Of a stretch of 64,000 nucleotides of DNA, positions 1 through 64,000 are shown in pieces. The position numbers and the translations under genes are program-made. How positions within the stretch are numbered: the stretch's first letter is position 1; the number at the start of each line of letters is the position of its first letter. The notes beneath the pieces are model-generated. The model searched no databases and was not told where the DNA came from. It saw nothing but the letters and a program-made list of their open reading frames with translations. Source of the stretch: Bacteroidota bacterium (GTDB taxonomy: Bacteria > Bacteroidota > Bacteroidia > Chitinophagales > Saprospiraceae); NCBI GenBank assembly GCA_030147525.1, contig JASBVF010000034.1, forward strand, positions 62,001 through 126,000, read 5' to 3'.

Positions 1-61
1 CATCGAGTTAGGTTCATGAGGCCGATTTCTTTAGCGCAATTCACTCCTCATGTTTTGTAAC

Positions 62-850
62 TTAACGACCGGACAATTGATCGCATTTTTTTTGAAAGTC
101 TTTCGCTTTGGTTTCGTTGCCGACACCTTCGTAGGCCTGTACTAAAAGGCAATTAGCAGTAGTATTGTTCGGTTCGGCAGCAATGGCCTGCTCCAATCTT
201 TCAACTGCTTTGTCAAATTGGCCGGTTTTAATAGCCAACCTGCCAAGTTGAGTCAACACGATTGGGCTTCCCGGATTTTGCTTATTCAAATCCACCAACA
301 TCAAAACCCCTTTCATGGGGTTATCCTTTGGAGGATTTTCTGCATACACCAACGCAAGGTTAACCTTGTGCTGCAGGTTCGCAGGATTGATAGAGGCTGC
401 ATTTTCGAGAGCCTGAATAGCTCTTTCCGTGCAGAAGTTCCTCACTTTATCCGCTTGCTCTTTTTGGAGGCAAATAGAATAGGTAGTACCGGCAATAGAC
501 CAGGCTTCTTCTCCTCCTTCCAGTTCAGCAACCTTTTCAGCAAAATATCCTGAAATGCCAGGTTTCTCCAAGCTGTACCACAAGCTTGAAAGTCGTTTGT
601 AAAAATTCGCTTGAGAAGTGTCGGGTGCAGCTTCGAGCTCAGTTTCTAAAGCCAAAACCGAGGCAGACTCCTGTGGAGAAAGACTTTTCTTTGCATCCTT
701 CAGCATCGAATTGATATCGGTGCTAACGGCTGCCAACACTCTTTGCTTTTCTACTTCTTTGTGTTTGCCAGGCTTTGTGTCAAAACCTAAGTACAGAATT
801 AAGAACAACATCAACGCCGCTGAAACCACAAACCACTGAGCTTTGTTCAT
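62..850 (-). CDS. Membrane-anchored tetratricopeptide repeat protein
   Basis: The 262-residue product has an N-terminal hydrophobic segment at about residues 6-23 (FVVSAALMLFLILYLGF), which looks like a membrane anchor or uncleaved signal. The C-terminal half (about residues 120-255) carries TPR-like helical pairs, including a typical repeat with the G-x-L-A-I-K-T-G-Q-F-D-K-A pattern. TPRs are protein-interaction scaffolds, so no enzymatic role is implied. It follows the HU gene on the same strand with a 42-nt gap, so the two are probably co-transcribed. From memory, HU, TPR protein and a ribonuclease E/G gene often occur in this order in Bacteroidota; the third gene would lie beyond the left edge and cannot be confirmed here. 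The partner protein is unknown. Confidence 0.85.
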   Translation of the reverse strand: MNKAQWFVVSAALMLFLILYLGFDTKPGKHKEVEKQRVLAAVSTDINSMLKDAKKSLSPQESASVLALETELEAAPDTSQANFYKRLSSLWYSLEKPGISGYFAEKVAELEGGEEAWSIAGTTYSICLQKEQADKVRNFCTERAIQALENAASINPANLQHKVNLALVYAENPPKDNPMKGVLMLVDLNKQNPGSPIVLTQLGRLAIKTGQFDKAVERLEQAIAAEPNNTTANCLLVQAYEGVGNETKAKDFQKKCDQLSGR

Positions 851-892
851 GATGCTTCATTTTCATTTGACACAAAGAGATGAACCTTGAAA

Positions 893-1204
893 TTAATCAT
901 CCGATTCGTCATCAGGCAAATGGTCCACATTTTCTTTTACCTGTTCAAGGAAAACTTTAGCAGGTTTGAAGGCCGGGATGAAATGTTCTGGAATTTCAAT
1001 TGACACATTTCTCTTGATGTGCCGCCCAACTTTCTTCTTTCTTTTTTTGATAATAAAACTACCGAATCCCCGAATGTAAACATTCTCCCCGGTCGCCAGA
1101 GAGCCCTTCACGGATTTGAAAAACTCTTCGAGTGTGACGAGTACGTCCACCTTTGGCACTCCGGTCTTTTCGGAAATCGCTGTTACTAAGTCAGCTTTTC
1201 TCAT
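893..1204 (-). CDS. HU/IHF-family nucleoid DNA-binding protein
   Basis: The 103-residue protein has the normal HU length plus a short acidic tail (ending PDDESDD). It starts MRKADLVTAISEKTG as in HU, and shows the RGFGSF segment followed by a basic beta-arm (KKRKKKVGRHI) that inserts into the DNA minor groove. HU proteins bend and compact DNA as dimers in the nucleoid. The acidic C-terminal extension is seen in some Bacteroidota paralogues and is absent from E. coli HU. The gene is first in a minus-strand pair with the downstream TPR gene. The family call is secure; which paralogue it represents is not known. Confidence 0.95.
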   Translation of the reverse strand: MRKADLVTAISEKTGVPKVDVLVTLEEFFKSVKGSLATGENVYIRGFGSFIIKKRKKKVGRHIKRNVSIEIPEHFIPAFKPAKVFLEQVKENVDHLPDDESDD

Positions 1205-1639
1205 CTTATTTAACTGGTTTAGAATGAGTTATGAAAAAATCTTCGGGTTGTTGAAAACGAGTCGCAAATTTCGGAATTTTTTCCTTTTGCGGAAACAAAA
1301 GGCAATTTAATTTCTTTAATTTTCTCACTAATTATCAAGGCTTTACGTCTTTTTTCTATGGCAAATTGATTGAGGAGGGGAACTTTCTGAGGGAACAGCC
1401 ATTTTTTTTGGGTGTTTTTCGCGTGTTTTCTATCAAATACAAAATCATGCCGCAGGCAATTGCTGATTTTGAGCCGATACTTTTTTCCTTTTCCTGGCTG
1501 CTAAACTGCGTGAATTTTTGCTAACCTTTATAATTGGCTTTGAATTAACCCCGGTTGTCTATCTTTGCCAACTCCCCGATTGTCGTGTCAGAAAACGATA
1601 ATGCTTTCTCAAGCGATAAGGGTTTTTAAACTTTTTCTT
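1205..1639. other. Divergent intergenic region between HU and yicC
   Basis: This 435-nt AT-rich gap separates the divergent HU and yicC genes. It holds a good Bacteroidota-type promoter for yicC near its right end and a small perfect 7-bp hairpin (CCTTTTG/CAAAAGG, 1283-1302) without an obvious role. I see no coding region and no clear promoter match for HU. Confidence 0.6.
1539..1567 (+). promoter_or_regulatory. Promoter of the yicC-gmk-apaG operon
   Basis: TTTG at 1539-1542 is followed after 17 nt by TATCTTTG at 1560-1567, an exact match to the Bacteroidota sigma-ABfr consensus (TTTG, spacer, TAnnTTTG). Transcription would start near 1574, which rules out in-frame starts as early as 1565 and supports the yicC start at 1640. 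Confidence 0.7.
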
Positions 1640-2518
1640 ATGCTTTTATCAATGACCGGCTACGGCCGGGCAACTAATAACTTTGATTCTAAAACGATCT
1701 CGGCTGAGGTTCGTTCGCTCAATAGTAAGTTTACGGACATGCGCCTTAAGATACCTTCAAATTTTCGGGAGAAGGAGCATGCGATCCGTCGCATGGTTAC
1801 CGAACGAATCGAACGGGGAAAGATTGACCTGACCATCGAAGTCAAGTCAGTTTTAGGTGACGATAGCTACGGCTTAAATATACCTTTATATAGTAAGTAC
1901 TACAGAGAGCTTGCTGCACTTGCTGATGAAATGGGCGCTTCGAAGGATGGATTAATGCAGGCAATTTTGCGTATTCCCAACGTAGTTGTAGCCGAAGAAG
2001 GTGAAATTGACGAGAAGGAATGGGCCGCAGTTTTGGCGACGCTGAATGATGCGCTTCAGAATTTTGATAATTTTCGCCGGTCAGAAGGCGCAGCAATGGA
2101 GGAAGACCTTCGCCTGCGGGTAACCAATATCATGGCTCATTTGAAGGACATTAACCCCTTTGAGGAGGGGCGTATTACTTTGCTCCGAAACCGCCTGCGC
2201 CAAAACCTGGAAGAGTTTATGAGCAAGGAGAATATTGATGAAAACCGCTTCGAACAGGAGGTGATTTTTTATCTTGAAAAAATTGATATCACTGAGGAAA
2301 AGGTGCGGCTTGAGCAGCATTGCAACTTTTTCCTTGAAAAACTGAATGACCCCAAAACGAACTCCAAAGGACGCACCCTAAGTTTTATCGGACAGGAAAT
2401 GGGGCGGGAAATCAATACCCTGGGTGCAAAAGCTTACTCTGCCGATATTCAGCGCCTGGTTGTTGGAATGAAAGATGAATTAGAGAAAATTAAAGAAATG
2501 GTAGCAAATTCAGTTTGA
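1640..2518 (+). CDS. yicC: YicC family protein (stress-induced, RNase-associated)
   Basis: The 292-residue protein begins MLLSMTGYGRA, the usual YicC N-terminus. It carries the EVRSLNSKF segment and the conserved C-terminal DUF1732 region (FFLEKLNDPKTNSKGRTLSF followed by GQEMGREINTLGAKA). An in-frame extension upstream to 1565 overlaps the promoter and lacks family similarity, so 1640 is preferred. YicC proteins have been described as endoribonucleases that affect small RNA turnover. It leads a yicC-gmk-apaG operon: its TGA (2516-2518) overlaps the gmk ATG by one base, implying translational coupling. yicC next to gmk is common across bacteria. Confidence 0.95.
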   Translation: MLLSMTGYGRATNNFDSKTISAEVRSLNSKFTDMRLKIPSNFREKEHAIRRMVTERIERGKIDLTIEVKSVLGDDSYGLNIPLYSKYYRELAALADEMGASKDGLMQAILRIPNVVVAEEGEIDEKEWAAVLATLNDALQNFDNFRRSEGAAMEEDLRLRVTNIMAHLKDINPFEEGRITLLRNRLRQNLEEFMSKENIDENRFEQEVIFYLEKIDITEEKVRLEQHCNFFLEKLNDPKTNSKGRTLSFIGQEMGREINTLGAKAYSADIQRLVVGMKDELEKIKEMVANSV

Positions 2519-3102
2519 TGATGGAGAAGCTTATTGTGTTTACAGCTCCGTCCGGAGCAGGTAAAACGACAATTGTTCGTTCACTGTTGAATACTTTTGA
2601 CAACCTGGCGTTTTCGGTATCGGCGACAACCAGAGCAAAACGTGATGGAGAGGTTCATGGCCGGGACTATTATTTTATAGGTGTAAATGAATTCAAGTCG
2701 CTCATGCAGGTAAATGCATTCCTCGAATGGGAGGAAGTGTACGAAAACCAATTTTATGGTACGTTGAAAAGTGAAGTTGAGCGGCTTTGGAAGGAAGGAA
2801 AATGTGTTATTTTCGATATCGACGTGAAAGGAGCTTTGAACATTAAAAAAGCATATCCTGCCGAAACACTGACGGTTTTTGTAAAGCCCCCATCGCCTGA
2901 AATATTGTTCGAGCGCCTTCGCAATCGCAAATCCGAAAGCGAGGAAAGCCTGCAGAAAAGAATTAACCGGGCGGCATTTGAGCTAACTTTCGAAAAACAT
3001 TTCGATATTGTGCTGGTTAACGATGTATTGGAAGATGCTTTGAAAAATGCGACTGATATCGCCGAACGCTGGCTGAACGATTCTGAAATCCCTACAAAAT
3101 AA
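2518..3102 (+). CDS. gmk: Guanylate kinase
   Basis: The 194-residue enzyme phosphorylates GMP to GDP with ATP in the cytoplasm, in purine nucleotide synthesis. It has the P-loop APSGAGKTT near the N-terminus, the GMP-binding SATTRAKRDGEVHGRDY segment, and the FDIDVKGALN and RLRNRKSES (lid) motifs. The start is ATG at 2518 or the adjacent ATG at 2521; the 2518 start overlaps the yicC stop. The length matches bacterial Gmk and all key residues appear present. It sits in the yicC-gmk-apaG transcription unit, and apaG begins two bases after its stop. Confidence 0.97.
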   Translation: MMEKLIVFTAPSGAGKTTIVRSLLNTFDNLAFSVSATTRAKRDGEVHGRDYYFIGVNEFKSLMQVNAFLEWEEVYENQFYGTLKSEVERLWKEGKCVIFDIDVKGALNIKKAYPAETLTVFVKPPSPEILFERLRNRKSESEESLQKRINRAAFELTFEKHFDIVLVNDVLEDALKNATDIAERWLNDSEIPTK

Positions 3103-3104
3103 TC

Positions 3105-3491
3105 ATGCGTACGCTTACAACAAAAGGCATTCAAATCAGCGTAGAGCCATTCTACCTTCCTCATGAGTCAATACCGATGCAGCACCGGTATGTGCATGCA
3201 TATCGTATTACCATCCAAAACAGAAGTTCGTCCATCGTCCAGTTATTGCGTCGCCACTGGTACATCGTTGAATCAAATGGCGTTCAGCGTGAATTGGAGG
3301 GAGAAGGAGTGGTCGGTCAGCAGCCGGTACTTGCGCCCGGAGAGAGCCATCAGTACACATCATGGTGCCCGATGATGACCGATGTAGGTAAGATGTACGG
3401 CACCTTTCTGATGGTCAAAACGGAGGACGGCACTAATTTCGAAGTGAAAATTCCAGAGTTTAAATTGTACCCTCCGTTTAAGATGAACTGA
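3105..3491 (+). CDS. apaG: ApaG domain protein
   Basis: The 128-residue protein matches the ApaG/DUF525 fold, an immunoglobulin-like beta-sandwich. Diagnostic stretches are HAYRITIQNRSS, LLRRHWYIVESNG, the glycine-rich GEGVVGQQPVLAPGE and the YTSW motif. ApaG is associated with Co2+/Mg2+ homeostasis in enterobacteria; its biochemical function is not firmly known. The gene starts two bases after gmk and is probably the last gene of the operon, since a strong bidirectional terminator lies 20 nt past its stop. Confidence 0.95.
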   Translation: MRTLTTKGIQISVEPFYLPHESIPMQHRYVHAYRITIQNRSSSIVQLLRRHWYIVESNGVQRELEGEGVVGQQPVLAPGESHQYTSWCPMMTDVGKMYGTFLMVKTEDGTNFEVKIPEFKLYPPFKMN

Positions 3492-3510
3492 TTGTTTCAG
3501 AAAAACATCA

Positions 3511-3558
3511 AAAAAAAGCGGGGCAGCTTCCGATTCCGGAAACTGCCCCGCTTTTTTT
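3511..3558. terminator. Bidirectional intrinsic terminator between apaG and the OmpA gene
   Basis: A GC-rich stem AGCGGGGCAG (3517-3526) pairs with CTGCCCCGCT (3543-3552), extended inward by TTCC/GGAA. It is flanked by seven A on the left and a T run on the right, so it can stop transcription from both convergent genes. Confidence 0.9.
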
Positions 3559-3576
3559 CTACAGGGTGAAAGAAAA

Positions 3577-6225
3577 TCAATTCACCAGTTCATAAGTATA
3601 TCTAACTCTCTCAAAAATAGGTGCGTCGATTTCAGGATCGATATTTCTCAGGTAAATATCGACATCGCTGCCGTCACTGTCTGGTTCTGCTTTATTGCTG
3701 TCAAAAATTACTTTAATCCAGCCTTTTTCGCCAGGCTTAACCACGCTCGGAGAGTATTCTTTTTCGGTGCATTCGCAAACAGATACCAGGTCAATTTCCA
3801 AATCCACCTCACCTACATTTGTGTAAGTAAAAGTGTACTCCCGAACTTCGCCCTTTTTAACCTTTCCCATGTCAAATTCTCTAACGTCAAACTGCATAAT
3901 TGGCAGGCCTTTCAGGTCTTTTTTGCCGTAGAGTGATGACATTGGGTGAATGACGATGGAATCACCTTGAGCTGCGGTCATCTTTTCCAGTTGCAATAAC
4001 TGCGGGGGAAGGCTGTCGCCTCCATTGCCTCTGCGGTTGCGGTTGGATGGGACGGGTTTGCGGTTGTTGTTTGGTTTTGCTTCTTCCTTTGGCTGTTGTT
4101 GTTTGGGCGGCTCTGAGCCGTCCACCTTCCGGTTGCCAATCTGGATGAGCTGTTCCTCCTCAATCGTGATGCTCGTTGGACCAGAGATGATCTTGAACTC
4201 TGTACGGCGGTTCAGCCTGTGAGCATCCTCGAATTTGGTGGAATCAGGCAACAGGGAATTGATGAAATCTTCCGTCAAAACCTGTCCGACTTCCAGCCAT
4301 GGATATTTCTTATTCGTTTTGGCATCCACTGTTTTTGGCTGCGATTCGCCATAGCCTTTGGCTTCGATACGTGTTCTGTCAACTCCTTTTCTGGTAAGCC
4401 AACGACGGGCAGATTCGGCACGACGCTGTGAAAGTTGGCGGTTGTACTCATCAGGACCCCGTGCATCGGTATGGGATGAAAGTTCAATCACCATATCTCC
4501 GTACTGCGTCATCAAGTCGTAAATAACCTGAAGGTCGCCTTCGGCTGGAGGCAGAATTTTATCGTCATCAAAATCGTAGAGGATATTTTCAAGCACGAAC
4601 GGCTCGTTGCGCACGATTTTCTTCGTGATGCGGCCCGGTTTCAATTCCAGTTTTTGATTAAAGGTTTTGGAATCGAACAAGCCCACCGTGTTGAAGGTAA
4701 TGGTGTCGTTGTCGTAGTTTTCGGCAGAGGCAATGATCATGTAAGACTTATCCAGCTCCAGCGGAAACTCGAAATTATTGCCGCTTCCATTGGTTTTTGA
4801 ATCAATTGTTTTTGAAACGCCGTCCTTTACTTCGATCAATTCCACCGTGACGCCATTGAGCGGATCTTTCGTTTCGAGATCAAAGGTGGAGGCGGCGAGG
4901 TCGGCCACGATCTTCTTCAGAATGACGTTGAAAATATCATCCGTAGAAGTTTTGCTTTTCAGCGAGCGGGCACCTTCCGAAATCCGGTTAGAAGTGAGAA
5001 AGCCGTGGTAGCCCTCCTTGTCGAGCATAAAATAAAGATCGTCGGCGGGTGAATTATAAGGTAAACTCATATTTGCCGGTTTGCTCCACATCACTCCGTT
5101 CCATGTACTCATGAAAATATCATAGCCGCCGATGCCTGGGTGACCGTTTGAACTGAAGTACAAAATACCATCTCTGTAAAATGGAGTGTCTTCATCCCCA
5201 ACCGTATTCATTTTAGGGCCAAGGTTAACCGGGTCACCATATTGTCCGTTGCCTTTGTACGTGGCGTAGTAAAGATCGTAGCCGCCCTGACCTCCTTCCA
5301 TGTTCGAGACAAAAAATAAAACTTCGTTGCCAAACAGTTCGCCGACACAGGGTGATTTGGCGATGTAATTGCCGTTGAGGGATTCGATTTCCACGGCAGG
5401 TCTCCAGGCGCCTCCACTCGACTCGCACATGAAAATTTTACTTTCCACCAGTACGTTTCCCTTCAGTATTTCCCGGTTGAAAAACATCCTTTTTTCGTCG
5501 GGTGAAAGCGAAACATTTACGTTGTGAAAACCGGGGCGATTGACGGATTCGTCCAGTGGAGTTGGTTCTGACCAGCCTTTTTCGCCCATGGTCGATTTGA
5601 GGATTTTAGTCGGCACTTCGTCTGCATTGTCTTCTTCAATCACAATCAAATCATCTGTACCAAACCCTGCAAAGTACATTTCCTTATTGCTGTTCATCAG
5701 CCAGGCTGAGTATTCTGAGTTTTTCGTATTAACTTCTTTGCCTGCGTGAAGTACATTAATGCCTTCTTGAGGTCTTGCTACTTTCCCGAATTCGCAGCCT
5801 ACTTTTTCGAGCTCTGCCAGTTCCTTCCGGACCGGATCAGTAGCCGTTTTCAGATAACGGTCAAATTCTTCGATCGCCTCGTCGTACTTGCCTTGCATTT
5901 TCAGCACACGGGCGTATTCGAAACGCTTCTCTTCAGGAACGTCCTTGTCTCTTTTTGTTTTTCTCAAAGCCCTGGAGTACCACCTTTCGGCATCCCGATA
6001 ATCCCTGAGCATGTAATTCAGGTCGGCCATCAGGATAGCGAGTTCACGATCCTTCGATTCTTCGTAGGCTTTTTCGTACCATTCGAGAGCCCGGTAGTAG
6101 TCCAGTTTTTCCATTTGCTCTTCCGCCATGGAAATCATCATGGCATAGGTTGGCCGGTTGAGCGGTTGCGACATCATTGCTACCCCGTTCAAAACAAATG
6201 CGAGGAGAAATATTATTTTTTTCAT
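3577..6225 (-). CDS. PorE-like TPR/beta-propeller/OmpA protein with C-terminal DUF1573
   Basis: The 882-residue exported protein (signal peptide ending near MMSQP) has these regions in order: TPRs (about 28-150), PD40/WD40-type propeller repeats (about 155-425, e.g. DGILYFSSNGHPGIGGYDIF), a carboxypeptidase-regulatory-like domain (about 448-530), an OmpA peptidoglycan-binding domain (about 535-680, ELSSHTDARG...LSQRRAESA), a Q/N/R/P-rich linker, and a DUF1573 immunoglobulin-like domain (about 778-870, GKVKKGEVREYTFTYTN). The first four match the layout of the T9SS component PorE, which anchors the secretion machinery to peptidoglycan. The final DUF1573 is not part of the standard layout. It lies downstream of a PorP/SprF-like gene on the same strand (109-nt gap), so it is either a T9SS core part or the partner of a dedicated PorP-like channel accessory. 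Confidence 0.85.
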   Translation of the reverse strand: MKKIIFLLAFVLNGVAMMSQPLNRPTYAMMISMAEEQMEKLDYYRALEWYEKAYEESKDRELAILMADLNYMLRDYRDAERWYSRALRKTKRDKDVPEEKRFEYARVLKMQGKYDEAIEEFDRYLKTATDPVRKELAELEKVGCEFGKVARPQEGINVLHAGKEVNTKNSEYSAWLMNSNKEMYFAGFGTDDLIVIEEDNADEVPTKILKSTMGEKGWSEPTPLDESVNRPGFHNVNVSLSPDEKRMFFNREILKGNVLVESKIFMCESSGGAWRPAVEIESLNGNYIAKSPCVGELFGNEVLFFVSNMEGGQGGYDLYYATYKGNGQYGDPVNLGPKMNTVGDEDTPFYRDGILYFSSNGHPGIGGYDIFMSTWNGVMWSKPANMSLPYNSPADDLYFMLDKEGYHGFLTSNRISEGARSLKSKTSTDDIFNVILKKIVADLAASTFDLETKDPLNGVTVELIEVKDGVSKTIDSKTNGSGNNFEFPLELDKSYMIIASAENYDNDTITFNTVGLFDSKTFNQKLELKPGRITKKIVRNEPFVLENILYDFDDDKILPPAEGDLQVIYDLMTQYGDMVIELSSHTDARGPDEYNRQLSQRRAESARRWLTRKGVDRTRIEAKGYGESQPKTVDAKTNKKYPWLEVGQVLTEDFINSLLPDSTKFEDAHRLNRRTEFKIISGPTSITIEEEQLIQIGNRKVDGSEPPKQQQPKEEAKPNNNRKPVPSNRNRRGNGGDSLPPQLLQLEKMTAAQGDSIVIHPMSSLYGKKDLKGLPIMQFDVREFDMGKVKKGEVREYTFTYTNVGEVDLEIDLVSVCECTEKEYSPSVVKPGEKGWIKVIFDSNKAEPDSDGSDVDIYLRNIDPEIDAPIFERVRYTYELVN

Positions 6226-6334
6226 GATTTTTAAATTGAGCCTGATTTTGAGTGCTGAGGCTTTTTTTGAAATTCAGTTAACAGGTTGAAAAACAGTACG
6301 TTGCTTTTAGCAAACGATTGAAAAGTGTTCTTCA

Positions 6335-7384
6335 TTACAGGTGGGGCCCGATAATAACAGGTTTCACTGTTGGTTTTTTATAAATCTTGCCGGTGTAGTA
6401 CACTGCAATTTCAAAACCACCCTGATAGCTGTTGGCTTCACTTAATTCGGAAAGCGTCAGATCGTAGGCCAGCGCTGCTTTCACGTCTCCGTAATCCAGG
6501 CCGAGCAACACCTGTGCAGAATCGCTAACACGGTAACCTAAGCCAAAGTTGAGTTTGATATTTTTCTCGGGCTTGAGTCTGTAGCCTGTCCATGCGTGGA
6601 GTTGCATCTGCATAGATGGGCTGATATTGGAGAAATATACTTCCGGATTAAGCGTCCATTTGTCATTCAAGTCTGTATTCAATTGAGCGTGAGCGATCAA
6701 ACGCATGGGTAGATCGACATTTGAGGCGCTGAAGTTGTAGTCGTTGTTTGGCGAAGTGATGTGCCGTACGGAAAAGCCAAGGTTGTAATCTGTCGTTTTA
6801 TTGACTTTGGATTTGAACAACAGCCCTGCGTTGATGTCAGAGAAAGCGGTTTCAGGGTCAGTAGCTCCCGGCTCAAAAACTTTATCCTCTGTCAGCGGAT
6901 TGGCGAATTGGTCTTGCCGCTGCTTCAGAAAGTCGCCAAAAAAGAACCCGTCCGTATTTTTCAGGATCCTTGAGACCCGGCCCCACTGTACACCCAGCGT
7001 GAGCACATTCTGGCTTTTTTTATCCAAAGCGGCATGAAAGGAACCTGAAAGTTGAAGCGCTGTGGTGCTCAACCTGCCTGTCCCCGCCTGGTCCTGGAAC
7101 ATGAGGCCACCCACGCCAATCCAATGACGTTTGCCAATCATCACAATCGGCGCATCGATGAAAACCGTAGGTGATGAGTATGCATTTTTTACGACGGTTC
7201 GGGCCTGGTCACGATAGATTCCACCAATTCTGAAAGTACCCTCGTATGCACCTGTGAAAGCAGGGTTCATGTGCAGCGGGTTCATATAAAAAAGCGAGTT
7301 GTGGAGGTCCTGGGATTGAATGCTGCCAAGACTAACCAACAAAAAAAGTAAGCAAAACAGAGTCTTTGTCAATGTCATATTCAA
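6335..7384 (-). CDS. PorP/SprF family outer-membrane protein
   Basis: The 349-residue protein has a signal peptide (ending SIQSQD) and the family N-terminus LFYMNPLHMNPAFTGAYEG, followed by alternating beta-strand segments consistent with a 14-stranded outer-membrane barrel. PorP and SprF proteins belong to the type IX secretion system; PorP links PorE and the secretion motor, while SprF-like paralogues are needed for secretion of specific large type B CTD proteins. The next gene downstream is a PorE-like OmpA protein, a common pairing. I cannot tell from sequence alone whether this is the core PorP or an accessory paralogue. Confidence 0.92.
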   Translation of the reverse strand: MNMTLTKTLFCLLFLLVSLGSIQSQDLHNSLFYMNPLHMNPAFTGAYEGTFRIGGIYRDQARTVVKNAYSSPTVFIDAPIVMIGKRHWIGVGGLMFQDQAGTGRLSTTALQLSGSFHAALDKKSQNVLTLGVQWGRVSRILKNTDGFFFGDFLKQRQDQFANPLTEDKVFEPGATDPETAFSDINAGLLFKSKVNKTTDYNLGFSVRHITSPNNDYNFSASNVDLPMRLIAHAQLNTDLNDKWTLNPEVYFSNISPSMQMQLHAWTGYRLKPEKNIKLNFGLGYRVSDSAQVLLGLDYGDVKAALAYDLTLSELSEANSYQGGFEIAVYYTGKIYKKPTVKPVIIGPHL

Positions 7385-7580
7385 TTATTTATAATGATTT
7401 TAGGGTCGTGTGGTGTAAGCCCGAAAGATAGAATTTTTCCATAAAAATGGGCGAAAGAGGACGCAAGTTAGAAGTTAAAGTCTGCAACCCAAACGGATAT
7501 TTCCCGGAATTTGCACACGAAGTGACACTTTTTCACTTCATGCAGTTTACGCAGGGTGAGTTTGGAGCGTCTGAATCGAA

Positions 7581-8567
7581 TTATTGGCCTGTTTTCCGGG
7601 CTGCCCTGCTGACGATTTTTTTCGTTTCAATTTGGTGCATGCAGTTGAAATGCCCTTTCGGGCATTGAGCAAATCCGATTTTTGAACAGGGCCGGCAGGG
7701 CAGGTTTTTTACTTGAAAAGTAGCGTTTTTGTTTCCTGCGCCGCCAAAATATGGATACATGCCAAATTCGGGAACGGTGCTTCCCCAAACTGACAGGGTT
7801 TCCTTTTGAAATGCGGCAGCAATGTGCATCATGCCGGTGTCGTGAGTGATCACTTTTGCTGCTGAACGTATGACCGCTGCTGATTCATGTAGGCTGATTT
7901 TGCCACAAAAATTAATTACATGGATGCCTGATTCCCTGGCGATTACATGGCCCTCCTCCGCTTCCGGCTTTCCTCCGAGCAGTACGATGGGGCAGCTCAA
8001 CTCCCGGCAAATTTTGATGATTTTATCAGTGGGCAGCCGCTTGGTTTGGTGCGCAGCACCGATCGCAAAAGCAATGTAGGGCTCTTGCGGAAGATCAATT
8101 TCCGGCGGTTGGCCGGTGAAGAAATAGTCAAGTCCTGCTCCGTCATTTTTTACCCCGAGTGGCAAGACGGCAGCAAGATATCTGTCCACGATGTGTAAAT
8201 CTGGCAGCCGGTTGATTTTGAAACGGACCAGCAGCCATTTTTCGAAATTGAGTTTTTTAAATGAAAAAGTCTTTTTGCCCAGCGCCAGCCTGACCTGTAA
8301 ACTGCGCAGGTTTTTGTGCAGATCAATGATGCAGTCGTAACGTTCCTGCTTCAGGGCGGGGGTCACTTCAGCCACTTTTTTTTCGATGGTGAAAATTTTA
8401 TCAAGCCAGGGGTTGGCTTCAAGTAGCGGAAGGTAGGCTCGTTTTGTGAGGTAGTGAATTTCAACATTCAGTTGTTTTTTCAAACACCGGATGACCGGCG
8501 TTGTCAGCACGATATCGCCGATGGAGGAAAAACGAATGATGAGGACTTTACGGATGGCTTTTTTCAC
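7581..8567 (-). CDS. Glycosyltransferase family 9 (heptosyltransferase-like)
   Basis: The 328-residue protein begins with the GT9 signature VLIIRFSSIGDIVLTTPV and shows the C-terminal donor-binding region THDTGMMHIAAAFQKETLSVWG. Family members transfer ADP-heptose or similar sugars onto the LPS inner core at the cytoplasmic face of the inner membrane. The cysteine-rich end (LPCRPCSKIGFAQCPKGHFNC) is typical of GT9 proteins in Bacteroidota. It is a single gene between the PorP gene and a lysozyme gene, all on the minus strand; the acceptor sugar cannot be predicted. Confidence 0.93.
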   Translation of the reverse strand: MKKAIRKVLIIRFSSIGDIVLTTPVIRCLKKQLNVEIHYLTKRAYLPLLEANPWLDKIFTIEKKVAEVTPALKQERYDCIIDLHKNLRSLQVRLALGKKTFSFKKLNFEKWLLVRFKINRLPDLHIVDRYLAAVLPLGVKNDGAGLDYFFTGQPPEIDLPQEPYIAFAIGAAHQTKRLPTDKIIKICRELSCPIVLLGGKPEAEEGHVIARESGIHVINFCGKISLHESAAVIRSAAKVITHDTGMMHIAAAFQKETLSVWGSTVPEFGMYPYFGGAGNKNATFQVKNLPCRPCSKIGFAQCPKGHFNCMHQIETKKIVSRAARKTGQ

Positions 8568-8648
8568 AAAAAATAAAATTGACTCGCAAGATGCAACGAA
8601 ATGGGCGGGTCACGAAGTAACCGTTTTTAAAATTAATTTTTTGTGAAA

Positions 8649-9392
8649 TTACGGATTGGCAACAACGGCCTCTGCCTCGGCGGGTATGAAGAGAGGGTCG
8701 GGACGTTTCAGGCAAAAGTTTTCCAGTTCTTCCCGGCTTCCGTAGAAAACGTTAAAATCGACGTCGCCGTCGATGCCCTGCAGGCGGCCCCGGTTGCCAT
8801 ATTGCCAGAAATGCCAGTTGTGGCCGGCGGTAAGAGCAGGTTTTCGCCAGGAGCTGTATCGGGCAACCCAAATGGGGTAGCTGGAGAAGTGGCCGGCCAG
8901 GTATTTGTTGTAAAACTTCTGGTTAGAGTAGATGATGGGTTTTATTTTGTAAAAATTTTCCACCACCTGAAGCCAGGTTTTGACGCCCTTGCGAAGTGTT
9001 TCCGCATCCACTCCGTCCATTACTTCTACGTCGAGGACGGGAGCGAGGTCGCCGTTTTCAAGGGAAACGGTTCCGAGAAAATTCCAGGCCTGCGTTTCAG
9101 CAGAAATAGTTGGCCTGAAAAAATGATAAGCGCCCCGCTTGATGCCGGCTTCATCCATTTCAAACCAGTTTTTACAAAAAATGGAGTCCTGCATGGTTTC
9201 GCCTTCAGAGGCTTTCACGAAAGCGAATTGAATATCCTGTGCGGCAATAGCGGGCCAGTCAATGTGTTTTTGGTAGTGTGAAACGTCGATTCCATGTACC
9301 TCAAAACCCTGCTTGCGAACGGTCTGCTCGTTGCATGCAAACAACAGGAAGAAAATACCTGAAAGGATGAGATGACGTTTTTTAGAAACCAT
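8649..9392 (-). CDS. Glycoside hydrolase family 25 lysozyme, lipoprotein
   Basis: The 247-residue protein carries a lipoprotein signal peptide with lipobox LFAC (mature Cys at about residue 20). A GH25 muramidase domain follows: GIDVSHYQKHIDWPAI, FAFVKASEG, RGAYHFFRP, the catalytic DVE (PVLDVEVMDG) and the closing DVDFNVFYG. GH25 enzymes cleave the beta-1,4 bond between N-acetylmuramic acid and N-acetylglucosamine. A lipid-anchored lysozyme probably works on the cell's own wall or on prey and competitors' peptidoglycan; which one is not known. It stands alone upstream of the GT9 gene. Confidence 0.95.
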   Translation of the reverse strand: MVSKKRHLILSGIFFLLFACNEQTVRKQGFEVHGIDVSHYQKHIDWPAIAAQDIQFAFVKASEGETMQDSIFCKNWFEMDEAGIKRGAYHFFRPTISAETQAWNFLGTVSLENGDLAPVLDVEVMDGVDAETLRKGVKTWLQVVENFYKIKPIIYSNQKFYNKYLAGHFSSYPIWVARYSSWRKPALTAGHNWHFWQYGNRGRLQGIDGDVDFNVFYGSREELENFCLKRPDPLFIPAEAEAVVANP

Positions 9393-9544
9393 ACCGTACT
9401 AATAACGGGGGAACATTAGTTATGGATGCGCAAGTACGGGAAAAAATAAATTCTGTACAACGCTTTCAGGGGTGATTAATCTTTCCCTAACTCCCATTTC
9501 TGCAAAAATGTCGCCGGAACGGGATTTTTAACTGCCGGCAGTAA

Positions 9545-9583
9545 AATTTTAAGGCCGGGGTTTTGCTTCCCGGCCTTAAAATT
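9545..9583 (-). terminator. Hairpin terminator downstream of the SRPBCC gene
   Basis: A 15-bp perfect inverted repeat (AATTTTAAGGCCGGG at 9545-9559 with its complement at 9569-9583, 9-nt loop) lies 30 nt past the stop of the minus-strand SRPBCC gene. The GC core followed by an AT-rich distal stem and T-rich exit fits an intrinsic terminator. Confidence 0.75.
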
Positions 9584-9612
9584 CTTCTTCATTCTGAAAA
9601 TTTTGACAAAAA

Positions 9613-10647
9613 TTATTGACCTGAGGCGATGGCACTGCCCGTGAGATAATAAATTTTTGTCAGCCATTTGCTGGTGTCCGGCTCATTGCCAGGGTCGGTG
9701 ACGTATTCTTCAATGACAGGCGAACCGGCAGTGATTCCTTTTGCTTTCAGGTAGTCGTCCATTGCGTAATGAGCTTCGCCTGTGCCGGTGTAACTGCCGT
9801 AGTAGTCAATAACGAAAGCTTTACCGGCCGGCACTTCAATGGTTTGGATTTTACCACCGTTCACGGCAGTACCTTTTTTTACCGGAATGGCGGCTGCCAT
9901 GTCGGTTGTTTTGGTTTGCTCGTCCCAGGTAAAGTAAAGTCCGGACGGGTGGCCATCCATTTCCATTTTCGTCTTTTGCATCAGCTTGCTGATCTGACCG
10001 AAACGATCTGCAAAAAAATCGGCGCTCATCGGTTGGTCAAAATTTACAGTTTCTCTGATGCCGAGGTAGGTTCTGCCGGGAAAATCAGTGGTCGTCACCT
10101 TGTATTTTCCGCTGGTAGCAGGCTGGGATTCTACCATGGTTTTAAGCCCGGACAGACCTGTGTCGAACATTCGGTTCATGTCACCATCTCCGCTGATTGC
10201 CGGAAGGAGGTTGAAGGGCCAGGGTACATCGAAAGAGAAAGTCCAGTCTATTTTAGTAGCACCTTCGCCAGTGTCTTCTAACTCAAACCAGGCGTCGCCG
10301 CCACCCTGACCTTCGAATTCGATTCTTGATTTTTGAAAGGTGGGAGGAGTTGCTTCCGTGATGGTGATAGTGCCATTTCCGGATGTTTCACCGGCCCAGG
10401 CGTAAGATGCTCCCAATCCTTCTGTTTTTTCGCCGTAGGTTATTTTCATTGTTGGGTCTTCCTTTTTCCATGGTCCCCATTCTTCCCAGGTTTTCATGTC
10501 ATTAATTATGCTGAAAACGGTTTCTTTGGATGCGTCGATGTTGATGGACCGGCTGTATTCAAAGTGCTTCGGTAAAAATGCCGCTGCGATGAGGCCCAAT
10601 ACGATCAAACCCACAAGGGAAAGGCCAGTAAGTTTTAAGATTTTCAT
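9613..10647 (-). CDS. SRPBCC (START-like) plus GyrI-like small-molecule-binding protein
   Basis: The 344-residue protein starts MKILKLTGLSLVGLIVLGL, a single N-terminal membrane helix. An in-frame extension to 10731 is rejected because it adds unrelated AT-rich sequence. Residues about 30-165 form a polyketide-cyclase/SRPBCC fold (YSRSINIDASKETVFSIIND, WGPWKKEDPTM), and about 180-340 resemble the GyrI/AraC-effector-binding domain (TYLGIRETVNFDQP...AFVIDYYGSYTGTGEAHYAM). Both folds bind hydrophobic small molecules. No DNA-binding or enzymatic region is visible. The tandem arrangement is common in Bacteroidota, but the ligand is unknown. A hairpin terminator follows. Confidence 0.88.
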   Translation of the reverse strand: MKILKLTGLSLVGLIVLGLIAAAFLPKHFEYSRSINIDASKETVFSIINDMKTWEEWGPWKKEDPTMKITYGEKTEGLGASYAWAGETSGNGTITITEATPPTFQKSRIEFEGQGGGDAWFELEDTGEGATKIDWTFSFDVPWPFNLLPAISGDGDMNRMFDTGLSGLKTMVESQPATSGKYKVTTTDFPGRTYLGIRETVNFDQPMSADFFADRFGQISKLMQKTKMEMDGHPSGLYFTWDEQTKTTDMAAAIPVKKGTAVNGGKIQTIEVPAGKAFVIDYYGSYTGTGEAHYAMDDYLKAKGITAGSPVIEEYVTDPGNEPDTSKWLTKIYYLTGSAIASGQ

Positions 10648-10997
10648 GATTTGTGATTTAGCTGGTGAAATAAAATGTTTTAAAAATGCAAAATTATAAA
10701 TTTTTAAAACAAAAAGTGTGTTTTTAAGCAACGTCTTCTTAAATGTTATTCATCAGGAATGTTTAGCTGGTTTAGCATGCAGGAAGTGCGTGGCAGGCAT
10801 GGTAAAACTATGAAAGGCGGGCCTGATTTGATATTGTGAAAGGTTGATTTATTTGGGCAATGAGACCCGTTTTGGCCCGTTCGATGGGGTAATCTTTAAA
10901 TTTAAAGCCCAAACCTCTTAATATCAATGAAATAGCCCTTACTTTTGCACGCTTTTTAAAACTCGTGGTCGTTCACAACCAAACTCTTTTATGAGAA
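10648..10997. other. Divergent intergenic region, SRPBCC gene / speA
   Basis: This 350-nt AT-rich region holds a candidate minus-strand -7 element CAAAATTA at 10689-10696 (reads TAATTTTG on the minus strand, a TAnnTTTG match) for the SRPBCC gene, and a plus-strand TACTTTTG at 10940-10947 for the decarboxylase. No other gene or structure is apparent. Confidence 0.5.
10940..10947 (+). promoter_or_regulatory. Candidate -7 element for arginine decarboxylase
   Basis: TACTTTTG is an exact TAnnTTTG match 51 nt before the ATG. No clear TTTG is visible at the expected upstream distance, so confidence is moderate. Confidence 0.45.
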
Positions 10998-12401
10998 ATG
11001 ATTAAAAACCGCTATTTCGACCTTATTGATCAGACCTTTTACTTTCCACAGGAAGGATTTGACATTGAAGATGGCAATTTGATTTTCAACGGCGTTCCGC
11101 TCAAATATTTGATTAACAAATACGGCACTCCGCTAAAGCTTACCTATCTGCCAAAAATTGGAACCCAGATTAAGAAAGCGAAAAACATGTTCAATAAAGC
11201 CCGGAAAACACTGGGCTACAAGGGCAAGTATCATTATTGCTATTGCACCAAAAGCAGTCATTTCAGCTACGTGGTGAAGGAGGTGTTGCGTCATGGTGTG
11301 GAGCTTGAAACTTCTTCGTCTTTTGATATTGATCTCGTTCGTAAAATCTATGAAAAGGAATGGATTGACAAGGACGTCATCATCGTTAACAACGGATTTA
11401 AAACCCGTGAGTATGCACATAAAATTTGTGAACTCATCAACGACGGGTTTCAAAATGTCGTCCCGGTTTTGGATAATAAACGGGAGCTGGACTATTACGA
11501 GGAGATGGTGAAAGGAAAGTGCAACCTGGGAATCCGGGTGGCAACGGACGAGGAACCGAATTTCGAATTTTATACTTCCCGCCTGGGTATCCGTGGCTCT
11601 GAAGTCGTAAATTATTACAAAGAACGGCTTCATAAAAACAAAAAATTCAAGGTGACCATGCTCCACTTTTTCGTGGACACCGGCATCAAAGATTCGATCT
11701 ACTACTGGGGTGAGCTGAAAAAAGCAGTAAAACTGTACTGTGAACTAAAAAAAGTTTGCCCCTCTCTCACGGCATTGAACATCGGTGGCGGTATGCCAAT
11801 CCGGAATTCGCTCGGCTTTGAGTTTGACTATACTTACATGGTGCGGGAAATCGTAAATCTCATTCTGCAGGCTTGTCAGGAAGAGGAAATTCCGGAGCCC
11901 GATATTTTTACCGAATTTGGAAAATATACGGTTGGCGAGAGCGGCGCTCTTATTTTCGGCGTGCTTGACCAAAAGCAGCAGAACGATGCTGAAGTCTGGT
12001 ACATGGTGGATAATTCGCTCATCACCACTATGCCCGATAGCTGGGGTATTGCCGAACGTTTCATCCTGCTGCCCATCAATAAATGGCAAAATGAATATCG
12101 GCGGGTGAATATCGGCGGTCTCAGTTGCGATAATTCCGATTATTACAATTCTGAGGTGCATGAAAGCCAGGTGTATCTGCCGACAGTAAGCAAAGACGAT
12201 CCGGAGCCGCTTTACCTTGGTTTCTTCCACACCGGCGCCTACCAAGACTCACTCAGCGGGTACGGGGGGATCAAGCATTGCCTCATCCCGTCGCCGAAGC
12301 ACGTGTTGATTTACAAGGATTCCAAAGGAAATATTGTGGATAAACTATACCGGGAGGAGCAAACCCCCGAGGAAATGCTGAAAATACTGGGGTATATTTA
12401 A
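10998..12401 (+). CDS. speA: Arginine decarboxylase, alanine-racemase fold
   Basis: The 467-residue protein is the short Bacteroidota-type arginine decarboxylase, a fold-type III PLP enzyme that converts arginine to agmatine for polyamine synthesis. Seen in sequence: the PLP-lysine segment YCYCTKSSHF near residue 80, LETSSSFDID, FEFYTSRLGIRG, the phosphate-binding LNIGGGMPIRN, FTEFGKYTVGESG and the C-terminal GGLSCDNSDYYNSE with the catalytic Cys. The length and these segments agree closely with flavobacterial SpeA as I remember it. It is monocistronic: the facing gene is convergent and a 31-bp palindrome begins at its stop codon. Confidence 0.9.
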   Translation: MIKNRYFDLIDQTFYFPQEGFDIEDGNLIFNGVPLKYLINKYGTPLKLTYLPKIGTQIKKAKNMFNKARKTLGYKGKYHYCYCTKSSHFSYVVKEVLRHGVELETSSSFDIDLVRKIYEKEWIDKDVIIVNNGFKTREYAHKICELINDGFQNVVPVLDNKRELDYYEEMVKGKCNLGIRVATDEEPNFEFYTSRLGIRGSEVVNYYKERLHKNKKFKVTMLHFFVDTGIKDSIYYWGELKKAVKLYCELKKVCPSLTALNIGGGMPIRNSLGFEFDYTYMVREIVNLILQACQEEEIPEPDIFTEFGKYTVGESGALIFGVLDQKQQNDAEVWYMVDNSLITTMPDSWGIAERFILLPINKWQNEYRRVNIGGLSCDNSDYYNSEVHESQVYLPTVSKDDPEPLYLGFFHTGAYQDSLSGYGGIKHCLIPSPKHVLIYKDSKGNIVDKLYREEQTPEEMLKILGYI

Positions 12402-12474
12402 TGATGAATTATGAATGATAAATGATGAACATTCACAGAGGACGTTCATCGTTTATCATTCATAATTCATCATT
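12400..12474. repeat. Long palindrome A (GATGAAT-word), 31-nt arms
   Basis: The arm 12400-12430 is complementary to 12444-12474 with one mismatch over 31 nt, around a 13-nt loop. Each arm repeats words such as AATGATGAA and TGAATGATAAA. It fills the gap between the convergent arginine decarboxylase and CerR-like genes and overlaps the decarboxylase stop codon. No U-tract follows, so it is not a classical terminator. Confidence 0.9.
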
Positions 12475-12476
12475 AT

Positions 12477-13466
12477 TTAAAGCCATCCATTCTCTTTATA
12501 CCAGGCCAGGGTTTCTTCCAAGCCTTCCTCCAGGCCGTATTGCGGCTGAAAATTCAGATCTTCCTTTAGCGGCTCGATGTCGCATTTCCAGTTAACACTT
12601 TCTAGGATTCGAACCTTTTCTAGGTTGAGAGCAGGTGACTTGCCGTTGCTGCTGAATTGTTCGAGTGTCCATGCGATGCCACGAACAAGGCTGGTCGGAA
12701 CATGGAACCGAAGCGTTTTTTTATTTAAAATCCGCTTTGAATATTTGCCGAGGTCCCATTGAGCATAGTAGCGCCCGTCAGAGACGAAATAGCTTTTTTG
12801 CGAAATGCTGGAGGTTGTGGCGTCAAGTATCACCCTCGCCAAATCTTTCACATAAACAAAAGCCAGGTGTTGACGGCGGGTACCGATGTAGCCTTCAATG
12901 TTGCGATTGATGAGTTTGAAAAATGTCAGTATTTCTTTTTCTCTTGGGCCGTAGACACCCGTCGGCCTGATGATAACGTACGGAAAATCAGGTAGTTGTG
13001 CAAGGTAGCGCTCTGCTTTGAGTTTTGCCTTTCCGTAAGTGTTGATGGGGTTGGGCTCATCGTCTTCGGTCAGGAAGTCAGTCAAATCCTCGGCACTTGC
13101 TGGACCGTAAGAAGCTGCGCTGCTGATAAAAGTGAATTTTTCCGGCAATACATCAGTTGCGATGAGGGTGTCAGCCAGGTTTTTTACATACTCGAAATTC
13201 ACCCGCCAGTAGTCCTCCAGCCTTGAAGCGCTGACGACCCCTGCATTGTGGATGATGTAGTCGAACTTCATCCTGCCCAGCTCGGCTGACAACTGGTCTT
13301 TGTCACCGAAATTCAATTCGATGAAATTGATCCGTTCATCCTTTAAAAAGTCCCGGCTGCTCGTCTTTCGAATACCGGCGTACACGTCAAGATCTCGCTT
13401 GAGCGCCTCCTCCACGAGGTGGCTGCCAACAAATCCAGATGCGCCGGTGATGAGTATTTTTTTCAT
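12477..13466 (-). CDS. NAD-dependent epimerase/dehydratase, probable ceramide reductase (CerR-like)
   Basis: The 329-residue protein is an extended short-chain dehydrogenase: NAD-binding GASGFVGSH at the N-terminus, HNAGVVSA, and the catalytic Ser/Tyr/Lys (FISSAASYG; TYGKAKLKAE). By itself this could be a sugar epimerase. Its position two genes after serine palmitoyltransferase and directly after a GNAT acyltransferase matches the bacterial ceramide pathway described in Caulobacter, where an epimerase-annotated enzyme (CerR) reduces the 3-keto group of oxidised ceramide. I infer this role. It is the last gene of the operon; palindromes lie on both sides of it. Confidence 0.8.
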   Translation of the reverse strand: MKKILITGASGFVGSHLVEEALKRDLDVYAGIRKTSSRDFLKDERINFIELNFGDKDQLSAELGRMKFDYIIHNAGVVSASRLEDYWRVNFEYVKNLADTLIATDVLPEKFTFISSAASYGPASAEDLTDFLTEDDEPNPINTYGKAKLKAERYLAQLPDFPYVIIRPTGVYGPREKEILTFFKLINRNIEGYIGTRRQHLAFVYVKDLARVILDATTSSISQKSYFVSDGRYYAQWDLGKYSKRILNKKTLRFHVPTSLVRGIAWTLEQFSSNGKSPALNLEKVRILESVNWKCDIEPLKEDLNFQPQYGLEEGLEETLAWYKENGWL

Positions 13467-13470
13467 AATA

Positions 13471-13560
13471 ATGAGTGAATGATCGAATGGTAGAATGAGT
13501 GAATGATGCGCTGCGGCTAAAATTCTCTCATTTCATCATTCATTCATTCATTCTATCATT
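13471..13560. repeat. Imperfect palindrome B (GAATGA-word)
   Basis: Arms rich in GAATGAGTGAATGATG (left, about 13491-13508) and CATCATTCATTCATTCATTC (right, from 13534) pair imperfectly, differing by a 4-nt unit. The right arm overlaps the end of the GNAT gene, supplying its final codons and its TGA. It sits inside the ceramide operon. Confidence 0.75.
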
Positions 13561-14672
13561 GATTTTTCATAAATCCGGTACCGTTTGTAGGGCACCATAT
13601 TTACACCCTCCACGCCCTTTTTCATCATTTCATTATTGTCGAGAATCCAGGAGGCTTCTGCTTCGTTATAGCCTTTTTCTAATCCACGGGAGATGATTCG
13701 GGCATAAAAAACACCTTCGATTCCCATTCTCCGATAGTCTTCAAGCACGCCTAACAGGATGATTCTCAGGCGTTTGATTTTCTTTTTTTGAAACAGCAGT
13801 TTCAAAATGCCAGTAGGCAGCAGCCTACCCCTGTTGATAGTACGGATAATGACATTGACGTCGGGGATGGCCAGGGCAAAGGCCACAATTCTACCTTCAT
13901 GTTCAGCCAGCAGAGCGAATTCGGGGTCCATAATAAGCTTCATCTCCGCCGCCAGTCTGTCGAATTCGGCGTCAGTCGGAGGGACGAAACCCCAGTTTTT
14001 ATCCCAGGCACCCCTGTACACTTCCCTGACCTTGGAGATTTCTTCCTTAAATTTTTTCATGTTCACCGGCCTTACGGTGATACCACGTTTTTCCAGTCTT
14101 TCGCCGATCATCTGAGCCAGCCGAACGGACTTCATGTTCACCTGCTCTTCAGTTACAGCGTAGGCAAGCATGTCCATTTGCTTAGTGAAACCGTAGCGCT
14201 CCAGGAAGGCGGGGTAGTAGGTTTTGTTGTAAGCCATCATTACCACGGGTGGCCTGTTGAAGCCTTCCACGAGTAATCCCGCCACATCATTGGTGGTGAA
14301 ATTAGTGGGGCCAAGTATGGCATCCAAACCTTCACTTTTCACCCAAGAGGCGGCTGTGTCGAGCAGGAATTTCGCCACTTCGTAATTTTCAATGACCTCA
14401 AAAAAACCGAAGAAGCCGACATTTGCATTCGCAAACCTGTTGTATTCGTTATTGCGAATGGCCGCAATTCGCCCCACGATTTTACCATTTTGCAAGGCGA
14501 GGAAGAGTTGGGCTTTTGAATGCTGGAAGAAAGGATTTTTCTTTTCGTCGAGGAGTTCTTTTTGACCCAGATAAATCTCAGGTACGTAATTCGGATCGCC
14601 GGCGTAGAGGTCGTGTGGAAAGTCGATGAAGCGTTTTTTATCCTTCCCGGATTTGACTTCTATGATGTCCAT
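13548..14672 (-). CDS. GNAT-superfamily acyltransferase, probable bacterial ceramide synthase
   Basis: The 374-residue protein starts MDIIEVKSGKDKKRF. An in-frame extension to 14750 merely reads through the TTCGTTG palindrome and is rejected. It contains a GNAT-like N-terminal half (NGKIVGRIAAIRNNEYNRF, GFFGFFEVIENYEVAKFLL, AILGPTNFTTNDVAGLLVEG) and a C-terminal half ending near RRMGIEGVFYARIISRGLEKGY. Bacterial ceramide synthase, unlike the eukaryotic enzyme, belongs to the GNAT superfamily and acylates 3-ketosphinganine. The gene lies directly after serine palmitoyltransferase, which is the basis for the inferred role. Its stop codon lies inside palindrome B. Confidence 0.82.
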   Translation of the reverse strand: MDIIEVKSGKDKKRFIDFPHDLYAGDPNYVPEIYLGQKELLDEKKNPFFQHSKAQLFLALQNGKIVGRIAAIRNNEYNRFANANVGFFGFFEVIENYEVAKFLLDTAASWVKSEGLDAILGPTNFTTNDVAGLLVEGFNRPPVVMMAYNKTYYPAFLERYGFTKQMDMLAYAVTEEQVNMKSVRLAQMIGERLEKRGITVRPVNMKKFKEEISKVREVYRGAWDKNWGFVPPTDAEFDRLAAEMKLIMDPEFALLAEHEGRIVAFALAIPDVNVIIRTINRGRLLPTGILKLLFQKKKIKRLRIILLGVLEDYRRMGIEGVFYARIISRGLEKGYNEAEASWILDNNEMMKKGVEGVNMVPYKRYRIYEKSMIE

Positions 14673-14684
14673 TTTTGTTGTTGG

Positions 14685-14750
14685 TTGTTCGTTGTTCGTT
14701 ATTCGTTGGCGCTGCCCTGAAACGAACAGCGTCCAACGAACAACGAACAA
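14685..14750. repeat. Palindrome C (TTCGTTG-word)
   Basis: TTGTTCGTTGTTCGTT on the left (14685-14700) pairs with AACGAACAACGAACAA on the right (ending 14750); the left arm carries one extra ATTCGTT unit. It occupies the whole spacer between the spt and ceramide synthase genes. The same word builds palindrome K at 52823-52897. Confidence 0.88.
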
Positions 14751-14755
14751 TGCTC

Positions 14756-15967
14756 TTACACTTCCTGGCCAGTCAAAATATCCAGCCTCCTTGCCACCTT
14801 CGCCAATTTACCGATCGCTTCGTCAATTTGTTCGAGGGTATGCGTAGCCATCAGTGAAAAGCGGATGAGGGTGTCTTCCGGTGCAACGGCAGGCGTGATG
14901 ACAGGGTTGACGAAGACGCCTTCGTCCTGTAGTTGCCGGGTCAGCAGGAAGGTTTTATTTACATCCCGCACGTATATCGGAATGATCGGGGTGGAAGAAT
15001 GGCCCGTGTCGAAGCCGAGATCATCCAGCATTTTTTTTGCGTAGCGGGTGTTTCTCCAGACGTTTTCAACACGCTCTGGCTCTTGCTGAATAAGCTCAAG
15101 CGCAGCCAAAACAGCTGCTGCGTTGGCAGGAGCTATGCTGGCGCTGAAAATCAGTGCCCGTGCATTGTGTTTGAGCCAGTTGGCAATTTCGTGGCTGGTA
15201 CCGATGAAACCACCAATGGTTGCCAGCGATTTGGAGAACGTTCCCATGATGAGGTCTACCTGGTCGGTCAGTCCGAAATGGTTGGCGGTTCCCCTTCCGT
15301 GTTCGCCCATGACGCCAAGGCCGTGCGCATCATCCACCATCACATTGGCGTTGTATCGCTTCGCAATTTCAACGATCTCAGGCAGCTTGGCCACATCGCC
15401 TTCCATGCTGAAAACGCCGTCCATGACGACGAGTGCGACATCATCCGGGCCACGCTCCTTGCCAATGCGCTGAAGTACTGTTTCCAGCGACTCCATGTTG
15501 TTGTGCTTGTACTTGCGGGTCGTAGCAAAGGACAAACGGGTGCCGTCAACGATGGAGGCATGGTTAAATTCATCACTAACGATGAAATCCTTGCGGCCCA
15601 ACAACGAGGAAAGTACACCAAGGTTTACCTGCATCCCTGTACTGAAGACGATCGCTTCCTCCATGCCGACGAATTCGGCGAGAGCGTGCTCGAGTTCGAG
15701 GTGCAAGTCAAGCGTGCCGTTAAGAAAACGGGAGCCGGCACAACCGGAGCCGTACTTGTCCACAGCCTGCTTGGCAGCTTCCTTGAGTTTTGGGTGGTTG
15801 GTAAGCCCCAGGTAGCTGTTTGAGCCAAACATGAGGACATCTTTTCCGTTCATTTTAACGACCGTGTCCTGATCGCTTTCGATAACCCGGAAATAGGGAT
15901 ACACGCCAGCAGCTTTAGCTTCCTGGGGAGCCGTGTACCGCTTCATTTTCTGTTGGAGCAGGTTCAT
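14756..15967 (-). CDS. spt: Serine palmitoyltransferase
   Basis: The 403-residue PLP enzyme of the alpha-oxoamine synthase family condenses serine with palmitoyl-CoA to 3-ketosphinganine, the first step of sphingolipid synthesis. Visible motifs are GSNSYLGLTNHPKLKEAA, GCAGSRFLNGTLDLH, DEFNHASIVDGTRLS, VMVDDAHGLGVMGEHGRG and the PLP-lysine GTFSKSLATIGGF. KBL and BioF belong to the same family. The choice of Spt rests on the N-terminus (KMKRYTAPQEAKAAGVYPYFR), which resembles Bacteroidota and Sphingomonas Spt, and on the neighbouring sphingolipid genes. It is the third gene of the operon, followed by palindrome C. Confidence 0.93.
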   Translation of the reverse strand: MNLLQQKMKRYTAPQEAKAAGVYPYFRVIESDQDTVVKMNGKDVLMFGSNSYLGLTNHPKLKEAAKQAVDKYGSGCAGSRFLNGTLDLHLELEHALAEFVGMEEAIVFSTGMQVNLGVLSSLLGRKDFIVSDEFNHASIVDGTRLSFATTRKYKHNNMESLETVLQRIGKERGPDDVALVVMDGVFSMEGDVAKLPEIVEIAKRYNANVMVDDAHGLGVMGEHGRGTANHFGLTDQVDLIMGTFSKSLATIGGFIGTSHEIANWLKHNARALIFSASIAPANAAAVLAALELIQQEPERVENVWRNTRYAKKMLDDLGFDTGHSSTPIIPIYVRDVNKTFLLTRQLQDEGVFVNPVITPAVAPEDTLIRFSLMATHTLEQIDEAIGKLAKVARRLDILTGQEV

Positions 15968-16010
15968 GCGTTTTTTTTGTATTTTCTGTTGCGAATGAAT
16001 GTAAAAAAAA

Positions 16011-16931
16011 TTAGCGGATCACCTCCGCATATTGATCCAGTAAAGTATTGACTTTCGTTTTCAATACTACTTTTTCATAAACCAAAATTGTTGCCACTGC
16101 ACACAAGGCCCCCAGCAAAACATCCAGAATGTAGTGGTGCCTTGAATACACCGCCGAGAACCAAATGCCGACTAAAATTACAAAAAACACCCAACTGGCA
16201 AGGGTCAGCCGCTTTTTTATCCCAAAATACAGCGTCACCAATGGGTACGCTGCGTGGAGGGACGGAATGGCGGCAAAAACATTGGCGTTCTTGGCGTACA
16301 TGCCGTTGAACAGTTTTACCCCCAAAATCCTGTCAAAATTTGCCAGGCCCGCCTCGTTGCCGGGAATGCTGAAGTTTTCTTCAAAGCCATGCAGTTCGAC
16401 ATACCACGGCGCTGCTGCCGGATAGGCGTAATACAGCATGAAGCCAAAAATGTTGACCAGTAAAAATGCCAGTGAAAAATCGAGCAACATCCGTTTGTCT
16501 TTAAAAAAAAGCCACAAAGCAAACATCAGCGGCACCGGCACCCAACACAAATAAAACAATCCCGACATCACGTCGAGCACCGGGTGGGTATTTGTCTCAA
16601 AGAACTCATTTGGGGTCAGAACCTTGCCGTTGTACTCAAATCCAAACCACGATTTTTCAATTTCGTACGGCTCTGCTACGTGCACCGGGTTGAATTCGTA
16701 ATTCGGATAAATGCGCATCGAGTCGTAAATCACCCAGTAGAGGACGAAAAAAACGAGCGCCAAAATAACTTTTCTTGAGGTGCCATTGGCAAAAAAAAGC
16801 CCAAGGCACAATCCCGCAAAAATGAAATGGTCGCTGCGAATCCCGACTACAAACGTTGCCCAAAGCAGATAGGCAAGCGCTATCCCGAGGGCTATGGTTG
16901 TTTCACGTCTGGGAAATCGTTCAAAGACCAT
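16011..16931 (-). CDS. PAP2/AUR1-like membrane protein, probable phosphosphingolipid synthase
   Basis: The 306-residue polytopic membrane protein has about six to eight predicted transmembrane helices and the split PAP2 signature: AIPSLHAAYPL (catalytic His) and YSRHHYILDVLLG (second His and Asp). This layout, with an extra conserved N-terminal half, resembles yeast AUR1 inositol phosphorylceramide synthase and related bacterial proteins. Such enzymes transfer a phospho-headgroup to ceramide or remove phosphate from a lipid. Its place between the fatty-acid hydroxylase and spt genes suggests headgroup addition to ceramide; the actual headgroup cannot be inferred. A phosphatase role remains possible. 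Confidence 0.85.
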   Translation of the reverse strand: MVFERFPRRETTIALGIALAYLLWATFVVGIRSDHFIFAGLCLGLFFANGTSRKVILALVFFVLYWVIYDSMRIYPNYEFNPVHVAEPYEIEKSWFGFEYNGKVLTPNEFFETNTHPVLDVMSGLFYLCWVPVPLMFALWLFFKDKRMLLDFSLAFLLVNIFGFMLYYAYPAAAPWYVELHGFEENFSIPGNEAGLANFDRILGVKLFNGMYAKNANVFAAIPSLHAAYPLVTLYFGIKKRLTLASWVFFVILVGIWFSAVYSRHHYILDVLLGALCAVATILVYEKVVLKTKVNTLLDQYAEVIR

Positions 16932-16947
16932 TTTTTTGAACTATAAA

Positions 16948-17000
16948 CGATGAACGATGAATGATGAACGGGTTAAAGGTTCATCATTCATCGTTCATCG
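16948..17000. repeat. Palindrome D (GATGAAC-word), 22-nt perfect arms
   Basis: The arm 16948-16969 is perfectly complementary to 16979-17000 around a 9-nt loop. The word is CGATGAACGATGAATGATGAAC. The right arm continues as CATCATTTAT into the hydroxylase gene and provides its TGA stop. It lies inside the ceramide operon. Confidence 0.9.
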
Positions 17001-17004
17001 TCCA

Positions 17005-17619
17005 TCATTTATAATTAGTGCCAATAATTTTGTCCCAAAGGGTAGAGCTAACACCGAAGCCACGTTCCGGATCTTTGAAATGGTGCTTCAGGTGATGGGC
17101 TTTTATTTCCATGAACCATTTGTTATCCCAGTTTGCATGATGAACGGCATAGTGTAGCATGTCATAACACAGATACCCCAAGACGAAGCCGGCAAAAAAC
17201 GACGCTGTCATTGTTTCTCCCATCAAATAAATGAATCCATAGTAAAAAATAAATGCGAGCGGGACACTGATTGCCGGAGGCATGACCAGGCGCTTGGAGT
17301 CATGTGGGTAGTCGTGGTGAACGCCGTGAACAAGGAAATGGATACGTTTACCCAGATCGGAAGTTGGATGGTAATGGAAGACGAAGCGGTGCAGAAAATA
17401 TTCAACAGCGGTCCAGCTCAGGAAGCCTGCGGCGAACAGGCCGGCAGTGTGCAGCAGGGGTAGATCGGGGTTGCCGATGGCTTTGTACAAAAAATAGCCT
17501 ACGACCGGAACGTATAAAAAAAGCGGAATGCTAAAGTGCACCTTGGAGAAAAACTCCATCCAATTGTACTTGAACATGCGAACGCTTTCATCTTTATTGG
17601 AAACAAAAAGCTTTTTCAT
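17005..17619 (-). CDS. Fatty-acid hydroxylase superfamily protein (Scs7/FA2H-like)
   Basis: The 204-residue integral membrane protein has four hydrophobic helices and the histidine boxes of the di-iron fatty-acid hydroxylase family: HRFVFHYH, HGVHHDYP, HYAVHH and HHLKHHF. Its spacing resembles the catalytic domain of yeast Scs7 and human FA2H, which 2-hydroxylate the N-acyl chain of ceramide. It is the first gene of the minus-strand operon with the PAP2, spt, GNAT and CerR-like genes, so hydroxylation of the ceramide acyl chain or long-chain base is the natural inference. Its stop codon lies in palindrome D. Confidence 0.88.
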   Translation of the reverse strand: MKKLFVSNKDESVRMFKYNWMEFFSKVHFSIPLFLYVPVVGYFLYKAIGNPDLPLLHTAGLFAAGFLSWTAVEYFLHRFVFHYHPTSDLGKRIHFLVHGVHHDYPHDSKRLVMPPAISVPLAFIFYYGFIYLMGETMTASFFAGFVLGYLCYDMLHYAVHHANWDNKWFMEIKAHHLKHHFKDPERGFGVSSTLWDKIIGTNYK

Positions 17620-17683
17620 GATGAAATCTTATTTTGCTGACTTTTTCAGACAACGGAGAGTTTCTGTTATTCGGTTAGCAGCG

Positions 17684-17691
17684 CAAATTTA
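17684..17691 (-). promoter_or_regulatory. Candidate -7 element of the ceramide operon
   Basis: CAAATTTA on the plus strand reads TAAATTTG on the minus strand, an exact TAnnTTTG match about 65 nt upstream of the hydroxylase ATG. No good -33 TTTG is visible at the usual spacing. Confidence 0.4.
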
Positions 17692-17772
17692 GAAACTATG
17701 CCTTTTTATTCGTTAAAAGTGGTTTCAAAGTATTGTCAGAATACGTTTCTTTGACCGCTAACTCAATTAAAG

Positions 17773-18732
17773 ATGCTTCCATTTTTGAAATTCCCTTACA
17801 AAAGCCTGCTGTCAACAACTATTCTTATGATCTTGTTGAATTCGGTGCAGGTCTTTTCTCAAAAAGACTTGAAACCGTTTTTTGTTGTGTTAGGTATAGC
17901 GCAGGATGCCGGTTACCCACAGGCTGGTTGTAAAAAGAACTGTTGCCGCCCGGCATGGGAGCAACCTGAGCACCGTCGAATGGTCTCTTGCATAGCAGTC
18001 GTTGATCCTGAAGCTGGCAAAGCCTGGATTTTCGACGCTACACCTGATTTTCCAACACAGCTTCACCGGGTGGAAAATATTTTACCTGGAAGAAAAACAA
18101 GTCTGGCAGGTATTTTTCTCTCACATGCACATATCGGGCATTACACCGGCCTCATGCATCTTGGACGTGAGGTGATGGGGGCGGAAAGCGTTCCCGTTTA
18201 TGCCATGCCCCGGATGCAATCTTTTTTGGAAAAAAATGGGCCCTGGAGTCAGTTGGTTTTACTTAAAAATATACAAATTTGTAATTTGTCGGCCGATTCA
18301 ACCATTATTCTGAATGAACGAATTCGTATTACACCGAGGCAGGTGCCTCACCGTGACGAGTTTTCCGAGACGATAGGCTTTGAAATCGAAGGGCCGGAAA
18401 AGTCACTGCTTTTTATTCCGGATATTGACAAATGGGAGCGCTGGGACCGGGACATTCGCTCAGAAATCAGTGATGTGGACTACGTTCTGTTGGATGGTAC
18501 TTTTTTTGAAAATGGTGAAATTCCCGGACGAGACATGAGCGAGATACCACACCCGTTTATCGAGGAGAGTATGGCGCTCTTCTCCGGTCTTCCAACCGAA
18601 GAAAAAGCAAAAGTGAATTTTATCCACTTCAACCATACGAATCCGGTTTTGTTGGAGAATAGTGAGGCGAGAAAGAGCGTTGAAGCAAACGGGTTTAAAT
18701 TAGCCGAAGAAGGTGATTTATTCAATTTGTAA
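17773..18732 (+). CDS. Exported metallo-beta-lactamase fold hydrolase (PqqB-like)
   Basis: The 319-residue protein has an N-terminal signal peptide (ending VQVFSQ) and a metallo-beta-lactamase domain resembling PqqB: GIAQDAGYPQAGC, the metal motif SHAHIGHYTGL, QVPHRDEFSETIGF and the second-site PDIDKW...LLDGTFF. In the family motif HxHxDH the Asp is Gly here (HAHIGH), so metal binding at the second site may be altered. A CKKNCCRPAW cysteine cluster follows the first motif. PqqB proteins hydroxylate a PQQ precursor, but no other pqq genes are present and this copy is exported, so a different hydrolase or oxidase role is likely. A protease gene follows 34 nt downstream. Confidence 0.8.
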   Translation: MLPFLKFPYKSLLSTTILMILLNSVQVFSQKDLKPFFVVLGIAQDAGYPQAGCKKNCCRPAWEQPEHRRMVSCIAVVDPEAGKAWIFDATPDFPTQLHRVENILPGRKTSLAGIFLSHAHIGHYTGLMHLGREVMGAESVPVYAMPRMQSFLEKNGPWSQLVLLKNIQICNLSADSTIILNERIRITPRQVPHRDEFSETIGFEIEGPEKSLLFIPDIDKWERWDRDIRSEISDVDYVLLDGTFFENGEIPGRDMSEIPHPFIEESMALFSGLPTEEKAKVNFIHFNHTNPVLLENSEARKSVEANGFKLAEEGDLFNL

Positions 18733-18766
18733 TTTCAAGCTCACGAGTTTTAATTAAACTATTAAC

Positions 18767-20410
18767 ATGAAAGTTTTAAAATCCCGTACCATTAAAGTTC
18801 TTGCAATAGCGACCGTGCTTTTCGCCGGAGTGGCTACAACTGTCGTCAATGAAACTGGTAATTACTTCGAAATCGCTAAAAACATCGAAATTTTCGCCAA
18901 TCTCTATAAGGAAGTCAATACGTACTACGTGGACGAGATCGACCCGGCGAAACTCATGCGTACCGGGGTCGATGCCATGCTCGAATCACTCGACCCTTAT
19001 ACCAATTATATCTCTGAAAGCCAGATCGAAGGGTTTCGCTATATCACCGAAGGACGTTACAACGGCATCGGCGCCGACATCCGGATCATCGGGGATATGC
19101 CCACCATCGTTTCCCCTTACGAAGGCTCTCCTGCGCAAATAGCAGGACTCAAAGCCGGTGATCAGATCCTCGAAATTGATGGCAAAGACGCAAAAGGCAA
19201 AACTACCGACGAAATCAGTGCGGTCATGAAGGGGTATCCGGGAACAGAAGTGCAGCTGACTATTCACCGTCCTGGCGAAAGCAAGAATCTGAAAATCAGC
19301 CTCGTACGTGATGAAGTGAGCATTCCCAACGTACCCTATTCCGGCATGATCAGCGAAGATGTGGGCTATATCGCACTGACTGTTTTTACCCGTGATGCAG
19401 GCCAGAACGTTGCTAAAGCCCTCGAAGATCTGAAAGTTGAGCAGCCTAACCTCAAGGGGGTGATTCTTGACCTGCGGGACAACGGCGGCGGTCTGCTCGC
19501 CGAAGCGGTCAACGTATCGAATGTTTTTATTCCAAAAAACGAGTTGGTTGTTTCTACTAAAGGAAAAGTAAAGGACTGGGACCGGAGTTTCAAGACGCTG
19601 AATCAGCCACTGGATGAAAAAATCCCGCTTGTGGTTTTAATCAATAAAAACTCTGCTTCTGCCTCCGAAATTGTTTCCGGTGTCATCCAGGACCTCGACC
19701 GGGGCATTTTGCTGGGCCAGAGTAGCTACGGCAAGGGCCTGGTGCAAAATACCCGGGACATCGGTTACAATGCCAAGGTAAAAATGACCACTGCTAAATA
19801 CTATATTCCCAGTGGCCGCTGCATCCAGGCCATTGAATACAAGCAGGGTGAGCCGGCCGAAATTCCCGACAGCAAACGCACTGCGTTCAAAACCCGCAAC
19901 GGCCGAAAAGTGCTCGATGGCGGCGGCGTTCGTCCGGATATTTTCCTCGATCACGACGACGAGACCGACATCCTGCGTACGCTGGAGGAGAAACATTTTA
20001 TTTTTAACTACGTCACAGAGTGGGTTTTGAAAAACGCTGAAGTCAAATCTGCCGACGATTTCCATTTTACACAATGGGGTGATTTTGTTCAGTTTTTGGA
20101 AAAGCAAAACTTTGACTATGATACGGAAAGTGAACAGCTGCTGAAAGAACTGAAGGGAAAGTCAAAGGAAGATGGTTACATTTCCGAAGCTGACATCAAG
20201 GCTCTGGAAGCCAAAATCATCGAAGCCAAGAAAAATGACCTGAACAAAAACAAGGAACTCATCACCGACATGATCGAGAAGGAGGTTGTGAGCCGCTTTT
20301 TTTATGAAAAAGGTCGCATCAAAGTTGGTTTGCGAAACGACATGGAGATCAAGGAGGCGGTGAAATTATTTGGCGATAAGGCGAGGTACGATTCGTTGTT
20401 GAAAGGGTGA
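18767..20410 (+). CDS. S41 family C-terminal processing peptidase
   Basis: The 547-residue periplasmic serine protease starts with a membrane anchor or signal (residues 8-26). A PDZ domain follows at about 105-185 (GIGADIRIIGDMPTI, GLKAGDQILEIDG) and the S41 core at about 190-390 (LKGVILDLRDNGGGLL; catalytic Ser in NKNSASASEIVSG; catalytic Lys in SSYGKGLVQ). The C-terminal 150 residues are helical and charged. Tail-specific proteases trim or degrade envelope proteins. It begins 34 nt after the MBL gene, so the two could share a transcript; a hairpin with a T run follows. Confidence 0.95.
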   Translation: MKVLKSRTIKVLAIATVLFAGVATTVVNETGNYFEIAKNIEIFANLYKEVNTYYVDEIDPAKLMRTGVDAMLESLDPYTNYISESQIEGFRYITEGRYNGIGADIRIIGDMPTIVSPYEGSPAQIAGLKAGDQILEIDGKDAKGKTTDEISAVMKGYPGTEVQLTIHRPGESKNLKISLVRDEVSIPNVPYSGMISEDVGYIALTVFTRDAGQNVAKALEDLKVEQPNLKGVILDLRDNGGGLLAEAVNVSNVFIPKNELVVSTKGKVKDWDRSFKTLNQPLDEKIPLVVLINKNSASASEIVSGVIQDLDRGILLGQSSYGKGLVQNTRDIGYNAKVKMTTAKYYIPSGRCIQAIEYKQGEPAEIPDSKRTAFKTRNGRKVLDGGGVRPDIFLDHDDETDILRTLEEKHFIFNYVTEWVLKNAEVKSADDFHFTQWGDFVQFLEKQNFDYDTESEQLLKELKGKSKEDGYISEADIKALEAKIIEAKKNDLNKNKELITDMIEKEVVSRFFYEKGRIKVGLRNDMEIKEAVKLFGDKARYDSLLKG

Positions 20411-20431
20411 TTTTTCTCAAACCCAGGTGTA

Positions 20432-20512
20432 AACTCCCGCAGATTCCGCAGTTTTGCGCAAATTTTTTCAAAAAAATGCGCTCCTGAGCGAAATCTGCGG
20501 GAGTTCTTTTTT
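20432..20512 (+). repeat. Palindrome E (CTCCCGC..CGCAG-word) with T run
   Basis: AACTCCCGCAGATT (20432-20445) pairs perfectly with 20492-20505, enclosing further CGCA/TGCG segments, and is followed by a T-rich run, so it can act as terminator for the S41 gene. The same word builds palindrome F at 28855-28927. Confidence 0.85.
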
Positions 20513-20515
20513 GTG

Positions 20516-20523
20516 TAACTTTG
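20516..20523 (+). promoter_or_regulatory. Candidate -7 element for hmgA
   Basis: TAACTTTG matches TAnnTTTG exactly and lies 17 nt before the hmgA ATG, directly after palindrome E. It would give a very short leader. Confidence 0.4.
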
Positions 20524-20540
20524 AGCTAAAATTCCTAACC

Positions 20541-21731
20541 ATGCATTACCATTCTTTAGGGCAAATACCGCCCAAACGACATACACAATTCCGCAAGCCC
20601 AACGGCGAACTTTATCACGAAGAACTGTTCTCCACCGAAGGCTTCAGTGACCTCTACTCGTTACTCTACCACTACAACGCACCGACCCAAATCGTGCAAG
20701 TGGGCGACCCGTACAGCGTAGCGCCAAAAATCGTTGCGGATAAACAACTGAAACACAGAAGTTTAAAAGGCTTCCGTGTCGAGCCGGAGGACGATTATCT
20801 GAAAAGTCGCAAACCCGTCCTCGTCAACGACGACTGTAAAATCGTACTTGCCGCTCCACGGAAGAGCATGACGGACTATTTTTTTAAAAATGCCGATGCG
20901 GACGAGGTGATTTTCATCCACGAAGGCACAGGCACCCTCCGCACGATGTACGGTAATATTGAATTCAGCTACGGCGACTACCTCGTCGTTCCCCGTGGCA
21001 CGACCTATCAGCTGGAATTTGACGATGAAAACAACCGCCTTTTCATCGTCGAAAGTACCAGCCCGATCGTGACGCCGAAGCGCTACCGCAACAATTTCGG
21101 CCAGTTGCTCGAGCACTCTCCTTTCTGCGAGCGGGACATTCGCAAGCCGGCCAACCTGGAGACGCACGACGAGCAGGGCGAATTCCTGTTTTATATCAAA
21201 AAACAGGACCAGATGTATCCCTACTACTATCTCGGCCACCCCTTCGACCTCGTGGGCTGGGACGGGTACGTGTATCCCTACGCATTTTCCATCCACAACT
21301 TCGAGCCGATCACGGGCCGGGTGCACCTGCCGCCGCCCATTCACCAGACGTTCGAAGCGAGGAATTTTGTGATTTGCAGCTTTTGTCCGAGGCTTTACGA
21401 CTATCATCCGAAAGCGATCCCGGCGCCCTACAACCACAGCAACATCGACAGCGACGAGGTGCTGTACTACGTGGACGGCGATTTCATGAGCCGGAAAAGT
21501 GTGGAAAAAGGCCAGATCACGCTGCACCCGGGCGGCATTCCGCACGGCCCACATCCCGGTACGGTGGAGAAAAGCATCGGTAAAAAAGAAACGCAGGAGT
21601 TGGCTGTGATGGTCGATACGTTCCGCCCGCTGAAAATGACGGAATTTGCCGCAGGCATCGAAGACAAAAATTATTACCAGAGCTGGCTGCCGGAGGGCGT
21701 TCACCACGGAAACGGTTCCGCCGTGAAGTAA
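20541..21731 (+). CDS. hmgA: Homogentisate 1,2-dioxygenase
   Basis: The 396-residue protein starts MHYHSLGQIPPKRHTQFRKP; an upstream in-frame extension runs into palindrome E and is rejected. The Fe(II) ligands sit in the C-terminal cupin: His in APYNHSNID, Glu in DSDEVLYY and His in GGIPHGPHPG. The signature HEGTGTLRTMYGNIEFSYGD is also present. It opens the aromatic ring of homogentisate in tyrosine and phenylalanine degradation, giving maleylacetoacetate. No other pathway gene is adjacent. GC content is visibly higher than in the neighbouring protease gene. Confidence 0.95.
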   Translation: MHYHSLGQIPPKRHTQFRKPNGELYHEELFSTEGFSDLYSLLYHYNAPTQIVQVGDPYSVAPKIVADKQLKHRSLKGFRVEPEDDYLKSRKPVLVNDDCKIVLAAPRKSMTDYFFKNADADEVIFIHEGTGTLRTMYGNIEFSYGDYLVVPRGTTYQLEFDDENNRLFIVESTSPIVTPKRYRNNFGQLLEHSPFCERDIRKPANLETHDEQGEFLFYIKKQDQMYPYYYLGHPFDLVGWDGYVYPYAFSIHNFEPITGRVHLPPPIHQTFEARNFVICSFCPRLYDYHPKAIPAPYNHSNIDSDEVLYYVDGDFMSRKSVEKGQITLHPGGIPHGPHPGTVEKSIGKKETQELAVMVDTFRPLKMTEFAAGIEDKNYYQSWLPEGVHHGNGSAVK

Positions 21732-21780
21732 GAGCCGAAACGGTTTTAGACTATCAACATTTAAAAATCAACAACTCACC

Positions 21781-22092
21781 ATGTTCGGAGATTTATTAGG
21801 AAATATGCAGCAACAGCAGGAGGCGATGAAGCTGAAACTTGCTGAAATCATTGTAGAGTCGGAAGCTGGCGATGGGGCCATCACCGTGAAGGCCAATGCC
21901 AATCGTGAAATTCTCGACATTGCCATCGACAAATCCAAACTCGACTGGGAAGACACGGAGCAGGTGCAGGACCTCCTCCTCACCGCCATCAACCGGGTAC
22001 TCGAAAAAGCCCAGGTAAAAGAACAGGCCGAAACCCAGAAAATGATCTCGGATTTGATGCCGCCAGGCCTTGGCGGACTGTTTGGGCAGTAG
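21781..22092 (+). CDS. YbaB/EbfC family nucleoid-associated protein
   Basis: The 103-residue protein matches YbaB: N-terminal MFGDLLGNMQQQQEAMKLKL coiled helix, then the beta-hairpin region (AITVKANANREILDIAI) and a C-terminal helix ending DLMPPGLGGLFGQ. YbaB-type dimers bind DNA and are often found beside recR/dnaX, which are absent here. The stop TAG at 22090-22092 begins the GTAGGC-word palindrome that fills the gap to the convergent M20 gene. Confidence 0.92.
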   Translation: MFGDLLGNMQQQQEAMKLKLAEIIVESEAGDGAITVKANANREILDIAIDKSKLDWEDTEQVQDLLLTAINRVLEKAQVKEQAETQKMISDLMPPGLGGLFGQ

Positions 22093-22161
22093 GCCGGTAG
22101 GCAAGTATGCCGGTAGGCGAGTAAGCGCAGCCGGTGCTGTTGTGCTTACTCGCCTACTTAC
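22090..22161. repeat. Palindrome I (GTAGGCGAGTA-word)
   Basis: GTAGGCGAGTAAGC (22113-22126) pairs perfectly with 22144-22157. The left side carries a second degenerate copy (GTAGGCAAGTA). The stop codons of both convergent genes, TAG of ybaB and TAG of the M20 gene (CTA at 22154-22156), lie in this word. Confidence 0.88.
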
Positions 22162-23623
22162 AACTGTTCAGTATTAACTGCCGGTAAAACCTCACCATCT
22201 GCCGGTAGCTCTCCACCTCAATCCGCTCATCGATGCCGTGAAATCGTTTCAGGTCCTCCCGGTTAATTTTCAAAGGTTGGAAACGGAGGATATTTTTTGA
22301 AACGGGCTGGTAATGGCGGCTATCCGTAGCGCCGATCACCAGCGCCGGGGCGACCACCGCCTCCGGGAAAATTTCCCGTATCGTCGTCTGAAGGACGGAG
22401 TAGCCGAAGGTGCCCATATCCATCGCCGGGACAGGCTCGCTGGCCGGGGATTTTTCACTCACTGAAACCGTAATCTTCTCATCGTCAATCACTTTCCTTG
22501 CATGTTTCAGCGTTGACTCCACCGACTCGCCGGGCAGGATGCGGCAGTTGACGGTAGCTTTGGCTTGCATGGGCAGCACATTTTCTTTGAAACCGCCACT
22601 CGCCATCGTCGGGGCGAAAGTGGTGCGCAGCATGGCATTGGTGGCGGTGCCTTGCGACATTTGGCTTTTTACCAAACCCTGTGTCCAGGTGAGGTTGGCG
22701 AAGATGATTTTATTGAAAAAACTCATCTCCGGTCCCACGTGATCGAACATTGCCCGCACGGGGCCTTCGATTTTGGCGGGGGAGGGGTTGTCCCGCAATT
22801 TTACAATCGCCTCGCTCAGCCGGTTGATGGCCGAGCCGGGCGGTGGCATAGAAGAGTGGCCACCTTCGTCGAGATTGACGGTGAGTTCCAGCGTAGCGTA
22901 GCCTTTTTCGGCGATGCCGATGAGCGCCAGCGGCTGGTCCAATCCCGGCAGGGCATCCTCGACGATGAGATTCCCCTCGTCGAGGACGAAATCGAACTCG
23001 ATGTTTTTTTGTTTGAAATATGCAGCAATCTGCTTCGCTCCCTGCTCGCCGCCAATCTCCTCGTCGTGACCAAAAGCGACGTACACCGTGCGTTGCGGGA
23101 TGTAGTCCACCTGCAGTAGCATTTCGATCGCTTCGAGGATGCCACAGGCGCTGCTCTTGTCGTCCATGCTGCCCCGTCCCCAGAGGTAGCCGTCCCCGAT
23201 CTTCCCGCTGAACGGCTCTACCGACCACTGACTGCCGCCGTCCTCCACCGGCACCACGTCGAGGTGGGCCATGAGCAGGATAGGGGAGAGGTGGGCGTTT
23301 TGGCCCTGCCATTTAAAAATATGGCTGAATCCGCCGATGGTCGTTTTTTCCAGCATGGAGTCCACCAGCGGGTAGTTTTTTTGAAAAAAAGTATCCAGTA
23401 ACCGGAAGGCCGCCGTGTCGATTTTACCTTCCTCGCTCACGGTCGGCAGGCGCAGCGCACCGGCCAGCCGTTCGACGGCTGCATCCTCGATTTTCACCGG
23501 CTCGACCGGCTGTACGGTGACCTGTTTCGAAGAAAATGAAATGGTGTTGACGGTGAAAATGGCCGCAAAGACGAGCAGTGCGAGCAGGAGAAGACGGGTG
23601 AGAAGGCGGCGGAGTTTTCGCAT
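22154..23623 (-). CDS. M20 family metallopeptidase (carboxypeptidase S-like)
   Basis: The 489-residue protein starts MRKLRRLLTRLLLLALLVF, an N-terminal membrane anchor. Residues about 60 onward form an M20 zinc peptidase: LLMAHLDVVPVE (first His/Asp), WGRGSMDDKSS (bridging Asp), GHDEEIGGEQGA (catalytic Glu pair), FVLDEG and a C-terminal GATDSRHY. The lid domain is inserted at about 240-350 (GGHSSMPPPGSAINRL). The size and anchor resemble PM20D1 and yeast carboxypeptidase S, which cleave or form N-acyl amino acids and peptides. It would face the periplasm. The physiological substrate is unknown. An upstream in-frame extension to 23671 is less likely. Confidence 0.93.
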   Translation of the reverse strand: MRKLRRLLTRLLLLALLVFAAIFTVNTISFSSKQVTVQPVEPVKIEDAAVERLAGALRLPTVSEEGKIDTAAFRLLDTFFQKNYPLVDSMLEKTTIGGFSHIFKWQGQNAHLSPILLMAHLDVVPVEDGGSQWSVEPFSGKIGDGYLWGRGSMDDKSSACGILEAIEMLLQVDYIPQRTVYVAFGHDEEIGGEQGAKQIAAYFKQKNIEFDFVLDEGNLIVEDALPGLDQPLALIGIAEKGYATLELTVNLDEGGHSSMPPPGSAINRLSEAIVKLRDNPSPAKIEGPVRAMFDHVGPEMSFFNKIIFANLTWTQGLVKSQMSQGTATNAMLRTTFAPTMASGGFKENVLPMQAKATVNCRILPGESVESTLKHARKVIDDEKITVSVSEKSPASEPVPAMDMGTFGYSVLQTTIREIFPEAVVAPALVIGATDSRHYQPVSKNILRFQPLKINREDLKRFHGIDERIEVESYRQMVRFYRQLILNSCK

Positions 23624-23762
23624 GAGCTGGCAGGTTGTGTTTTTGGTGAAAAAATTCCAAAGTCCGGCCAAAGTTAGGGAATCGATACCAAGAGAAGTGT
23701 GGACAGAAAAGCAAATGGTTTCAGAGTGTTTTTTTTCGTAAAATTGCCCATAAAATTTTTGA

Positions 23763-24821
23763 ATGGAAGATCAAATCGCAAACAAAATCAAACGGTTAGA
23801 GCTTGAAAATTTCACCTGCTTCTCGAAAGCGGCGTTCGATTTTTCACAGGGGATTAATGTGTTGATCGGGGAGAACGGGACGGGGAAGACGCATGTGTTG
23901 AAGGTTTTGTATGCAGCTAACTCACCTCAGTCACCCCATCCTTCGCCGACTTATTTGTCAGATATTTTTATGGCTCACCCATTAAGCCAACTTATTAGAA
24001 CAAATGCAAAAGAGGCAGATATACTTGTCGAATTCCGTAATGGGAAATATCATGAGATACAATTAAAAAATGAAATTGATCATTTAAGTTCAGGGGAAGC
24101 GAATTTTCATAAAATAGTTTCAAGTGGACTATTCCTCCCAGTGATGGAAATGCTTTCGTGGTTCCCTGGTTTTTCCAGCCTTTATAATCGTCGGGAAATT
24201 GCGTTTGATAAAACCTATTTTGATTTATCAGATGCTTTAGGCTTACCTCTACTGAAAAATTCAGCTTTAAAGGAAGCAAGAGAAATAATATCGGAAATTG
24301 AAGAAGGTTTAGCGATTGAGGTTTCAAAAAAAGAGGGTAGGTTTTATATTCATTTCAAAAAAACTGGAGGTGAACACGAAGCTACTATCTCCGCCACCGG
24401 CATCAACAAAATCGCCCAACTTATCTACCTCATCATGAACGGCTCCCTCACCAAAGACACCATCCTCTTCTGGGACGAGCCAGAGGCCAACCTCAACCCG
24501 AAATACATCACCCTCGTCGCCAAATTCCTTCAAACGCTGGCCAATGCCGGTTGCCAGATTTTTGTGGCTTCACACGACTACCTGTTGGTGCATGAACTTT
24601 CTCTACTCTCTGAGTACCGGGAGGAAAAAGAATTGAATGGTGAAACAGTGCCAGACATCAAATTTTTTGCCCTCTACAAAGGCGAAGACGGCAGTACACA
24701 TGTCGAGGAAGGCCAATCCATGTCCGAAATTCAAAACGACGCCATCGGCGAAGAATATGCCGCTCACCACAGCCGGGAAGAGGCCCTCTGGCGTAAACCT
24801 TACGAAAAAACCAGCCTATGA
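23763..24821 (+). CDS. AAA/ABC-type ATPase of a two-gene module (AAA_15/21-like)
   Basis: The 352-residue protein has a RecF/OLD-like ATPase core: N-terminal IKRLELENFTCFSKAAFDF, Walker A IGENGTGKTHV (about residue 40), an ABC signature-like SATGINKIAQL (about 213), Walker B ILFWDEPEANLNP (about 235) and a switch His in VASHDY. The middle (about residues 60-205) is variable and strikingly AT-rich compared with both ends. ATPases of this group sit in many two-gene defence modules (PARIS, Septu, AbiL), where the ATPase senses and a nuclease acts. The next gene overlaps by 4 bp and looks like a nuclease. A defence role is inference. Confidence 0.82.
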   Translation: MEDQIANKIKRLELENFTCFSKAAFDFSQGINVLIGENGTGKTHVLKVLYAANSPQSPHPSPTYLSDIFMAHPLSQLIRTNAKEADILVEFRNGKYHEIQLKNEIDHLSSGEANFHKIVSSGLFLPVMEMLSWFPGFSSLYNRREIAFDKTYFDLSDALGLPLLKNSALKEAREIISEIEEGLAIEVSKKEGRFYIHFKKTGGEHEATISATGINKIAQLIYLIMNGSLTKDTILFWDEPEANLNPKYITLVAKFLQTLANAGCQIFVASHDYLLVHELSLLSEYREEKELNGETVPDIKFFALYKGEDGSTHVEEGQSMSEIQNDAIGEEYAAHHSREEALWRKPYEKTSL

Positions 24822-25369
24822 CATTCGAAGAAAGCGGACTCCGCTTCGAGTTCTCCCCCACCCATTGGTCTGACCTAATTCAATACGACGAAACCAAAGA
24901 TTTTATGAAAATCCGGGACGCCGTTCCGAGAACGAAAGGTGTTGATTTTGTGGGCATTTTTCAAAACGAAACCTTGCTTTTGATGGAGGTGAAGAACTTA
25001 CGAGGAAGCAGGATTGCCAACAAACCCAGGGTTGAGCAGGGAGAAGATTCACTCGAAGTCGAGTTTGCGCAAAAAGTCAAAGACACCGTTGCCGGAATCG
25101 CCGGCGGCGCCAGGAATTCAACCCATTTTAAAACCGAATGGACTTTGTTTTTGGATTTGATGAAAAATGAAGGAAAGCGAGTGGATGCAGTGCTTTGGCT
25201 GGAAGAAGATTTCCCTCCGGCGGGCCTGCCCGAAAAACGAGAAAAAGCCAGGCGGGATGCATTTTTGAAAAACCTGAAAAAAGGTATTGCTTGGTTGACA
25301 GGGCGGGTTTTTGTGTTCAATAAGCAGGATAATCCCTATCCGGGCAGCCTGACCGTTACCTTTTTATAG
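24818..25369 (+). CDS. Probable PD-(D/E)XK nuclease-like partner of the ATPase
   Basis: The 183-residue protein has no named family that I recognise. It contains GVDFVGIFQNETLLLMEVKN at about residues 41-60: an Asp, a beta-strand, then Glu-x-Lys, the core spacing of PD-(D/E)XK restriction-fold nucleases. Downstream it has KTEWTLFLDL and charged helices. It overlaps the ATPase by ATGA (24818-24821), showing translational coupling, and ends two bases before a convergent gene. The function is inferred from this pairing; it might also be a regulatory subunit without catalysis. Confidence 0.65.
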   Translation: MTFEESGLRFEFSPTHWSDLIQYDETKDFMKIRDAVPRTKGVDFVGIFQNETLLLMEVKNLRGSRIANKPRVEQGEDSLEVEFAQKVKDTVAGIAGGARNSTHFKTEWTLFLDLMKNEGKRVDAVLWLEEDFPPAGLPEKREKARRDAFLKNLKKGIAWLTGRVFVFNKQDNPYPGSLTVTFL

Positions 25370-25371
25370 GC

Positions 25372-26631
25372 TCACTTGCATTTTTTATAAAACCCCTCCA
25401 CCAACCCATGAAAATCCACCAGCACATTCTCCGACACATAACCTGACGAACTGATGTTGCGGTGCAGCGTCAGAATTTTGCCGATCACTTCCTCCGGTAT
25501 CTCCGAGCGGGTGGCGAGCGTTTTGGCGAATTGCGGATTCAGTTCCTTCGTCGGCAGGTGGTAGCGTTCCCGCACGAAGCCGAGGAAGAGTTTCATCTTT
25601 TGCAGGGCGAGTTGTTTGTGGTTGTTTTGAATAAAAAACAAGCGGCCGATGGTGCCGATGAATTCCAGCGACGTGTTCGTGTTTTGCTCCAGCACGGGGA
25701 TGACCCGCTGCCGTCGTTTCGCCCTAAAAGCCAGGTAAAAAACGGCCATGCCCAACAGGATGTACCACGCCCACGCCAGCGGCGGTTGCGAGAGAATGTA
25801 CTTCAGTGGTCCGTCGGTGGCAAGGCGGCGGTTGCGGGACATGGACGGCATGCGGCCCTGCCGTTGGTCCCAGTAAATCGTGCCGGGGCGGAGGTGCGAG
25901 AGCGCCCGTTCGGCGTAGTCCAGCCCACGGTCGTTGACGAGGTTGAAATTGGTGAACGCCAGCGGCGTGGTGTGCAGGTAAAATGCGCCTTTGCCGTAGC
26001 TCGCCCGTGCGAAATTCACGTAGGTGGTGTCCATGAAGCCGAGGTAGGCGAAGTTCGACTGATCCTCACAGAAAAAATCGTCGGCCAGGTATTCCCACTC
26101 GTAGGGGGCAGTCTCGTGGCGGTAGATGAATTTCAGGGTAAAATTGCTGTCCATTGTCAGGCTGGGGTGCTCGAAATTGAGCGAGACCAGGGTGTCTTCG
26201 ATGAAAAAATCCTCTTCGGCGTAGTAAATCGAGTCCTCGTAAATGGAAAAATCAAGGCACTCCGGCCCGGCGATCGAATCGAGCAGCGCCACCGGCATGG
26301 TGCTGCTGGCGATGAAGGCCTGGTTGCCCGCCTCCACGAAACGCAGCAGCGCATCCATCTGCACCGAATCGAGCCAGAGGAAAGACCCGACGAAGACGTA
26401 ATTTCCTTCTTTCAGAACCCCGTTCAGCGTGTCCTCGATGGCCTCGAATTTTTTACCGGGGAAATAATCCTCCAGCAAATTTTCCATCAGGTAAGTTCCG
26501 TAGGGGTCTTTGCTTTCCGATTGGTAATGTTCCCACCAATTATACCGGTCGCCTCCGCCAAAGAGCAGGTACATCCCGATCAGTATCAGGACGGAAACAA
26601 GGATGATGATGGGTATTTGCTTTTTGGACAT
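25372..26631 (-). CDS. DUF4350 domain-containing membrane protein
   Basis: The 419-residue protein has an N-terminal membrane helix (residues 6-24), an extracytoplasmic DUF4350 domain (about 35-280; DPYGTYLMENLLEDYFPG, SLNFEHPSLTM, GKGAFYLHTTPLAFTN), a second helix near 292-310 (AWAWYILLGMAVFYLAF) and a cytoplasmic helical tail. In Bacteroidota it is normally found with DUF4129, MoxR ATPase and DUF58 genes, thought to assemble envelope complexes. Here only the DUF4129 gene is adjacent (upstream), separated by palindrome H. The stop codon lies two bases from the convergent nuclease-like gene. Confidence 0.88.
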   Translation of the reverse strand: MSKKQIPIIILVSVLILIGMYLLFGGGDRYNWWEHYQSESKDPYGTYLMENLLEDYFPGKKFEAIEDTLNGVLKEGNYVFVGSFLWLDSVQMDALLRFVEAGNQAFIASSTMPVALLDSIAGPECLDFSIYEDSIYYAEEDFFIEDTLVSLNFEHPSLTMDSNFTLKFIYRHETAPYEWEYLADDFFCEDQSNFAYLGFMDTTYVNFARASYGKGAFYLHTTPLAFTNFNLVNDRGLDYAERALSHLRPGTIYWDQRQGRMPSMSRNRRLATDGPLKYILSQPPLAWAWYILLGMAVFYLAFRAKRRQRVIPVLEQNTNTSLEFIGTIGRLFFIQNNHKQLALQKMKLFLGFVRERYHLPTKELNPQFAKTLATRSEIPEEVIGKILTLHRNISSSGYVSENVLVDFHGLVEGFYKKCK

Positions 26632-26647
26632 TATGGTGAATTGGTAT

Positions 26648-26717
26648 ATTGGTGAATTGGTAAATTGGTGAATTAGGCAGGGCCATGCCTAATTCACCAA
26701 TTTACCAATTCACTAAT
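26648..26717. repeat. Palindrome H (GGTGAATT-word), 26-nt perfect arms
   Basis: The arm 26654-26679 is perfectly complementary to 26686-26711 around a 6-nt loop; with one mismatch the arms extend to 26648-26679 and 26686-26717. The arms are tandem GGTGAATT/GGTAAATT words. The right arm supplies the TAG stop (26713-26715) of the DUF4129 gene. No U-tract follows. Confidence 0.93.
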
Positions 26718-27408
26718 TCCCAATGACGGCAGCCACTGTATTTTTAAATTGACTTTCCATTTTCAAAAAATCCTCCTTCCCTAATTCCGCCTGCCCGTAC
26801 CACACCCGCTCAAAAATCAGCGTTGCTTCCTGCACGGGTTTGAACAGCGGCGAACCGGCCAACTCCCGCAGGTACTCGCCATTCGTCTTGTCCCGCTTCC
26901 AGCGGATGAGCTTTTTTAACGAGAGTTCTTTTAAAATGGAAAGGTAGTACAGCCGCACTGCCAGTGCAAAATTGCCCGCAGCGGCAGCCTGCCGGATCGG
27001 GTCTTCGAGTTCGGCCTCTTCCAGGTTGTCCTCGATCTGTTCGAGATTGATATCAGCAACGGCAGACTTCAATTTTCGGTTTCGACGCAGGAACAGGTCG
27101 TTGCCGGAAGCCATTTTCACAATAATCAACACCAGCAACCCGATGCCCACGGCGATGATGAGAAACTTCGCAAACTGTCCGAGTCCGAAGCCGCCGGCCG
27201 GGGCCTCCACTTTCTTTTCCTTCTTTTTTTCCTTTTTGTTTTTGTTGGAATAATCAATACCCTCCTTCAGCGATTTCCATTTTTTTTGGTCAAAATCCCG
27301 GCGCTGCACGGACTCCCGCAGGTAGTCATCCTGGGGCGATGCGTACTGGGCCGTCGCTGCGAAGAACGAGCAAAACAGGAAAAAAAGCAGGATGAAAAAA
27401 CGGGGCAT
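26713..27408 (-). CDS. DUF4129 domain-containing protein
   Basis: The 231-residue protein starts MPRFFILLFFLFCSFFAATAQ, a clear signal peptide. An upstream in-frame start at 27486 would place the signal internally and is less likely. A Lys-rich segment (KNKKEKKKEKK) precedes a transmembrane helix (about 84-100, FLIIAVGIGLLVLIIVKMA), and the cytoplasmic C-terminus carries the DUF4129 domain (AAAGNFALAVRLYYLSILKEL, then WKRDKTNGEYLREL). DUF4129 occurs in transglutaminase and MoxR-associated operons. It precedes DUF4350; the usual MoxR and DUF58 genes are absent from this locus. Confidence 0.88.
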   Translation of the reverse strand: MPRFFILLFFLFCSFFAATAQYASPQDDYLRESVQRRDFDQKKWKSLKEGIDYSNKNKKEKKKEKKVEAPAGGFGLGQFAKFLIIAVGIGLLVLIIVKMASGNDLFLRRNRKLKSAVADINLEQIEDNLEEAELEDPIRQAAAAGNFALAVRLYYLSILKELSLKKLIRWKRDKTNGEYLRELAGSPLFKPVQEATLIFERVWYGQAELGKEDFLKMESQFKNTVAAVIGN

Positions 27409-27494
27409 GAGGATTTTTTTGTGAAAACCAAAAGTAGAATTTCCAGGCGGAAATTTCAACGAAAGACTGGCAGGCAGTTTTTTCATAAAATAAC

Positions 27495-28841
27495 TTAAAC
27501 GCCGGCGTGCTCCCCCTCACTCACTTCCATCAGTCCCTCCGCATTCACCCGCTCCAGCTTCACCGGCAGGATCGAGTTCAGCAGGCCTTCCTCCAGTGGC
27601 ATTTCGATGCGCACGTAGTTGTCCGTGAAGCCTGACATCATGCCCGGCGCCGAGGCGTTTTCGAAGAGCACGGGCCTCGTTTCACCCACATGATTTTCGT
27701 AAAAAAACCGCTTCTTTTTTTCGGATAAAATGGTCAGCATCTCGTTGCGCTTGCGGCGTTCGTGCATCGGTACCACGTCCGGCATTTCGGCGGCGGGCGT
27801 ATTTGGGCGCTCCGAGTAGGTGAACACGTGCAGGTATGACACGTCGAGTTCGTTGATGAAACGGTAGGTTTCGAGGAAATCCTCCTCCGTCTCGCCGGGG
27901 AACCCGACGATCACGTCCACGCCGATGCAGCAGTGGGGCATGAGTTGTTTGATGTGAGCCACCCGCTCGGCGTAGAGTTCCCGGCGGTAGCGGCGGCGCA
28001 TGGCAGTCAGTTGCTTGTTGTTGCCGCTCTGCAACGGCATGTGAAAATGCGGCATGAATCGCTGCGATCCGGCCACAAATTCGATCACTTCATTCGTGCA
28101 AAGATTCGGCTCGATGCTCGAAATACGGATGCGATCCACGCCCTCCACTTTGTCGAGTTCTTTGATCAAATCGATGAACATGGCCTCCTTTTTCGGCCTT
28201 ACGCCCTCGATCACCTCCGTCCCGTTGCCGAAATCACCGATGTTGACGCCGGTGAGTACGATTTCCTTCACGCCCATCTCGGCGATCTTGCGGGCATTTT
28301 CCACCACGCTTTCCACGGTGTCGCTGCGGCTTTTCCCCCTCGCCAGCGGGATGGTGCAGAAGGAGCACTTGTAATCGCAGCCGTCCTGCACCTTGAGAAA
28401 GGAGCGGGTGCGGTCGCCGAAGCTGAAGGCGTGGGTAAAAGTGTTAGCTTCTTTTACCTCCCCGGCCTGCACCATGCCCTTGCCCGGCGCTTTCGACAAG
28501 TTGTCCACAAATTCCAGGATGCGGAATTTCTCGGCGGCACCCAGCACGAGGTCCACGCCGGGGATCTCGGCGATCTCCTGCGGTTTGAGCTGGGCGTAGC
28601 AACCCACCACGACGACGTTGGCATTAGGCGACTTGCGCAGCGCCCGCCGCACGATCTGGCGGCACTTGCGGTCGGCAAAGTCCGTCACCGAGCAGGTGTT
28701 GATGACGTAGATATCGGCGCCGTCGTTGAAGTCCACTTCCGAGTACCCGGCATCTTCGAAAAGCCTGCCGATGCTGGAGGTTTCGGAGTAGTTGAGCTTG
28801 CAGCCGAGGGTGTGAAATGCGACGGATTTTGGCGTAGCCAT
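27495..28841 (-). CDS. mtaB: tRNA t6A37 methylthiotransferase
   Basis: The 448-residue radical-SAM enzyme adds a methylthio group to N6-threonylcarbamoyladenosine at tRNA position 37. It has the N-terminal UPF0004 domain (HTLGCKLNYSETSSIG, NTCSVTDFADRKCRQ, VGCYAQ supplying the three cluster cysteines), the radical-SAM CxxxCxxC (DGCDYKCSFCTIP) and a C-terminal TRAM-like domain. HTLGCKLN and QIVRRALR distinguish MtaB from MiaB and RimO. It is expressed on its own; palindrome F lies 14 nt upstream of its ATG. Confidence 0.96.
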   Translation of the reverse strand: MATPKSVAFHTLGCKLNYSETSSIGRLFEDAGYSEVDFNDGADIYVINTCSVTDFADRKCRQIVRRALRKSPNANVVVVGCYAQLKPQEIAEIPGVDLVLGAAEKFRILEFVDNLSKAPGKGMVQAGEVKEANTFTHAFSFGDRTRSFLKVQDGCDYKCSFCTIPLARGKSRSDTVESVVENARKIAEMGVKEIVLTGVNIGDFGNGTEVIEGVRPKKEAMFIDLIKELDKVEGVDRIRISSIEPNLCTNEVIEFVAGSQRFMPHFHMPLQSGNNKQLTAMRRRYRRELYAERVAHIKQLMPHCCIGVDVIVGFPGETEEDFLETYRFINELDVSYLHVFTYSERPNTPAAEMPDVVPMHERRKRNEMLTILSEKKKRFFYENHVGETRPVLFENASAPGMMSGFTDNYVRIEMPLEEGLLNSILPVKLERVNAEGLMEVSEGEHAGV

Positions 28842-28854
28842 GCGTTGTTATTGG

Positions 28855-28927
28855 CTCCCGCTGATTTCGCAGATGGGCGCAGATTTTTTTTGAAATGCTC
28901 TGCGGAAATCTGCGAAATCAGCGGGAG
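28855..28927. repeat. Palindrome F (CTCCCGC..CGCAG-word), 20-nt perfect arms
   Basis: The arm 28855-28874 is perfectly complementary to 28908-28927. The 33-nt loop contains another CGCAGATT/CTCTGCGG pair. It shares its word with palindrome E. It sits between the ParE-type toxin gene and mtaB, both on the minus strand. Confidence 0.92.
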
Positions 28928-28975
28928 AAATTTTCAAAATGCGTGCAAAGATAATGCTTTCGGCGGGGTGAAAGG

Positions 28976-29269
28976 CTACCGATCCTCCCATCTTTTAGGA
29001 TTGCGGCTTCCATGGATCACGGCCGTTACCAAAATCACATCATCATGAATTTCGTAGATGAGCAGGTAAGGAAACCTATGTGGAATAGCCTTTCGTTTAT
29101 TTTTATAAACAACCTGGCAGGAAAGTGGATTTTTCAAAATCCGTTGGACAACCTCGTCGATTGCTTCAAGAAACTCCAAGCCAAGCCCCTGCCGTTGCTG
29201 TTCGTACCAGTCGTAGGCTTCCTGGAGTTCCAGTCTTGCATATTGATGAAAAAGCAGGGTGTAGTTCAT
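28976..29269 (-). CDS. RelE/ParE superfamily toxin
   Basis: The 97-residue protein has the ParE fold pattern: YARLELQEAYDWYEQQRQGLG, a central basic stretch (VVYKNKRKAIPHRFPYLL) and the closing IYEIHDDVILVTAVIHGSRNP. ParE toxins inhibit gyrase; RelE relatives cleave mRNA on ribosomes. The sequence type with HRFPY...HGSR is usually labelled ParE-like, and the target is not determinable here. It overlaps the upstream antitoxin gene by 4 bp, forming a type II toxin-antitoxin operon. Confidence 0.92.
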   Translation of the reverse strand: MNYTLLFHQYARLELQEAYDWYEQQRQGLGLEFLEAIDEVVQRILKNPLSCQVVYKNKRKAIPHRFPYLLIYEIHDDVILVTAVIHGSRNPKRWEDR

Positions 29270-29487
29270 TTGGAGAGTATGCTGGCTTTTACCTCTTGCC
29301 AGGAGTAGGTTTTGGCTGTTCCGTCAAGATAGGATGCACTGCGCCGGTCTAACTCCTCTTTCCATTCTTCGCTCAACTCAAACTCTCCTGCGTCTTCTCG
29401 CAAAGTATCCAAAATGTATTGTACAAACAGAATTCGCTCGGTCACGCTGAGTTTTTGGACTTCCTTTTTTAAGGCTGCTGCAGTCAT
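29266..29487 (-). CDS. Addiction-module antitoxin (TIGR02574-like)
   Basis: The 73-residue protein matches the short addiction-module component family paired with ParE toxins: helical N-terminus (KKEVQKLSVTERILFVQYIL) and a C-terminal toxin-binding segment ending YSWQEVKASILSK. It precedes the toxin gene and overlaps it by 4 bp. It should neutralise the toxin and may autoregulate the operon. Confidence 0.9.
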   Translation of the reverse strand: MTAAALKKEVQKLSVTERILFVQYILDTLREDAGEFELSEEWKEELDRRSASYLDGTAKTYSWQEVKASILSK

Positions 29488-29604
29488 GTTGCTGATTTTT
29501 ATACAAATCTAATTTTTTTAGAAGAAAAATGAGATCGGAAGTTAGGTTCAAAGTTTTACAGTGGATTTTGGGATGGTTTTAAGCCATTTAAAAATTTTCT
29601 GCAG

Positions 29605-32160
29605 CTATTTCACGATCAATTTTTTAGTGATGAAACGGCCGTCTTTACCCAAGACTTTCAAAAAATAAATTCCATCCTGCAAGTGATCTTTCAGCACTAA
29701 CTCCTGCGAAGGCTGGCCGGGAGGTATTTCTCCCCGCCAAACAGTTTTCCCAAAAAGATCATGGATAGAGAATTCGAGCGCATGGCTGTGCTCGGAAATG
29801 GTAATTTGAAACGTGCCGGCATTTGGATTTGGATAAATTTCAACAGACATTTTTTCTGAAAAACGATCAGTTACGGCAGTCGGGATGGTGTCGAGGTTGG
29901 TTATCAGCATTGAATCGTATGAAACGCCGATTTCAATGATTTCGCCATTGGCATTCGCACCGTATGCATCATAAACTCTAAGTTTTATAAATTCATAATC
30001 CTGTGGGCTGGCAATGATAACATCATCCCGAAACACCATCGCTACCGTGATGACGTTTCCATGAACCGGAGTGACAGGCATTCCGTCTTTTCTGGCTATT
30101 CCGACGGCGAATTGACCAGTTTCGGGGAATGCCTTCAGAACTGTTATCACCTCTGAGGTATCACCCAGAAAAGTCTGAACGAAAGGAATAATCATTGGCA
30201 GAGTTTCGCCCGGTGGAAGATTCGCAGCAGGCATTTTAAAATAACTGGTATCAAACTCGACTACGAAAGAAATACCGGAAAGCGGTTGAAATGTTGATGT
30301 GTCTGAAGCAATTTTTACCGTAGCCCTGGTGTAACGCTTTACATAACTGTCTTGCGTGGAAAGCGCTTGACGGGAAATATCCACATACAATTCCCCCTCT
30401 TTTTGAGGCGCTTCAACCTGCGAAGCCACGAAGCCGGGTTGTTTTTCATAAAAATTCAAATCCAGCACGAATCCGTCGAGACTGTCGAGTTTGCCATCGC
30501 CATTGAAATCGGCATGTTTGAATTCTTTTCCATCAAAAAAATTCACTCCCCAATCTTCTCCTGGCTGAGGCGACCAAATGATGGAGGGCGGCGTTCGCTG
30601 AGGTCCGGTGTTGCCTTGGTTGATTCCGATGCCGAGATAGAGCAGGTCGTCTTCCTTGGCAATCCCGTCGGCATTGGCATCGCCGGGCCAGATGCAGTCC
30701 GATTCGCAAAATTGAAATTGAGTGCAGCCGCTGCTGAAACTGCTGTCGTAAATGGCTTGAATGGATGGAATATTTTCCAGTGCAACGTTTACGTTTTCGA
30801 GGTGATCGGCGCCGGGGGCACGGTGGAAGGAGTAGGCGGCGTCAAGTGTAAAAACATCATTGGCAGATAAAACGGGCTTCCCCGTGGAAAGGATAACGTT
30901 TCTTAGTTCATAAGTGAAATTCCAAAGCATTGCCCACCCGTTATCATTGGGATTGTCGAAAAAAACATGGTTAACAGAGTCTGTACCCATTGGGTCGTAA
31001 CCTGTCCCTCCATAAATGATGGGGGTGCCATCCTTCCATTTTCCAGACAGGAAGTTATAAAAATCGGCTGGTTGTGAAGGAACATATATGGCAGAATAAG
31101 GAGGAGGAAATCCAATGCTCGAGTTTTGATAATAAATGAAATGCTCAAGATTTTGATTGAGAAGCGTAACTGCCTGAACAGGTGGGTTTTCACCGTAATT
31201 TATGATATTTGAACAATAACCCAAATTTGGTTCAGTGTTAGTGTTGCTATAAAAATAAGCGGTATTTAGCAATGTGTCACAGCTGAAAAAGTCACCGTAA
31301 GGACATCCCATGCCAACAGATTGCCTCAATCCTGCTCTGAACTTCTTTAAGTCATGTCCCGATTTGTTGAAAATTTTGTGCCTCGTAAAAATTGAATGGT
31401 TCAAATTCTCATTGTCTTCACAATTGAACGCATATACCAGCAAGTGAACTTCAACACCTAAAGGTTTACCGCCTGAGGCAAGATGTTCAGGGGGCAGGTC
31501 ATTGAAAACACACCAGAGCATTTCGTCAGGTATAGCAAGTGGTAATCCCGTATCTATCACAGGATATTCACCATTGAGCGGTTCGTAAATGCCATTTCCA
31601 TTTCGGTCAAAAAACGGTGCTAACTCCTGCTCCGGCAGCGGGAAACCCATAATTGTTTCGAAGTCAGGATTGCCGGTCGCAGGCCATGAAAGCAGTGACG
31701 TGGAAATGGGGTTATCTATCACCCCATTGTCTTCGAAATCCTGTATCAATGCTAAAACATCACCTCTGCCAACTTTCCATACCCAGTCAAAATCCTCACA
31801 GCCACCCGAAACCGGATTTCCTGAAATATTATCAACAGGCCCTGGCTGATAATCATACCTTGTAATGGTAAGATTATACCGTTGAGCTGATAAATTCAGG
31901 CTATCTTGATCATCATACGCCCCCAACCAAAGCCCCGCCCGCTGAATGGCAAGCACCTCCGGAAGTCCCGGTGTGTAAGGCACCACGTATCCAAAATCGC
32001 CCTGAGGGTTGGTAAATAAATCGCTGATGGCGGAGAAATCTGCCTTTACCTTATTTGCCCTGATCGTCTCAAACCCCACCGGATTCTCACATTGAGCAGG
32101 TACATTTTCAGAAAAAACAAACAGGAAAAGCATTGACAGGAGTAACAGTCTTTTTTTCAT
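29605..32160 (-). CDS. Large secreted protein with dockerin-like repeats and T9SS type A sorting domain
   Basis: The 851-residue protein has a signal peptide (ending NVPAQ). An N-terminal region of about 480 residues has aromatic-rich segments of unknown function. Two dockerin-like or EF-hand calcium motifs follow (PGDANADGIAKEDDLLYLG and ADFNGDGKLDSLDGFVL, about 490-570), then a beta-sandwich-like region (about 590-760) and the C-terminal sorting domain (about 775-851; YPNPNAGTFQITI, GIYFLKVLGKDGRFITKKLI). The CTD directs export through the type IX system and cell-surface attachment or release. The substrate or ligand is unknown. It stands alone. Confidence 0.9.
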   Translation of the reverse strand: MKKRLLLLSMLFLFVFSENVPAQCENPVGFETIRANKVKADFSAISDLFTNPQGDFGYVVPYTPGLPEVLAIQRAGLWLGAYDDQDSLNLSAQRYNLTITRYDYQPGPVDNISGNPVSGGCEDFDWVWKVGRGDVLALIQDFEDNGVIDNPISTSLLSWPATGNPDFETIMGFPLPEQELAPFFDRNGNGIYEPLNGEYPVIDTGLPLAIPDEMLWCVFNDLPPEHLASGGKPLGVEVHLLVYAFNCEDNENLNHSIFTRHKIFNKSGHDLKKFRAGLRQSVGMGCPYGDFFSCDTLLNTAYFYSNTNTEPNLGYCSNIINYGENPPVQAVTLLNQNLEHFIYYQNSSIGFPPPYSAIYVPSQPADFYNFLSGKWKDGTPIIYGGTGYDPMGTDSVNHVFFDNPNDNGWAMLWNFTYELRNVILSTGKPVLSANDVFTLDAAYSFHRAPGADHLENVNVALENIPSIQAIYDSSFSSGCTQFQFCESDCIWPGDANADGIAKEDDLLYLGIGINQGNTGPQRTPPSIIWSPQPGEDWGVNFFDGKEFKHADFNGDGKLDSLDGFVLDLNFYEKQPGFVASQVEAPQKEGELYVDISRQALSTQDSYVKRYTRATVKIASDTSTFQPLSGISFVVEFDTSYFKMPAANLPPGETLPMIIPFVQTFLGDTSEVITVLKAFPETGQFAVGIARKDGMPVTPVHGNVITVAMVFRDDVIIASPQDYEFIKLRVYDAYGANANGEIIEIGVSYDSMLITNLDTIPTAVTDRFSEKMSVEIYPNPNAGTFQITISEHSHALEFSIHDLFGKTVWRGEIPPGQPSQELVLKDHLQDGIYFLKVLGKDGRFITKKLIVK

Positions 32161-32346
32161 AGCTGAATCTTTTGAAAGGTTTGGCTGCTAATTTAAAAAC
32201 AACAGTTGGCAACCTTGAAAATTGGTTCGCAAATAATTCTTAGGGCAATCCCGGCGACGTAAAGTGAGGATAGTTTTTCATTTGTCAAGGTCAACACCAT
32301 GCTTTGAGCCTGGAAGCCAGCATGCTATTTCTGGGTAATTGAAAAC

Positions 32347-33498
32347 TCAATCAACCTCTGACCAACTTTTGACTTCTACTCCCTGCCGGATCTGAGGCGA
32401 GTTGCCTCCGTATACCACCGTTTTTTTACCGAGCGAAAGGCCCTCAATTTTTTCGAGGTATTGAAAACCTTTGAAATAATCGGGGTTAACGGTAGCCCCG
32501 TATTTCATTTCCCAGACATCCACTGACTGGAATTCTTCGCTGAGGAGGTCAAGTTCGTTACCCACATTGTCCCGCCAGAAGTAAAATTGCGGCATTTCGC
32601 CCTGGTGGTATCGCTGCTTGAGCAATTCGGCGATGACAAGGTTTTCAAACAGGCTGCCTTTTTGAAAATAGGACTCCACCTGGTCTGCCTCTTTCATCCC
32701 AAGTAAATAGCAGGCGAGTCCGGTATCATAGAAGTACAACTTTGGACTTTTGATAAGCCGTTTGTTGAAATTGCGATAATAAGGTGGCAAAAGAAAAGCG
32801 ATGAAGCTGGTTTCAAGAATACTCAACCACGCTTTGGCAGTGGGTGAGGTGATACCGCAATCATTGGCGAGTGAATTCAGGTTGAGTACCTGCCCGATTC
32901 GACCAGCGCAGAGCTTCAGGAAATTGCGAAACAGCATCAGGTCTTTTACATTCAGCAAAGAGCGCACGTCCCGCTCGACATAAGTTTCAACGTAATTAGG
33001 GAAATAGCGCAGGGGGTGAATATCCCAATCGTAAATAGCGGGATAAAATCCTTTAAAAATCACCTCGGGTAATTGGTTGCTCAGCAGATTCACACTTTTT
33101 ATTTCGCTGAAGTCGAAAGGAAGAAGCCGCATGAGGGCGACCCTGCCAGCCAGGCTTTGCGTAATGCTTTCCATCAAGGGAAAATGCTGGGAGCCTGAAA
33201 GTATGTACTGTCCCTTGATGCGGTCAAGATCCGTTTTGGTTTGAAGGTAAGAAAACAAGTGCGGCACATTTTGTACCTCGTCGAGAATGACTTTTTCTGA
33301 ATAGAGTTTTAAAAAACCGTTGGGGTCTTCTTGCGCCTGTGCCCGGTTATCCGGATTTTCCATTGAGATATAGGTATAATCGGGAAAAAGCTGTTGCAGA
33401 AGCGTTGTTTTCCCCGATTGACGAGGCCCTGTCACAGCTACGATAGGAAATTTTTTTGCCTGTTCACGGATCGTTTTAGCAGCTTGGCGATTAATCAT
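32347..33498 (-). CDS. AAA ATPase with DUF4143 domain
   Basis: The 383-residue protein has an N-terminal AAA_14 ATPase (Walker A VTGPRQSGKTTLL, Walker B VILDEVQNV, sensor YILSGSQHF) and a C-terminal DUF4143 domain (about 200-370; LNLNSLANDCGITSPTAKAWLSIL helix-turn-helix, KLYFYDTGLACYLLG, FENLVIAELLK, FWRDNVGNELDLL). DUF4143 ends in a degenerate restriction-nuclease-like fold. Such proteins are abundant, patchily distributed and functionally unassigned; many behave like mobile or toxin-associated genes. A minus-strand TAAATTTG box at 33514-33521 lies just upstream. Confidence 0.93.
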   Translation of the reverse strand: MINRQAAKTIREQAKKFPIVAVTGPRQSGKTTLLQQLFPDYTYISMENPDNRAQAQEDPNGFLKLYSEKVILDEVQNVPHLFSYLQTKTDLDRIKGQYILSGSQHFPLMESITQSLAGRVALMRLLPFDFSEIKSVNLLSNQLPEVIFKGFYPAIYDWDIHPLRYFPNYVETYVERDVRSLLNVKDLMLFRNFLKLCAGRIGQVLNLNSLANDCGITSPTAKAWLSILETSFIAFLLPPYYRNFNKRLIKSPKLYFYDTGLACYLLGMKEADQVESYFQKGSLFENLVIAELLKQRYHQGEMPQFYFWRDNVGNELDLLSEEFQSVDVWEMKYGATVNPDYFKGFQYLEKIEGLSLGKKTVVYGGNSPQIRQGVEVKSWSEVD

Positions 33499-33513
33499 GG
33501 CGTATTTTTTTTA

Positions 33514-33521
33514 CAAATTTA
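33514..33521 (-). promoter_or_regulatory. Candidate -7 element for the DUF4143 gene
   Basis: CAAATTTA reads TAAATTTG on the minus strand, a TAnnTTTG match 16 nt upstream of the ATG. No -33 TTTG is evident at the usual spacing. Confidence 0.35.
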
Positions 33522-33651
33522 AAATTGCATTTTAAAATTGTAAGAAAAAATGCCCAGATCAGCCCTGTAAAGGCTTTCAACTCCCACATTGGCGTAAACC
33601 TTTCCCGAAAGTCCCTGTTTCACCCCCAACTTCTAACCAGAATATTTCAAC

Positions 33652-34356
33652 ATGTCCAACAAAACATACCTCATCGCCGGAGGCTCCTCTGGCATCGGGC
33701 TGGCTTTGGTGAAAAAACTCACCGCTGCCGGCCACCACGTCACCGTCATTTCCCGCACCGGCGACAGCCTCGCCGGAATGCCCAACGTCACGCACCTCCA
33801 AAAAGATGTGCTGACGGACGACATTTCCGACAGCGAACTGCCCGGCGCCCTCGACGGCGTCGCCTACTGCCCCGGCAGCATCAACCTCAAACCCTTCCGC
33901 TCCCTGAAGCCGGACGCCTTTCTCGAAGATTTTAACATCAACGTACTCGGCGCCGTGAAGGTCCTGCAGGCATCGCAGAAGGCACTGAAAAAAGCGGAGA
34001 ACCCGTCCGTTGTGCTGTTCAGTACCGTCGCTGTCGGGCAAGGCATGCCGTTTCATGCCTCCGTCGCCGCAGCGAAAGGCGCCGTGGAAGGCCTGACCAA
34101 ATCCCTCGCAGCCGAGTGGGCGCCTAGCGTCCGGGTCAACTGCATCGCCCCCTCGCTGACCGATACGCCGATGGCCGAACGACTGCTCTCCTCCGACGAC
34201 AAACGGGAAGCATCCGCCAACCGCCACCCGTTACGCCGGGTCGGTTCGCCGGAAGATATCGCTGCGCTGGCTGCATTTTTATTGTCTGAAAACAGCACCT
34301 GGATGAGCGGGCAGGTGCTTGGGCTGGATGGAGGAATGTCAACGTTGAGAGTGTAA
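33652..34356 (+). CDS. SDR family protein lacking the catalytic tyrosine
   Basis: The 234-residue Rossmann protein has the cofactor motif [12 protein letters not shown] and the usual closing VLGLDGGMS. The NNAG motif is replaced by AYCPGS. The YxxxK active site reads V-A-A-A-K (in [13 protein letters not shown]), so the catalytic Tyr is Val while Ser (LFSTVA) and Lys are kept. I recall related Bacteroidota SDRs with the same HASxAAAK, so this is probably a subfamily trait and not a recent mutation. It precedes the photolyase gene, and the two may form a light-related unit. It may bind NAD(P) without classical SDR catalysis. Confidence 0.85.
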
Positions 34357-34359
34357 ATC

Positions 34360-34399
34360 AAAGGTTTAAAAGTTTAAAGGTTGATTGGTTTAATCAAGT
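34360..34399 (+). repeat. Word repeat GTTTAAA between SDR and photolyase
   Basis: Tandem AAGGTTTAAAAGTTTAAAGGTTGATT words are followed by a short inverted repeat (TTGATT/AATCAA, within AGGTTGA/TCAACCT). It resembles a degenerate member of the word-palindrome class. It occupies the region where the photolyase start codon would be expected. Confidence 0.5.
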
Positions 34400-34445
34400 C
34401 AACCTACAACGGCAGACTGATTTTAAACTCATAAACATTTCAACC

Positions 34446-35924
34446 ATTCCACCCCCGGTAAACATCGTCTGGTTCAAACGTGACCTCCGCCTGCGGGATC
34501 ACGAGCCGCTTGCACGGGCGCAGGCGGCGGGGTTACCCGTGCTCATGCTCTACGCCTTCGAGTCGTCCGTGATGACAGCGCCGCAGTACGACGAGCGGCA
34601 CTGGCGCTTCATCTGGCAATCGCTGGAAGACATGAACCGGCAACTGGCACCGCATGGCACTCGGGTGCATATTTTTCATGATGAAATACTGCCGCTGCTG
34701 GAAGCGCTAAGCCGGTGTTTTTCCATTCAAAAAATATTTTCCCACCAGGAAACCGGCCTGAAAATCACCTTCGACCGGGACCTTGCTGTCGCCGATTTTT
34801 GTAAAAAACAAAACATCGACTGGCAGGAAAGCATCGCCAACGGCGTACTCCGGGGCCGCCGCAACCGGGACGGCTGGAAGGATCACTGGTACCATTTCAT
34901 GTCAACTCCGCAGCCGGTGGTGGATTGGGAAAGCTGGAAATCTGCCCCGGAGGTGGATTTGCCCGAATTTCAAAATCTGTCAAACCTGAATTTTTCACCC
35001 GACCCCAACTTCCAGCCGGGCGGCGAAACCTACGCCCGTGCCTACCTCCAATCCTTCCTCGGCGACCGCATCAAAAACTACCAACGCAGCCTCTCCAAGC
35101 CCGAGGCCAGTCGCCGGGGTTGCAGCCGCCTGTCGCCTTATATCGCCTGGGGCTGCCTGAGCGTGCGGCAGGTCTGGCAGGCAGCGACGGAGGCAGAGCG
35201 GCAGGGCAGGCACAAATTTCAACTCGCCAACTTCAAAGCCCGACTGCGCTGGCAGGCGCATTTCATCCAAAAATTCGAAATGGAAGACCGGATGGAGTTC
35301 GAAAACGTGAACCGGGGCTATGATTTTTTGGTGAAAAACGAAGACCCCGCCCTGCTCGAAGCCTGGAAGCAGGGCCGCACCGGTTTCTCGCTCGTGGACG
35401 CCTGCATGCGCTGCCTGATCGCCACCGGCTGGGTCAATTTTCGCATGCGGGCCATGCTGGCGTCGTTCCTCACCCACCTGCTCTGGCAACCCTGGCAGCC
35501 CGGCGCCGAGTGGCTCGCCCGCCTCTTCCTCGACTTCGAACCTGGCATCCACTATCCGCAGTGGCAGATGCAGGCAGGCGTCACCGGCATCAATACGGTG
35601 CGGGTGTACAACCCCGTGAAACAATCGCAGCAGCACGATCCGCAGGGTGTTTTTATTAAAAAATGGGTGCCCGAACTTCGCTCCGTCCCCGAACATTTCA
35701 TCCACGAACCCTGGAACATAACGCCCATGGAGCAGACGATGTACGGTGTGATCATCGGGCAGGACTACCCGGCGGCAATCATTGATCTGGAAACGGCCCA
35801 CCGCCACGCCCGTGAACGGATGTGGGGCATGCTGGAAGATGCCGCCGTACAGCGGGAAAACGGGCGGATTTTGCGGCGGCATACGGTGGCGGACCGGGCG
35901 GCGTGGGCGGGGGTGAAGGGATGA
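34446..35924 (+). CDS. Cryptochrome/photolyase family protein with no canonical start codon
   Basis: The conserved photolyase N-terminus [21 protein letters not shown] is encoded from 34458, but the first in-frame ATG is at 34539, inside the Rossmann domain. No in-frame ATG, GTG or TTG lies between the SDR gene and that point; the best candidate initiator is ATT at 34446 (I-P-P-P-V-N-I). From there the product is 492 residues, the usual length. The FAD domain is intact ([64 protein letters not shown]). Such proteins repair UV-induced pyrimidine dimers with blue light or act as light sensors. The ATT could be a rare start, a mutation or a sequence error. Confidence 0.85.
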
Positions 35925-35926
35925 TG

Positions 35927-36355
35927 TTATCCAGTGAATTCCTGTTTGAAGCGTTCCTCAAATTCTTCGTACTTCAACACTTTTACAGGTGGGAATTCAA
36001 TTTTTTTCAAAACCTGAAAATGGCGGTCGTTGGAAACGATAAAATCGGCGCCCGCCATGATGGCACATTCAACAAACTTATTGTCGCTTGGGTCAGACTC
36101 GATCAATGGATACCGGAAAAATGGCGTCGTCAGTTTGACATTTGGCAAAAGAAGCAGAAAATCAAGCGTAATATCCGTTTTGTCCAAGCCATATCGCTGT
36201 GAAACAACTTCCTGGTATTCCAGCAAAATATCCGTGCTGATACACAAGTCAAATTTATCCTGAATGATAGACTGGAAAATCCAATGATACTGATGCTGAG
36301 AGGGAAGAGAGACCAGGAAAACATTGGTATCCAAAACGATTTTATGTCTTTTCAT
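35927..36355 (-). CDS. PIN-domain toxin (VapC-like)
   Basis: The 142-residue protein has the acidic PIN signature: LDTNVFL (first Asp), LLEYQEVV (Glu), ESDPSDNKFVECA (Asp) and ADFIVSNDRHF (Asp), placing it in the putative toxin-antitoxin PIN family (COG1569). PIN toxins are Mg2+-dependent RNases. The gene overlaps the 3' end of the upstream small gene by 14 bp, forming a type II module, and ends two bases from the convergent photolyase stop. Confidence 0.9.
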   Translation of the reverse strand: MKRHKIVLDTNVFLVSLPSQHQYHWIFQSIIQDKFDLCISTDILLEYQEVVSQRYGLDKTDITLDFLLLLPNVKLTTPFFRYPLIESDPSDNKFVECAIMAGADFIVSNDRHFQVLKKIEFPPVKVLKYEEFEERFKQEFTG

Positions 36356-36551
36356 TCAGCCAGCTTTTAAGATCGTCACCAGTAATTCCTTTTTTTTCAA
36401 CCGCTTCATCCACCTGCTGAATGAGTTTTTGAGCAAAATAAGCAGCCAGCATTTTTTTAATAGCGATGAGATCTGCTTCCGAAGGTTGGAAGGAATAGAT
36501 TTTTAGAAGCTCCAACTGCAGCGGCGTCAATTGTTGCGGAATGTCATGCAT
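36342..36551 (-). CDS. Small antitoxin-like partner of the PIN toxin
   Basis: The 69-residue protein starts MHDIPQQLTPLQLELLKIY. A longer in-frame start at 36587 is possible but adds a segment without similarity. It is almost entirely helical and ends DDLKSWLNEKT, the C-terminal style of antitoxins encoded upstream of COG1569 PIN proteins. It overlaps the toxin gene by 14 bp. The assignment is by size and position; no DNA-binding motif is visible. Confidence 0.78.
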   Translation of the reverse strand: MHDIPQQLTPLQLELLKIYSFQPSEADLIAIKKMLAAYFAQKLIQQVDEAVEKKGITGDDLKSWLNEKT

Positions 36552-36625
36552 AAAAAATGTTTTTTCAAAGATAACCAATCCGTTCAAAAGTTAAAACCAC
36601 ATGCTGCGTTCTGCGTTCTCCTGCC

Positions 36626-37186
36626 ATGCATCTTTCCATCGACTACGGCTCCAAACTCGCCGGCACCACCGCCGTCTGTTTTGAAAAAAACAACCAACTC
36701 CACCTCGCCCAGTCTGCCAAAAAACAGGACGCTGACGACTGGCTCCACCAACTCATTTCAGCAGAAAAGCCCACTGCCGTTTACATCGACGCACCGCTCA
36801 GCCTTCCGGGCGTGTACCGGGACGAGGGCAGCGACTATTTTTACCGGGCCGGCGACCGTGCCGTCGGGGCCATGTCGCCCATGTTCCTCGGCGGACTGAC
36901 GGCACGGGCGATGCAACTGCGGGCGGCTTTCCCGGCGATTCCGTTTTTTGAAATTTATCCGTCCCAACTGCGGCGGATGCTGTTGCCGGAGGCTTCATTT
37001 TACAAAAAAAGTAACCTGCCTGAATTCTGTGAAATGCTGACCGAACTGCTACCCCTGCCATTGGCGCAGCCACCCGAAAACTGGCACCAGGCGGATGCGG
37101 TGCTGGCGTGGCTGTCGGGTTGGCGGCACGGGAGGGGCGAGGCAGAAGCGTTTGGAGATGAAAATGAGGGGGTGATTTGGGTGTGA
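36626..37186 (+). CDS. DUF429-like predicted RNase H-fold nuclease
   Basis: The 186-residue protein starts MHLSIDYGSKLAGTTAVCFE, an RNase H-like first strand with an Asp, followed by VYIDAPLSLPG (second acidic motif) and FFEIYPSQLRRML, near HQADAVLAWLSGW at the C-terminus. This pattern is that of DUF429, a predicted nuclease of unknown function. It is on the plus strand, divergent from the toxin-antitoxin pair, and the Uma2 gene follows 56 nt downstream. High-GC, C-rich codon use matches the photolyase region. Confidence 0.75.
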   Translation: MHLSIDYGSKLAGTTAVCFEKNNQLHLAQSAKKQDADDWLHQLISAEKPTAVYIDAPLSLPGVYRDEGSDYFYRAGDRAVGAMSPMFLGGLTARAMQLRAAFPAIPFFEIYPSQLRRMLLPEASFYKKSNLPEFCEMLTELLPLPLAQPPENWHQADAVLAWLSGWRHGRGEAEAFGDENEGVIWV

Positions 37187-37242
37187 TTTCCTTATTGGCT
37201 GTGTGGGAGTTTTACAGTATTTTTGAAAAAAAATTCAAAGTC

Positions 37243-37902
37243 ATGTTCGACGTACTCGAACCCATTTTAAATGAACCAAATCTTCGTCAACTCATCAACG
37301 AGTTGGAAGACCATTGGGCCAGCGAGCAACGGCTGAGGGAAGAATTTTATGAAAAAATTCAGCCGGGCGACAAATGGGAATTCATCAATGGGAAAACAAT
37401 CATGCACTCACCAGCTAAAGACAAACACACGGACGCCAGGCAGCGCCTGAGCTATTTGTTACAAACCTTCACAGGCCTGAGATATTTGGGCGTCATCAGG
37501 GACGAGACTGCCCTTGTCGCCCTCACCCGCAACGATTACCTGCCCGATATCGCCTTTTTTTCAAAAGAAAAAGCCGCTGCCTTCAAACCGGATACCTGGA
37601 AATACCCAATCCCTGATTTTATCGTCGAAGTGTTGAGCGATGGCACGGAAAGCACCGACCGTGGCATCAAAAAAGACGATTACGCTGAACACGGAGCCAA
37701 AGAATACTGGATTGTGGACCCGGATGCGCAGACCATCGAACAGTATCTGCTCGACGAGACAAACCAGGCCTTCGATCTTTTTGCCAAAAAAACGGTGAAA
37801 GACCACATCGAAAGCCAGGTAATAGCTGGCTTCGATATTCCTGTTGCCGCCGTATTTGATGAAAGCCGGAAAGTGGAAGTGATGCGTGGGTGGCTGAAAT
37901 GA
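37243..37902 (+). CDS. Uma2 family (DUF820) predicted endonuclease
   Basis: The 219-residue protein starts MFDVLEPILNEPNLRQLI; an in-frame start at 37177 overlaps the preceding gene and adds an unrelated tail. It has the Uma2 restriction-endonuclease-like core: YEKIQPGDKWEFINGK, YLPDIAFFS (Asp), PDFIVEVLSDGTE (Glu-x-Val), DRGIKKDDYAEHGAKEYWIVDP. These proteins are abundant in cyanobacteria and Bacteroidota and are thought to be inactive or mobile nucleases. The function is unknown. Confidence 0.9.
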   Translation: MFDVLEPILNEPNLRQLINELEDHWASEQRLREEFYEKIQPGDKWEFINGKTIMHSPAKDKHTDARQRLSYLLQTFTGLRYLGVIRDETALVALTRNDYLPDIAFFSKEKAAAFKPDTWKYPIPDFIVEVLSDGTESTDRGIKKDDYAEHGAKEYWIVDPDAQTIEQYLLDETNQAFDLFAKKTVKDHIESQVIAGFDIPVAAVFDESRKVEVMRGWLK

Positions 37903-37926
37903 AAGATTCCTCCTGCCCGAAATCTC

Positions 37927-38217
37927 TCAGCGCTTACTGATCTTATTCCGTGAAATCGTCCGCTGCCGGCTGCATTTGTGCCTGCCTTCGGCAAAATTTC
38001 GCTTCGCCAGGTGCTTCGTTGCCCGGCCCTGCACCCGCTTGCGCCACATCCGCCAACTGCTTGGCTTCATCTCCTGGCGCATCAATTTGATCACATCCTG
38101 CTCTGGCACGCCAAACTGAAACTCGATGGCATCGAACGGCGTCCGGTCTTCCCAGGCCATTTCAACGATGCGGTTGACGGCCTCGTCGTCTAAGTTGTAC
38201 TGTTGTTGAATGCTCAT
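37927..38217 (-). CDS. TIGR03643 family protein
   Basis: The 96-residue protein starts MSIQQQYNLDDEAVNRIVEMAWEDR by preference; upstream in-frame sequence to 38433 is antisense to the MOSC gene. It matches TIGR03643: EMAWEDRTPFDAIEFQFGV, EQDVIKLMRQEMKPSSWRMW, and a basic C-terminus (KRVQGRATKHLAKRNF). The helical, basic character and helix-turn-helix-like first half suggest nucleic acid binding, which is inference. I recall this family near photolyase and cryptochrome genes in Bacteroidota, which fits the photolyase 2 kb away. Confidence 0.85.
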   Translation of the reverse strand: MSIQQQYNLDDEAVNRIVEMAWEDRTPFDAIEFQFGVPEQDVIKLMRQEMKPSSWRMWRKRVQGRATKHLAKRNFAEGRHKCSRQRTISRNKISKR

Positions 38218-38304
38218 GCCCTCCGAACAAGGAAAAGTTATCTTTGTTCCGGCAATTTTGCACATCTCCAAAACCGTTAACCGTTCACCGTCAACCATCC
38301 ATCC

Positions 38305-39108
38305 ATGCACCTCACCGGAATTTTCATCTACCCTATCAAATCCCTCGGCGGCATTAGCCTGACCGAATCCACCGTCCAGCGGGAAGGCCTGCAATTCGAC
38401 CGCCGCTGGATGCTGCTCGATGCTACGGGCCAATTTTTAACCCAAAGAAAATTACCCGAAATGGCACTCCTGCAACCCGCCATCAAGGGCGATCGCCTGC
38501 GAGTGACGCACCGCAACGGCCATTCCGGCATGCTGGAGTTTTTTTTGGATCAAACGGAGGACTCGCCAGCCTTCCCGGTGCGGGTTTGGGACGACGAAGT
38601 GGCCGCCCGCTCCGTCGGCGGCGATGCGGACGAGTGGTTCAGCCAGGCCTTGCGCACGCCCTGCCAACTGGTGCGAATCGAAGAAAATGCCATGCGCTAC
38701 GACCTGAAGAGCAAGGGCGGCAAGTACGTCAGCTTTGCCGATGGCCACCCGTTCCTGATCGTCGGCGAAGCGTCGCTGGAGGATTTGAACCGCCGCCTCG
38801 ACACCCCGCTTCCGATGAACCGCTTCCGGCCCAACCTCGTTTTCTCCGGCGGCCAGCCGTTCGAAGAGGATACGTGGGCGAATTTCACCATTGGCAGTGT
38901 TCATTTTAAAAATGTAAAACCCTGCATCCGCTGCACCGTACCCACGATCGACCAACAAACGGGCAAGGTGGCAGGCGCAGAGCCGCTGAGAACGCTCGCC
39001 ACTTTCCGCAAGGTGGGGAATGAAGTGAAATTTGGGATGAACGTGGCGCTGCCGGAGACGCAAGGCGAAGCCATCATCCGGTTAGGCGATGAAATTGCGG
39101 GCGGGTAG
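38305..39108 (+). CDS. MOSC domain protein (YcbX-like)
   Basis: The 267-residue protein has the MOSC N-terminal beta-barrel (IYPIKSLGGISLTES, GLQFDRRWMLLD, FLTQRKLPEMALL) and the MOSC sulfur-carrier domain (about 120-265; PLPMNRFRPNLVFSGGQPFEED and the conserved Cys in CIRCTVPTID). Relatives include E. coli YcbX and the human mARC enzymes, molybdenum cofactor proteins that reduce N-hydroxylated compounds. It is divergent from the TIGR03643 gene. No molybdopterin or ferredoxin gene is nearby. Confidence 0.92.
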   Translation: MHLTGIFIYPIKSLGGISLTESTVQREGLQFDRRWMLLDATGQFLTQRKLPEMALLQPAIKGDRLRVTHRNGHSGMLEFFLDQTEDSPAFPVRVWDDEVAARSVGGDADEWFSQALRTPCQLVRIEENAMRYDLKSKGGKYVSFADGHPFLIVGEASLEDLNRRLDTPLPMNRFRPNLVFSGGQPFEEDTWANFTIGSVHFKNVKPCIRCTVPTIDQQTGKVAGAEPLRTLATFRKVGNEVKFGMNVALPETQGEAIIRLGDEIAGG

Positions 39109-39168
39109 TTTGGTGAAAAATGGCATATTTGCCAGGCAGCAATTCCGCTGCATCCCAATCATTTCACC

Positions 39169-39945
39169 ATGGATCAAATCAAAAATCTTTTCAACCTCGA
39201 AGGCAAAGTCGCCATCGTCACCGGTGCCAGCAAGGGTATCGGCGAGGCCATCGCACGGGGCCTGGCGGAGTTCGGGGCAAAGGTCGTCGTGAGCAGTCGC
39301 AAGCAGGAGGCTGTGGACGCTGTCGCCGAAAATTTTAAAAAAGATGGCATCGAAGCCACCGGCATCGCCTGTCACGTCGGCGACGAGGAGCAGTTGAAAA
39401 ACCTCGTTTCAAAAACCGTCGAAACCTACGGCGGCGTGGACATCCTCGTCAATAATGCCGCTACGAATCCCGTTTACGGCCCCATCGCCGAGGCGGACGC
39501 CGGGCTGTTCGATAAAATCCTGGACATCAACGTCAAATCCTGCATGCTGCTGGCCAATCTTTGTTACCCCATCATGAAATCGAGGGGCGGCGGTTCGGTC
39601 ATTAACATCTCGTCGGTGGAGGGCCTGAAACCGGGACTGGGCCTCGGCGTGTACAGCGTCAGCAAGGCGGCGCTGCTCATGCTCACGCAAAACCAGGCGA
39701 AGGAGTGGGGCCGTGACGGCATCCGGGCGAATGCGATCTGCCCCGGGCTGGTGCAGACCAAATTCAGCGCCGCCATCTGGCAGAATGAGGCGATTTTGAA
39801 ACAAATCGAAAAACACCTGCCTGCCGGGCGCATGGCCGTGCCCAACGAAATGGCGGGGCTGGCGGTGTTCCTCGCCTCGCCTGCTTCGAGCTACTGCACG
39901 GGCGGCGTTTTTACGGCGGATGGCGGGTTCGTGCTGGGGGCGTGA
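39169..39945 (+). CDS. SDR family oxidoreductase (DHRS4-like)
   Basis: The 258-residue classical SDR has VTGASKGIGEAIA, VNNAATNP, the catalytic Ser (NISSVEG), Tyr and Lys (YSVSKAAL) and closing FTADGGFVLGA. Its segments resemble human DHRS4 and related carbonyl reductases. It lies just upstream of an acyl-CoA dehydrogenase and an APH-like kinase on the same strand, so it may oxidise or reduce a hydroxyacyl intermediate of that pathway (inference). Palindrome G separates it from the dehydrogenase gene. Confidence 0.93.
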   Translation: MDQIKNLFNLEGKVAIVTGASKGIGEAIARGLAEFGAKVVVSSRKQEAVDAVAENFKKDGIEATGIACHVGDEEQLKNLVSKTVETYGGVDILVNNAATNPVYGPIAEADAGLFDKILDINVKSCMLLANLCYPIMKSRGGGSVINISSVEGLKPGLGLGVYSVSKAALLMLTQNQAKEWGRDGIRANAICPGLVQTKFSAAIWQNEAILKQIEKHLPAGRMAVPNEMAGLAVFLASPASSYCTGGVFTADGGFVLGA

Positions 39946-39959
39946 ATTTTCCTGCGAGG

Positions 39960-40061
39960 AGGATTGGAACACGGATTGGGCGGATGCGACGGATTTACAC
40001 GGATCTGTTTCTTGAAAATCCGTTTAAATCTGCCAATCCGTGTCATCCGTATTCCAATCCT
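39960..40061. repeat. Imperfect palindrome G (ACGGATT-word)
   Basis: AGGATTGGAACACGGAT on the left and its complement ATCCGTATTCCAATCCT on the right (ending 40061) agree in 16 of 17 positions; further inside, several CGGAT/ATCCG words pair loosely. It lies between the SDR and acyl-CoA dehydrogenase genes in an apparent operon. Confidence 0.8.
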
Positions 40062-40097
40062 GTCTCGTTTGCTGTCAAAATTTTAAAAAAAATCATC

Positions 40098-41315
40098 ATG
40101 CATACGACCACCACATCCTCCGTCAATTTGAAAGAAATCCTTGCCCAGGTTCAGGCTTTTGTAGAGACGGAACTGTACCCTCTCGAAGCAGAAGCCCGTG
40201 GCAAAAGCTGGAACCAGATTTTACCCCAACTCGAAGAAAAACGCCGCCGGGTGAAGGAACTTGGCCTATGGACACCACAGATCCCGGTGGAGTGGGGCGG
40301 GCTGGGTCTGTCGGTTTGGGAATTCGGGCAGGTGAGCGCCGTTTTGGGGCAAAGTCCCTACGGGCACTACGTTTTCAACTGCCAGGCGCCCGATGCGGGC
40401 AACATGGAAATCCTCATCGAATTCGGTACGCCCATGCAGCAGGAGCGTTTTTTAAAACCACTACTGGCCGGTGAAATCCGCAGTTGCTTCGCCATGACGG
40501 AGCCGGAGCATGCCGGTTCGAATCCGGTTTTTATGAGCACGACGGCTGTGAAATCGGGCGGTGACTACATCATTGACGGCCACAAATGGTTCACTTCCAG
40601 CGCTGACGGGGCGGCCTTCGCCATCGTCATGGCGATGACGGCGCCGGCGCATGAAAATAAATACCAGCGGGCCAGTCAGATCATCGTTCCGCTTGATAAT
40701 CAGGGCTTTAAATTGATCCGAAACATCCCGGTGATGGGTGAAGCGGGCGAGGGATGGGCCAGCCACGGCGAGGTTCGTTTTGAAAATTGCCGGGTGCCGC
40801 AGGAATTTTTACTGGGTGAGGAGGGCGCCGGTTTCGCCATTGCGCAAACCCGTCTCGGCCCCGGCCGCATCCACCACTGCATGCGCTGGAACGGCATCTG
40901 CGAGCGGGCCTTCGACCTGATGTGCCGCTACGCCGTCAGCCGGGAACTGTCGCCGGGTGTGCCGCTGGCCACCAAGCAAACCATTCAAAACTGGATCGCT
41001 GAAAGCCGGGCCGAGATCAACGCCGCCCGGCTGATGGTGCTGGATGCTGCGCAAAAAATTGACGAACACGGGCAGTACGGCGCACGGGTGGAGATTTCCG
41101 TGATCAAATTTTTCTGTGCCAATGTGCTGCAAAACGTCCTCGACCGGGCCATCCAGGTACACGGAGCGCTGGGCATTACGGAGGATACGCTGCTCTCGTT
41201 CTGGTACCGCCATGAGCGGGGTGCCCGCATCTACGACGGCGCCGACGAGGTGCACAAAAGCCGGGTGGCGAGGGAGATTTTGAAGGGGTATGGAATGAAG
41301 AAATTGGGAAAATAG
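40098..41315 (+). CDS. Acyl-CoA dehydrogenase family protein (ACAD10/11-type)
   Basis: The 405-residue flavoenzyme starts MHTTTTSSVNLKEILAQVQ; upstream sequence is palindrome G. It has the N-terminal helical domain, the FAD-binding middle domain (CFAMTEPEHAGSNP, HKWFTSSADGAAFAIVM) and the C-terminal helical domain (GPGRIHHCMRWNGI, the QVHGALGITEDT motif and GADEVHKSRVAREIL). RIHHCMR and the C-terminus resemble the dehydrogenase half of ACAD10/11. The next gene encodes an APH-like kinase resembling the other half. ACAD10/11-type enzymes act on phosphorylated 4-hydroxyacyl-CoAs, which is the role I infer. Confidence 0.9.
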   Translation: MHTTTTSSVNLKEILAQVQAFVETELYPLEAEARGKSWNQILPQLEEKRRRVKELGLWTPQIPVEWGGLGLSVWEFGQVSAVLGQSPYGHYVFNCQAPDAGNMEILIEFGTPMQQERFLKPLLAGEIRSCFAMTEPEHAGSNPVFMSTTAVKSGGDYIIDGHKWFTSSADGAAFAIVMAMTAPAHENKYQRASQIIVPLDNQGFKLIRNIPVMGEAGEGWASHGEVRFENCRVPQEFLLGEEGAGFAIAQTRLGPGRIHHCMRWNGICERAFDLMCRYAVSRELSPGVPLATKQTIQNWIAESRAEINAARLMVLDAAQKIDEHGQYGARVEISVIKFFCANVLQNVLDRAIQVHGALGITEDTLLSFWYRHERGARIYDGADEVHKSRVAREILKGYGMKKLGK

Positions 41316-41358
41316 AAATTGTGAAATTTCCCGGTACCGGGGTTTAATTTCAAAAAAT

Positions 41359-42441
41359 ATGCAACATAACTGGATCGACCAACCGACCCATGTCCGAAAA
41401 GGCGAGGAACTTCCCCTCGAAAAACTCAGGGCTTGTCTGCTCGAGAACCTCCCCGGAGCGGAGGGGGAGCTGGTCGTGGAGCAATTTCCCAGCGGGTATT
41501 CCAACCTCACTTATCTCATTCGCTTGGGTGAAAAACAGTACGTGCTCCGGCGGCCACCCTTCGGGGCGAATATCAAATCAGGGCACGACATGGGGCGGGA
41601 GTACCGCATTTTATCTTCGCTGTCAAAATCGTATGGCAAAGTGCCCAGGCCGCTGTTTTTTACCGAAAATGAAAGCATCCTCGGCGCACCGTTTTACGTG
41701 ATGGAACGGGTGGAGGGTGTGATTTTACGATCAAAAATGCCGGAGGGAATGGCGCCGGATGCTGCGACGATGCGGGGCATTGCCGGTGCGATGGTGGAGA
41801 CGTTTGCGGAGCTGCATGCTGTTGATTACGAAGCGGTTGGGTTGGGTGATCTCGGCAGGCCGGAAGGCTACAACGAACGGCAGGTAAGCGGCTGGACGAA
41901 GCGGTATTTCAAATCAAAAACCGATGAAATACCGGCCATCGAGAAGGTTGCGCAATGGCTCAATGACCACCTGCCGCCGGAGTCCGGCGCTTCGCTGATC
42001 CACAACGATTTCAAATACGACAACCTCGTACTCGACCCGGCAGACTGGATGAAAGTCGTCGCCGTACTCGACTGGGAGATGTCCACGCTCGGCGATCCGC
42101 TGATGGACCTGGGCACCTCGCTTGGCTATTGGGTGAACCGCAACGATCCGGACTGGTTGCAGGGACTTGCCCTCAGCCCTACGACGCTGCCGGGCAATCC
42201 CTCCCGTGGCGAGTTGGTGGAAATGTACGCACAGGCGAGTGGCCGGGATGTGGGCAATGTGGTTTTTTACTACGTGTATGGGCTGTTCAAGGTGTCGGTG
42301 ATCACGCAGCAGATTTATTTTCGGTTTAAAAACGGTTTCACGAAAGACCCCCGGTTTGCGAAGCTGAACAAAGTAGTGGAAGGGCTGGGAGCGATGGCGA
42401 TGCTGGCGATCGGGAAGGGGAGGGTGGATGATTTGTTTTGA
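41359..42441 (+). CDS. Phosphotransferase family protein (ACAD10/11 kinase-like)
   Basis: The 360-residue protein has an aminoglycoside-phosphotransferase/choline-kinase fold: VEQFPSGYSNLTYLIRLG, YVLRRPPFGANIKSGHDMGRE, the catalytic loop IHNDFKYDNLVLDP and the Mg2+ motif VLDWEMSTLGDPLMDLG. These segments are typical of the kinase domain fused to the acyl-CoA dehydrogenase in ACAD10 and ACAD11. Here it is a separate gene 43 nt after the dehydrogenase. The likely substrate is a 4-hydroxyacyl-CoA (inference). A strong terminator follows. Confidence 0.9.
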   Translation: MQHNWIDQPTHVRKGEELPLEKLRACLLENLPGAEGELVVEQFPSGYSNLTYLIRLGEKQYVLRRPPFGANIKSGHDMGREYRILSSLSKSYGKVPRPLFFTENESILGAPFYVMERVEGVILRSKMPEGMAPDAATMRGIAGAMVETFAELHAVDYEAVGLGDLGRPEGYNERQVSGWTKRYFKSKTDEIPAIEKVAQWLNDHLPPESGASLIHNDFKYDNLVLDPADWMKVVAVLDWEMSTLGDPLMDLGTSLGYWVNRNDPDWLQGLALSPTTLPGNPSRGELVEMYAQASGRDVGNVVFYYVYGLFKVSVITQQIYFRFKNGFTKDPRFAKLNKVVEGLGAMAMLAIGKGRVDDLF

Positions 42442-42462
42442 AAAAGTTTTTGATTAAAAAAG

Positions 42463-42500
42463 AAAAGGCTCGCCAGGCAGGAAGCACGGCGAGCCTTTTT
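42463..42500. terminator. Bidirectional intrinsic terminator, kinase gene / carB
   Basis: AAAAGGCTCGCC (42463-42474) pairs with GGCGAGCCTTTT (42488-42499) around a 13-nt loop, with A-rich and T-rich flanks. It serves both convergent genes. Confidence 0.9.
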
Positions 42501-42517
42501 TATTGATATTCAAGTAT

Positions 42518-45334
42518 TTATCTCGTCAAATACATGTACCGCTTGCTATCCAGATCCCTGAAGAACGGATCGCTCAAATCCCGGATGAACTGGATGGCCT
42601 CGCCGGTGGATTTCATCTCCGGGCCAAGGTCTTTGCTGACGCCGGGGAATTTGTCAAAAGAGAATACCGGAACTTTAATGGCAAAACCTTTGGGTTTCGG
42701 TTGGATGTTGAAATCCTTCAGTTTGTGGGTGCCGAGCATCACTTTCGTGGCGATGTTGAGGTACGGCACACCGTAGGCTTTGGCGATGAACGGCGTGGTA
42801 CGGCTGGCTCTCGGATTCGCTTCGATGACGTAAACCTGCTCGTCTTTAATGGCAAACTGGATATTGATCAAACCTCTGATATTCAGTGCTTTGGCCAGTT
42901 TTTCAGCTACTTCCACCATCGTGTTGATGGACTGGACGGAGAGGCTGTAAGTCGGCAACACGGCGCTGCTGTCGCCGGAGTGGATGCCTGCCGGTTCGAT
43001 GTGCTCCATAATACCCATGATGTGGATTTCGTCTCCATCGTAGATGGCGTCGATCTCAGCCTCTTTGGCGCGGTCGAGGAAGTGGTCGACGAGCACCCGG
43101 TTATCAGGCATGTGTTTAAAAATAGAAAGCACATGCTGCTCCAGTTCCCGGTCATTGATGACGATGCGCATGTCTTGTCCCCCGAGTACGTAACTTGGGC
43201 GAACAAGGACGGGGTAGTTGATTTCGTTAGCGATGCGCAGGGCTTCAGTAGCGTCGCGGGCTACACCGAATTTCGGGTAAGGAATCTCCAGTTCTTTCAG
43301 AAGGTCGGAGAATGCGCCCCGGTCTTCGGCCAGGTCCATGTTTTCGTAGCTGGTGCCAATGATTTTGATACCTTTTTTATGGAATGTTTCAGCCAGCTTC
43401 AAGGCTGTCTGACCACCGAGTTGAACGATGACCCCTTCGGGTTTTTCCAGTTCGATAATTTCCTCGATGTGCTCCCAGAAAACCGGTTCGAAGTAAAGTT
43501 TGTCAGCAACGTCGAAGTCAGTGGAGACGGTTTCCGGGTTGCAGTTGACCATGATGGCCTCGTAGCCTACTTCCCGGATGGCGAGAACGCCATGCACGCA
43601 GCAGTAATCAAACTCGATACCCTGACCGATGCGGTTGGGGCCAGAGCCGAGCACAAGAATTTTTTTCTTGTCGGTACTGATGCTTTCGTTTTCCTGGTCA
43701 AAAGTTGAGTAAAAGTAGGGAGTTTGTGCTTCAAATTCGGCAGCGCAGGTATCCACCATTTTGTAGGTCCGGCGAATGTCCAGGTTCTTTCTGATTTTGG
43801 TGACTTCCTCTTCTTTTACCCTCATCACCCATGCGATTTGAGCGTCGGAGTAGCCAACTTCCTTCAGTTCCCTGAAAAACTGCTCCGGAATATCTTCCGG
43901 TACGTTGTACCGCATCAACTCGTGTTCCATATCGACGAGGCGTTTGATCTGTTTGATAAACCAGGGGTCGATGCGGGTCAGTTTATGGACGGTTTTTTCA
44001 GGTACGCCAAGTCGAAGTGCATCCTTGACCCTGAAAATGCGGTCTTCGGTAGGGGATTCCAGGCGGTTGAGGATGTCTTCTGTCCTGATCCACTCCTTCA
44101 TGTCGGCGCCGAGGCCCATCCGGCCATTTTCGAGTGACTGACAGGCTTTTTGAAGTGCTTCGAGAAAGTTACGGCCAATAGCCATGACTTCACCTACTGA
44201 TTTCATCTGCAGTCCAAGGTGTGGATCAGAGCCGGGAAATTTCTGGAAATTCCATCTGGGTATTTTAACGATCACATAGTCGAGAGTTGGCTCAAAGTAA
44301 GCGCTGGTATTTTTTGTGATCTGGTTTTTCAGCTCATCAAGGGTGTAGCCGATGGCAAGTTTGGCAGCGATTTTTGCGATGGGGTAACCCGTAGCTTTAC
44401 TCGCCAGTGCGGATGAACGGCTCACACGAGGATTGATTTCAATGACAATCCAATCTTCCGTTTCAGGATCCTGGGCGAACTGAATGTTACAACCACCTGC
44501 AAAGTTTCCGAGTGAACGCATAGCCTGGATGGCCTGGTTTCTCATGCGCTGGTAGGAAGTGTCGGAAAGCGTCATCGCAGGGGCTACGGTTATGCTGTCG
44601 CCGGTATGGACGCCCATTGGGTCGAGGTTTTCAACAACGCAAATAATGACTACGTTGTCTTTGGCGTCGCGAAGTAATTCGAGCTCAAACTCTTTCCAAC
44701 CAAGTACTGCTTTTTCCACCAAAACCTCGTGTGTTGGCGACATGGACAAGCCTCTCCTGAGGGCTTCGTCAAAGTTTTCTTCTTTATGAACAAAGCCTGC
44801 ACCTGATCCTCCAAGGGTGTAGGACGGCCGGATAACCAGCGGGAAACCGATTTGCTGGGCTGCTTCTTTTCCTTCCAGGAATGAGTTGGCGATTCTGGAG
44901 GGTGCTACACCAAGGCCTTCCTTGATCATGTGAAGTCTGAACGCTTCCCGGTTTTCGGTGAGTTCAATGGCGTCGATATCAACACCGATCATGCGAACAT
45001 TGTATTTTTTCCAGATGCCAAGTTTATCAACCTCAATGGCAAGGTTCAGTGCAGTTTGCCCACCCATTGTAGGCAGTACGGCGTCAATTTTTCTTTCCTG
45101 TAAAATATGCTCTATGCTCTCGGGCGTCAGCGGCATCAGGTAAATGTGATCGGCGGTCACCGGGTCAGTCATGATGGTGGCCGGGTTGGAGTTGATGAGC
45201 GAAACCTCGATCCCCTCCTCTCTCAGCGAGCGGCTGGCCTGAGAGCCGGAGTAGTCGAATTCACAGGCCTGACCAATAATGATAGGGCCGGAGCCAATGA
45301 TCAGTACGGATTTGATGGATTTATCTTTAGGCAT
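42518..45334 (-). CDS. carB: Carbamoyl-phosphate synthase large subunit without the MGS allosteric domain
   Basis: The 938-residue enzyme makes carbamoyl phosphate from ammonia or glutamine nitrogen, bicarbonate and two ATP, for pyrimidine and arginine synthesis. It begins MPKDKSIKSVLIIGSGPIII, contains both ATP-grasp halves (VIRPSYTLGGSGAGFV and VLVRPSYVLGGQDMRIV), the oligomerisation region, and ends QFIRDLSDPFFRDLDSKRYM. E. coli CarB has about 1073 residues; the missing part corresponds to the C-terminal MGS-like domain that binds UMP, IMP and ornithine. I believe short CarB proteins are usual in Bacteroidota. The small subunit gene is not in the window. The leader carries a promoter and a terminator-like hairpin. 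Confidence 0.95.
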   Translation of the reverse strand: MPKDKSIKSVLIIGSGPIIIGQACEFDYSGSQASRSLREEGIEVSLINSNPATIMTDPVTADHIYLMPLTPESIEHILQERKIDAVLPTMGGQTALNLAIEVDKLGIWKKYNVRMIGVDIDAIELTENREAFRLHMIKEGLGVAPSRIANSFLEGKEAAQQIGFPLVIRPSYTLGGSGAGFVHKEENFDEALRRGLSMSPTHEVLVEKAVLGWKEFELELLRDAKDNVVIICVVENLDPMGVHTGDSITVAPAMTLSDTSYQRMRNQAIQAMRSLGNFAGGCNIQFAQDPETEDWIVIEINPRVSRSSALASKATGYPIAKIAAKLAIGYTLDELKNQITKNTSAYFEPTLDYVIVKIPRWNFQKFPGSDPHLGLQMKSVGEVMAIGRNFLEALQKACQSLENGRMGLGADMKEWIRTEDILNRLESPTEDRIFRVKDALRLGVPEKTVHKLTRIDPWFIKQIKRLVDMEHELMRYNVPEDIPEQFFRELKEVGYSDAQIAWVMRVKEEEVTKIRKNLDIRRTYKMVDTCAAEFEAQTPYFYSTFDQENESISTDKKKILVLGSGPNRIGQGIEFDYCCVHGVLAIREVGYEAIMVNCNPETVSTDFDVADKLYFEPVFWEHIEEIIELEKPEGVIVQLGGQTALKLAETFHKKGIKIIGTSYENMDLAEDRGAFSDLLKELEIPYPKFGVARDATEALRIANEINYPVLVRPSYVLGGQDMRIVINDRELEQHVLSIFKHMPDNRVLVDHFLDRAKEAEIDAIYDGDEIHIMGIMEHIEPAGIHSGDSSAVLPTYSLSVQSINTMVEVAEKLAKALNIRGLINIQFAIKDEQVYVIEANPRASRTTPFIAKAYGVPYLNIATKVMLGTHKLKDFNIQPKPKGFAIKVPVFSFDKFPGVSKDLGPEMKSTGEAIQFIRDLSDPFFRDLDSKRYMYLTR

Positions 45335-45400
45335 GTCTGTAATGAGTTTTTATTTAACGCAGGTTTTAGTTCAGGCGTTCTGCAAGGTACGACGCCATTT

Positions 45401-45442
45401 AAAAAAAAAGACTTCCGACCCGCATCAGCGGATAGGAAGTCT
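45401..45442 (-). terminator. Terminator-like hairpin in the carB leader
   Basis: On the minus strand AGACTTCC (45442-45435) pairs with GGAAGTCT (45416-45409), followed by a T9 run. It lies between the candidate carB promoter and the carB ATG, so it may be an attenuator; it could also simply end the upstream M28 transcript. Confidence 0.75.
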
Positions 45443-45490
45443 GATATGTTGAATCTTTTATCTTCAATGTATGGGTTGATTTTCGGGGCG

Positions 45491-45521
45491 CAAATGTAAG
45501 ATGAAAAAACGGGGTGGCAAA
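45491..45521 (-). promoter_or_regulatory. Promoter of carB
   Basis: On the minus strand TTTG (45521-45518), 19 nt and TACATTTG (45498-45491) form a full match to the Bacteroidota consensus. Transcription would start near 45484, giving a leader of about 150 nt that contains the hairpin at 45401-45442. Confidence 0.7.
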
Positions 45522-45533
45522 AGCCGGAGCGGG

Positions 45534-46955
45534 TTAATCCTGATTTAATCCGTATTTATCGATCAGAAAAACCAGACTTGTCATTGCTGCTGTGCCCAAT
45601 TCCAACTCTCGTTTGTTGACTGTTTCAAAAACATCGGCAGCCGTGTGATGATAGTCGAAGTAACGCTGGGAGTCCGGTTCATACCCGATTAACAGCGTGC
45701 CCTGGGTTTTCAGGGGTGAAATGTCAGCCCCGCCGCCACCTTTTTTTATGCGGAGTCCGTAGGGTTCAAGCAATGTGAGCCAAGGCTGCATGGCAGGGAA
45801 TTTTTTTGAAAAAACCTCGGTCTCGCCATCGACCGTGAATCCACGAGGAGTGAAGCCGCCTCTGTCGCTTTCGATAGCTGCCAGATGGAATTCACCCTTT
45901 CGCTTTGCCTCGTCGCCATAAGTTCTGCCGCCCATGAGCCCGTTTTCTTCGTTCATAAAAAGCACGCAGCGGATGGTTCTTTTGGGTTTGTAATTCAATC
46001 TTTTAAACAATTGTAAAACATCCATAGACTGAACGCAGCCGGTGCCGTCGTCGTGAGCGCCTTCACCCACATCCCAGGAGTCGAGGTGGCCACCGACCAG
46101 AATGATCTCGTCCGGTTTTTCACTTCCTCTGATTTCTCCGATGACGTTGAAGGACTGCTTGTCGGGGAAACTCTGGCAGTTTGTGCGCATGTAAATTGTC
46201 ACGGGGCTAAGTTTCAATAAGCTGCTCAGGAGCTCTGCATCATTGGTGGAGATGGCCACGGCGGGAATTTTTGGCATCCCTTCCCGGTAGGCAAGCCCAC
46301 CGGTGTGTGGGTCGTCGTTAAGCCCGGAAGCCATGGAGCGGACAACTACCCCGATACTGCCATATTTGGCTGCTTCGGATGCACCGTAAGCACGTTGGTC
46401 AACGGCACCGCCGTATGCAGCGAAAGTGTTGAGCTGTGTTGGGTCAAACGGGCGATTGAAAAATACAATTTTACCCTTGAGCTTAGCTGCGCCTAATTTT
46501 TCCAGCATTTCAAAATTCTGTACCTCAACTACTTCAGCTGAGATGCCATCGCTGCCGGTTCCGATAGAATTCCCTATCGCCAGTGCATTTAGGTCGACAG
46601 TTCCCATGCTCGATTGAGCAATGCGGACGACTTCCCGTTCGCCCCTTACCCAGTGTGGCACCATGCAAGGTTGCAACCAAACAGAATCAAGGCCGAGCGT
46701 GTCGAGCATTTGTCGGGTATACTCCACGGCTGCCGCAGCCTGTGGGGAACCGGCAAGCCTGGCTCCGATTTTTTTTGTCAGATGATAAAGCCATGGGTAG
46801 CTTTTTCCCTGTATTAATGCAGCGTCATGGATGTGGCGGATGAAGAAAGCATCTTCATTTTCGGCATCTGCCGCTTGAGAGAAAATACTAAAAGTAGGTA
46901 GTACACTAAGAAACAGGCAAAAAATAAGTGGAAGGTGTAAAAGTTTCTTGTTCAT
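45534..46955 (-). CDS. Exported M28 family metallopeptidase
   Basis: The 473-residue protein starts MNKKLLHLPLIFCLFLSV, a signal peptide ending near FSQAAD; an in-frame extension to 47021 is rejected. It has a PA-domain insertion (about 110-240) and the M28 zinc site: VGGHLDSWDVGEGAHDDGTG (His, Asp), MNEENGL (catalytic Glu and ligand), IESDRGG (Asp) and YHHTAADVFE (His). M28 enzymes are aminopeptidases or carboxypeptidases; the architecture resembles plasma glutamate carboxypeptidase-type dipeptidases. It probably acts in the periplasm or outside the cell. Confidence 0.95.
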   Translation of the reverse strand: MNKKLLHLPLIFCLFLSVLPTFSIFSQAADAENEDAFFIRHIHDAALIQGKSYPWLYHLTKKIGARLAGSPQAAAAVEYTRQMLDTLGLDSVWLQPCMVPHWVRGEREVVRIAQSSMGTVDLNALAIGNSIGTGSDGISAEVVEVQNFEMLEKLGAAKLKGKIVFFNRPFDPTQLNTFAAYGGAVDQRAYGASEAAKYGSIGVVVRSMASGLNDDPHTGGLAYREGMPKIPAVAISTNDAELLSSLLKLSPVTIYMRTNCQSFPDKQSFNVIGEIRGSEKPDEIILVGGHLDSWDVGEGAHDDGTGCVQSMDVLQLFKRLNYKPKRTIRCVLFMNEENGLMGGRTYGDEAKRKGEFHLAAIESDRGGFTPRGFTVDGETEVFSKKFPAMQPWLTLLEPYGLRIKKGGGGADISPLKTQGTLLIGYEPDSQRYFDYHHTAADVFETVNKRELELGTAAMTSLVFLIDKYGLNQD

Positions 46956-47213
46956 TTTTTTGAAAAAATTGTTTGATTTAATGATGTTGTTCAAGGAGAA
47001 GATGATTTTTTTTGGAGACAAGTGAATTGTCGAAAACAGAAAATTATTTCACTTTTTTAAGATTCACTGAAATAATCTTCTTTTTTATAAAAAAAGCTCC
47101 TTTTTAAGGATGTGTCTTCCGGGGTGCTTGGTTCAAAAAAATTGATGCACGGGTGAAAAAAATACGGAAAAATCATTGGAAGTTTCCCGTAAATGATATT
47201 ACCTTAGCGGCAT

Positions 47214-47352
47214 CAAAGTAATGGTAATTTCTACACCAAGTCGATAATCAAGTGTTTTTATTCAGATTAAAAGCACTTTTCAAGATAAATAATTTGGTTT
47301 TATTTGGTTAGGGCTGAGGTAGTACTAAAAGAGTGCTACCTCTTTTTTTTTT
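47214..47352 (+). ncRNA. Candidate small RNA or leader RNA
   Basis: A promoter-like pair (ATTG at 47175-47178, 21 nt, TACCTTAG at 47200-47207, one mismatch to TAnnTTTG) would start a transcript near 47214. It would end at the hairpin GAGGTAGTAC/GTGCTACCTC (47316-47342) plus a T10 run (47343-47352). No open reading frame of note lies between. It could be a free-standing sRNA of about 140 nt or an attenuated leader of the downstream sigma-factor gene. Confidence 0.45.
47316..47352 (+). terminator. Orphan intrinsic terminator
   Basis: A 10-bp stem with one G-T wobble (47316-47325 with 47333-47342), a 7-nt loop and ten T. No plus-strand protein gene lies upstream within 5 kb, so it must terminate a noncoding or leader transcript. 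Confidence 0.8.
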
Positions 47353-47625
47353 GCAAAAAACATAAAGCTCCCTCCAGGTTTGTTTTTAACTCTTCATAAA
47401 CAATAGGTGAAAGTATTATTTCTTCTGAAAAATGTACCCATCTGTCAATTTTGACGTCATAAATGCGATTACCTTCTCTTTAGTCTCTGATTTTTTCTAA
47501 ATTCGTGGATATTTTGTTGGGTATTTTTAAATAACTCATTAAAAATCAGTTGATTATGGTTTGTGCTGTAATTGGTAGCCGGTTTCTTTCGGTTTCTAAG
47601 GCGTGGGCCAAGACTCTCCATCTTA

Positions 47626-48198
47626 ATGGGAACGGACGTACATTCGAAGGAAGCAGACATTGAAGTCATTAGAAAGTACCTCGAAACGAAAGATCCGGGG
47701 CAATTTTCTATTCTTTATCGGAAATATTCGGGTAAAGTTTATGGAAAATGTTTGTCGCTTCTGAAAGAGGAGCACCTTGCAAAAGATGCCATGCAGGATA
47801 TTTTTCTAAAAATTTTCCTCAATCTTGGGCAGTTTGGTGCACAGGCGAAGTTCTCAACCTGGGTTTATTCTATTACCTATAATTATTGCATTGACGTAAT
47901 CAGGAAGAAGAAGAAAACTGCTAACATTTTCTCGGATGAAATGGAGAGAGTGCCTGATTTAGAAGAAGAAGTACATGATGAAGAGCTACTGACCATGGAA
48001 GCGAATCGCCTGCGCACGGTATTGGAAAATATCCCGGTAGGTGATAAGGCTATTTTGTTGATGAAATACCAGGACGAATTACAGATTAAGGAGATTGCAG
48101 TAATTTTAAACAAAACGGAAAGTGCTATTAAAATGAAGATTAAACGGGCAAAACATAAAGCCCAACTGGTTTACAAAGATTTGTTTCCAGAAGATTGA
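47626..48198 (+). CDS. ECF-type sigma-70 family RNA polymerase sigma factor
   Basis: The 190-residue protein starts MGTDVHSKEADIEVIRKYL; an in-frame TTG at 47572 is less likely. Region 2 (QFSILYRKYSGKVYGKCLSL, AKDAMQDIFLKIFLNLGQF, FSTWVYSITYNYCIDVIRK) and region 4 (LENIPVGDKAILLMKYQDEL, IKEIAVILNKTESAIKMKIKRAKHKA) are intact. No anti-sigma factor with a zinc motif or transmembrane helix is adjacent; the next gene is a small acidic protein, then an MscS-like channel. The three are closely spaced on one strand and probably co-transcribed. Confidence 0.95.
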   Translation: MGTDVHSKEADIEVIRKYLETKDPGQFSILYRKYSGKVYGKCLSLLKEEHLAKDAMQDIFLKIFLNLGQFGAQAKFSTWVYSITYNYCIDVIRKKKKTANIFSDEMERVPDLEEEVHDEELLTMEANRLRTVLENIPVGDKAILLMKYQDELQIKEIAVILNKTESAIKMKIKRAKHKAQLVYKDLFPED

Positions 48199-48217
48199 TT
48201 TCTTAATGTGTTGAATC

Positions 48218-48520
48218 ATGAGCACCTCGAATAGTTTCAAGCAAATACAGGAAGAGGATGAGATGATGTTCCCGCCGCCGCCGGACATCGAGGAGAGTAT
48301 CATGGGTAGTCTTCGGGTCCTCTCGATTATGGGGCAGGCAATGGAGTTATACGTTCCAAAGGTTTTTGAAATGTTTATCCTTACCCTTGGGGGTACAATC
48401 AAAGAAATAGACCAAACGGTTAAAGATGAATTGCCGGATGGGGCTCCGGGTATTGATACAGATACTCCGGCACCCGGTATTGCCGGCGATAGTTCCTCCG
48501 ATGAAGAACTGACAGACTAA
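48218..48520 (+). CDS. Small acidic protein of unknown function
   Basis: The 100-residue protein is not recognised. It has an N-terminal acidic stretch with a proline run (EEDEMMFPPPPDIEES), a hydrophobic amphipathic helix of about 35 residues in the middle (RVLSIMGQAMELYVPKVFEM, then ILTLGG) and a disordered acidic tail (GDSSSDEELTD). It lies 19 nt after the sigma-factor gene and 37 nt before the channel gene, the position where anti-sigma factors are often encoded. A regulatory role is only a guess. Confidence 0.75.
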   Translation: MSTSNSFKQIQEEDEMMFPPPPDIEESIMGSLRVLSIMGQAMELYVPKVFEMFILTLGGTIKEIDQTVKDELPDGAPGIDTDTPAPGIAGDSSSDEELTD

Positions 48521-48557
48521 AAACTGAGTCGTTTCATTAAAATATACTGACCAGAAG

Positions 48558-49379
48558 ATGGAAATAATCGAAATCGTGAAACAAGTACTTACCAAATTCG
48601 CATCAGCCATACCGAACCTCATTGGGGCGGTCATTGTCATGTTGTTGGGTTGGCTGGTGTCAAAATTGATTGCCAAAGGCCTTCAGAAAGTTTTCGAAAG
48701 TCTGAAAGTTGATCAGTTGGGCGATAAAATCAATGAAACTGAGTTTGCTTCAAAGGCAAATTTTAAAATAAAACTCAGCAGCTTTCTTTCGAAATTGGTT
48801 TACTACGTCCTTTTGCTCATTTTTATTATGGCAGCCACGGACGTGCTCGGCATGCCTATTGTTTCACAAATGGTCAGTGATCTGATCGCCTACCTGCCAC
48901 GGCTGCTTTCGGCGTTGGTATTGTTTGTTTTAGGTATTTACCTTGCCGAGTTTGTAAAGAATATCGTCCTGGCGACCTGCAATGCGCTCAGTATCCCGTC
49001 TGCCAAGATTATCGCCAACTTTGTTTTCTACCTCATATTTTTAACGCTGACAATCAGTGCTTTAGCGCAGGCGAGTATTGATACAGCGCTTATTACGGCC
49101 AACCTGACCGTCATTCTCGGCGGTGTCATCCTTGCTTTCGCTATTGGCTACGGCTTTGCCTCCAGAGATACGATGGCCAACTTCCTCGCTTCGTTTTACA
49201 GTAAAAACAAAGTCAAAATTGGAGACTTTGTGGACATTGAAGGCTCGAAGGGAAAGGTTATTGCCATGGATAGCTCATCCATCACGCTGCAAGGAGACGG
49301 AAAAATAATTGTGATACCTTTGAAGAAATTGACGTCTGAAAAAGTGGAGATTTTTACCGGTGACCGTCAGCTTAACTGA
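48558..49379 (+). CDS. Mechanosensitive ion channel (CmpX/MscS-like)
   Basis: The 273-residue membrane protein has repeated conserved transmembrane segments (PNLIGAVIVMLLGWLVSKLI, LVYYVLLLIFIMAATDVLG, LLSALVLFVLGIYLAEFVK, FVFYLIFLTLTISALAQ), then the MscS pore-like helix (VILGGVILAFAIGYGFASRD) and beta-domain (KIGDFVDIEGSKGKVIAMDS). This resembles CmpX-type channels, which in Pseudomonas modulate envelope stress through the ECF sigma factor SigX. An ECF sigma gene two genes upstream makes the parallel notable; the functional link is inference. Confidence 0.9.
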   Translation: MEIIEIVKQVLTKFASAIPNLIGAVIVMLLGWLVSKLIAKGLQKVFESLKVDQLGDKINETEFASKANFKIKLSSFLSKLVYYVLLLIFIMAATDVLGMPIVSQMVSDLIAYLPRLLSALVLFVLGIYLAEFVKNIVLATCNALSIPSAKIIANFVFYLIFLTLTISALAQASIDTALITANLTVILGGVILAFAIGYGFASRDTMANFLASFYSKNKVKIGDFVDIEGSKGKVIAMDSSSITLQGDGKIIVIPLKKLTSEKVEIFTGDRQLN

Positions 49380-49443
49380 GGCCCGTACCAAGCCTCCAAT
49401 TTACATTCAATTTAATTTCTAACTCTTAAAATTTAAGACACCA

Positions 49444-50397
49444 ATGACAAAGAAGTCACTACTACTTTCTTTGGCCTTGCTGGCATTTTGTTTCAGCCTG
49501 CAGGCCCAAACCGTTGAAGAAATGCAGCAACAAAAAGCTGCGAAAGAGCAGGAACTCAGTAACCTGGAACCACAACTGAAAGAACTGCAAGGCAAGGTGG
49601 CAGCCCTGAAAGCCGATGTAGCAGGGTTGACTGATAAGCTCACGCCTTACCCCCGTTGGGATGTCGGCGCACTGGGCAACGTCGGGTTGAATTTTTCAAA
49701 CTTCAACAACTGGTTCTCCAAATCGGCGCCCAATACAAGCGCTGTAAACATCGGCCTTACGCTGGGCTCCTTCGCTAACCTTCAGCAGAAAAAATATTTC
49801 TGGCGCAACAATGCCAACCTGGCACTGGCCTGGTTGAAATTTGATGACAAAGACAAAGAAGACGATACCGACGATTTTCAGGTAGCCGCAGATGCCTTTA
49901 ACGTGGTCTCTTTATTTGGCTACAAATTGTCCGAGAAAATCGCCATTTCAACCCTCGGTGAATACCGTACCGCAGTACTCGACGGCAGGTTTAACGACCC
50001 GGGTTACCTTGACCTCGGTGTCGGAGCTACCTGGACACCCGTTACTGACCTGGTGGTAGTCGTTCACCCGCTGAACTACAATTTCGTCTTTTCCAGCGGC
50101 GATTTTGATTTTGAATCTTCGCTCGGTTGCAAAGTGGTGGCTGACTACACGCGTAAAATTACGGACGGCGTTGCCTGGAAGTCTAACCTGTCCGCCTTTC
50201 TGAGCTACAAAGACAGCGATCTTTCCAACTGGACCTGGATCAATGGCGTCACGACTGCTGTGAAAGGCGTAGGTGTAGGCTTCGACCTGGGCTTGCGCAG
50301 CAACAAGCAGGAAGCATTGGCCGCCGGCGAAACGGATAACCCCGTCCAGGTGTACTGGCTGCTGGGCTTGTCTTACGCTCTTTCAACCAAAAAATGA
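49444..50397 (+). CDS. DUF3078 outer-membrane beta-barrel protein
   Basis: The 317-residue protein has a signal peptide (ending SLQAQ), a short coiled coil at about residues 24-66 (EEMQQQKAAKEQELSNLEPQ onwards) and a DUF3078 beta-barrel (WDVGALGNVGLNFSNFNNWF, KKYFWRNNANLALAWLKFDD, LSYALSTKK). The function of DUF3078 proteins is unknown. The N-terminal coiled coil may mediate trimerisation or contact with peptidoglycan. It follows the channel gene by 64 nt on the same strand. Confidence 0.9.
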   Translation: MTKKSLLLSLALLAFCFSLQAQTVEEMQQQKAAKEQELSNLEPQLKELQGKVAALKADVAGLTDKLTPYPRWDVGALGNVGLNFSNFNNWFSKSAPNTSAVNIGLTLGSFANLQQKKYFWRNNANLALAWLKFDDKDKEDDTDDFQVAADAFNVVSLFGYKLSEKIAISTLGEYRTAVLDGRFNDPGYLDLGVGATWTPVTDLVVVVHPLNYNFVFSSGDFDFESSLGCKVVADYTRKITDGVAWKSNLSAFLSYKDSDLSNWTWINGVTTAVKGVGVGFDLGLRSNKQEALAAGETDNPVQVYWLLGLSYALSTKK

Positions 50398-50469
50398 CCC
50401 CTGAATAACACTTTTGACCATAAATTTTGAGGAAAAGTCCGTTCGGTTCGCCGGGCGGGCTTTTCTGTT

Positions 50470-50477
50470 TATTTTTG
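50470..50477 (+). promoter_or_regulatory. Candidate -7 element for the 3-hydroxyacyl-CoA dehydrogenase gene
   Basis: TATTTTTG is an exact TAnnTTTG match 19 nt before the ATG. The upstream element is not evident. Confidence 0.35.
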
Positions 50478-50496
50478 CCGCCCTAATCAAATAATT

Positions 50497-51654
50497 ATGA
50501 TCAAAACCGGCATCATAGGCTCCGGCTCCATGGGCGCTGGCATCGCACAAGTGGCAGCCACCGCAGGGCACGAAGTCCTCATTTACGACAACAACCCCGC
50601 CGCCCTCGATCGGGCCAAAAACAGCCTGCTCGCCATCCTCAACAAACTGGCAGCTAAAGGCAAAATCGACGACCGCACCGCCAAGGCCATCTTTGGCAGG
50701 ATTTATTTTGTGGACAATCTGCTCGCTTTCACCGACTGCGGGCTGGTCATCGAAGCCATCGTCGAGGATTTGGGGGTGAAAAAATCCGTCTTCGGGCAGT
50801 TGGAAGACATTGTGAAACAGGATTGTATCCTTGCCACCAACACTTCCTCGCTTTCCATCGCCGCTATTGCAGCCGCTTGCCGGAAACCGGAGCGGGTACT
50901 CGGCATCCATTTTTTCAACCCGGCGCCGCTGATGAAACTGGTGGAAATCATCCCCGCCATCCAAACGGACGCTGAGGTGGTGAAAAACGCCCGCTTGCTC
51001 ATCGAAAGCTGGGGAAAGCTCGCCGTGCTGGCAAAAGATACGCCCGGCTTTATTGTCAACCGGGTGGCCAGACCGTTTTACGGAGAGGCGCTGCGCATCC
51101 TCGAAGAGGGTATCGCCGACGTGGCCACCATCGACTGGGCCATGACCGAACTTGGCGGCTTTCGCATGGGCCCGTTCACGCTGATGGATTTTATCGGAAA
51201 CGACGTGAATTATACGGTGACGGAGACAGTTTTCACGGCATTCTACTTCGACCCCCGCTACAAGCCTGCTTTTACCCAAAAACGCCTCTCGGAAGCGGGC
51301 TGGCTGGGCCGGAAAACGGGCCGGGGATATTACAATTACGCCGAAGGCGCCCAAAACCCCGAGCCAAACCGGGAAAAAATTTTAGGTAAAAAAATCCTCG
51401 ACCGCATCCTCGTCATGCTCATCAACGAAGCCGCCGATGCGCTCTACCTCAACATCGCCAGCCGTGACGACATCGACCTGGCTATGACTACAGGCGTGAA
51501 TTACCCCAAAGGTTTGCTGAAATGGGCCGATGAAATTGGTATCCAAAATTGCGTCGAAATGCTGGACGCCCTGCACGCCGAATACCTCGAAGACCGTTAC
51601 CGATGCAGCCCGCTGCTGCGAAAAATGGCAAGGGATGGGAAGAAGTTTTGGTAA
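50497..51654 (+). CDS. 3-hydroxyacyl-CoA dehydrogenase (PaaH/HBD-like)
   Basis: The 385-residue enzyme oxidises 3-hydroxyacyl-CoA to 3-ketoacyl-CoA with NAD. It shows GIIGSGSMGAGIAQVAATAG, LATNTSSLSIAAIA, GIHFFNPAPLMKLVEII and TPGFIVNRVARPFYGEAL, with a duplicated C-terminal helical domain (about 185-280 and 300-380), as in PaaH-type enzymes of phenylacetate and fatty-acid degradation. It is a single-domain dehydrogenase without an enoyl-CoA hydratase fusion. The neighbours do not specify the pathway. Confidence 0.95.
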   Translation: MIKTGIIGSGSMGAGIAQVAATAGHEVLIYDNNPAALDRAKNSLLAILNKLAAKGKIDDRTAKAIFGRIYFVDNLLAFTDCGLVIEAIVEDLGVKKSVFGQLEDIVKQDCILATNTSSLSIAAIAAACRKPERVLGIHFFNPAPLMKLVEIIPAIQTDAEVVKNARLLIESWGKLAVLAKDTPGFIVNRVARPFYGEALRILEEGIADVATIDWAMTELGGFRMGPFTLMDFIGNDVNYTVTETVFTAFYFDPRYKPAFTQKRLSEAGWLGRKTGRGYYNYAEGAQNPEPNREKILGKKILDRILVMLINEAADALYLNIASRDDIDLAMTTGVNYPKGLLKWADEIGIQNCVEMLDALHAEYLEDRYRCSPLLRKMARDGKKFW

Positions 51655-51691
51655 TCCCATTTCAACCTTACCTTAGCGCTTCTCTGAATCG

Positions 51692-51723
51692 CATTCATCA
51701 TTCAACATTCATCGTTCATCATT
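51692..51723 (+). repeat. Single arm J of the GATGAAT-word element
   Basis: CATTCATCATTCAACATTC and the following CATCGTTCATCATT resemble the right arms of palindromes A and D, but no complementary left arm is present in the spacer. It ends 7 nt before mvaD and may be a decayed or half element. Confidence 0.7.
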
Positions 51724-51729
51724 AATAAA

Positions 51730-52818
51730 ATGCTCGATTACAAAAATCCGAACCTCATCCTTGAAACTTCCGAAGTAGAACCCGGCAGCTTCACCTGGCG
51801 CAGCCCTTCCAACCTGGCCATCATTAAATACTGGGGAAAACACGGCGTGCAGTTGCCGAAAAACCCCTCGCTGAGCCTTACCCTCAGCAGTTCCTTCACC
51901 GACACCTTGCTGGAATACAAACCCAAGGAAAGCGGCGACCGCAACATCTCGCTCGAATTCACTTTTCACCAGGAGCCGAACGAGCCGTTCCGGGAGAAAG
52001 TGGTGAAATTCCTCGAAAGCGTGACGGACATTTTCCCCTTCCTCCGCCAGCTCGACCTGACGGTGCGCACGGGCAATTCTTTCCCGCATTCTTCGGGCAT
52101 TGCCTCCTCAGCTTCGGCGATGAGTGCGCTGGCGCTGTGCCTTTGCTCGCTGGAACATGAGCTATTCGAGACGCTGGAAGACGACGATGAGTTTGATAAA
52201 AAATCATCCTACGTGGCGAGGCTTGGTTCCGGCAGTGCCTGTCGCTCCATTTTTCCGGTGGCTTCGCTTTGGGGTCAAACGGGTGAGGTGGAAGGTTCAT
52301 CCGACCTGTTCGGACTACCGATGGCGGAAGAGGTGCATGATATTTTCAAAGATTTTCACGACGACATCATGATCGCCAGCACAGCGGCCAAAAGCGTGAG
52401 CAGCCGTGCCGGTCACAGCCTCATGGACTCGAATCCTTTCGCCGAAAGCCGCTACGCCGACGCCAAACGCAAACTACACTTCCTGCTGGAAGCCATGAAA
52501 AAAGGCGACCTGGAGACCTTCGGCAGAATCGCAGAAAACGAAGCCCTCACCCTCCACGGACTGATGATGTCGAGCAACCCGTCGTATATTTTATTGAAAC
52601 CCAATACATTGGAAATGATCGAACGGGTGCGCCGCTACCGGGAGGAGACGAAGCACCCCATCTATTTCAGCCTGGATGCGGGACCGAATCTGCACGTGCT
52701 GTACCCCGGCGAGATCATTCATGAGGTGCGGGTTTTCGTCGATGAGGAATTGAAGCCGCTGTGCGAGGAGGAGACGTATTTGCAGGATTGGGTAGGGGAG
52801 GGACCGGTGCAGGTGTAA
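51730..52818 (+). CDS. mvaD: Diphosphomevalonate decarboxylase
   Basis: The 362-residue GHMP-kinase-fold enzyme converts mevalonate diphosphate to isopentenyl diphosphate, the last step of the mevalonate pathway. Diagnostic segments are WRSPSNLAIIKYWGKHG, LPKNPSLSLTLSSSFTDT, the phosphate loop HSSGIASSASAMSALALC and the late FSLDAGPNLHVLYPGE. Other mevalonate pathway genes are not in the window. Its presence indicates that isoprenoids come from mevalonate in this organism. It is followed by palindrome K and the ACMSD gene. Confidence 0.96.
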   Translation: MLDYKNPNLILETSEVEPGSFTWRSPSNLAIIKYWGKHGVQLPKNPSLSLTLSSSFTDTLLEYKPKESGDRNISLEFTFHQEPNEPFREKVVKFLESVTDIFPFLRQLDLTVRTGNSFPHSSGIASSASAMSALALCLCSLEHELFETLEDDDEFDKKSSYVARLGSGSACRSIFPVASLWGQTGEVEGSSDLFGLPMAEEVHDIFKDFHDDIMIASTAAKSVSSRAGHSLMDSNPFAESRYADAKRKLHFLLEAMKKGDLETFGRIAENEALTLHGLMMSSNPSYILLKPNTLEMIERVRRYREETKHPIYFSLDAGPNLHVLYPGEIIHEVRVFVDEELKPLCEEETYLQDWVGEGPVQV

Positions 52819-52822
52819 ATTA

Positions 52823-52897
52823 TTGTTCGTTGTTTGTTGCCCATTGTTCGTTTGAGATGGGTTTCAAAACAAACAACGAACAAAAAACAACGAACAA
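52823..52897. repeat. Palindrome K (TTCGTTG-word)
   Basis: TTGTTCGTTGTTT (52823-52835) pairs with 52885-52897. Each side has a second degenerate copy of the word (CATTGTTCGTTT; AAACAAACAACGAACAA). It shares its word with palindrome C, 38 kb away, and separates mvaD from the ACMSD gene. Confidence 0.85.
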
Positions 52898-52899
52898 CC

Positions 52900-53904
52900 A
52901 TGAAAATCGACATGCACACCCACATCATGCCCGCCAAACTGCCCCGCTGGGCAGACAAATTTGGCTACGGCGACTTCATCCACCTGGAGCACAACGAGCC
53001 GGGCTTTGCGGACATGATGAAGGGCGAAAAATTCTTCCGGCGGGTCGAGCAGAACTGCTGGGATGCCGAGACCCGTATCCCCGAATACGAAAAATTCAAA
53101 ACGCAGGTGCAAGTCATCTGCACCATCCCCGTACTGTTCAGCTACTGGGCCAAGCCGGAGCATACGCTGGAAATTTCGGAATACCTCAATGACGACGTGG
53201 CGCAGACGGTCCACGACCACCCGAAAAACTACATCGGCCTCGGCACCGTGCCCATGCAGGACACGGACCTGGCCATCAAAGAATTGCAGCGCTGCAAGGA
53301 AATCGGCCTCGTTGGCATCCAGATCGGCTCCAACATCAACGACCTGAACCTGAGCGAGCCGCAGTTTTTCCCCATTTTCGAAGCCTGCCAGGACCTGGGC
53401 ATGGCGCTCTTCGTACACCCCTGGAACATGATGGGTTTTTCAAAAATGGAAAAATACTGGCTGCCCTGGCTGGTCGGAATGCCCGCCGAGACTAGCCGGG
53501 CCATCTGCTCCATGATTTTCAGTGGTGTTTTTGAGAAACTGCCGGGGCTGCGTTGCTGCTTCGCCCATGCGGGCGGTTCCTTCCTACCCACCATCGGGCG
53601 GGTGGAGCATGGCTTCAACTGCCGCCCCGATCTCGTCGCCATCGACAATCCGGTGAACCCCCGAAATTATCTCGGCAAGTTTTGGGTGGACTGCATCACG
53701 CACGATATCACTATGCTGAAATACGTGCTCGACAGCGTCGGAACAGACAAGGTGACACTCGGCTCGGACTATCCTTTCCCGCTGGGAGATTTGACGATCG
53801 GGGAGTTTATCGAGCAGTCAGATTTGCCGGAGGCGACGGTGGAGAAGATTTTCTGTGAAAATACGCTGGCGTGGCTGGGCTTGGAGAAGGAGCAATTTTT
53901 ATAA
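52900..53904 (+). CDS. Aminocarboxymuconate-semialdehyde decarboxylase (ACMSD-like amidohydrolase)
   Basis: The 334-residue amidohydrolase starts MKIDMHTHIMPAKLPRW immediately after palindrome K. The metal-binding HxH is at residues 6-8, with later His in FVHPWNMMG, CFAHAGGSFLPTIGRVEHG and Asp in LGSDYPFPLGD. RPDLVAID...PRNYLGKFWVDCITHD is close to ACMSD, which decarboxylates 2-amino-3-carboxymuconate semialdehyde in tryptophan (kynurenine) degradation. No other kynurenine genes are adjacent; the related gamma-resorcylate decarboxylases are the main alternative. Confidence 0.88.
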   Translation: MKIDMHTHIMPAKLPRWADKFGYGDFIHLEHNEPGFADMMKGEKFFRRVEQNCWDAETRIPEYEKFKTQVQVICTIPVLFSYWAKPEHTLEISEYLNDDVAQTVHDHPKNYIGLGTVPMQDTDLAIKELQRCKEIGLVGIQIGSNINDLNLSEPQFFPIFEACQDLGMALFVHPWNMMGFSKMEKYWLPWLVGMPAETSRAICSMIFSGVFEKLPGLRCCFAHAGGSFLPTIGRVEHGFNCRPDLVAIDNPVNPRNYLGKFWVDCITHDITMLKYVLDSVGTDKVTLGSDYPFPLGDLTIGEFIEQSDLPEATVEKIFCENTLAWLGLEKEQFL

Positions 53905-53910
53905 ATATCC

Positions 53911-54546
53911 ATGAAGGCTAACAAAAATCACCGGCCTGAATCGATCAGTAAAAATGAGCCTGAAGCCCGGTTTCAGGATGAGAATTTATCTTTGCAAACT
54001 TTTTCCCGGCACTTGCTCGTTCAATGCCCCCAATGCCAGAAGATGGCGGAGGTGAAAAGCGAGGAAAACGGAGCGGCAAAACTGGCCTGCCGTCATTGCG
54101 GTTTGGTGAAATTGAATAACCCCGTCCGATACCGCATGCAGTTGAAAAGAAACTGCCCGAAATGCGGGGAGCTTTTTCAACTTGATTTATACGACCTGGA
54201 GAGAAAGGAAGAAAAGGTGAAAGTGACCTGTGCCAGTTGCCGGGACGTTCAGTTTTACGAGCTGAAGTACACGGAGTACCGGGTTTTGTCCCAAAGTTTT
54301 GGAGCGGGAAAAGACAGCTACTTCGGCTGTGAGCTTTGGCTGAAAACGGATTTTCGTGGAAATCTTCTTTGGGCCTTTAACGCTGAGCACCTGGCCTATT
54401 TGAAAAAATACATCCACGCCAAACTACGGGAAAGGAACGACCGGCAGGGATTTACACTGGTGGAAAAGTTGCCTCAGTTCATCAAATCAGCCAAGAACCG
54501 GGAGGCGCTTTTGAAGGAAATTGAAAAATTGGAAAAGAAAATTTAG
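53911..54546 (+). CDS. Double zinc-ribbon protein of unknown function
   Basis: The 211-residue protein has two zinc-ribbon-like cysteine pairs: CPQCQK...CRHCG (about residues 38-60) and CPKCGEL...CASC (about 81-106). They are followed by a domain with [18 protein letters not shown] and [15 protein letters not shown], and a Lys/Glu-rich helical end. It starts 6 nt after the ACMSD gene, so the two are probably co-transcribed. I do not recognise a named family. The ribbons suggest nucleic acid or protein contact. Confidence 0.8.
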
Positions 54547-54635
54547 CAGACTTCAATCATAGAAGCCGCAAGAGGCTTCAGATGCAAAACAGTAAGCCTG
54601 CAACTTACCATTCGTTAACGCATCAAATTTTTGAA

Positions 54636-55679
54636 ATGAAATTATTCAACAAAGTCAACAACGACGAGCTGAAACAGCGCATGCTCGAAAGTGATGAAAA
54701 ACGTACGACGCTGTCATTTTACAAGTATGCCCGCATTGAAAATCCGGAGCTCTTCCGGAACCAGTTTTACCGCCTTCTCGATGAAGTAGGCGTTTTCGGC
54801 CGGATTTACGTGTCCGGCGAGGGCGTAAACGGACAAATTTCCGTGCCCACGGCTAATTTTGAAGATTTTAAAAATCGCCTTTATTCCATTCCTTTTCTCG
54901 ACGGCTGCCGCCTTAACATTGCCATCGACGACGATGGTAAGTCATTTTTTAAATTAAAAATTAAAGTCCGGGAAAAAATCGTGGCCGATGGTCTCGATGA
55001 TAAATCCTTCGACGTGACCAAGCGTGGCCGCCACCTCAGCGCCGTGGAGTACAATGAAATCACCGACGACCCCGGCACCATCGTCGTGGACATGCGCAAC
55101 CACTACGAGAGCGAGGTCGGCTATTTTGAAAATGCCATCCGCCCGGACGTGGTTACTTTCCGTGAAGCACTCCCGCTTGTGGAGGACATGCTCGCCGATA
55201 AAAAAGACCAGAACATCGTGATGTACTGTACCGGTGGTATCCGCTGCGAAAAGGCCAGCGCCTACTACCTTCACAAAGGTTTCAAAAACGTCTTCATGGT
55301 GGACGGCGGCATCATCGAATACGCCCGCCAGTGCGAGGAATTGGGCCTTCCCAATAAATTTATCGGTAAAAATTTCGTCTTCGACGAGCGCCTCGGCGAG
55401 CGCATCAGCGACCAGGTGGTCGCCAAATGCCATCAGTGCGGCCAACCCCGCGACACCCACGTTAACTGCGCCAACGACGCCTGCCACCTGCTGTTCATCC
55501 AATGCGACGAGTGTGCGGAAAAATATCACAACACCTGTTCGTCGAAATGCGCTGATTTTATCCAACTGCCTGAGGAAGAGCAAATTAAGCTTCGCAAGAC
55601 GGAAGTTTTCAATGGCTCGAAATTCAACAAGGGGAGGTACAAAGCGTTTCGGCAGGGCGAGGATTTGGTGATGGGGTAG
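54636..55679 (+). CDS. trhO: tRNA uridine 34 hydroxylase (rhodanese-related)
   Basis: The 347-residue protein starts [19 protein letters not shown] by comparison with YceA; an in-frame ATG at 54582 is also possible. It has the N-terminal UPF0176 domain ([36 protein letters not shown]), a rhodanese domain with the active Cys in [15 protein letters not shown], and a C-terminal Cys-rich region ([33 protein letters not shown]). TrhO hydroxylates U34 of tRNAs with oxygen. A perfect hairpin terminator follows. Confidence 0.93.
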
Positions 55680-55690
55680 TATCTACAATT

Positions 55691-55736
55691 AAAATCCATG
55701 ATAATCAGGAATCGAATTCCTGATTATCATGATTTT
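55691..55736. terminator. Palindromic bidirectional terminator, trhO / SDR
   Basis: ATGATAATCAGGAAT (55698-55712) pairs perfectly with 55716-55730 around CGA, extended by AAAATC/GATTTT across one bulged base. It sits between convergent genes. Confidence 0.8.
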
Positions 55737-55747
55737 GACTACTACAA

Positions 55748-56446
55748 TCACAAATCCCCCAACTGCGGCCGCACCACAATCTCCTCCACCACCGCCGACG
55801 GGCTCATCTGCCAGGCACTCCACACGGCGATGGCGATGTCATTGGCTTCCATCAGGCGGCTGGCAGGAAAATCAGCTCCGGCCCAGCTATCCGACCAAGT
55901 GGCGCCGGGCATGATGGCGGTAACTTTAATGCCTTTCGTTTTCATTTCCTCACGCAAAACTTTGGAAAAGCCCAGCATGGCAAACTTGGAAATGCTGTAC
56001 GAGCCGCCATTCGGATAGGACATAAAACTGGCGATAGAACACATGTTAAAAATGTGGCCGCTGCCTTTTTTCAGCATCACCGGCAGCATGGCACGGGTGA
56101 AATGGTAGGCGCTGTAGAGGTTTGTTTCTATTTGCTGTTCCAGCAGGCCATCTTCTTCCACGCTGATTTCACCGGGGATGAAAATGCCAGCGTTGTTGAC
56201 CAGCACGTCCACTTCAGCCCATTGTTTTTTAATGAAATCAGCGAAAGCCTGCACGTCCATTTTACTACTCATGTCAGTTGGCCGGGTGAGTACTTCCACG
56301 TTGTATTTTTCCTGAATTTCTTTTTTGAAAACAGCCAGGTCGGCCTCCGTCCGTGAGCAGACGGCCAGGTCGAAGCCTTCGGCGGCAAATTTTTCGGCTA
56401 TGGCCCGGCCTATGCCTTTGGTGGCGCCGGTGATGATGATTTTCAT
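55748..56446 (-). CDS. SDR family oxidoreductase
   Basis: The 232-residue classical SDR has TGATKGIGRAIAEKF, VNNAGIFIPGE, the catalytic Ser region (NMCSIASFMSYPNGG), YSISKFAML (Tyr and Lys) and a C-terminus with VEEIVVRPQ. It resembles bacterial 3-ketoacyl-ACP reductase-like enzymes of the FabG/YdfG group. Substrate unknown. It is transcribed towards trhO and follows a lipoprotein gene by 23 nt, so the two may share a transcript. Confidence 0.93.
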   Translation of the reverse strand: MKIIITGATKGIGRAIAEKFAAEGFDLAVCSRTEADLAVFKKEIQEKYNVEVLTRPTDMSSKMDVQAFADFIKKQWAEVDVLVNNAGIFIPGEISVEEDGLLEQQIETNLYSAYHFTRAMLPVMLKKGSGHIFNMCSIASFMSYPNGGSYSISKFAMLGFSKVLREEMKTKGIKVTAIMPGATWSDSWAGADFPASRLMEANDIAIAVWSAWQMSPSAVVEEIVVRPQLGDL

Positions 56447-56469
56447 GATAATGAATTGCTTGAGTGTGC

Positions 56470-57066
56470 TTATTTAAGTTTAATAGTGAATCTTCTTGCA
56501 TTTTCACGATTTCCATAACTGTGGTCTTTACCATAAAGTAGATTCTGCGAACCGTTCAAAACTACGCTGTCAATGCTGAACATTTCAGGTATGAACTCTT
56601 CGTTAGAAATTTTATAGCCACCGTCTATATCCGAAAGAATTGCATAATGAGGTTTAAAACCGCTTCCATTTGCACCATGTGGCACGAGCCAAAAACTAAT
56701 TATAGCGTCATCATATTTATTCCCATTCAGATTCAAAACAAGTATAGTATCATAGCTTACTACGACTGTTTCGTCAGTCCCTTCAATATTATCTGGCAAG
56801 TTGCCATCAGTATAAAGTCCCTTTTTTTCAAAATGGCTGAACAAGGTTTTTATCGCTAATTTTTCAGACAAATTAGGCCCTTTGTATTTTGAAGAATTTA
56901 TTCCGGATAAAATAATGGTCGTATCCAAGCTCCTCACATCGTCCTTTTCGTAAGCAGAGTTAGTCTTAGGGTTTTCTTTTGCGGCTGAGTCTACAACCTC
57001 TTTTTTTTGATTTTTACAAGCGAAAATAAAACCCAAAAAGAAGAGGACCAGGATAGTGTTTCTCAT
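56470..57066 (-). CDS. Predicted lipoprotein of unknown function
   Basis: The 198-residue protein has a lipoprotein signal with lipobox FIFAC (Cys about residue 17). The mature part is rich in Lys, Asn and Ser and has segments such as YDTILVLNLNGNKYDDAIIS and GSGFKPHYAILSDIDGGYK, suggesting a beta-rich fold. Codon use is visibly AT-richer than in the SDR and esterase genes on either side. I do not recognise the family. Confidence 0.75.
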   Translation of the reverse strand: MRNTILVLFFLGFIFACKNQKKEVVDSAAKENPKTNSAYEKDDVRSLDTTIILSGINSSKYKGPNLSEKLAIKTLFSHFEKKGLYTDGNLPDNIEGTDETVVVSYDTILVLNLNGNKYDDAIISFWLVPHGANGSGFKPHYAILSDIDGGYKISNEEFIPEMFSIDSVVLNGSQNLLYGKDHSYGNRENARRFTIKLK

Positions 57067-57096
57067 GGTAATTTTGTTGATAGAAAGTAGCAGTTT

Positions 57097-57957
57097 TCAC
57101 TTTCCAAAAGCCCACACCAGAAACTCTGGCAGCACCTCCGCCCAGGTAGAGGGATGGTGAATGCCGCCCTTCACTTCCCGGTAGCGGATGTCGTGTTTAT
57201 GATGGTAACCTTTGTTTTTTAAAATATCGATGACGTCGAGCGTATCGTCGATGGCGTCGATGACGCCGTTGTTGTTGCGGTCGTCGGTTTCGTCCATCGT
57301 GCCCGTTTGAAACCAAAATTTCAAGCCAGGACGATGGCTGCTTTGATCTAAAAATTCATGCATAATGCGGCTGCCGTCAGGATCGTCTTCGCAAAAATCG
57401 GAATGCCGCCACCAAAACGAGCCAGAGAAAATACCGGCCCTGCCGAAGAGGTGTGAGTGATTCCAGACGATATCCATGGCCGAAAGCCCGCCCAGCGAGA
57501 AACCGGCGAAGGCAGTGTGATGTGCGCATTCTTTCACGGGGTAGCAGTTCCTGACGTGTGGAATCAGTTCATTTACAATGAATTGGGTATAATGTTCAGC
57601 CTTGCTTCCCCGGCTCCGGTAGTCGGTCCGATGAGCCGTGCCGTACTCCTGCAGCCGCTCTCCGGCGTGGATGGCTACGACGATGATAGAAGGAATTTTC
57701 TGCGAAGCGTAAAGCTGAAGCAAAGTCTCGGTAAGGCGGACGGCCTTCATATCCTGTCCATCGTTGAAAAAAAGTACGGGAAATGTTCCGGTGCCACTGG
57801 CGTCATAATCGGGTGGCAGATAGATATCGATGTTGAAGCGGGTCGGTAGATAAACAGATTGAACATTGCGCAGCCGGTGAATGTGCAGCGAATTTTTCAA
57901 CTCCGATGAAAAATCAAAGGGTGGAAAGGTATCCGATAAAAAATTTAAATCCCCCAT
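57097..57957 (-). CDS. Alpha/beta-hydrolase fold esterase (esterase D / Fes-like)
   Basis: The 286-residue protein starts MGDLNFLSDTFPPFDFS; an ATG 27 nt further upstream is possible. It has the esterase/enterochelin-esterase fold: FNIDIYLPPDYDASG, FPVLFFNDGQDMKAVRL, the nucleophile elbow AGFSLGGLSAM (Ser), an Asp-rich loop DETDDRNNNGVIDAIDD that looks calcium-binding, and the catalytic His in KGGIHHPSTWAEV. It has no obvious signal peptide. It is divergent from the ATP-grasp/amidotransferase operon and may process its product (inference). Confidence 0.88.
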   Translation of the reverse strand: MGDLNFLSDTFPPFDFSSELKNSLHIHRLRNVQSVYLPTRFNIDIYLPPDYDASGTGTFPVLFFNDGQDMKAVRLTETLLQLYASQKIPSIIVVAIHAGERLQEYGTAHRTDYRSRGSKAEHYTQFIVNELIPHVRNCYPVKECAHHTAFAGFSLGGLSAMDIVWNHSHLFGRAGIFSGSFWWRHSDFCEDDPDGSRIMHEFLDQSSHRPGLKFWFQTGTMDETDDRNNNGVIDAIDDTLDVIDILKNKGYHHKHDIRYREVKGGIHHPSTWAEVLPEFLVWAFGK

Positions 57958-58200
57958 GAATGTAGTTTTGGCGTCCAACCTCACAGTACCATTAATGAAA
58001 AACCGGCCTCAGGGTTTTGAAAATCAGCAGGTTTTGTTCTTCCTGTCGGGAAATCGGGTTAGTTTTGCAACCCATTCTTTTTTTTCCAAAAATAGTTCCT
58101 AACATAAACGGCCCAGCTAAGGCAAATTTAACCAAATCAATTTTGTAAAAAATTCAAACTAACACTCATAGTCACTTTCACTATTTAAAAACCACTGTGA

Positions 58201-59220
58201 ATGAAAAAAATAGGTATCCTTTTCGGTAAAGAAAGAACTTTTCCCAAGGCTTTTGTCGAAAGAGTCAATTCCAAAGCCGTCAAAGGCGTTACAGCTGAAT
58301 TCGTCAAGGTCGAAGAGCTGATGCAGAACAGGCCTTCCGGTTATGCCGTCATCATTGACCGGATTTCCCAGGACGTTCCGTTTTACCGGGCCTACCTGAA
58401 AAATGCAGCGGCAACCGGTACTGCGGTCATCAACAACCCATTTTGGTGGAGTGCCGATGAAAAGTTTTTCAACAACGTACTCGCCGAGCAGATCGGCGTG
58501 CCGGTGCCCAAGACGGTCCTTCTTCCCAGCAAGGACCATCCGGACGATACCTCTTCCGAAAGTTTTACCAACCTGAAATTTCCGCTCGAGTGGGAGGCAA
58601 TGCTCGATTATCTCGGCGGTTTTCCCGCATTTATGAAACCCCATGCTGGTGGCGGTTGGAAGAGCGTTTACCCCGTAGACAGCTGGGCGGAGGTTTTCAA
58701 AGCCTACCACGAAACCGGACAGTTGGTCATGATGTTTCAAAAAGCAGTTCAGTTTGAGGGCTATTTCCGCTGCTACTGCATTGGCCGCAAATACGTCCGC
58801 ATCATGAATTACGAACCCCGCAACCCGCACCACCTCCGCTACGTAGCTGATCACAAGCCGTCTGCTGAGTTGCTGGCTACAATGGAAGACTATGTGCTCC
58901 GGCTCTGCAATGGCCTTGGGTATGATTTTAATACCGTAGAATTTGGCGTGCAGGACGGTGTTCCTGTCGCCATTGATTTCTGTAATCCGGCTCCTGATGC
59001 TGACGTCAACTCCGTGGGCAAGGAAAACTTCGAGTGGGTCGTGGAGAATATGTCAAACTACGCCATCGAAAGGGCACAGGAACATCAGGAAGGCAAACAC
59101 AACCTGACCTGGGGCACATTTATGCAAAATTCCATCATGGGATCTATGCCTGGACAGGACAACGGCGCCCCTGTAAAAAAGGCCGCTGCGAAGAAATCGA
59201 CAACCAAAAAGGCAAAATGA
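58201..59220 (+). CDS. ATP-grasp ligase (RimK-like) with lysine-rich tail
   Basis: The 339-residue protein begins MKKIGILFGKERTFPKAF (preATP-grasp Rossmann-like domain). ATP-grasp signatures follow: NNPFWWSADEKFF, FPAFMKPHAGGGWKSVY (ATP-binding Lys), VQFEGYFRCYCIGRKYVRIM and the metal-binding DFCNPAPDADV. ATP-grasp ligases join a carboxylate to an amine through an acyl-phosphate. Residues about 320-339 form a Lys/Ala/Thr tail (KKAAAKKSTTKKAK) of the kind found in HU or histone-H1-like proteins, possibly for RNA or polyanion contact. It is the first gene of a three-gene operon; the amine and acid substrates are unknown. Confidence 0.88.
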   Translation: MKKIGILFGKERTFPKAFVERVNSKAVKGVTAEFVKVEELMQNRPSGYAVIIDRISQDVPFYRAYLKNAAATGTAVINNPFWWSADEKFFNNVLAEQIGVPVPKTVLLPSKDHPDDTSSESFTNLKFPLEWEAMLDYLGGFPAFMKPHAGGGWKSVYPVDSWAEVFKAYHETGQLVMMFQKAVQFEGYFRCYCIGRKYVRIMNYEPRNPHHLRYVADHKPSAELLATMEDYVLRLCNGLGYDFNTVEFGVQDGVPVAIDFCNPAPDADVNSVGKENFEWVVENMSNYAIERAQEHQEGKHNLTWGTFMQNSIMGSMPGQDNGAPVKKAAAKKSTTKKAK

Positions 59221-59238
59221 TGGTTTGATTGTTGACAT

Positions 59239-59281
59239 ATTTGGTGGTTGGTGCCTATTCATCAACCACCAAATTTTTTTA
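59239..59281 (+). terminator. Terminator-like hairpin inside the ATP-grasp operon
   Basis: ATTTGGTGGTTG (59239-59250) pairs perfectly with CAACCACCAAAT (59263-59274) and is followed by T7, ending 3 nt before the amidotransferase ATG. It could cause partial termination between the first and second genes of the operon. Confidence 0.75.
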
Positions 59282-59283
59282 AC

Positions 59284-60123
59284 ATGAAGAAAAGAAACAT
59301 GCAAGGTAAAATCAGATTGGCGATCCTCGATATGTATGAAGGTACCCGAAACCTGGGAATGCAGAATATTCAGGATATCGTGAAGGCGTTTGAGAAGGAT
59401 ATTGTTTACGAAATTTTTGATGTGAGAAGTGAGGTGAAGGTGCCCGACCTGAGTCACGACATCTATATTTTTTCCGGTGGGCCCGGCAACCCACTGGTAG
59501 GAGACGAAAGCTGGCTGAAGCCCTTTCACGATCTTATCGAAGAGCTGTGGCAGTACAATATCCGGGGGGAAGGCTCCAAAAAATACTGTTTTTTCATTTG
59601 CCACTCCTTTCAGATGGCCTGTTTTCATTTTAAAATAGGAACGATCACCCGCAGGCGTGAAAAATCATTTGGCACTTTCCCGGTTCATAAAACGGAGGCC
59701 GGTCAAAATGAATGGCTGTTTGCAGAGCTTAACGATCCGTTCTGGGTCGCAGATTTCCGGGAGTACCAGGTCATAGATCCGAATTTCAAACGCATGGACG
59801 AAATCGGAGCAAACCTGCTGTTGATAGAGCAGGAGCGAGACCGGCCGGAGTTGAAGCGGGCCATGATGGCCGTGCGGTTTTCAAATGAAATGATCGGGAC
59901 GCAGTTTCACCCTGAAGCGGATCCGGTGGGTATGCGGAGCTACTTTTCAGAGGAGGAGCGGGTAAAAGCAGTGCTCGAAGAGTTTGGAGAGGATCGTTAT
60001 TTTTCAATGGTTGAAGACCTGAAAGACCCTGATAAAATTGGCCGGACGCACAAGATGGTTCTGCCGTTTTTCCTTTATAAATCAGTTAAAAAGATTCGGG
60101 AAGGTAACCTGGCCTTGGTGTAA
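59284..60123 (+). CDS. Class I glutamine amidotransferase-like protein
   Basis: The 279-residue protein has a GATase1 fold: IRLAILDMYEGTRNLGMQN, DIYIFSGGPGNPL, the nucleophile region FFICHSFQMA (Cys106) and the catalytic His/Glu in GTQFHPEADP (His209, Glu211). GATase1 domains release ammonia from glutamine and pass it to a partner synthase. The usual glycine before the nucleophile is Ile here. Standing alone between two ATP-grasp ligases, it probably feeds nitrogen to one of them (inference). The start is ATG at 59284, directly after the hairpin; ATG at 59299 is an alternative. Confidence 0.88.
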   Translation: MKKRNMQGKIRLAILDMYEGTRNLGMQNIQDIVKAFEKDIVYEIFDVRSEVKVPDLSHDIYIFSGGPGNPLVGDESWLKPFHDLIEELWQYNIRGEGSKKYCFFICHSFQMACFHFKIGTITRRREKSFGTFPVHKTEAGQNEWLFAELNDPFWVADFREYQVIDPNFKRMDEIGANLLLIEQERDRPELKRAMMAVRFSNEMIGTQFHPEADPVGMRSYFSEEERVKAVLEEFGEDRYFSMVEDLKDPDKIGRTHKMVLPFFLYKSVKKIREGNLALV

Positions 60124-60171
60124 ATCCATTTTTAGGACACTATCGCTTCGCAACAAAAACTTTATTACTCC

Positions 60172-61371
60172 ATGATTGCTCCCCTGAGAAAAGCTTACAA
60201 TGCTGGTTTTACCAACGAAAAATACCAGGCTTTCCTGGATGAAATTTATCGGGCTACAGACCACCGGCCGCCATTTCACATTGCCGAAACACCGGTTTTT
60301 GTTCCTGAAAAGCTGGGAAGACAGTTACTTCAGGCGTGTGATGAATTGGTTGAAACGATCTGCCGCCCCGATTTTAAACAACTTTCCCAAGATACGATTT
60401 TTCCGGACAGCTTCGTGCCGAACGAGACAGAGCATACGACTTTTCTCTGTGTTGATTTTGGTGTTTGTGAAAGTGAAAACGGGGAGCTTACTCCACAACT
60501 AATTGAAATACAGGGGTTTCCTTCGCTTTTTTTCTATCAGGATCTCTGTGCAACGGCCTACCGGAAGCACTTTGACATTCCTCATGAACTGCAACACCTT
60601 TTTGGCGGACTCACCCAGGAGACTTACCGAGAAAAACTAAGAAATATCATCGTCGGGGACTCAAATCCCGAAAATGTCGTGCTGCTTGAAGTTGAGCCCG
60701 ACAAACAAAATACGCAGGTGGATTTTTGGGCGACGGAGCGTGCCCTCGGCATCAAAACCAAGTGTGTGACTCAGTTGAAAGTGGATGGTAAGGATGTGTA
60801 TTATTTGAATGAAAAGGGGCAGAAAGTACAGGTGGAGCGCATCTACAACCGGGTTATTTTCGATGAACTTTTGAAGCGAACGGATCTGAAACGGGAGTTT
60901 TTATTTGAAAATGAATACAATTTTCAGTGGGTGGGACACCCGCATTGGTTTGCCAGGATAAGCAAGCATACGCTGCCGTTGTTCGATAGTAAATTTGTGC
61001 CTAACTCCTTTTACCTCAACGAATTATCGGAGATTCCCGACGATTTGGGCGATTATGTTTTAAAGCCACTTTACTCGTTTTCCGGGCAAGGTGTTTTAAT
61101 TCATCCCACCAAAGCCGACGTGGAGGCTATCCCTGAGAATCAACGGAAAAATTTCATCCTTCAGCAGAAGGTCAAATATGCTCCAGTGGTCGAGACATTG
61201 GATGAACCTGCAAAAGTTGAAATCAGAATGATGTTGGTTTGGGAAAGAGGCGAGCCAAGGCCTGAGGTTATCACTAATCTTGTTCGTTTGAGCAAGGGAG
61301 AAATGGTTGGAGTTCGGTACAATAAAGGAAAGTCCTGGGTTGGCGGGAGTGTCGGTTTCTTCGAGGTATAA
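60172..61371 (+). CDS. Probable circularly permuted ATP-grasp ligase
   Basis: The 399-residue protein lacks an N-terminal Rossmann domain. It has LIEIQGFPSLFFYQDLC in the middle and LKPLYSFSGQGVLIHPTKA...RKNFILQQKVKYAPVVETL near the C-terminus, then EIRMMLVWERGEPRPEV and GVRYNKGKSWVGGSVGFFE. This resembles the circularly permuted ATP-grasp group related to glutathionylspermidine synthase, which forms amide bonds. It follows the GATase by 48 nt and closes the operon. The role in one pathway with the other two enzymes is inferred from position. Confidence 0.78.
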   Translation: MIAPLRKAYNAGFTNEKYQAFLDEIYRATDHRPPFHIAETPVFVPEKLGRQLLQACDELVETICRPDFKQLSQDTIFPDSFVPNETEHTTFLCVDFGVCESENGELTPQLIEIQGFPSLFFYQDLCATAYRKHFDIPHELQHLFGGLTQETYREKLRNIIVGDSNPENVVLLEVEPDKQNTQVDFWATERALGIKTKCVTQLKVDGKDVYYLNEKGQKVQVERIYNRVIFDELLKRTDLKREFLFENEYNFQWVGHPHWFARISKHTLPLFDSKFVPNSFYLNELSEIPDDLGDYVLKPLYSFSGQGVLIHPTKADVEAIPENQRKNFILQQKVKYAPVVETLDEPAKVEIRMMLVWERGEPRPEVITNLVRLSKGEMVGVRYNKGKSWVGGSVGFFEV

Positions 61372-61447
61372 TTTTCTCATAGCTTGTTTGCAACGAAAAA
61401 CCCCGGAGCAGCGCGCCGGGGCTTCAAACAAACATACTATGAGAAAA
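61372..61447. repeat. Nested structured palindrome after the ATP-grasp operon
   Basis: Three nested perfect stems are visible: TTTTCTCATAG/CTATGAGAAAA (11 bp), TTGTTTG/CAAACAA (7 bp) and CCCCGG/CCGGGG (6 bp), separated by internal loops. It begins at the stop codon of the second ATP-grasp gene. No U-tract follows on either strand, so it is not a simple terminator. Confidence 0.75.
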
Positions 61448-61508
61448 CAACTAGAAAATTGTTTGTCGATGACATAATTAAAAAATCTTCAACTATAACC
61501 CGCTTCGG

Positions 61509-62318
61509 TTAATCTTTGTTCGAAACCTGAAGATATTTTTCAAGTGCCATGGTCATGGAAGGCGTCTCCGGTTCGGGTGCTTTGATGTTGATGTAAAGCC
61601 CACGATCCTCAACGGCTTTCTTGGCACTTTTCCCAAATACGGCAATGCGGGTATCCTTTTGCTCGAAATCAGGGAAGTTTTCGTAGAGGGCTTCGATTTC
61701 CAGCGGGCTGAAGAAAACGATTACGTCGTAGTAAATGTCTTTCAGGTCGCTCAGGTCGCTGCTTACTACTTCGTACATGACAGCTTCCTGCCATTTGAAT
61801 TTGTTTTCCTCAAGAAAGGTGCTCACCTGCTTGGAGCCCAGGTTTGAACAAGGCAGCAGGAAGGTCTCCTTGTCCTTGTGTTTCATGAGATAGGGCTTCA
61901 GGTCAAGTATTGTTCTTGTGCCTGAGAACACTTTTCTTTTACGGTAAACGATGAATTTCTGAAGGTAATTTGCGACGGCTTCTGTCAGACAGAAGTACTT
62001 AGTGTCCTGCGACATTTTAACCCGCATGTCTTCGCACATCTGGAAGAAGTGGTCGATCGAGTTTTTACTCGTAAAAATGACTGCGGAGTACTCATCCAGA
62101 CGAATACGATGCTTGCGAAATTCTTTCGCACTGACCGGCTCTACCTGAATGAATGGGCGCCAGTCTATCTGCAGGTCGTATTTTTTTTCCAGCTCGTAGT
62201 AAGGAGAGCGCTCAGGCTTTGGCTGGGATACGAGAATTGACTTTACTGTTTTATACGTTTCTACGTATTCTTTTCCGTTTATCACGTCCATTCGCTTTGG
62301 AAGAATTTTGGTTTTCAA
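61509..62318 (-). CDS. hemD: Uroporphyrinogen-III synthase
   Basis: The 269-residue protein matches bacterial HemD in its Bacteroidota form: KSILVSQPKPERSPYYELEKK, FIQVEPVSAKEFRKHRI, AVIFTSKNSIDHFF, YFCLTEAVANYLQKFI, LLPCSNLGSKQVSTFL and VIVFFSPLEIEALYENFP. HemD cyclises hydroxymethylbilane to uroporphyrinogen III in haem synthesis. The family is weakly conserved, so the call rests on these segments and on the position 11 nt downstream of a DUF4271 gene, an arrangement I recall from other Bacteroidota. The start may be ATG at 62318 or 62291. Confidence 0.88.
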   Translation of the reverse strand: MKTKILPKRMDVINGKEYVETYKTVKSILVSQPKPERSPYYELEKKYDLQIDWRPFIQVEPVSAKEFRKHRIRLDEYSAVIFTSKNSIDHFFQMCEDMRVKMSQDTKYFCLTEAVANYLQKFIVYRKRKVFSGTRTILDLKPYLMKHKDKETFLLPCSNLGSKQVSTFLEENKFKWQEAVMYEVVSSDLSDLKDIYYDVIVFFSPLEIEALYENFPDFEQKDTRIAVFGKSAKKAVEDRGLYINIKAPEPETPSMTMALEKYLQVSNKD

Positions 62319-62329
62319 CTTTCAGTTTC

Positions 62330-63253
62330 TTAACCCGCTCCTTGCGATAATAATAATTTCAGAATCACTGCAATAGGGGCGATTTCGACGGCGCAAAGAT
62401 ACAACAAAAAGTGAAACTTATGCCTGCTCAGAAATCGGGTGGCGATAAACATGCCCCGAAGGTTTCTGAACAGGTAAGTTAGGGCGATCAGGCCCAGGGT
62501 GCCGTAAAGCAGGTATTTGGTCGTGTCGGCGGGAGCGTAGGCAATGAAGAGTACGGCAATGGATAGAAAAAGCCCGAGAATGATATGGAAAATCAGAATC
62601 GTAAACTGGTAGGTGCTCATCTCTTTTTTTATGGGAAAAACGAACTCCATGAAGCCAAGCAGGATGTGTTTTGTTAGAAAAAACGCAGCCAGTCCTCCAA
62701 TGAGCAGAAACAACGCACCGACGTTGCTCCGTGCAATTTCCAGGTCGAAATATTTGCATGCGAGGAATGTAAAAATTCCTGCATTGATGAAAAACAGGGC
62801 ATACAAAATGGAGTAAGCAAGTGTTATCCCGGCGCTTTGTTCCCTTTGCAGCTGGTTCAGAAGGTTGTCATTAAGAAAGGCTTTCCAGACTTTTGCGATC
62901 AGTATCCTGAAAAGGGTGACTACCAGTGTAAGAATAATCATCATCACTAAAACAGTGATAAAAATGAAGCGCTTGTAAACGTCTTCTTTTTCCTTGGCCG
63001 ACAGCGGTTTTTTCTGCCGCTCGACCCTGAACCCCGGGCCGGCCGTTTCCACTCTGTTTTGCGGGCGGATTTTGACAATATCAAACGGGTTGGAAGATGT
63101 CGTGATGGCTATGCTGTCATCCGGTGCGGCCTTTTCAATCCTTGGGATAAGGTCGAAAGGCGTTGCTGTGCTTTGTGCATCGGCCACCGTGATGGCGAAA
63201 AACAACAGACCAAACAGGGATGCCAACCATTTCGAATTAATAAAATCAGACAT
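62330..63253 (-). CDS. DUF4271 membrane protein
   Basis: The 307-residue protein has an N-terminal signal or helix (residues 9-24), a proline- and charge-rich segment, and about six transmembrane helices (about 95-305; FITVLVMMIILTLVVTLFR, FTILIFHIILGLFLSIAVLF, FHFLLYLCAVEIAPIAVILK). It matches DUF4271, a Bacteroidota membrane protein of unknown function that commonly precedes hemD. The short gap to hemD indicates one operon. A minus-strand TAATTTTG box at 63271-63278 lies 18 nt upstream of the ATG. Confidence 0.9.
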   Translation of the reverse strand: MSDFINSKWLASLFGLLFFAITVADAQSTATPFDLIPRIEKAAPDDSIAITTSSNPFDIVKIRPQNRVETAGPGFRVERQKKPLSAKEKEDVYKRFIFITVLVMMIILTLVVTLFRILIAKVWKAFLNDNLLNQLQREQSAGITLAYSILYALFFINAGIFTFLACKYFDLEIARSNVGALFLLIGGLAAFFLTKHILLGFMEFVFPIKKEMSTYQFTILIFHIILGLFLSIAVLFIAYAPADTTKYLLYGTLGLIALTYLFRNLRGMFIATRFLSRHKFHFLLYLCAVEIAPIAVILKLLLSQGAG

Positions 63254-63428
63254 ATTAATTGAGTTGGATGCAAAATTAAACGTTCCTGCTTCGTTTTTTA
63301 ATAACCTTTAATAATACTTTTCAAACGGGTAGGTGTTTCCTGCAATGTTAACGAGTCGTTAAGCGTTTTTAGAATCGGTGGCATACCGCCTATTTTGCAG
63401 GATTAAGCTCAATTTCAGGCTGTTCAAC

Positions 63429-64000
63429 ATGAAAAATAGTACCATCAAACGGGTTGTGATTTTTGGATCCATAGCTATCATTGGCATCCTCGCAATCCAA
63501 TCTTATCTTTTGATGAGCACCTGGGACGCAGAGGAAAAAGAGTTTCAGGAAAGGGTGACCATCGCGCTGCAAAATGTAGCAAGAGAGTTTGAGAAACTGG
63601 GCAGTTCCCCGCCCGCATACGACCTGATCAACCAGGTGTCTTCAAATTATTATGTTGTAAACATTAACGATCAGATCCGGGCGAATGACCTGGAGCATTT
63701 TCTTAGGCGGGAATTGGAGAAAGTGGGGCTGCGGGAAGATTTTGAGTATGGAATTTACAATTGTGACTCCCGGAAAATGGCTTACGGCAAGTACATCAGT
63801 TATTCTTCGAACACTAACCCAAAGGTCAATGTACCCAAAGAGCAACTGCCGGTTTACGATGATTACCTCTACTACTTTGGGGTTCGTTTTCCCAACCGGA
63901 TTTCTCAAATTTTGAGCAGCATCAGCCTCACACTTATTTTTTCGGGTATTCTGATCGTTACCATTCTGTTTTTTCTTTACTCCATGTTTATCATTTTGCG
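63429..64000 (+). CDS. Sensor histidine kinase, 5' part (cut by window edge)
   Basis: The reading frame begins ATG at 63429 (MKNSTIKRVVIFGSIAII) and stays open for 190 codons to the right edge. It has a transmembrane helix at about residues 9-28, a periplasmic sensor region of about 140 residues, and a second helix starting near residue 171 (SLTLIFSGILIVTILFFLYS). This layout, including LLMSTWDAEEKEFQERVTIALQ, is that of Bacteroidota two-component sensor kinases of the RprX type; the kinase domains would lie beyond the window. Confidence 0.8.
   Translation, partial: MKNSTIKRVVIFGSIAIIGILAIQSYLLMSTWDAEEKEFQERVTIALQNVAREFEKLGSSPPAYDLINQVSSNYYVVNINDQIRANDLEHFLRRELEKVGLREDFEYGIYNCDSRKMAYGKYISYSSNTNPKVNVPKEQLPVYDDYLYYFGVRFPNRISQILSSISLTLIFSGILIVTILFFLYSMFIIL

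Follow-up and report, generated by a model that had tools for sequence, protein, structure and literature searches.

Palindromes and arrays of 7-10-nt words with outward polarity at gene ends in a Bacteroidota genome

Results

Word palindromes between the genes of the window

The window, i.e., the whole 64-kb stretch of DNA analyzed here, carries palindromes in the gaps between its genes, with arms built of short tandem words (Table 1). A preliminary description listed ten such elements and one lone arm. All were present where it had placed them, in convergent gaps as well as inside apparent operons. Element A has the single mismatch described but arms of 32 rather than 31 nt, and element H indeed has the longest perfect arms, which measure 28 rather than 26 nt. 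The inventory was incomplete, as the last palindrome of Table 1 had been overlooked. Elements E and F had been grouped with the rest, but this CTCCCGC..CGCAG pair differs in that its first arm is C-rich (E) or balanced (F). The weaker elements are B, E, G and I, of which G and B fall below the ungapped cut-off.

Table 1. Word palindromes and related features of the window
Element	Position	Arms and words	Setting
A	12399-12475	32-nt arms, one mismatch; GATGAAT/TATGAAT/GATAAAT/GATGAAC	Fills convergent gap, PLP-dependent decarboxylase (10998-12401 +) and NAD-dependent epimerase (12477-13466 -)
B	13467-13552	GAATGAGT/GAATGATG	Between epimerase and GNAT acetyltransferase genes, both -
C	14678-14750	TTGTTCG words, 16-nt perfect core	Fills gap between GNAT and aminotransferase class I/II genes, both -
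D	16947-17001	23-nt perfect arms; GATGAAC/GATGAAT	Between PAP2 and fatty acid hydroxylase genes, both -
E	20432-20505	CTCCCGCAGATT palindrome, T tract adjoining; first arm C-rich, i.e., opposite polarity	
I	22090-22161	GTAGGCGAGTAAGCGC arms, GGCCGGTAGGCAAGTA ahead of them	Convergent gap
H	26648-26717	35-nt arms enclosing 28-nt perfect arms (26652-26713); 8-nt words ATTGGTGA/ATTGGTAA	Fills gap between two - genes
F	28855-28927	CTCCCGC..TTTCGCAGAT palindrome, 20-nt perfect arms, arm G/C balanced	Upstream of radical SAM (UPF0004) gene (27495-28841 -)
G	39960-40061	Nested CGGATT-word arms, 74-81% complementary	14 nt past stop codon at 39945, 36 nt ahead of in-frame ATG 40098, taken as start of next gene
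J (lone arm)	51692-51723 (+)	ATTCAACATTCATCGTTCATC at 51700-51720, sense strand G-poor; no inverted partner found	9 nt ahead of gene at 51730 (+)
K	52823-52897	TTGTTCG/TTGTTTG, 16-nt perfect core; element fills its gap	++ gap
Further word-like palindrome	59239-59274	ATTTGGTGGTTGGTG/CATCAACCACCAAAT	++ gap

Scores of at least 14 were reached by 11 inverted repeats of the window, terminator-like ones counted, versus 0 in three shuffles. By gapped self-alignment, 19 of the 47 window gaps of at least 30 nt outscored all 20 shuffles, a total that takes in ordinary terminators, e.g., at 3511-3558. An Rfam scan of the window returned no family at threshold.

Enrichment and classes in the genome

Enrichment over shuffled gaps, which the preliminary description had left to be settled, was observed directly. 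A scan of 1.244 Mb of the 7.08-Mb genome gave 131 strong inverted repeats, of which 123 were intergenic; shuffled gaps of the same sample contained 0. The intergenic repeats comprised 44 of word type, 31 of tract type and 48 others. Arms of the word type consist of tandem words, and their periodicity was equally plain: all periods were 7-10 nt in a search that permitted 5-12. The one design behind differing words that had been proposed from the window was borne out in the larger sample, as was the general absence of a U-tract (a tract adjoined only 2 of the 44). The first arm had an excess of G in 40 word-type repeats against 3, with one tie, and arms were 37.7% G+C versus 39.4% in gaps. Divergent gaps, which make up 45.0 of 142.0 kb of gap sequence, held few repeats (word, 6/44; other, 1/48; tract, 0/31).

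Tandem word arrays numbered 92 in gaps versus 2 after one round of gap shuffling. Fifty-four had no 11-nt inverted partner, with periods of 7 (32 arrays), 8 (18), 9 (3) and 10 nt (1). The unit is the single arm rather than the palindrome. Where a gap had arrays at both ends, the words were unlike at the two ends in 4 of 24 cases. Arm identity was 0.963 within an element versus 0.874 between different GATGAA elements (n = 9). Such near-identical arms suggest that the second was copied from the first, or that one donor served both.

Sharing of words across the genome was also observed directly. The word string GATGAACGATGAATGATGAA had 223 genome matches at up to 3 mismatches versus 0 for the reversed-order word, and the exact 20-nt string occurred at 18 places among the matches listed. 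Loop sequences, compared among seven GATGAA elements and among the 44 word elements, differed from copy to copy, and no shared core was found in the loops of the word elements. The loops were 46% G+C versus 39% in gaps, with GCAGC/GGCAG slightly over-represented.

Outward polarity at gene ends

Outward polarity was directly observed at start ends, stop ends and a few tRNA ends. Of 142 arrays taken from this genome, from four congeners and from other phyla, 131 had the G-rich strand running outward from the gene end, and eleven violated the rule. Outward to inward counts were 61:1 at start ends, 70:10 at stop ends and 27:1 at convergent stop ends. Arrays more than 60 nt from both gene ends followed no polarity rule (22:25). 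Lone arms without a partner obeyed the outward rule in 27 of 30 cases, and so did all 5 distinct cases at tRNA ends, where there is no start or stop codon; neighboring tRNA genes have facing word arrays between them. In other phyla, stop ends were 24:7 outward, and first-arm polarity of the remaining word-type repeats was only 15:7, with 3 ties. Ordinary leaders of this genome already show an outward skew of 0.225 for start ends and 0.049 for stop ends.

Start-codon avoidance or stop-codon supply would fit many arrays: the sense strand has fewer start codons in 31 of 33 start-end arrays, and sense stop codons exceed antisense ones in 30 of 41 stop-end arrays. This cause fails at tRNA ends and at stop-end arrays with equal stop codons in either orientation (8 outward, 0 inward). 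Rho-site avoidance predicts looser polarity at convergent stops, where 27:1 was observed. Swallowing of arrays by the gene caller, of which element G is an example, had a small effect: in this genome and four congeners, arrays inside called genes lay at gene ends in 9 cases and deep in 25, and those hidden at gene ends did not overturn the rule (5 outward, 4 inward). This artefact test covered these five genomes; genes of other-phyla loci were called as long ORFs only.

Relatives and other phyla

At the site B junction, compared among 14 congeneric genomes with lineages taken from a computed tree, the genes abut or overlap in 8 genomes and are separated by a 77-122-nt palindrome in 6. Both this presence/absence and the words, which differ from lineage to lineage, were seen directly. 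Comparison of orthologous gaps had been proposed to reveal units that come and go; presence and absence were found, with words that were not the same in each lineage. The borders of site B were checked for target-site duplication: the start codon is retained and the stop codon sits on or close to the border, but the words make the borders indistinct.

A hairpin is present at sites A and B though the words differ. Several lineages carry arrays at shared junctions (sites A, B, D and F), which could mean a functional need. Word order at site A is not the same in G001 and G013, two close species, and the arms of G001 share words, not order. In congener G008, the gap orthologous to 59239-59274 holds a palindrome of different words (TTGGATTG). 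Word palindromes were found in 11 of 16 genomes with usable sequence, i.e., relatives and this genome itself, the samples being small; they were not seen in the small sequence samples of G002, G005, G009, G013 and G027.

Also directly observed was one word palindrome in about ten phyla, whose polarity was 111:1 in 38 genomes, i.e., almost never reversed. The word TTGGTNA is common to this genome and cyanobacteria. The TTGGT palindrome occurred in 2 of 296 Bacteroidota genomes, one of them this genome, and is thus sporadic. The resemblance of other-phyla arms to those of this genome gave a sum of 189, above the 156.5 (sd 7.2) of a null that keeps composition and period (60 permutations, 22 arms), although taken singly only 3 of the 22 arms attain p 0.05.

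Discussion

Intergenic heptamer repeats of bacteria have been reported earlier, with no agreed explanation. The statement in the preliminary description that no named family has this design is partly correct: heptamer arrays standing alone have been described (STRR, TAACTGA), and it is the palindromic, outward-polarized form of which no description was found in open-licence literature. STRRs of cyanobacteria are intergenic tandem units, usually of 7 bp, with a possible hairpin and a function that is not known (PMC2670836). They resemble the 92 gap arrays in being intergenic, tandem, 7-nt and present in many copies. The excerpted account describes them as tandem repeats, whereas here we find periods of 7-10 nt, mirrored arms, polarity at gene ends and one palindrome spread over about ten phyla. 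Our lone arms match these known but unexplained STRR/heptamer repeats.

TAACTGA heptamer arrays lie near start codons in Beggiatoaceae, Cyanobacteria and Bacteroidetes, and a translational role was proposed for them (MacGregor 2015, PMC4679880). Of the 14 sets in Flexibacter litoralis, 12 are oriented toward a start codon and one past a stop codon is reversed (PMC4679880), which agrees with the outward rule. In Microcystis, 24 were mapped, 8 in reverse and 6 in forward orientation relative to the start codon (PMC4679880), a mixture at odds with a strict outward rule. The account, as excerpted, concerns a single word with one inverted set in the main genome and gives no general polarity rule (PMC4679880).

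REP/BIME/REPIN elements are likewise numerous short intergenic palindromes, but the word class is without their GT(A/G)G head, GC richness or fixed sequence. The small dispersed repeats of Nostoc described by Elhai in 2008 are reportedly dispersed and intergenic. LTRRs and these Nostoc repeats are fixed sequences of 20-odd nt, whereas the words here are interchangeable. LTRRs of Nostoc are dispersed intergenic repeats (cited in PMC2408588), and csR5 is 23 nt long (PMC2408588). A G-rich-outward rule would join lone repeats and palindromes across phyla. A cause at the DNA level would point to some repair or copying process not yet known. An RNA-level cause would point instead to gene-end hairpins as a widespread class that can vary freely in sequence.

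The reading that we favor, with a probability of roughly 0.38, is that words are copied from a template onto the outward 3' ends of gene junctions; its main rival is RNA-level selection. Each arm is an array of degenerate 7-10-nt words set against a gene end, with its G-rich, C-poor strand pointing outward in the 5' to 3' direction, and would be made by templated extension of the outward 3' end. The same word at both ends of one junction yields a palindrome. As a candidate route, a broken or nicked end might copy an array elsewhere, or fold back and copy the partner arm; words could then spread without any fixed element moving. Arrays may be tolerated at junctions because no coding sequence is struck there. 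No enzyme, template RNA or fresh insertion event for such copying was seen. Transcripts of either direction would fold at a palindrome once it is in place, and our guess is that word palindromes may act as gene-end hairpins. By analogy with telomerase, many phyla might even share an unrecognized DNA-writing process that adds G-rich 7-10-nt words to outward 3' ends, perhaps copying a C-rich RNA or array. We regard this extension as unlikely; if true, its footprints would include STRRs and heptamer repeats as well as the word palindromes.

RNA-level selection would instead have REP-like gene-end hairpins stabilize or insulate transcripts, the words being irrelevant, a G-rich first arm being preserved and leaders staying G-poor against false starts. 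It is a possible explanation, though one we hold with some doubt. It accommodates the scarcity of repeats in divergent gaps, the persistence of the hairpin at sites A and B while words change, and the start and stop codon counts of the sense strand; it could also yield G-poor leaders, and ordinary leaders lean that way. Yet partnerless lone arms keep the polarity, tRNA ends and convergent stops would each require a reason of their own, and the recurrence of words in hundreds of places as well as across phyla is left unaccounted for.

Compared with templated copying, neutral slippage with template switching is decidedly unlikely. Here, arrays would lengthen in situ and fold-back copying would make the palindrome, consistent with the differing word order of G001 and G013 at site A and with TAACTGA indels, which between two Cyanothece strains are mostly 7-nt steps (PMC4679880). 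Slippage into palindromes had been suggested in the preliminary description, but by itself it fails on the polarity and on words common to hundreds of unlinked places (18 exact places of the 20-nt string among the matches listed, 223 at up to 3 mismatches), and arms of other phyla match above the null.

We find it very improbable that the class is a mobile family, either REP/REPIN-like elements moved by RAYT or a MITE. REPs are defined by a GT(A/G)G head at the hairpin foot (PMC2817692). Among the 44 word elements only 2 carry this head, and among the 123 intergenic repeats 10 do; the exception is the GTAGGCGA family (element I), whose GTAG at the stem foot means that the GTAGGCGAGTAAGCGC-type word family could be REP-like. 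As a class, REP was rejected on the head missing from 42 of 44 and on arms that are not GC-rich, and MITE on the unconserved interior between the arms. The genome has four Y1_Tnp (PF01797) matches. One of these genes (G000:C59) does have a one-word bracket, the word being present as a TTTTTGATT-word palindrome on one flank and as an array on the opposite flank, and presence/absence at site B would also suit mobility. However, L288 (C48) is flanked on both sides by unrelated GCCGGGTT..ACCCGGC hairpins, and neither C25, with a lone array on one side, nor C5, with nothing adjoining, is bracketed. The nonautonomous mobile repeat suggested earlier is not supported as a unit, given variable loops, words that differ between species at one site, lone arms and mixed-word gaps.

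Ordinary intrinsic terminators, though some elements do occupy convergent gaps, are scarcely credible for the word class, in which an A/T tract stands at the stem foot of only 2 of 44 elements; the 31 tract-type hairpins that coexist with it were split off as a class of their own, and word arrays face each other between adjacent tRNA genes.

Word-built palindromes are real and numerous

All elements named in the preliminary description, palindromes built of tandem short words (A to K, J being a lone arm), are present in the window. The genome containing it (G000; Bacteroidota, probably Saprospiraceae; 7.08 Mb, 59 contigs) was sampled as the window plus about 1.18 Mb from elsewhere in the same genome, and 13 congeneric genomes formed the comparison set. 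Genes were called with a purpose-made small hexamer-based caller, and inverted repeats were sought by an ungapped search (match +1, mismatch -3, score ≥14, span ≤160). Gaps between called genes hold 123 of the 131 inverted repeats in the sample. The enrichment over shuffled intergenic sequence on which the family had been staked was borne out, with 121 real elements versus 0 in five dinucleotide-preserving shuffles of each gap under the same regime. The palindromes are real and numerous.

The 123 gap elements comprise 44 of word type, 31 of tract type (terminator-like) and 48 of neither, a word-type element being one whose arm has an internal period at a permutation p ≤0.05 (about six of the 44 are expected by chance). 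Their periods are all 7, 8, 9 or 10 (19, 18, 4 and 3 elements, respectively), 5-12 being permitted. They favor short gaps (median 93 nt), of which they span about three quarters, and only 6 of the 44 lie in divergent gaps, which provide 45.0 of the 142.0 kb of gap sequence. A separate dispersed palindrome family in the sample has no word structure (see table).

The arm is the unit

Tandem arrays of three words are found 92 times in the gaps of the sample versus 2 times after one round of shuffling, and many stand alone: an exact 11-nt inverted partner is absent nearby for 54 of 92 arrays, and an 8-nt partner for 41 of 91. Where arrays occupy both ends of a gap (n = 24), they have a common 7-mer in 20 cases and none in 4. 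A comparison of the loops of word elements revealed no conservation. In nine GATGAA elements, mean identity is 0.963 between an element's own two arms versus 0.874 across elements; this difference is clear but not absolute, since 12.5% of cross-element arm pairs attain the cis mean. The unit is the arm rather than the palindrome.

G-rich strands run outward from gene ends

The first arm is G-rich in 40 of the 44 word palindromes (3 opposite, 1 tie). Unclassified palindromes have the same lean (29:13, 6 ties), and hardly any skew is seen in the tract class (16:9, 6 ties). Arrays lying ≤40 nt from one gene end, with the opposite end ≥15 nt farther away, have their G-rich strand running outward, i.e., 5' to 3' away from the gene end, in 69 of 73 cases in G000, 23 of 23 cases among four congeners and 39 of 46 cases at loci from other phyla; the last count excludes the region of the word used to find these loci. 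By gene end, outward:inward counts are 61:1 at starts and 70:10 at stops; arrays >60 nt from both ends follow no polarity rule (22:25). Within gaps, a G-type array directly precedes a C-type array 29 times, and the reverse order occurs 3 times. Two checks addressed bias. In G000 and four congeners, few arrays lie concealed within called genes close to the gene ends, and of these 5 point outward and 4 inward.

The second check used tRNA ends, which involve neither start nor stop codons; here all five distinct arrays point outward (array threshold loosened to 0.75; a sixth row repeats one gene). By eye, neighboring tRNA genes in several clusters flank facing arrays of like words, and the words vary between gaps.

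Outward polarity is a new fact. Some of this bias may be general or due to selection, because ordinary gap sequence likewise leans G outward (0.225 at start ends, 0.049 at stop ends) and because codon counts would also favor the orientation of many arrays (start codons at 31 of 33 start ends, stop codons at 30 of 41 stop ends).

Orthologous junctions in congeneric genomes

Gene order around sites A to D, the junctions bearing these elements, is mostly kept in congeners. Site B is readable in 14 of 14 genomes: the genes overlap by 4 nt or stand 1-5 nt apart in 8, and in the other 6 (G000, G006, G007, G009, G010 and G011) the junction is occupied by a palindrome 77-122 nt long, whose words vary (see table). 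Gene ends were taken from extended protein alignments. The gene to the right of site B, the GNAT-type gene lying between B and C, is matched at the same place in seven congeners (G002, G003, G005, G006, G007, G011 and G012) by a protein with only 25-33% identity to the G000 protein, and its exact stop is uncertain in these genomes. In a midpoint-rooted tree of seven concatenated proteins, G006, G007 and G011 form one clade, and the G007 form seems to combine parts of those in G006 and G011. By our reading of the tree, the pattern would require roughly three gains, or else a single gain followed by several exact losses.

At site A (11 genomes readable), GATGAAT words occur in G000 and ATTTCGG-type arms in six congeners; a lone array of another word is present in G009, and in three genomes any gap is no longer than 5 nt. 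In G007, an additional stretch interrupts one ATTTCGG arm and recurs as its complement in the other, a pattern resembling the copying of one arm onto its partner. By eye, site D has one-sided arrays in G009 and G010, and site F has lone AAGGATTG arms in three congeners, lone AAAGTAAAAAGG arms in three and a palindrome in G009. Site H has a palindrome, of other words, in G010 alone of seven readable congeners. Sites C and E speak against word turnover as a general rule: at site C no word palindrome was seen in the congener sequence inspected (for G001, G008 and G010, part of each long gap), and at site E congeners have palindromes or hairpins not of word type, or none.

Two further gaps were noted. 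A short sequence upstream of the aminotransferase gene, kept in many congeners, may be a promoter or regulatory site, and G010 has a long GC-rich palindrome where several other genomes have only a few bases (see table).

Coordinates and words of the features discussed
Feature	Sequence	Position	Locus or genome
Site B words	GAATGAGT		G000
Site B words	GGTTTATTGG		G009
Site B words	GGTTAAATGG		G010
Site B words	TTGGATTG		G006
Site B words	TTCATGG/TTTCATTG		G007 and G011
Extra stretch in both arms, site A orthologue	GGTTCCCTACGGGAATGACAAATG and complement		L088 (G007)
GNAT-type gene and orthologous loci		window 13548-14672	L077, L080, L083, L084, L085, L088, L091
Sequence upstream of aminotransferase gene	near GTATTTTCTGTTGCGAATGAATG	window 15968-16010 and orthologous gaps	
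GC-rich palindrome	GCCCGTCTCCGTGCCCTTCCAAAAGAGGGGG..	gap orthologous to window 27487-27494	L146 (G010)
Dispersed palindromes	near GCCCCTGACCCCTRAAGGGG	C10:5830-6119, 11679-11833; C25:233691-233771	G000 sample
Facing arrays between tRNA genes (Tyr-Gly-Thr, Val-Pro, Thr-Pro), by eye		C25:150381-150635; C58:9488-9756	L293; G000 sample
Y1_Tnp gene, contig C59		4379-4951	L341 (G000:C59:155000-164500)
Palindrome near C59 gene	TTTTTGATT	4175-4284	L341
Array near C59 gene	TTTTTGATT	5329-5349	L341
Hairpins flanking C48 Y1_Tnp gene	GCCGGGTT..ACCCGGC	1154-1238 and 1986-2078	L288 (G000:C48 around 85851-86069)
GTAG-footed word family	GTAGGCGA	window 22090-22161; C25:32241-32312	G000

Words in other genomes and phyla

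The word sequence GATGAACGATGAATGATGAA (≤2 mismatches) has 136 matches in G000, 136 in the congener G011, 182 in a genome of another genus (G016) and 0-24 in other congeners; 20 of 60 genomes, including G000, have any match. Read backward as a control, it gave 0 in most genomes; the exceptions are G009, with 18 control versus 12 true matches, and seven genomes that have few or no GATGAACGATGAATGATGAA matches, with 1-6 each. The palindrome TTGGTNATTGGT(6-36)ACCAATNACCAA occurs in at least 114 GTDB genome stretches, whereas by our estimate an equal amount of uniform random sequence would yield about 0.5. Among the 80 matches listed, record titles place it in ten phyla, which we take to be Bacteroidota, Cyanobacteria, Chloroflexi, Gemmatimonadetes, Planctomycetes, Proteobacteria, Actinobacteria (Rubrobacter), Acidobacteria (Thermoanaerobaculia), Omnitrophota and Latescibacterota. 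In many of these loci, words extend beyond the palindrome on both sides. Of 296 evenly sampled Bacteroidota genomes, two contain this palindrome, G000 itself being one.

In 38 genomes, those behind 39 of 40 loci (each with at least one match by selection, some matches being overlapping registers of one element), there are 111 matches versus 1 with a C-rich first arm. Backward-read controls agree with this polarity (C-first, 0; G-first, 23, of which 16 are in one genome). Other inverted repeats in the 80 loci include 25 of word type among 78, 18 of these with period 7, and their first-arm polarity is only 15:7 (3 ties). Arms from other phyla (n = 22) resemble G000 words beyond period- and composition-preserving permutations (sum 189 versus 156.5, sd 7.2; only 3 reach p 0.05 alone), a resemblance inflated by TTGGT-like words in some of them. 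It is a new fact that words recur across phyla and that a single junction carries different words in different genomes.

Mechanism and relation to known repeats

Templated outward 3' extension, which would create arms at gene ends, is tentatively placed slightly ahead of RNA-level selection for hairpins as a possible explanation.

The preliminary description knew of no named family with this design. As a class, no named palindrome family fits; the lone form is already known as STRRs. Passages of one report describe these as usually 7-bp repeats with possible hairpins and a function not known (PMC2670836), and part of another describes related conserved sequences (PMC2408588). On the best reading, the palindromes are paired arms belonging to a broader class of word arrays at gene ends, which takes in the lone STRRs. 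MacGregor 2015 (PMC4679880) reports, for three groups, TAACTGA arrays close to start codons, and weighs horizontal spread and a translational role. The sets of Flexibacter litoralis given there agree with the outward rule, whereas the Microcystis sample (6 forward and 8 reverse to the start, 8 between stops) departs from a strict one. In the open-licence literature we found no description of the polarity rule or of word-built palindromes, and a term search of the RepRanger main text (PMC12306157) found neither 'tandem' nor 'heptam'.

The definition of REPs (PMC2817692, PMC3733652) calls for a GC-rich palindrome with a GT(A/G)G head, together with a RAYT; the word elements as a class have neither the head nor the GC-rich palindrome, and REP identity is unlikely for the class. 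One of the four Y1_Tnp (RAYT-type transposase-like) genes of G000, on contig C59, lies between a word palindrome (about 95 nt away) and an array built of that palindrome's word (about 380 nt away). The word has 44 genome matches with ≤1 mismatch (control, 0), and a link between a transposase-like protein and one word family is possible, as is chance. The C48 Y1_Tnp gene has its own hairpin repeats on both sides, unrelated to the words, and looks like a normal REP/RAYT pair. In another word family the stem foot reads GTAG, resembling that of proteobacterial REPs (see table).
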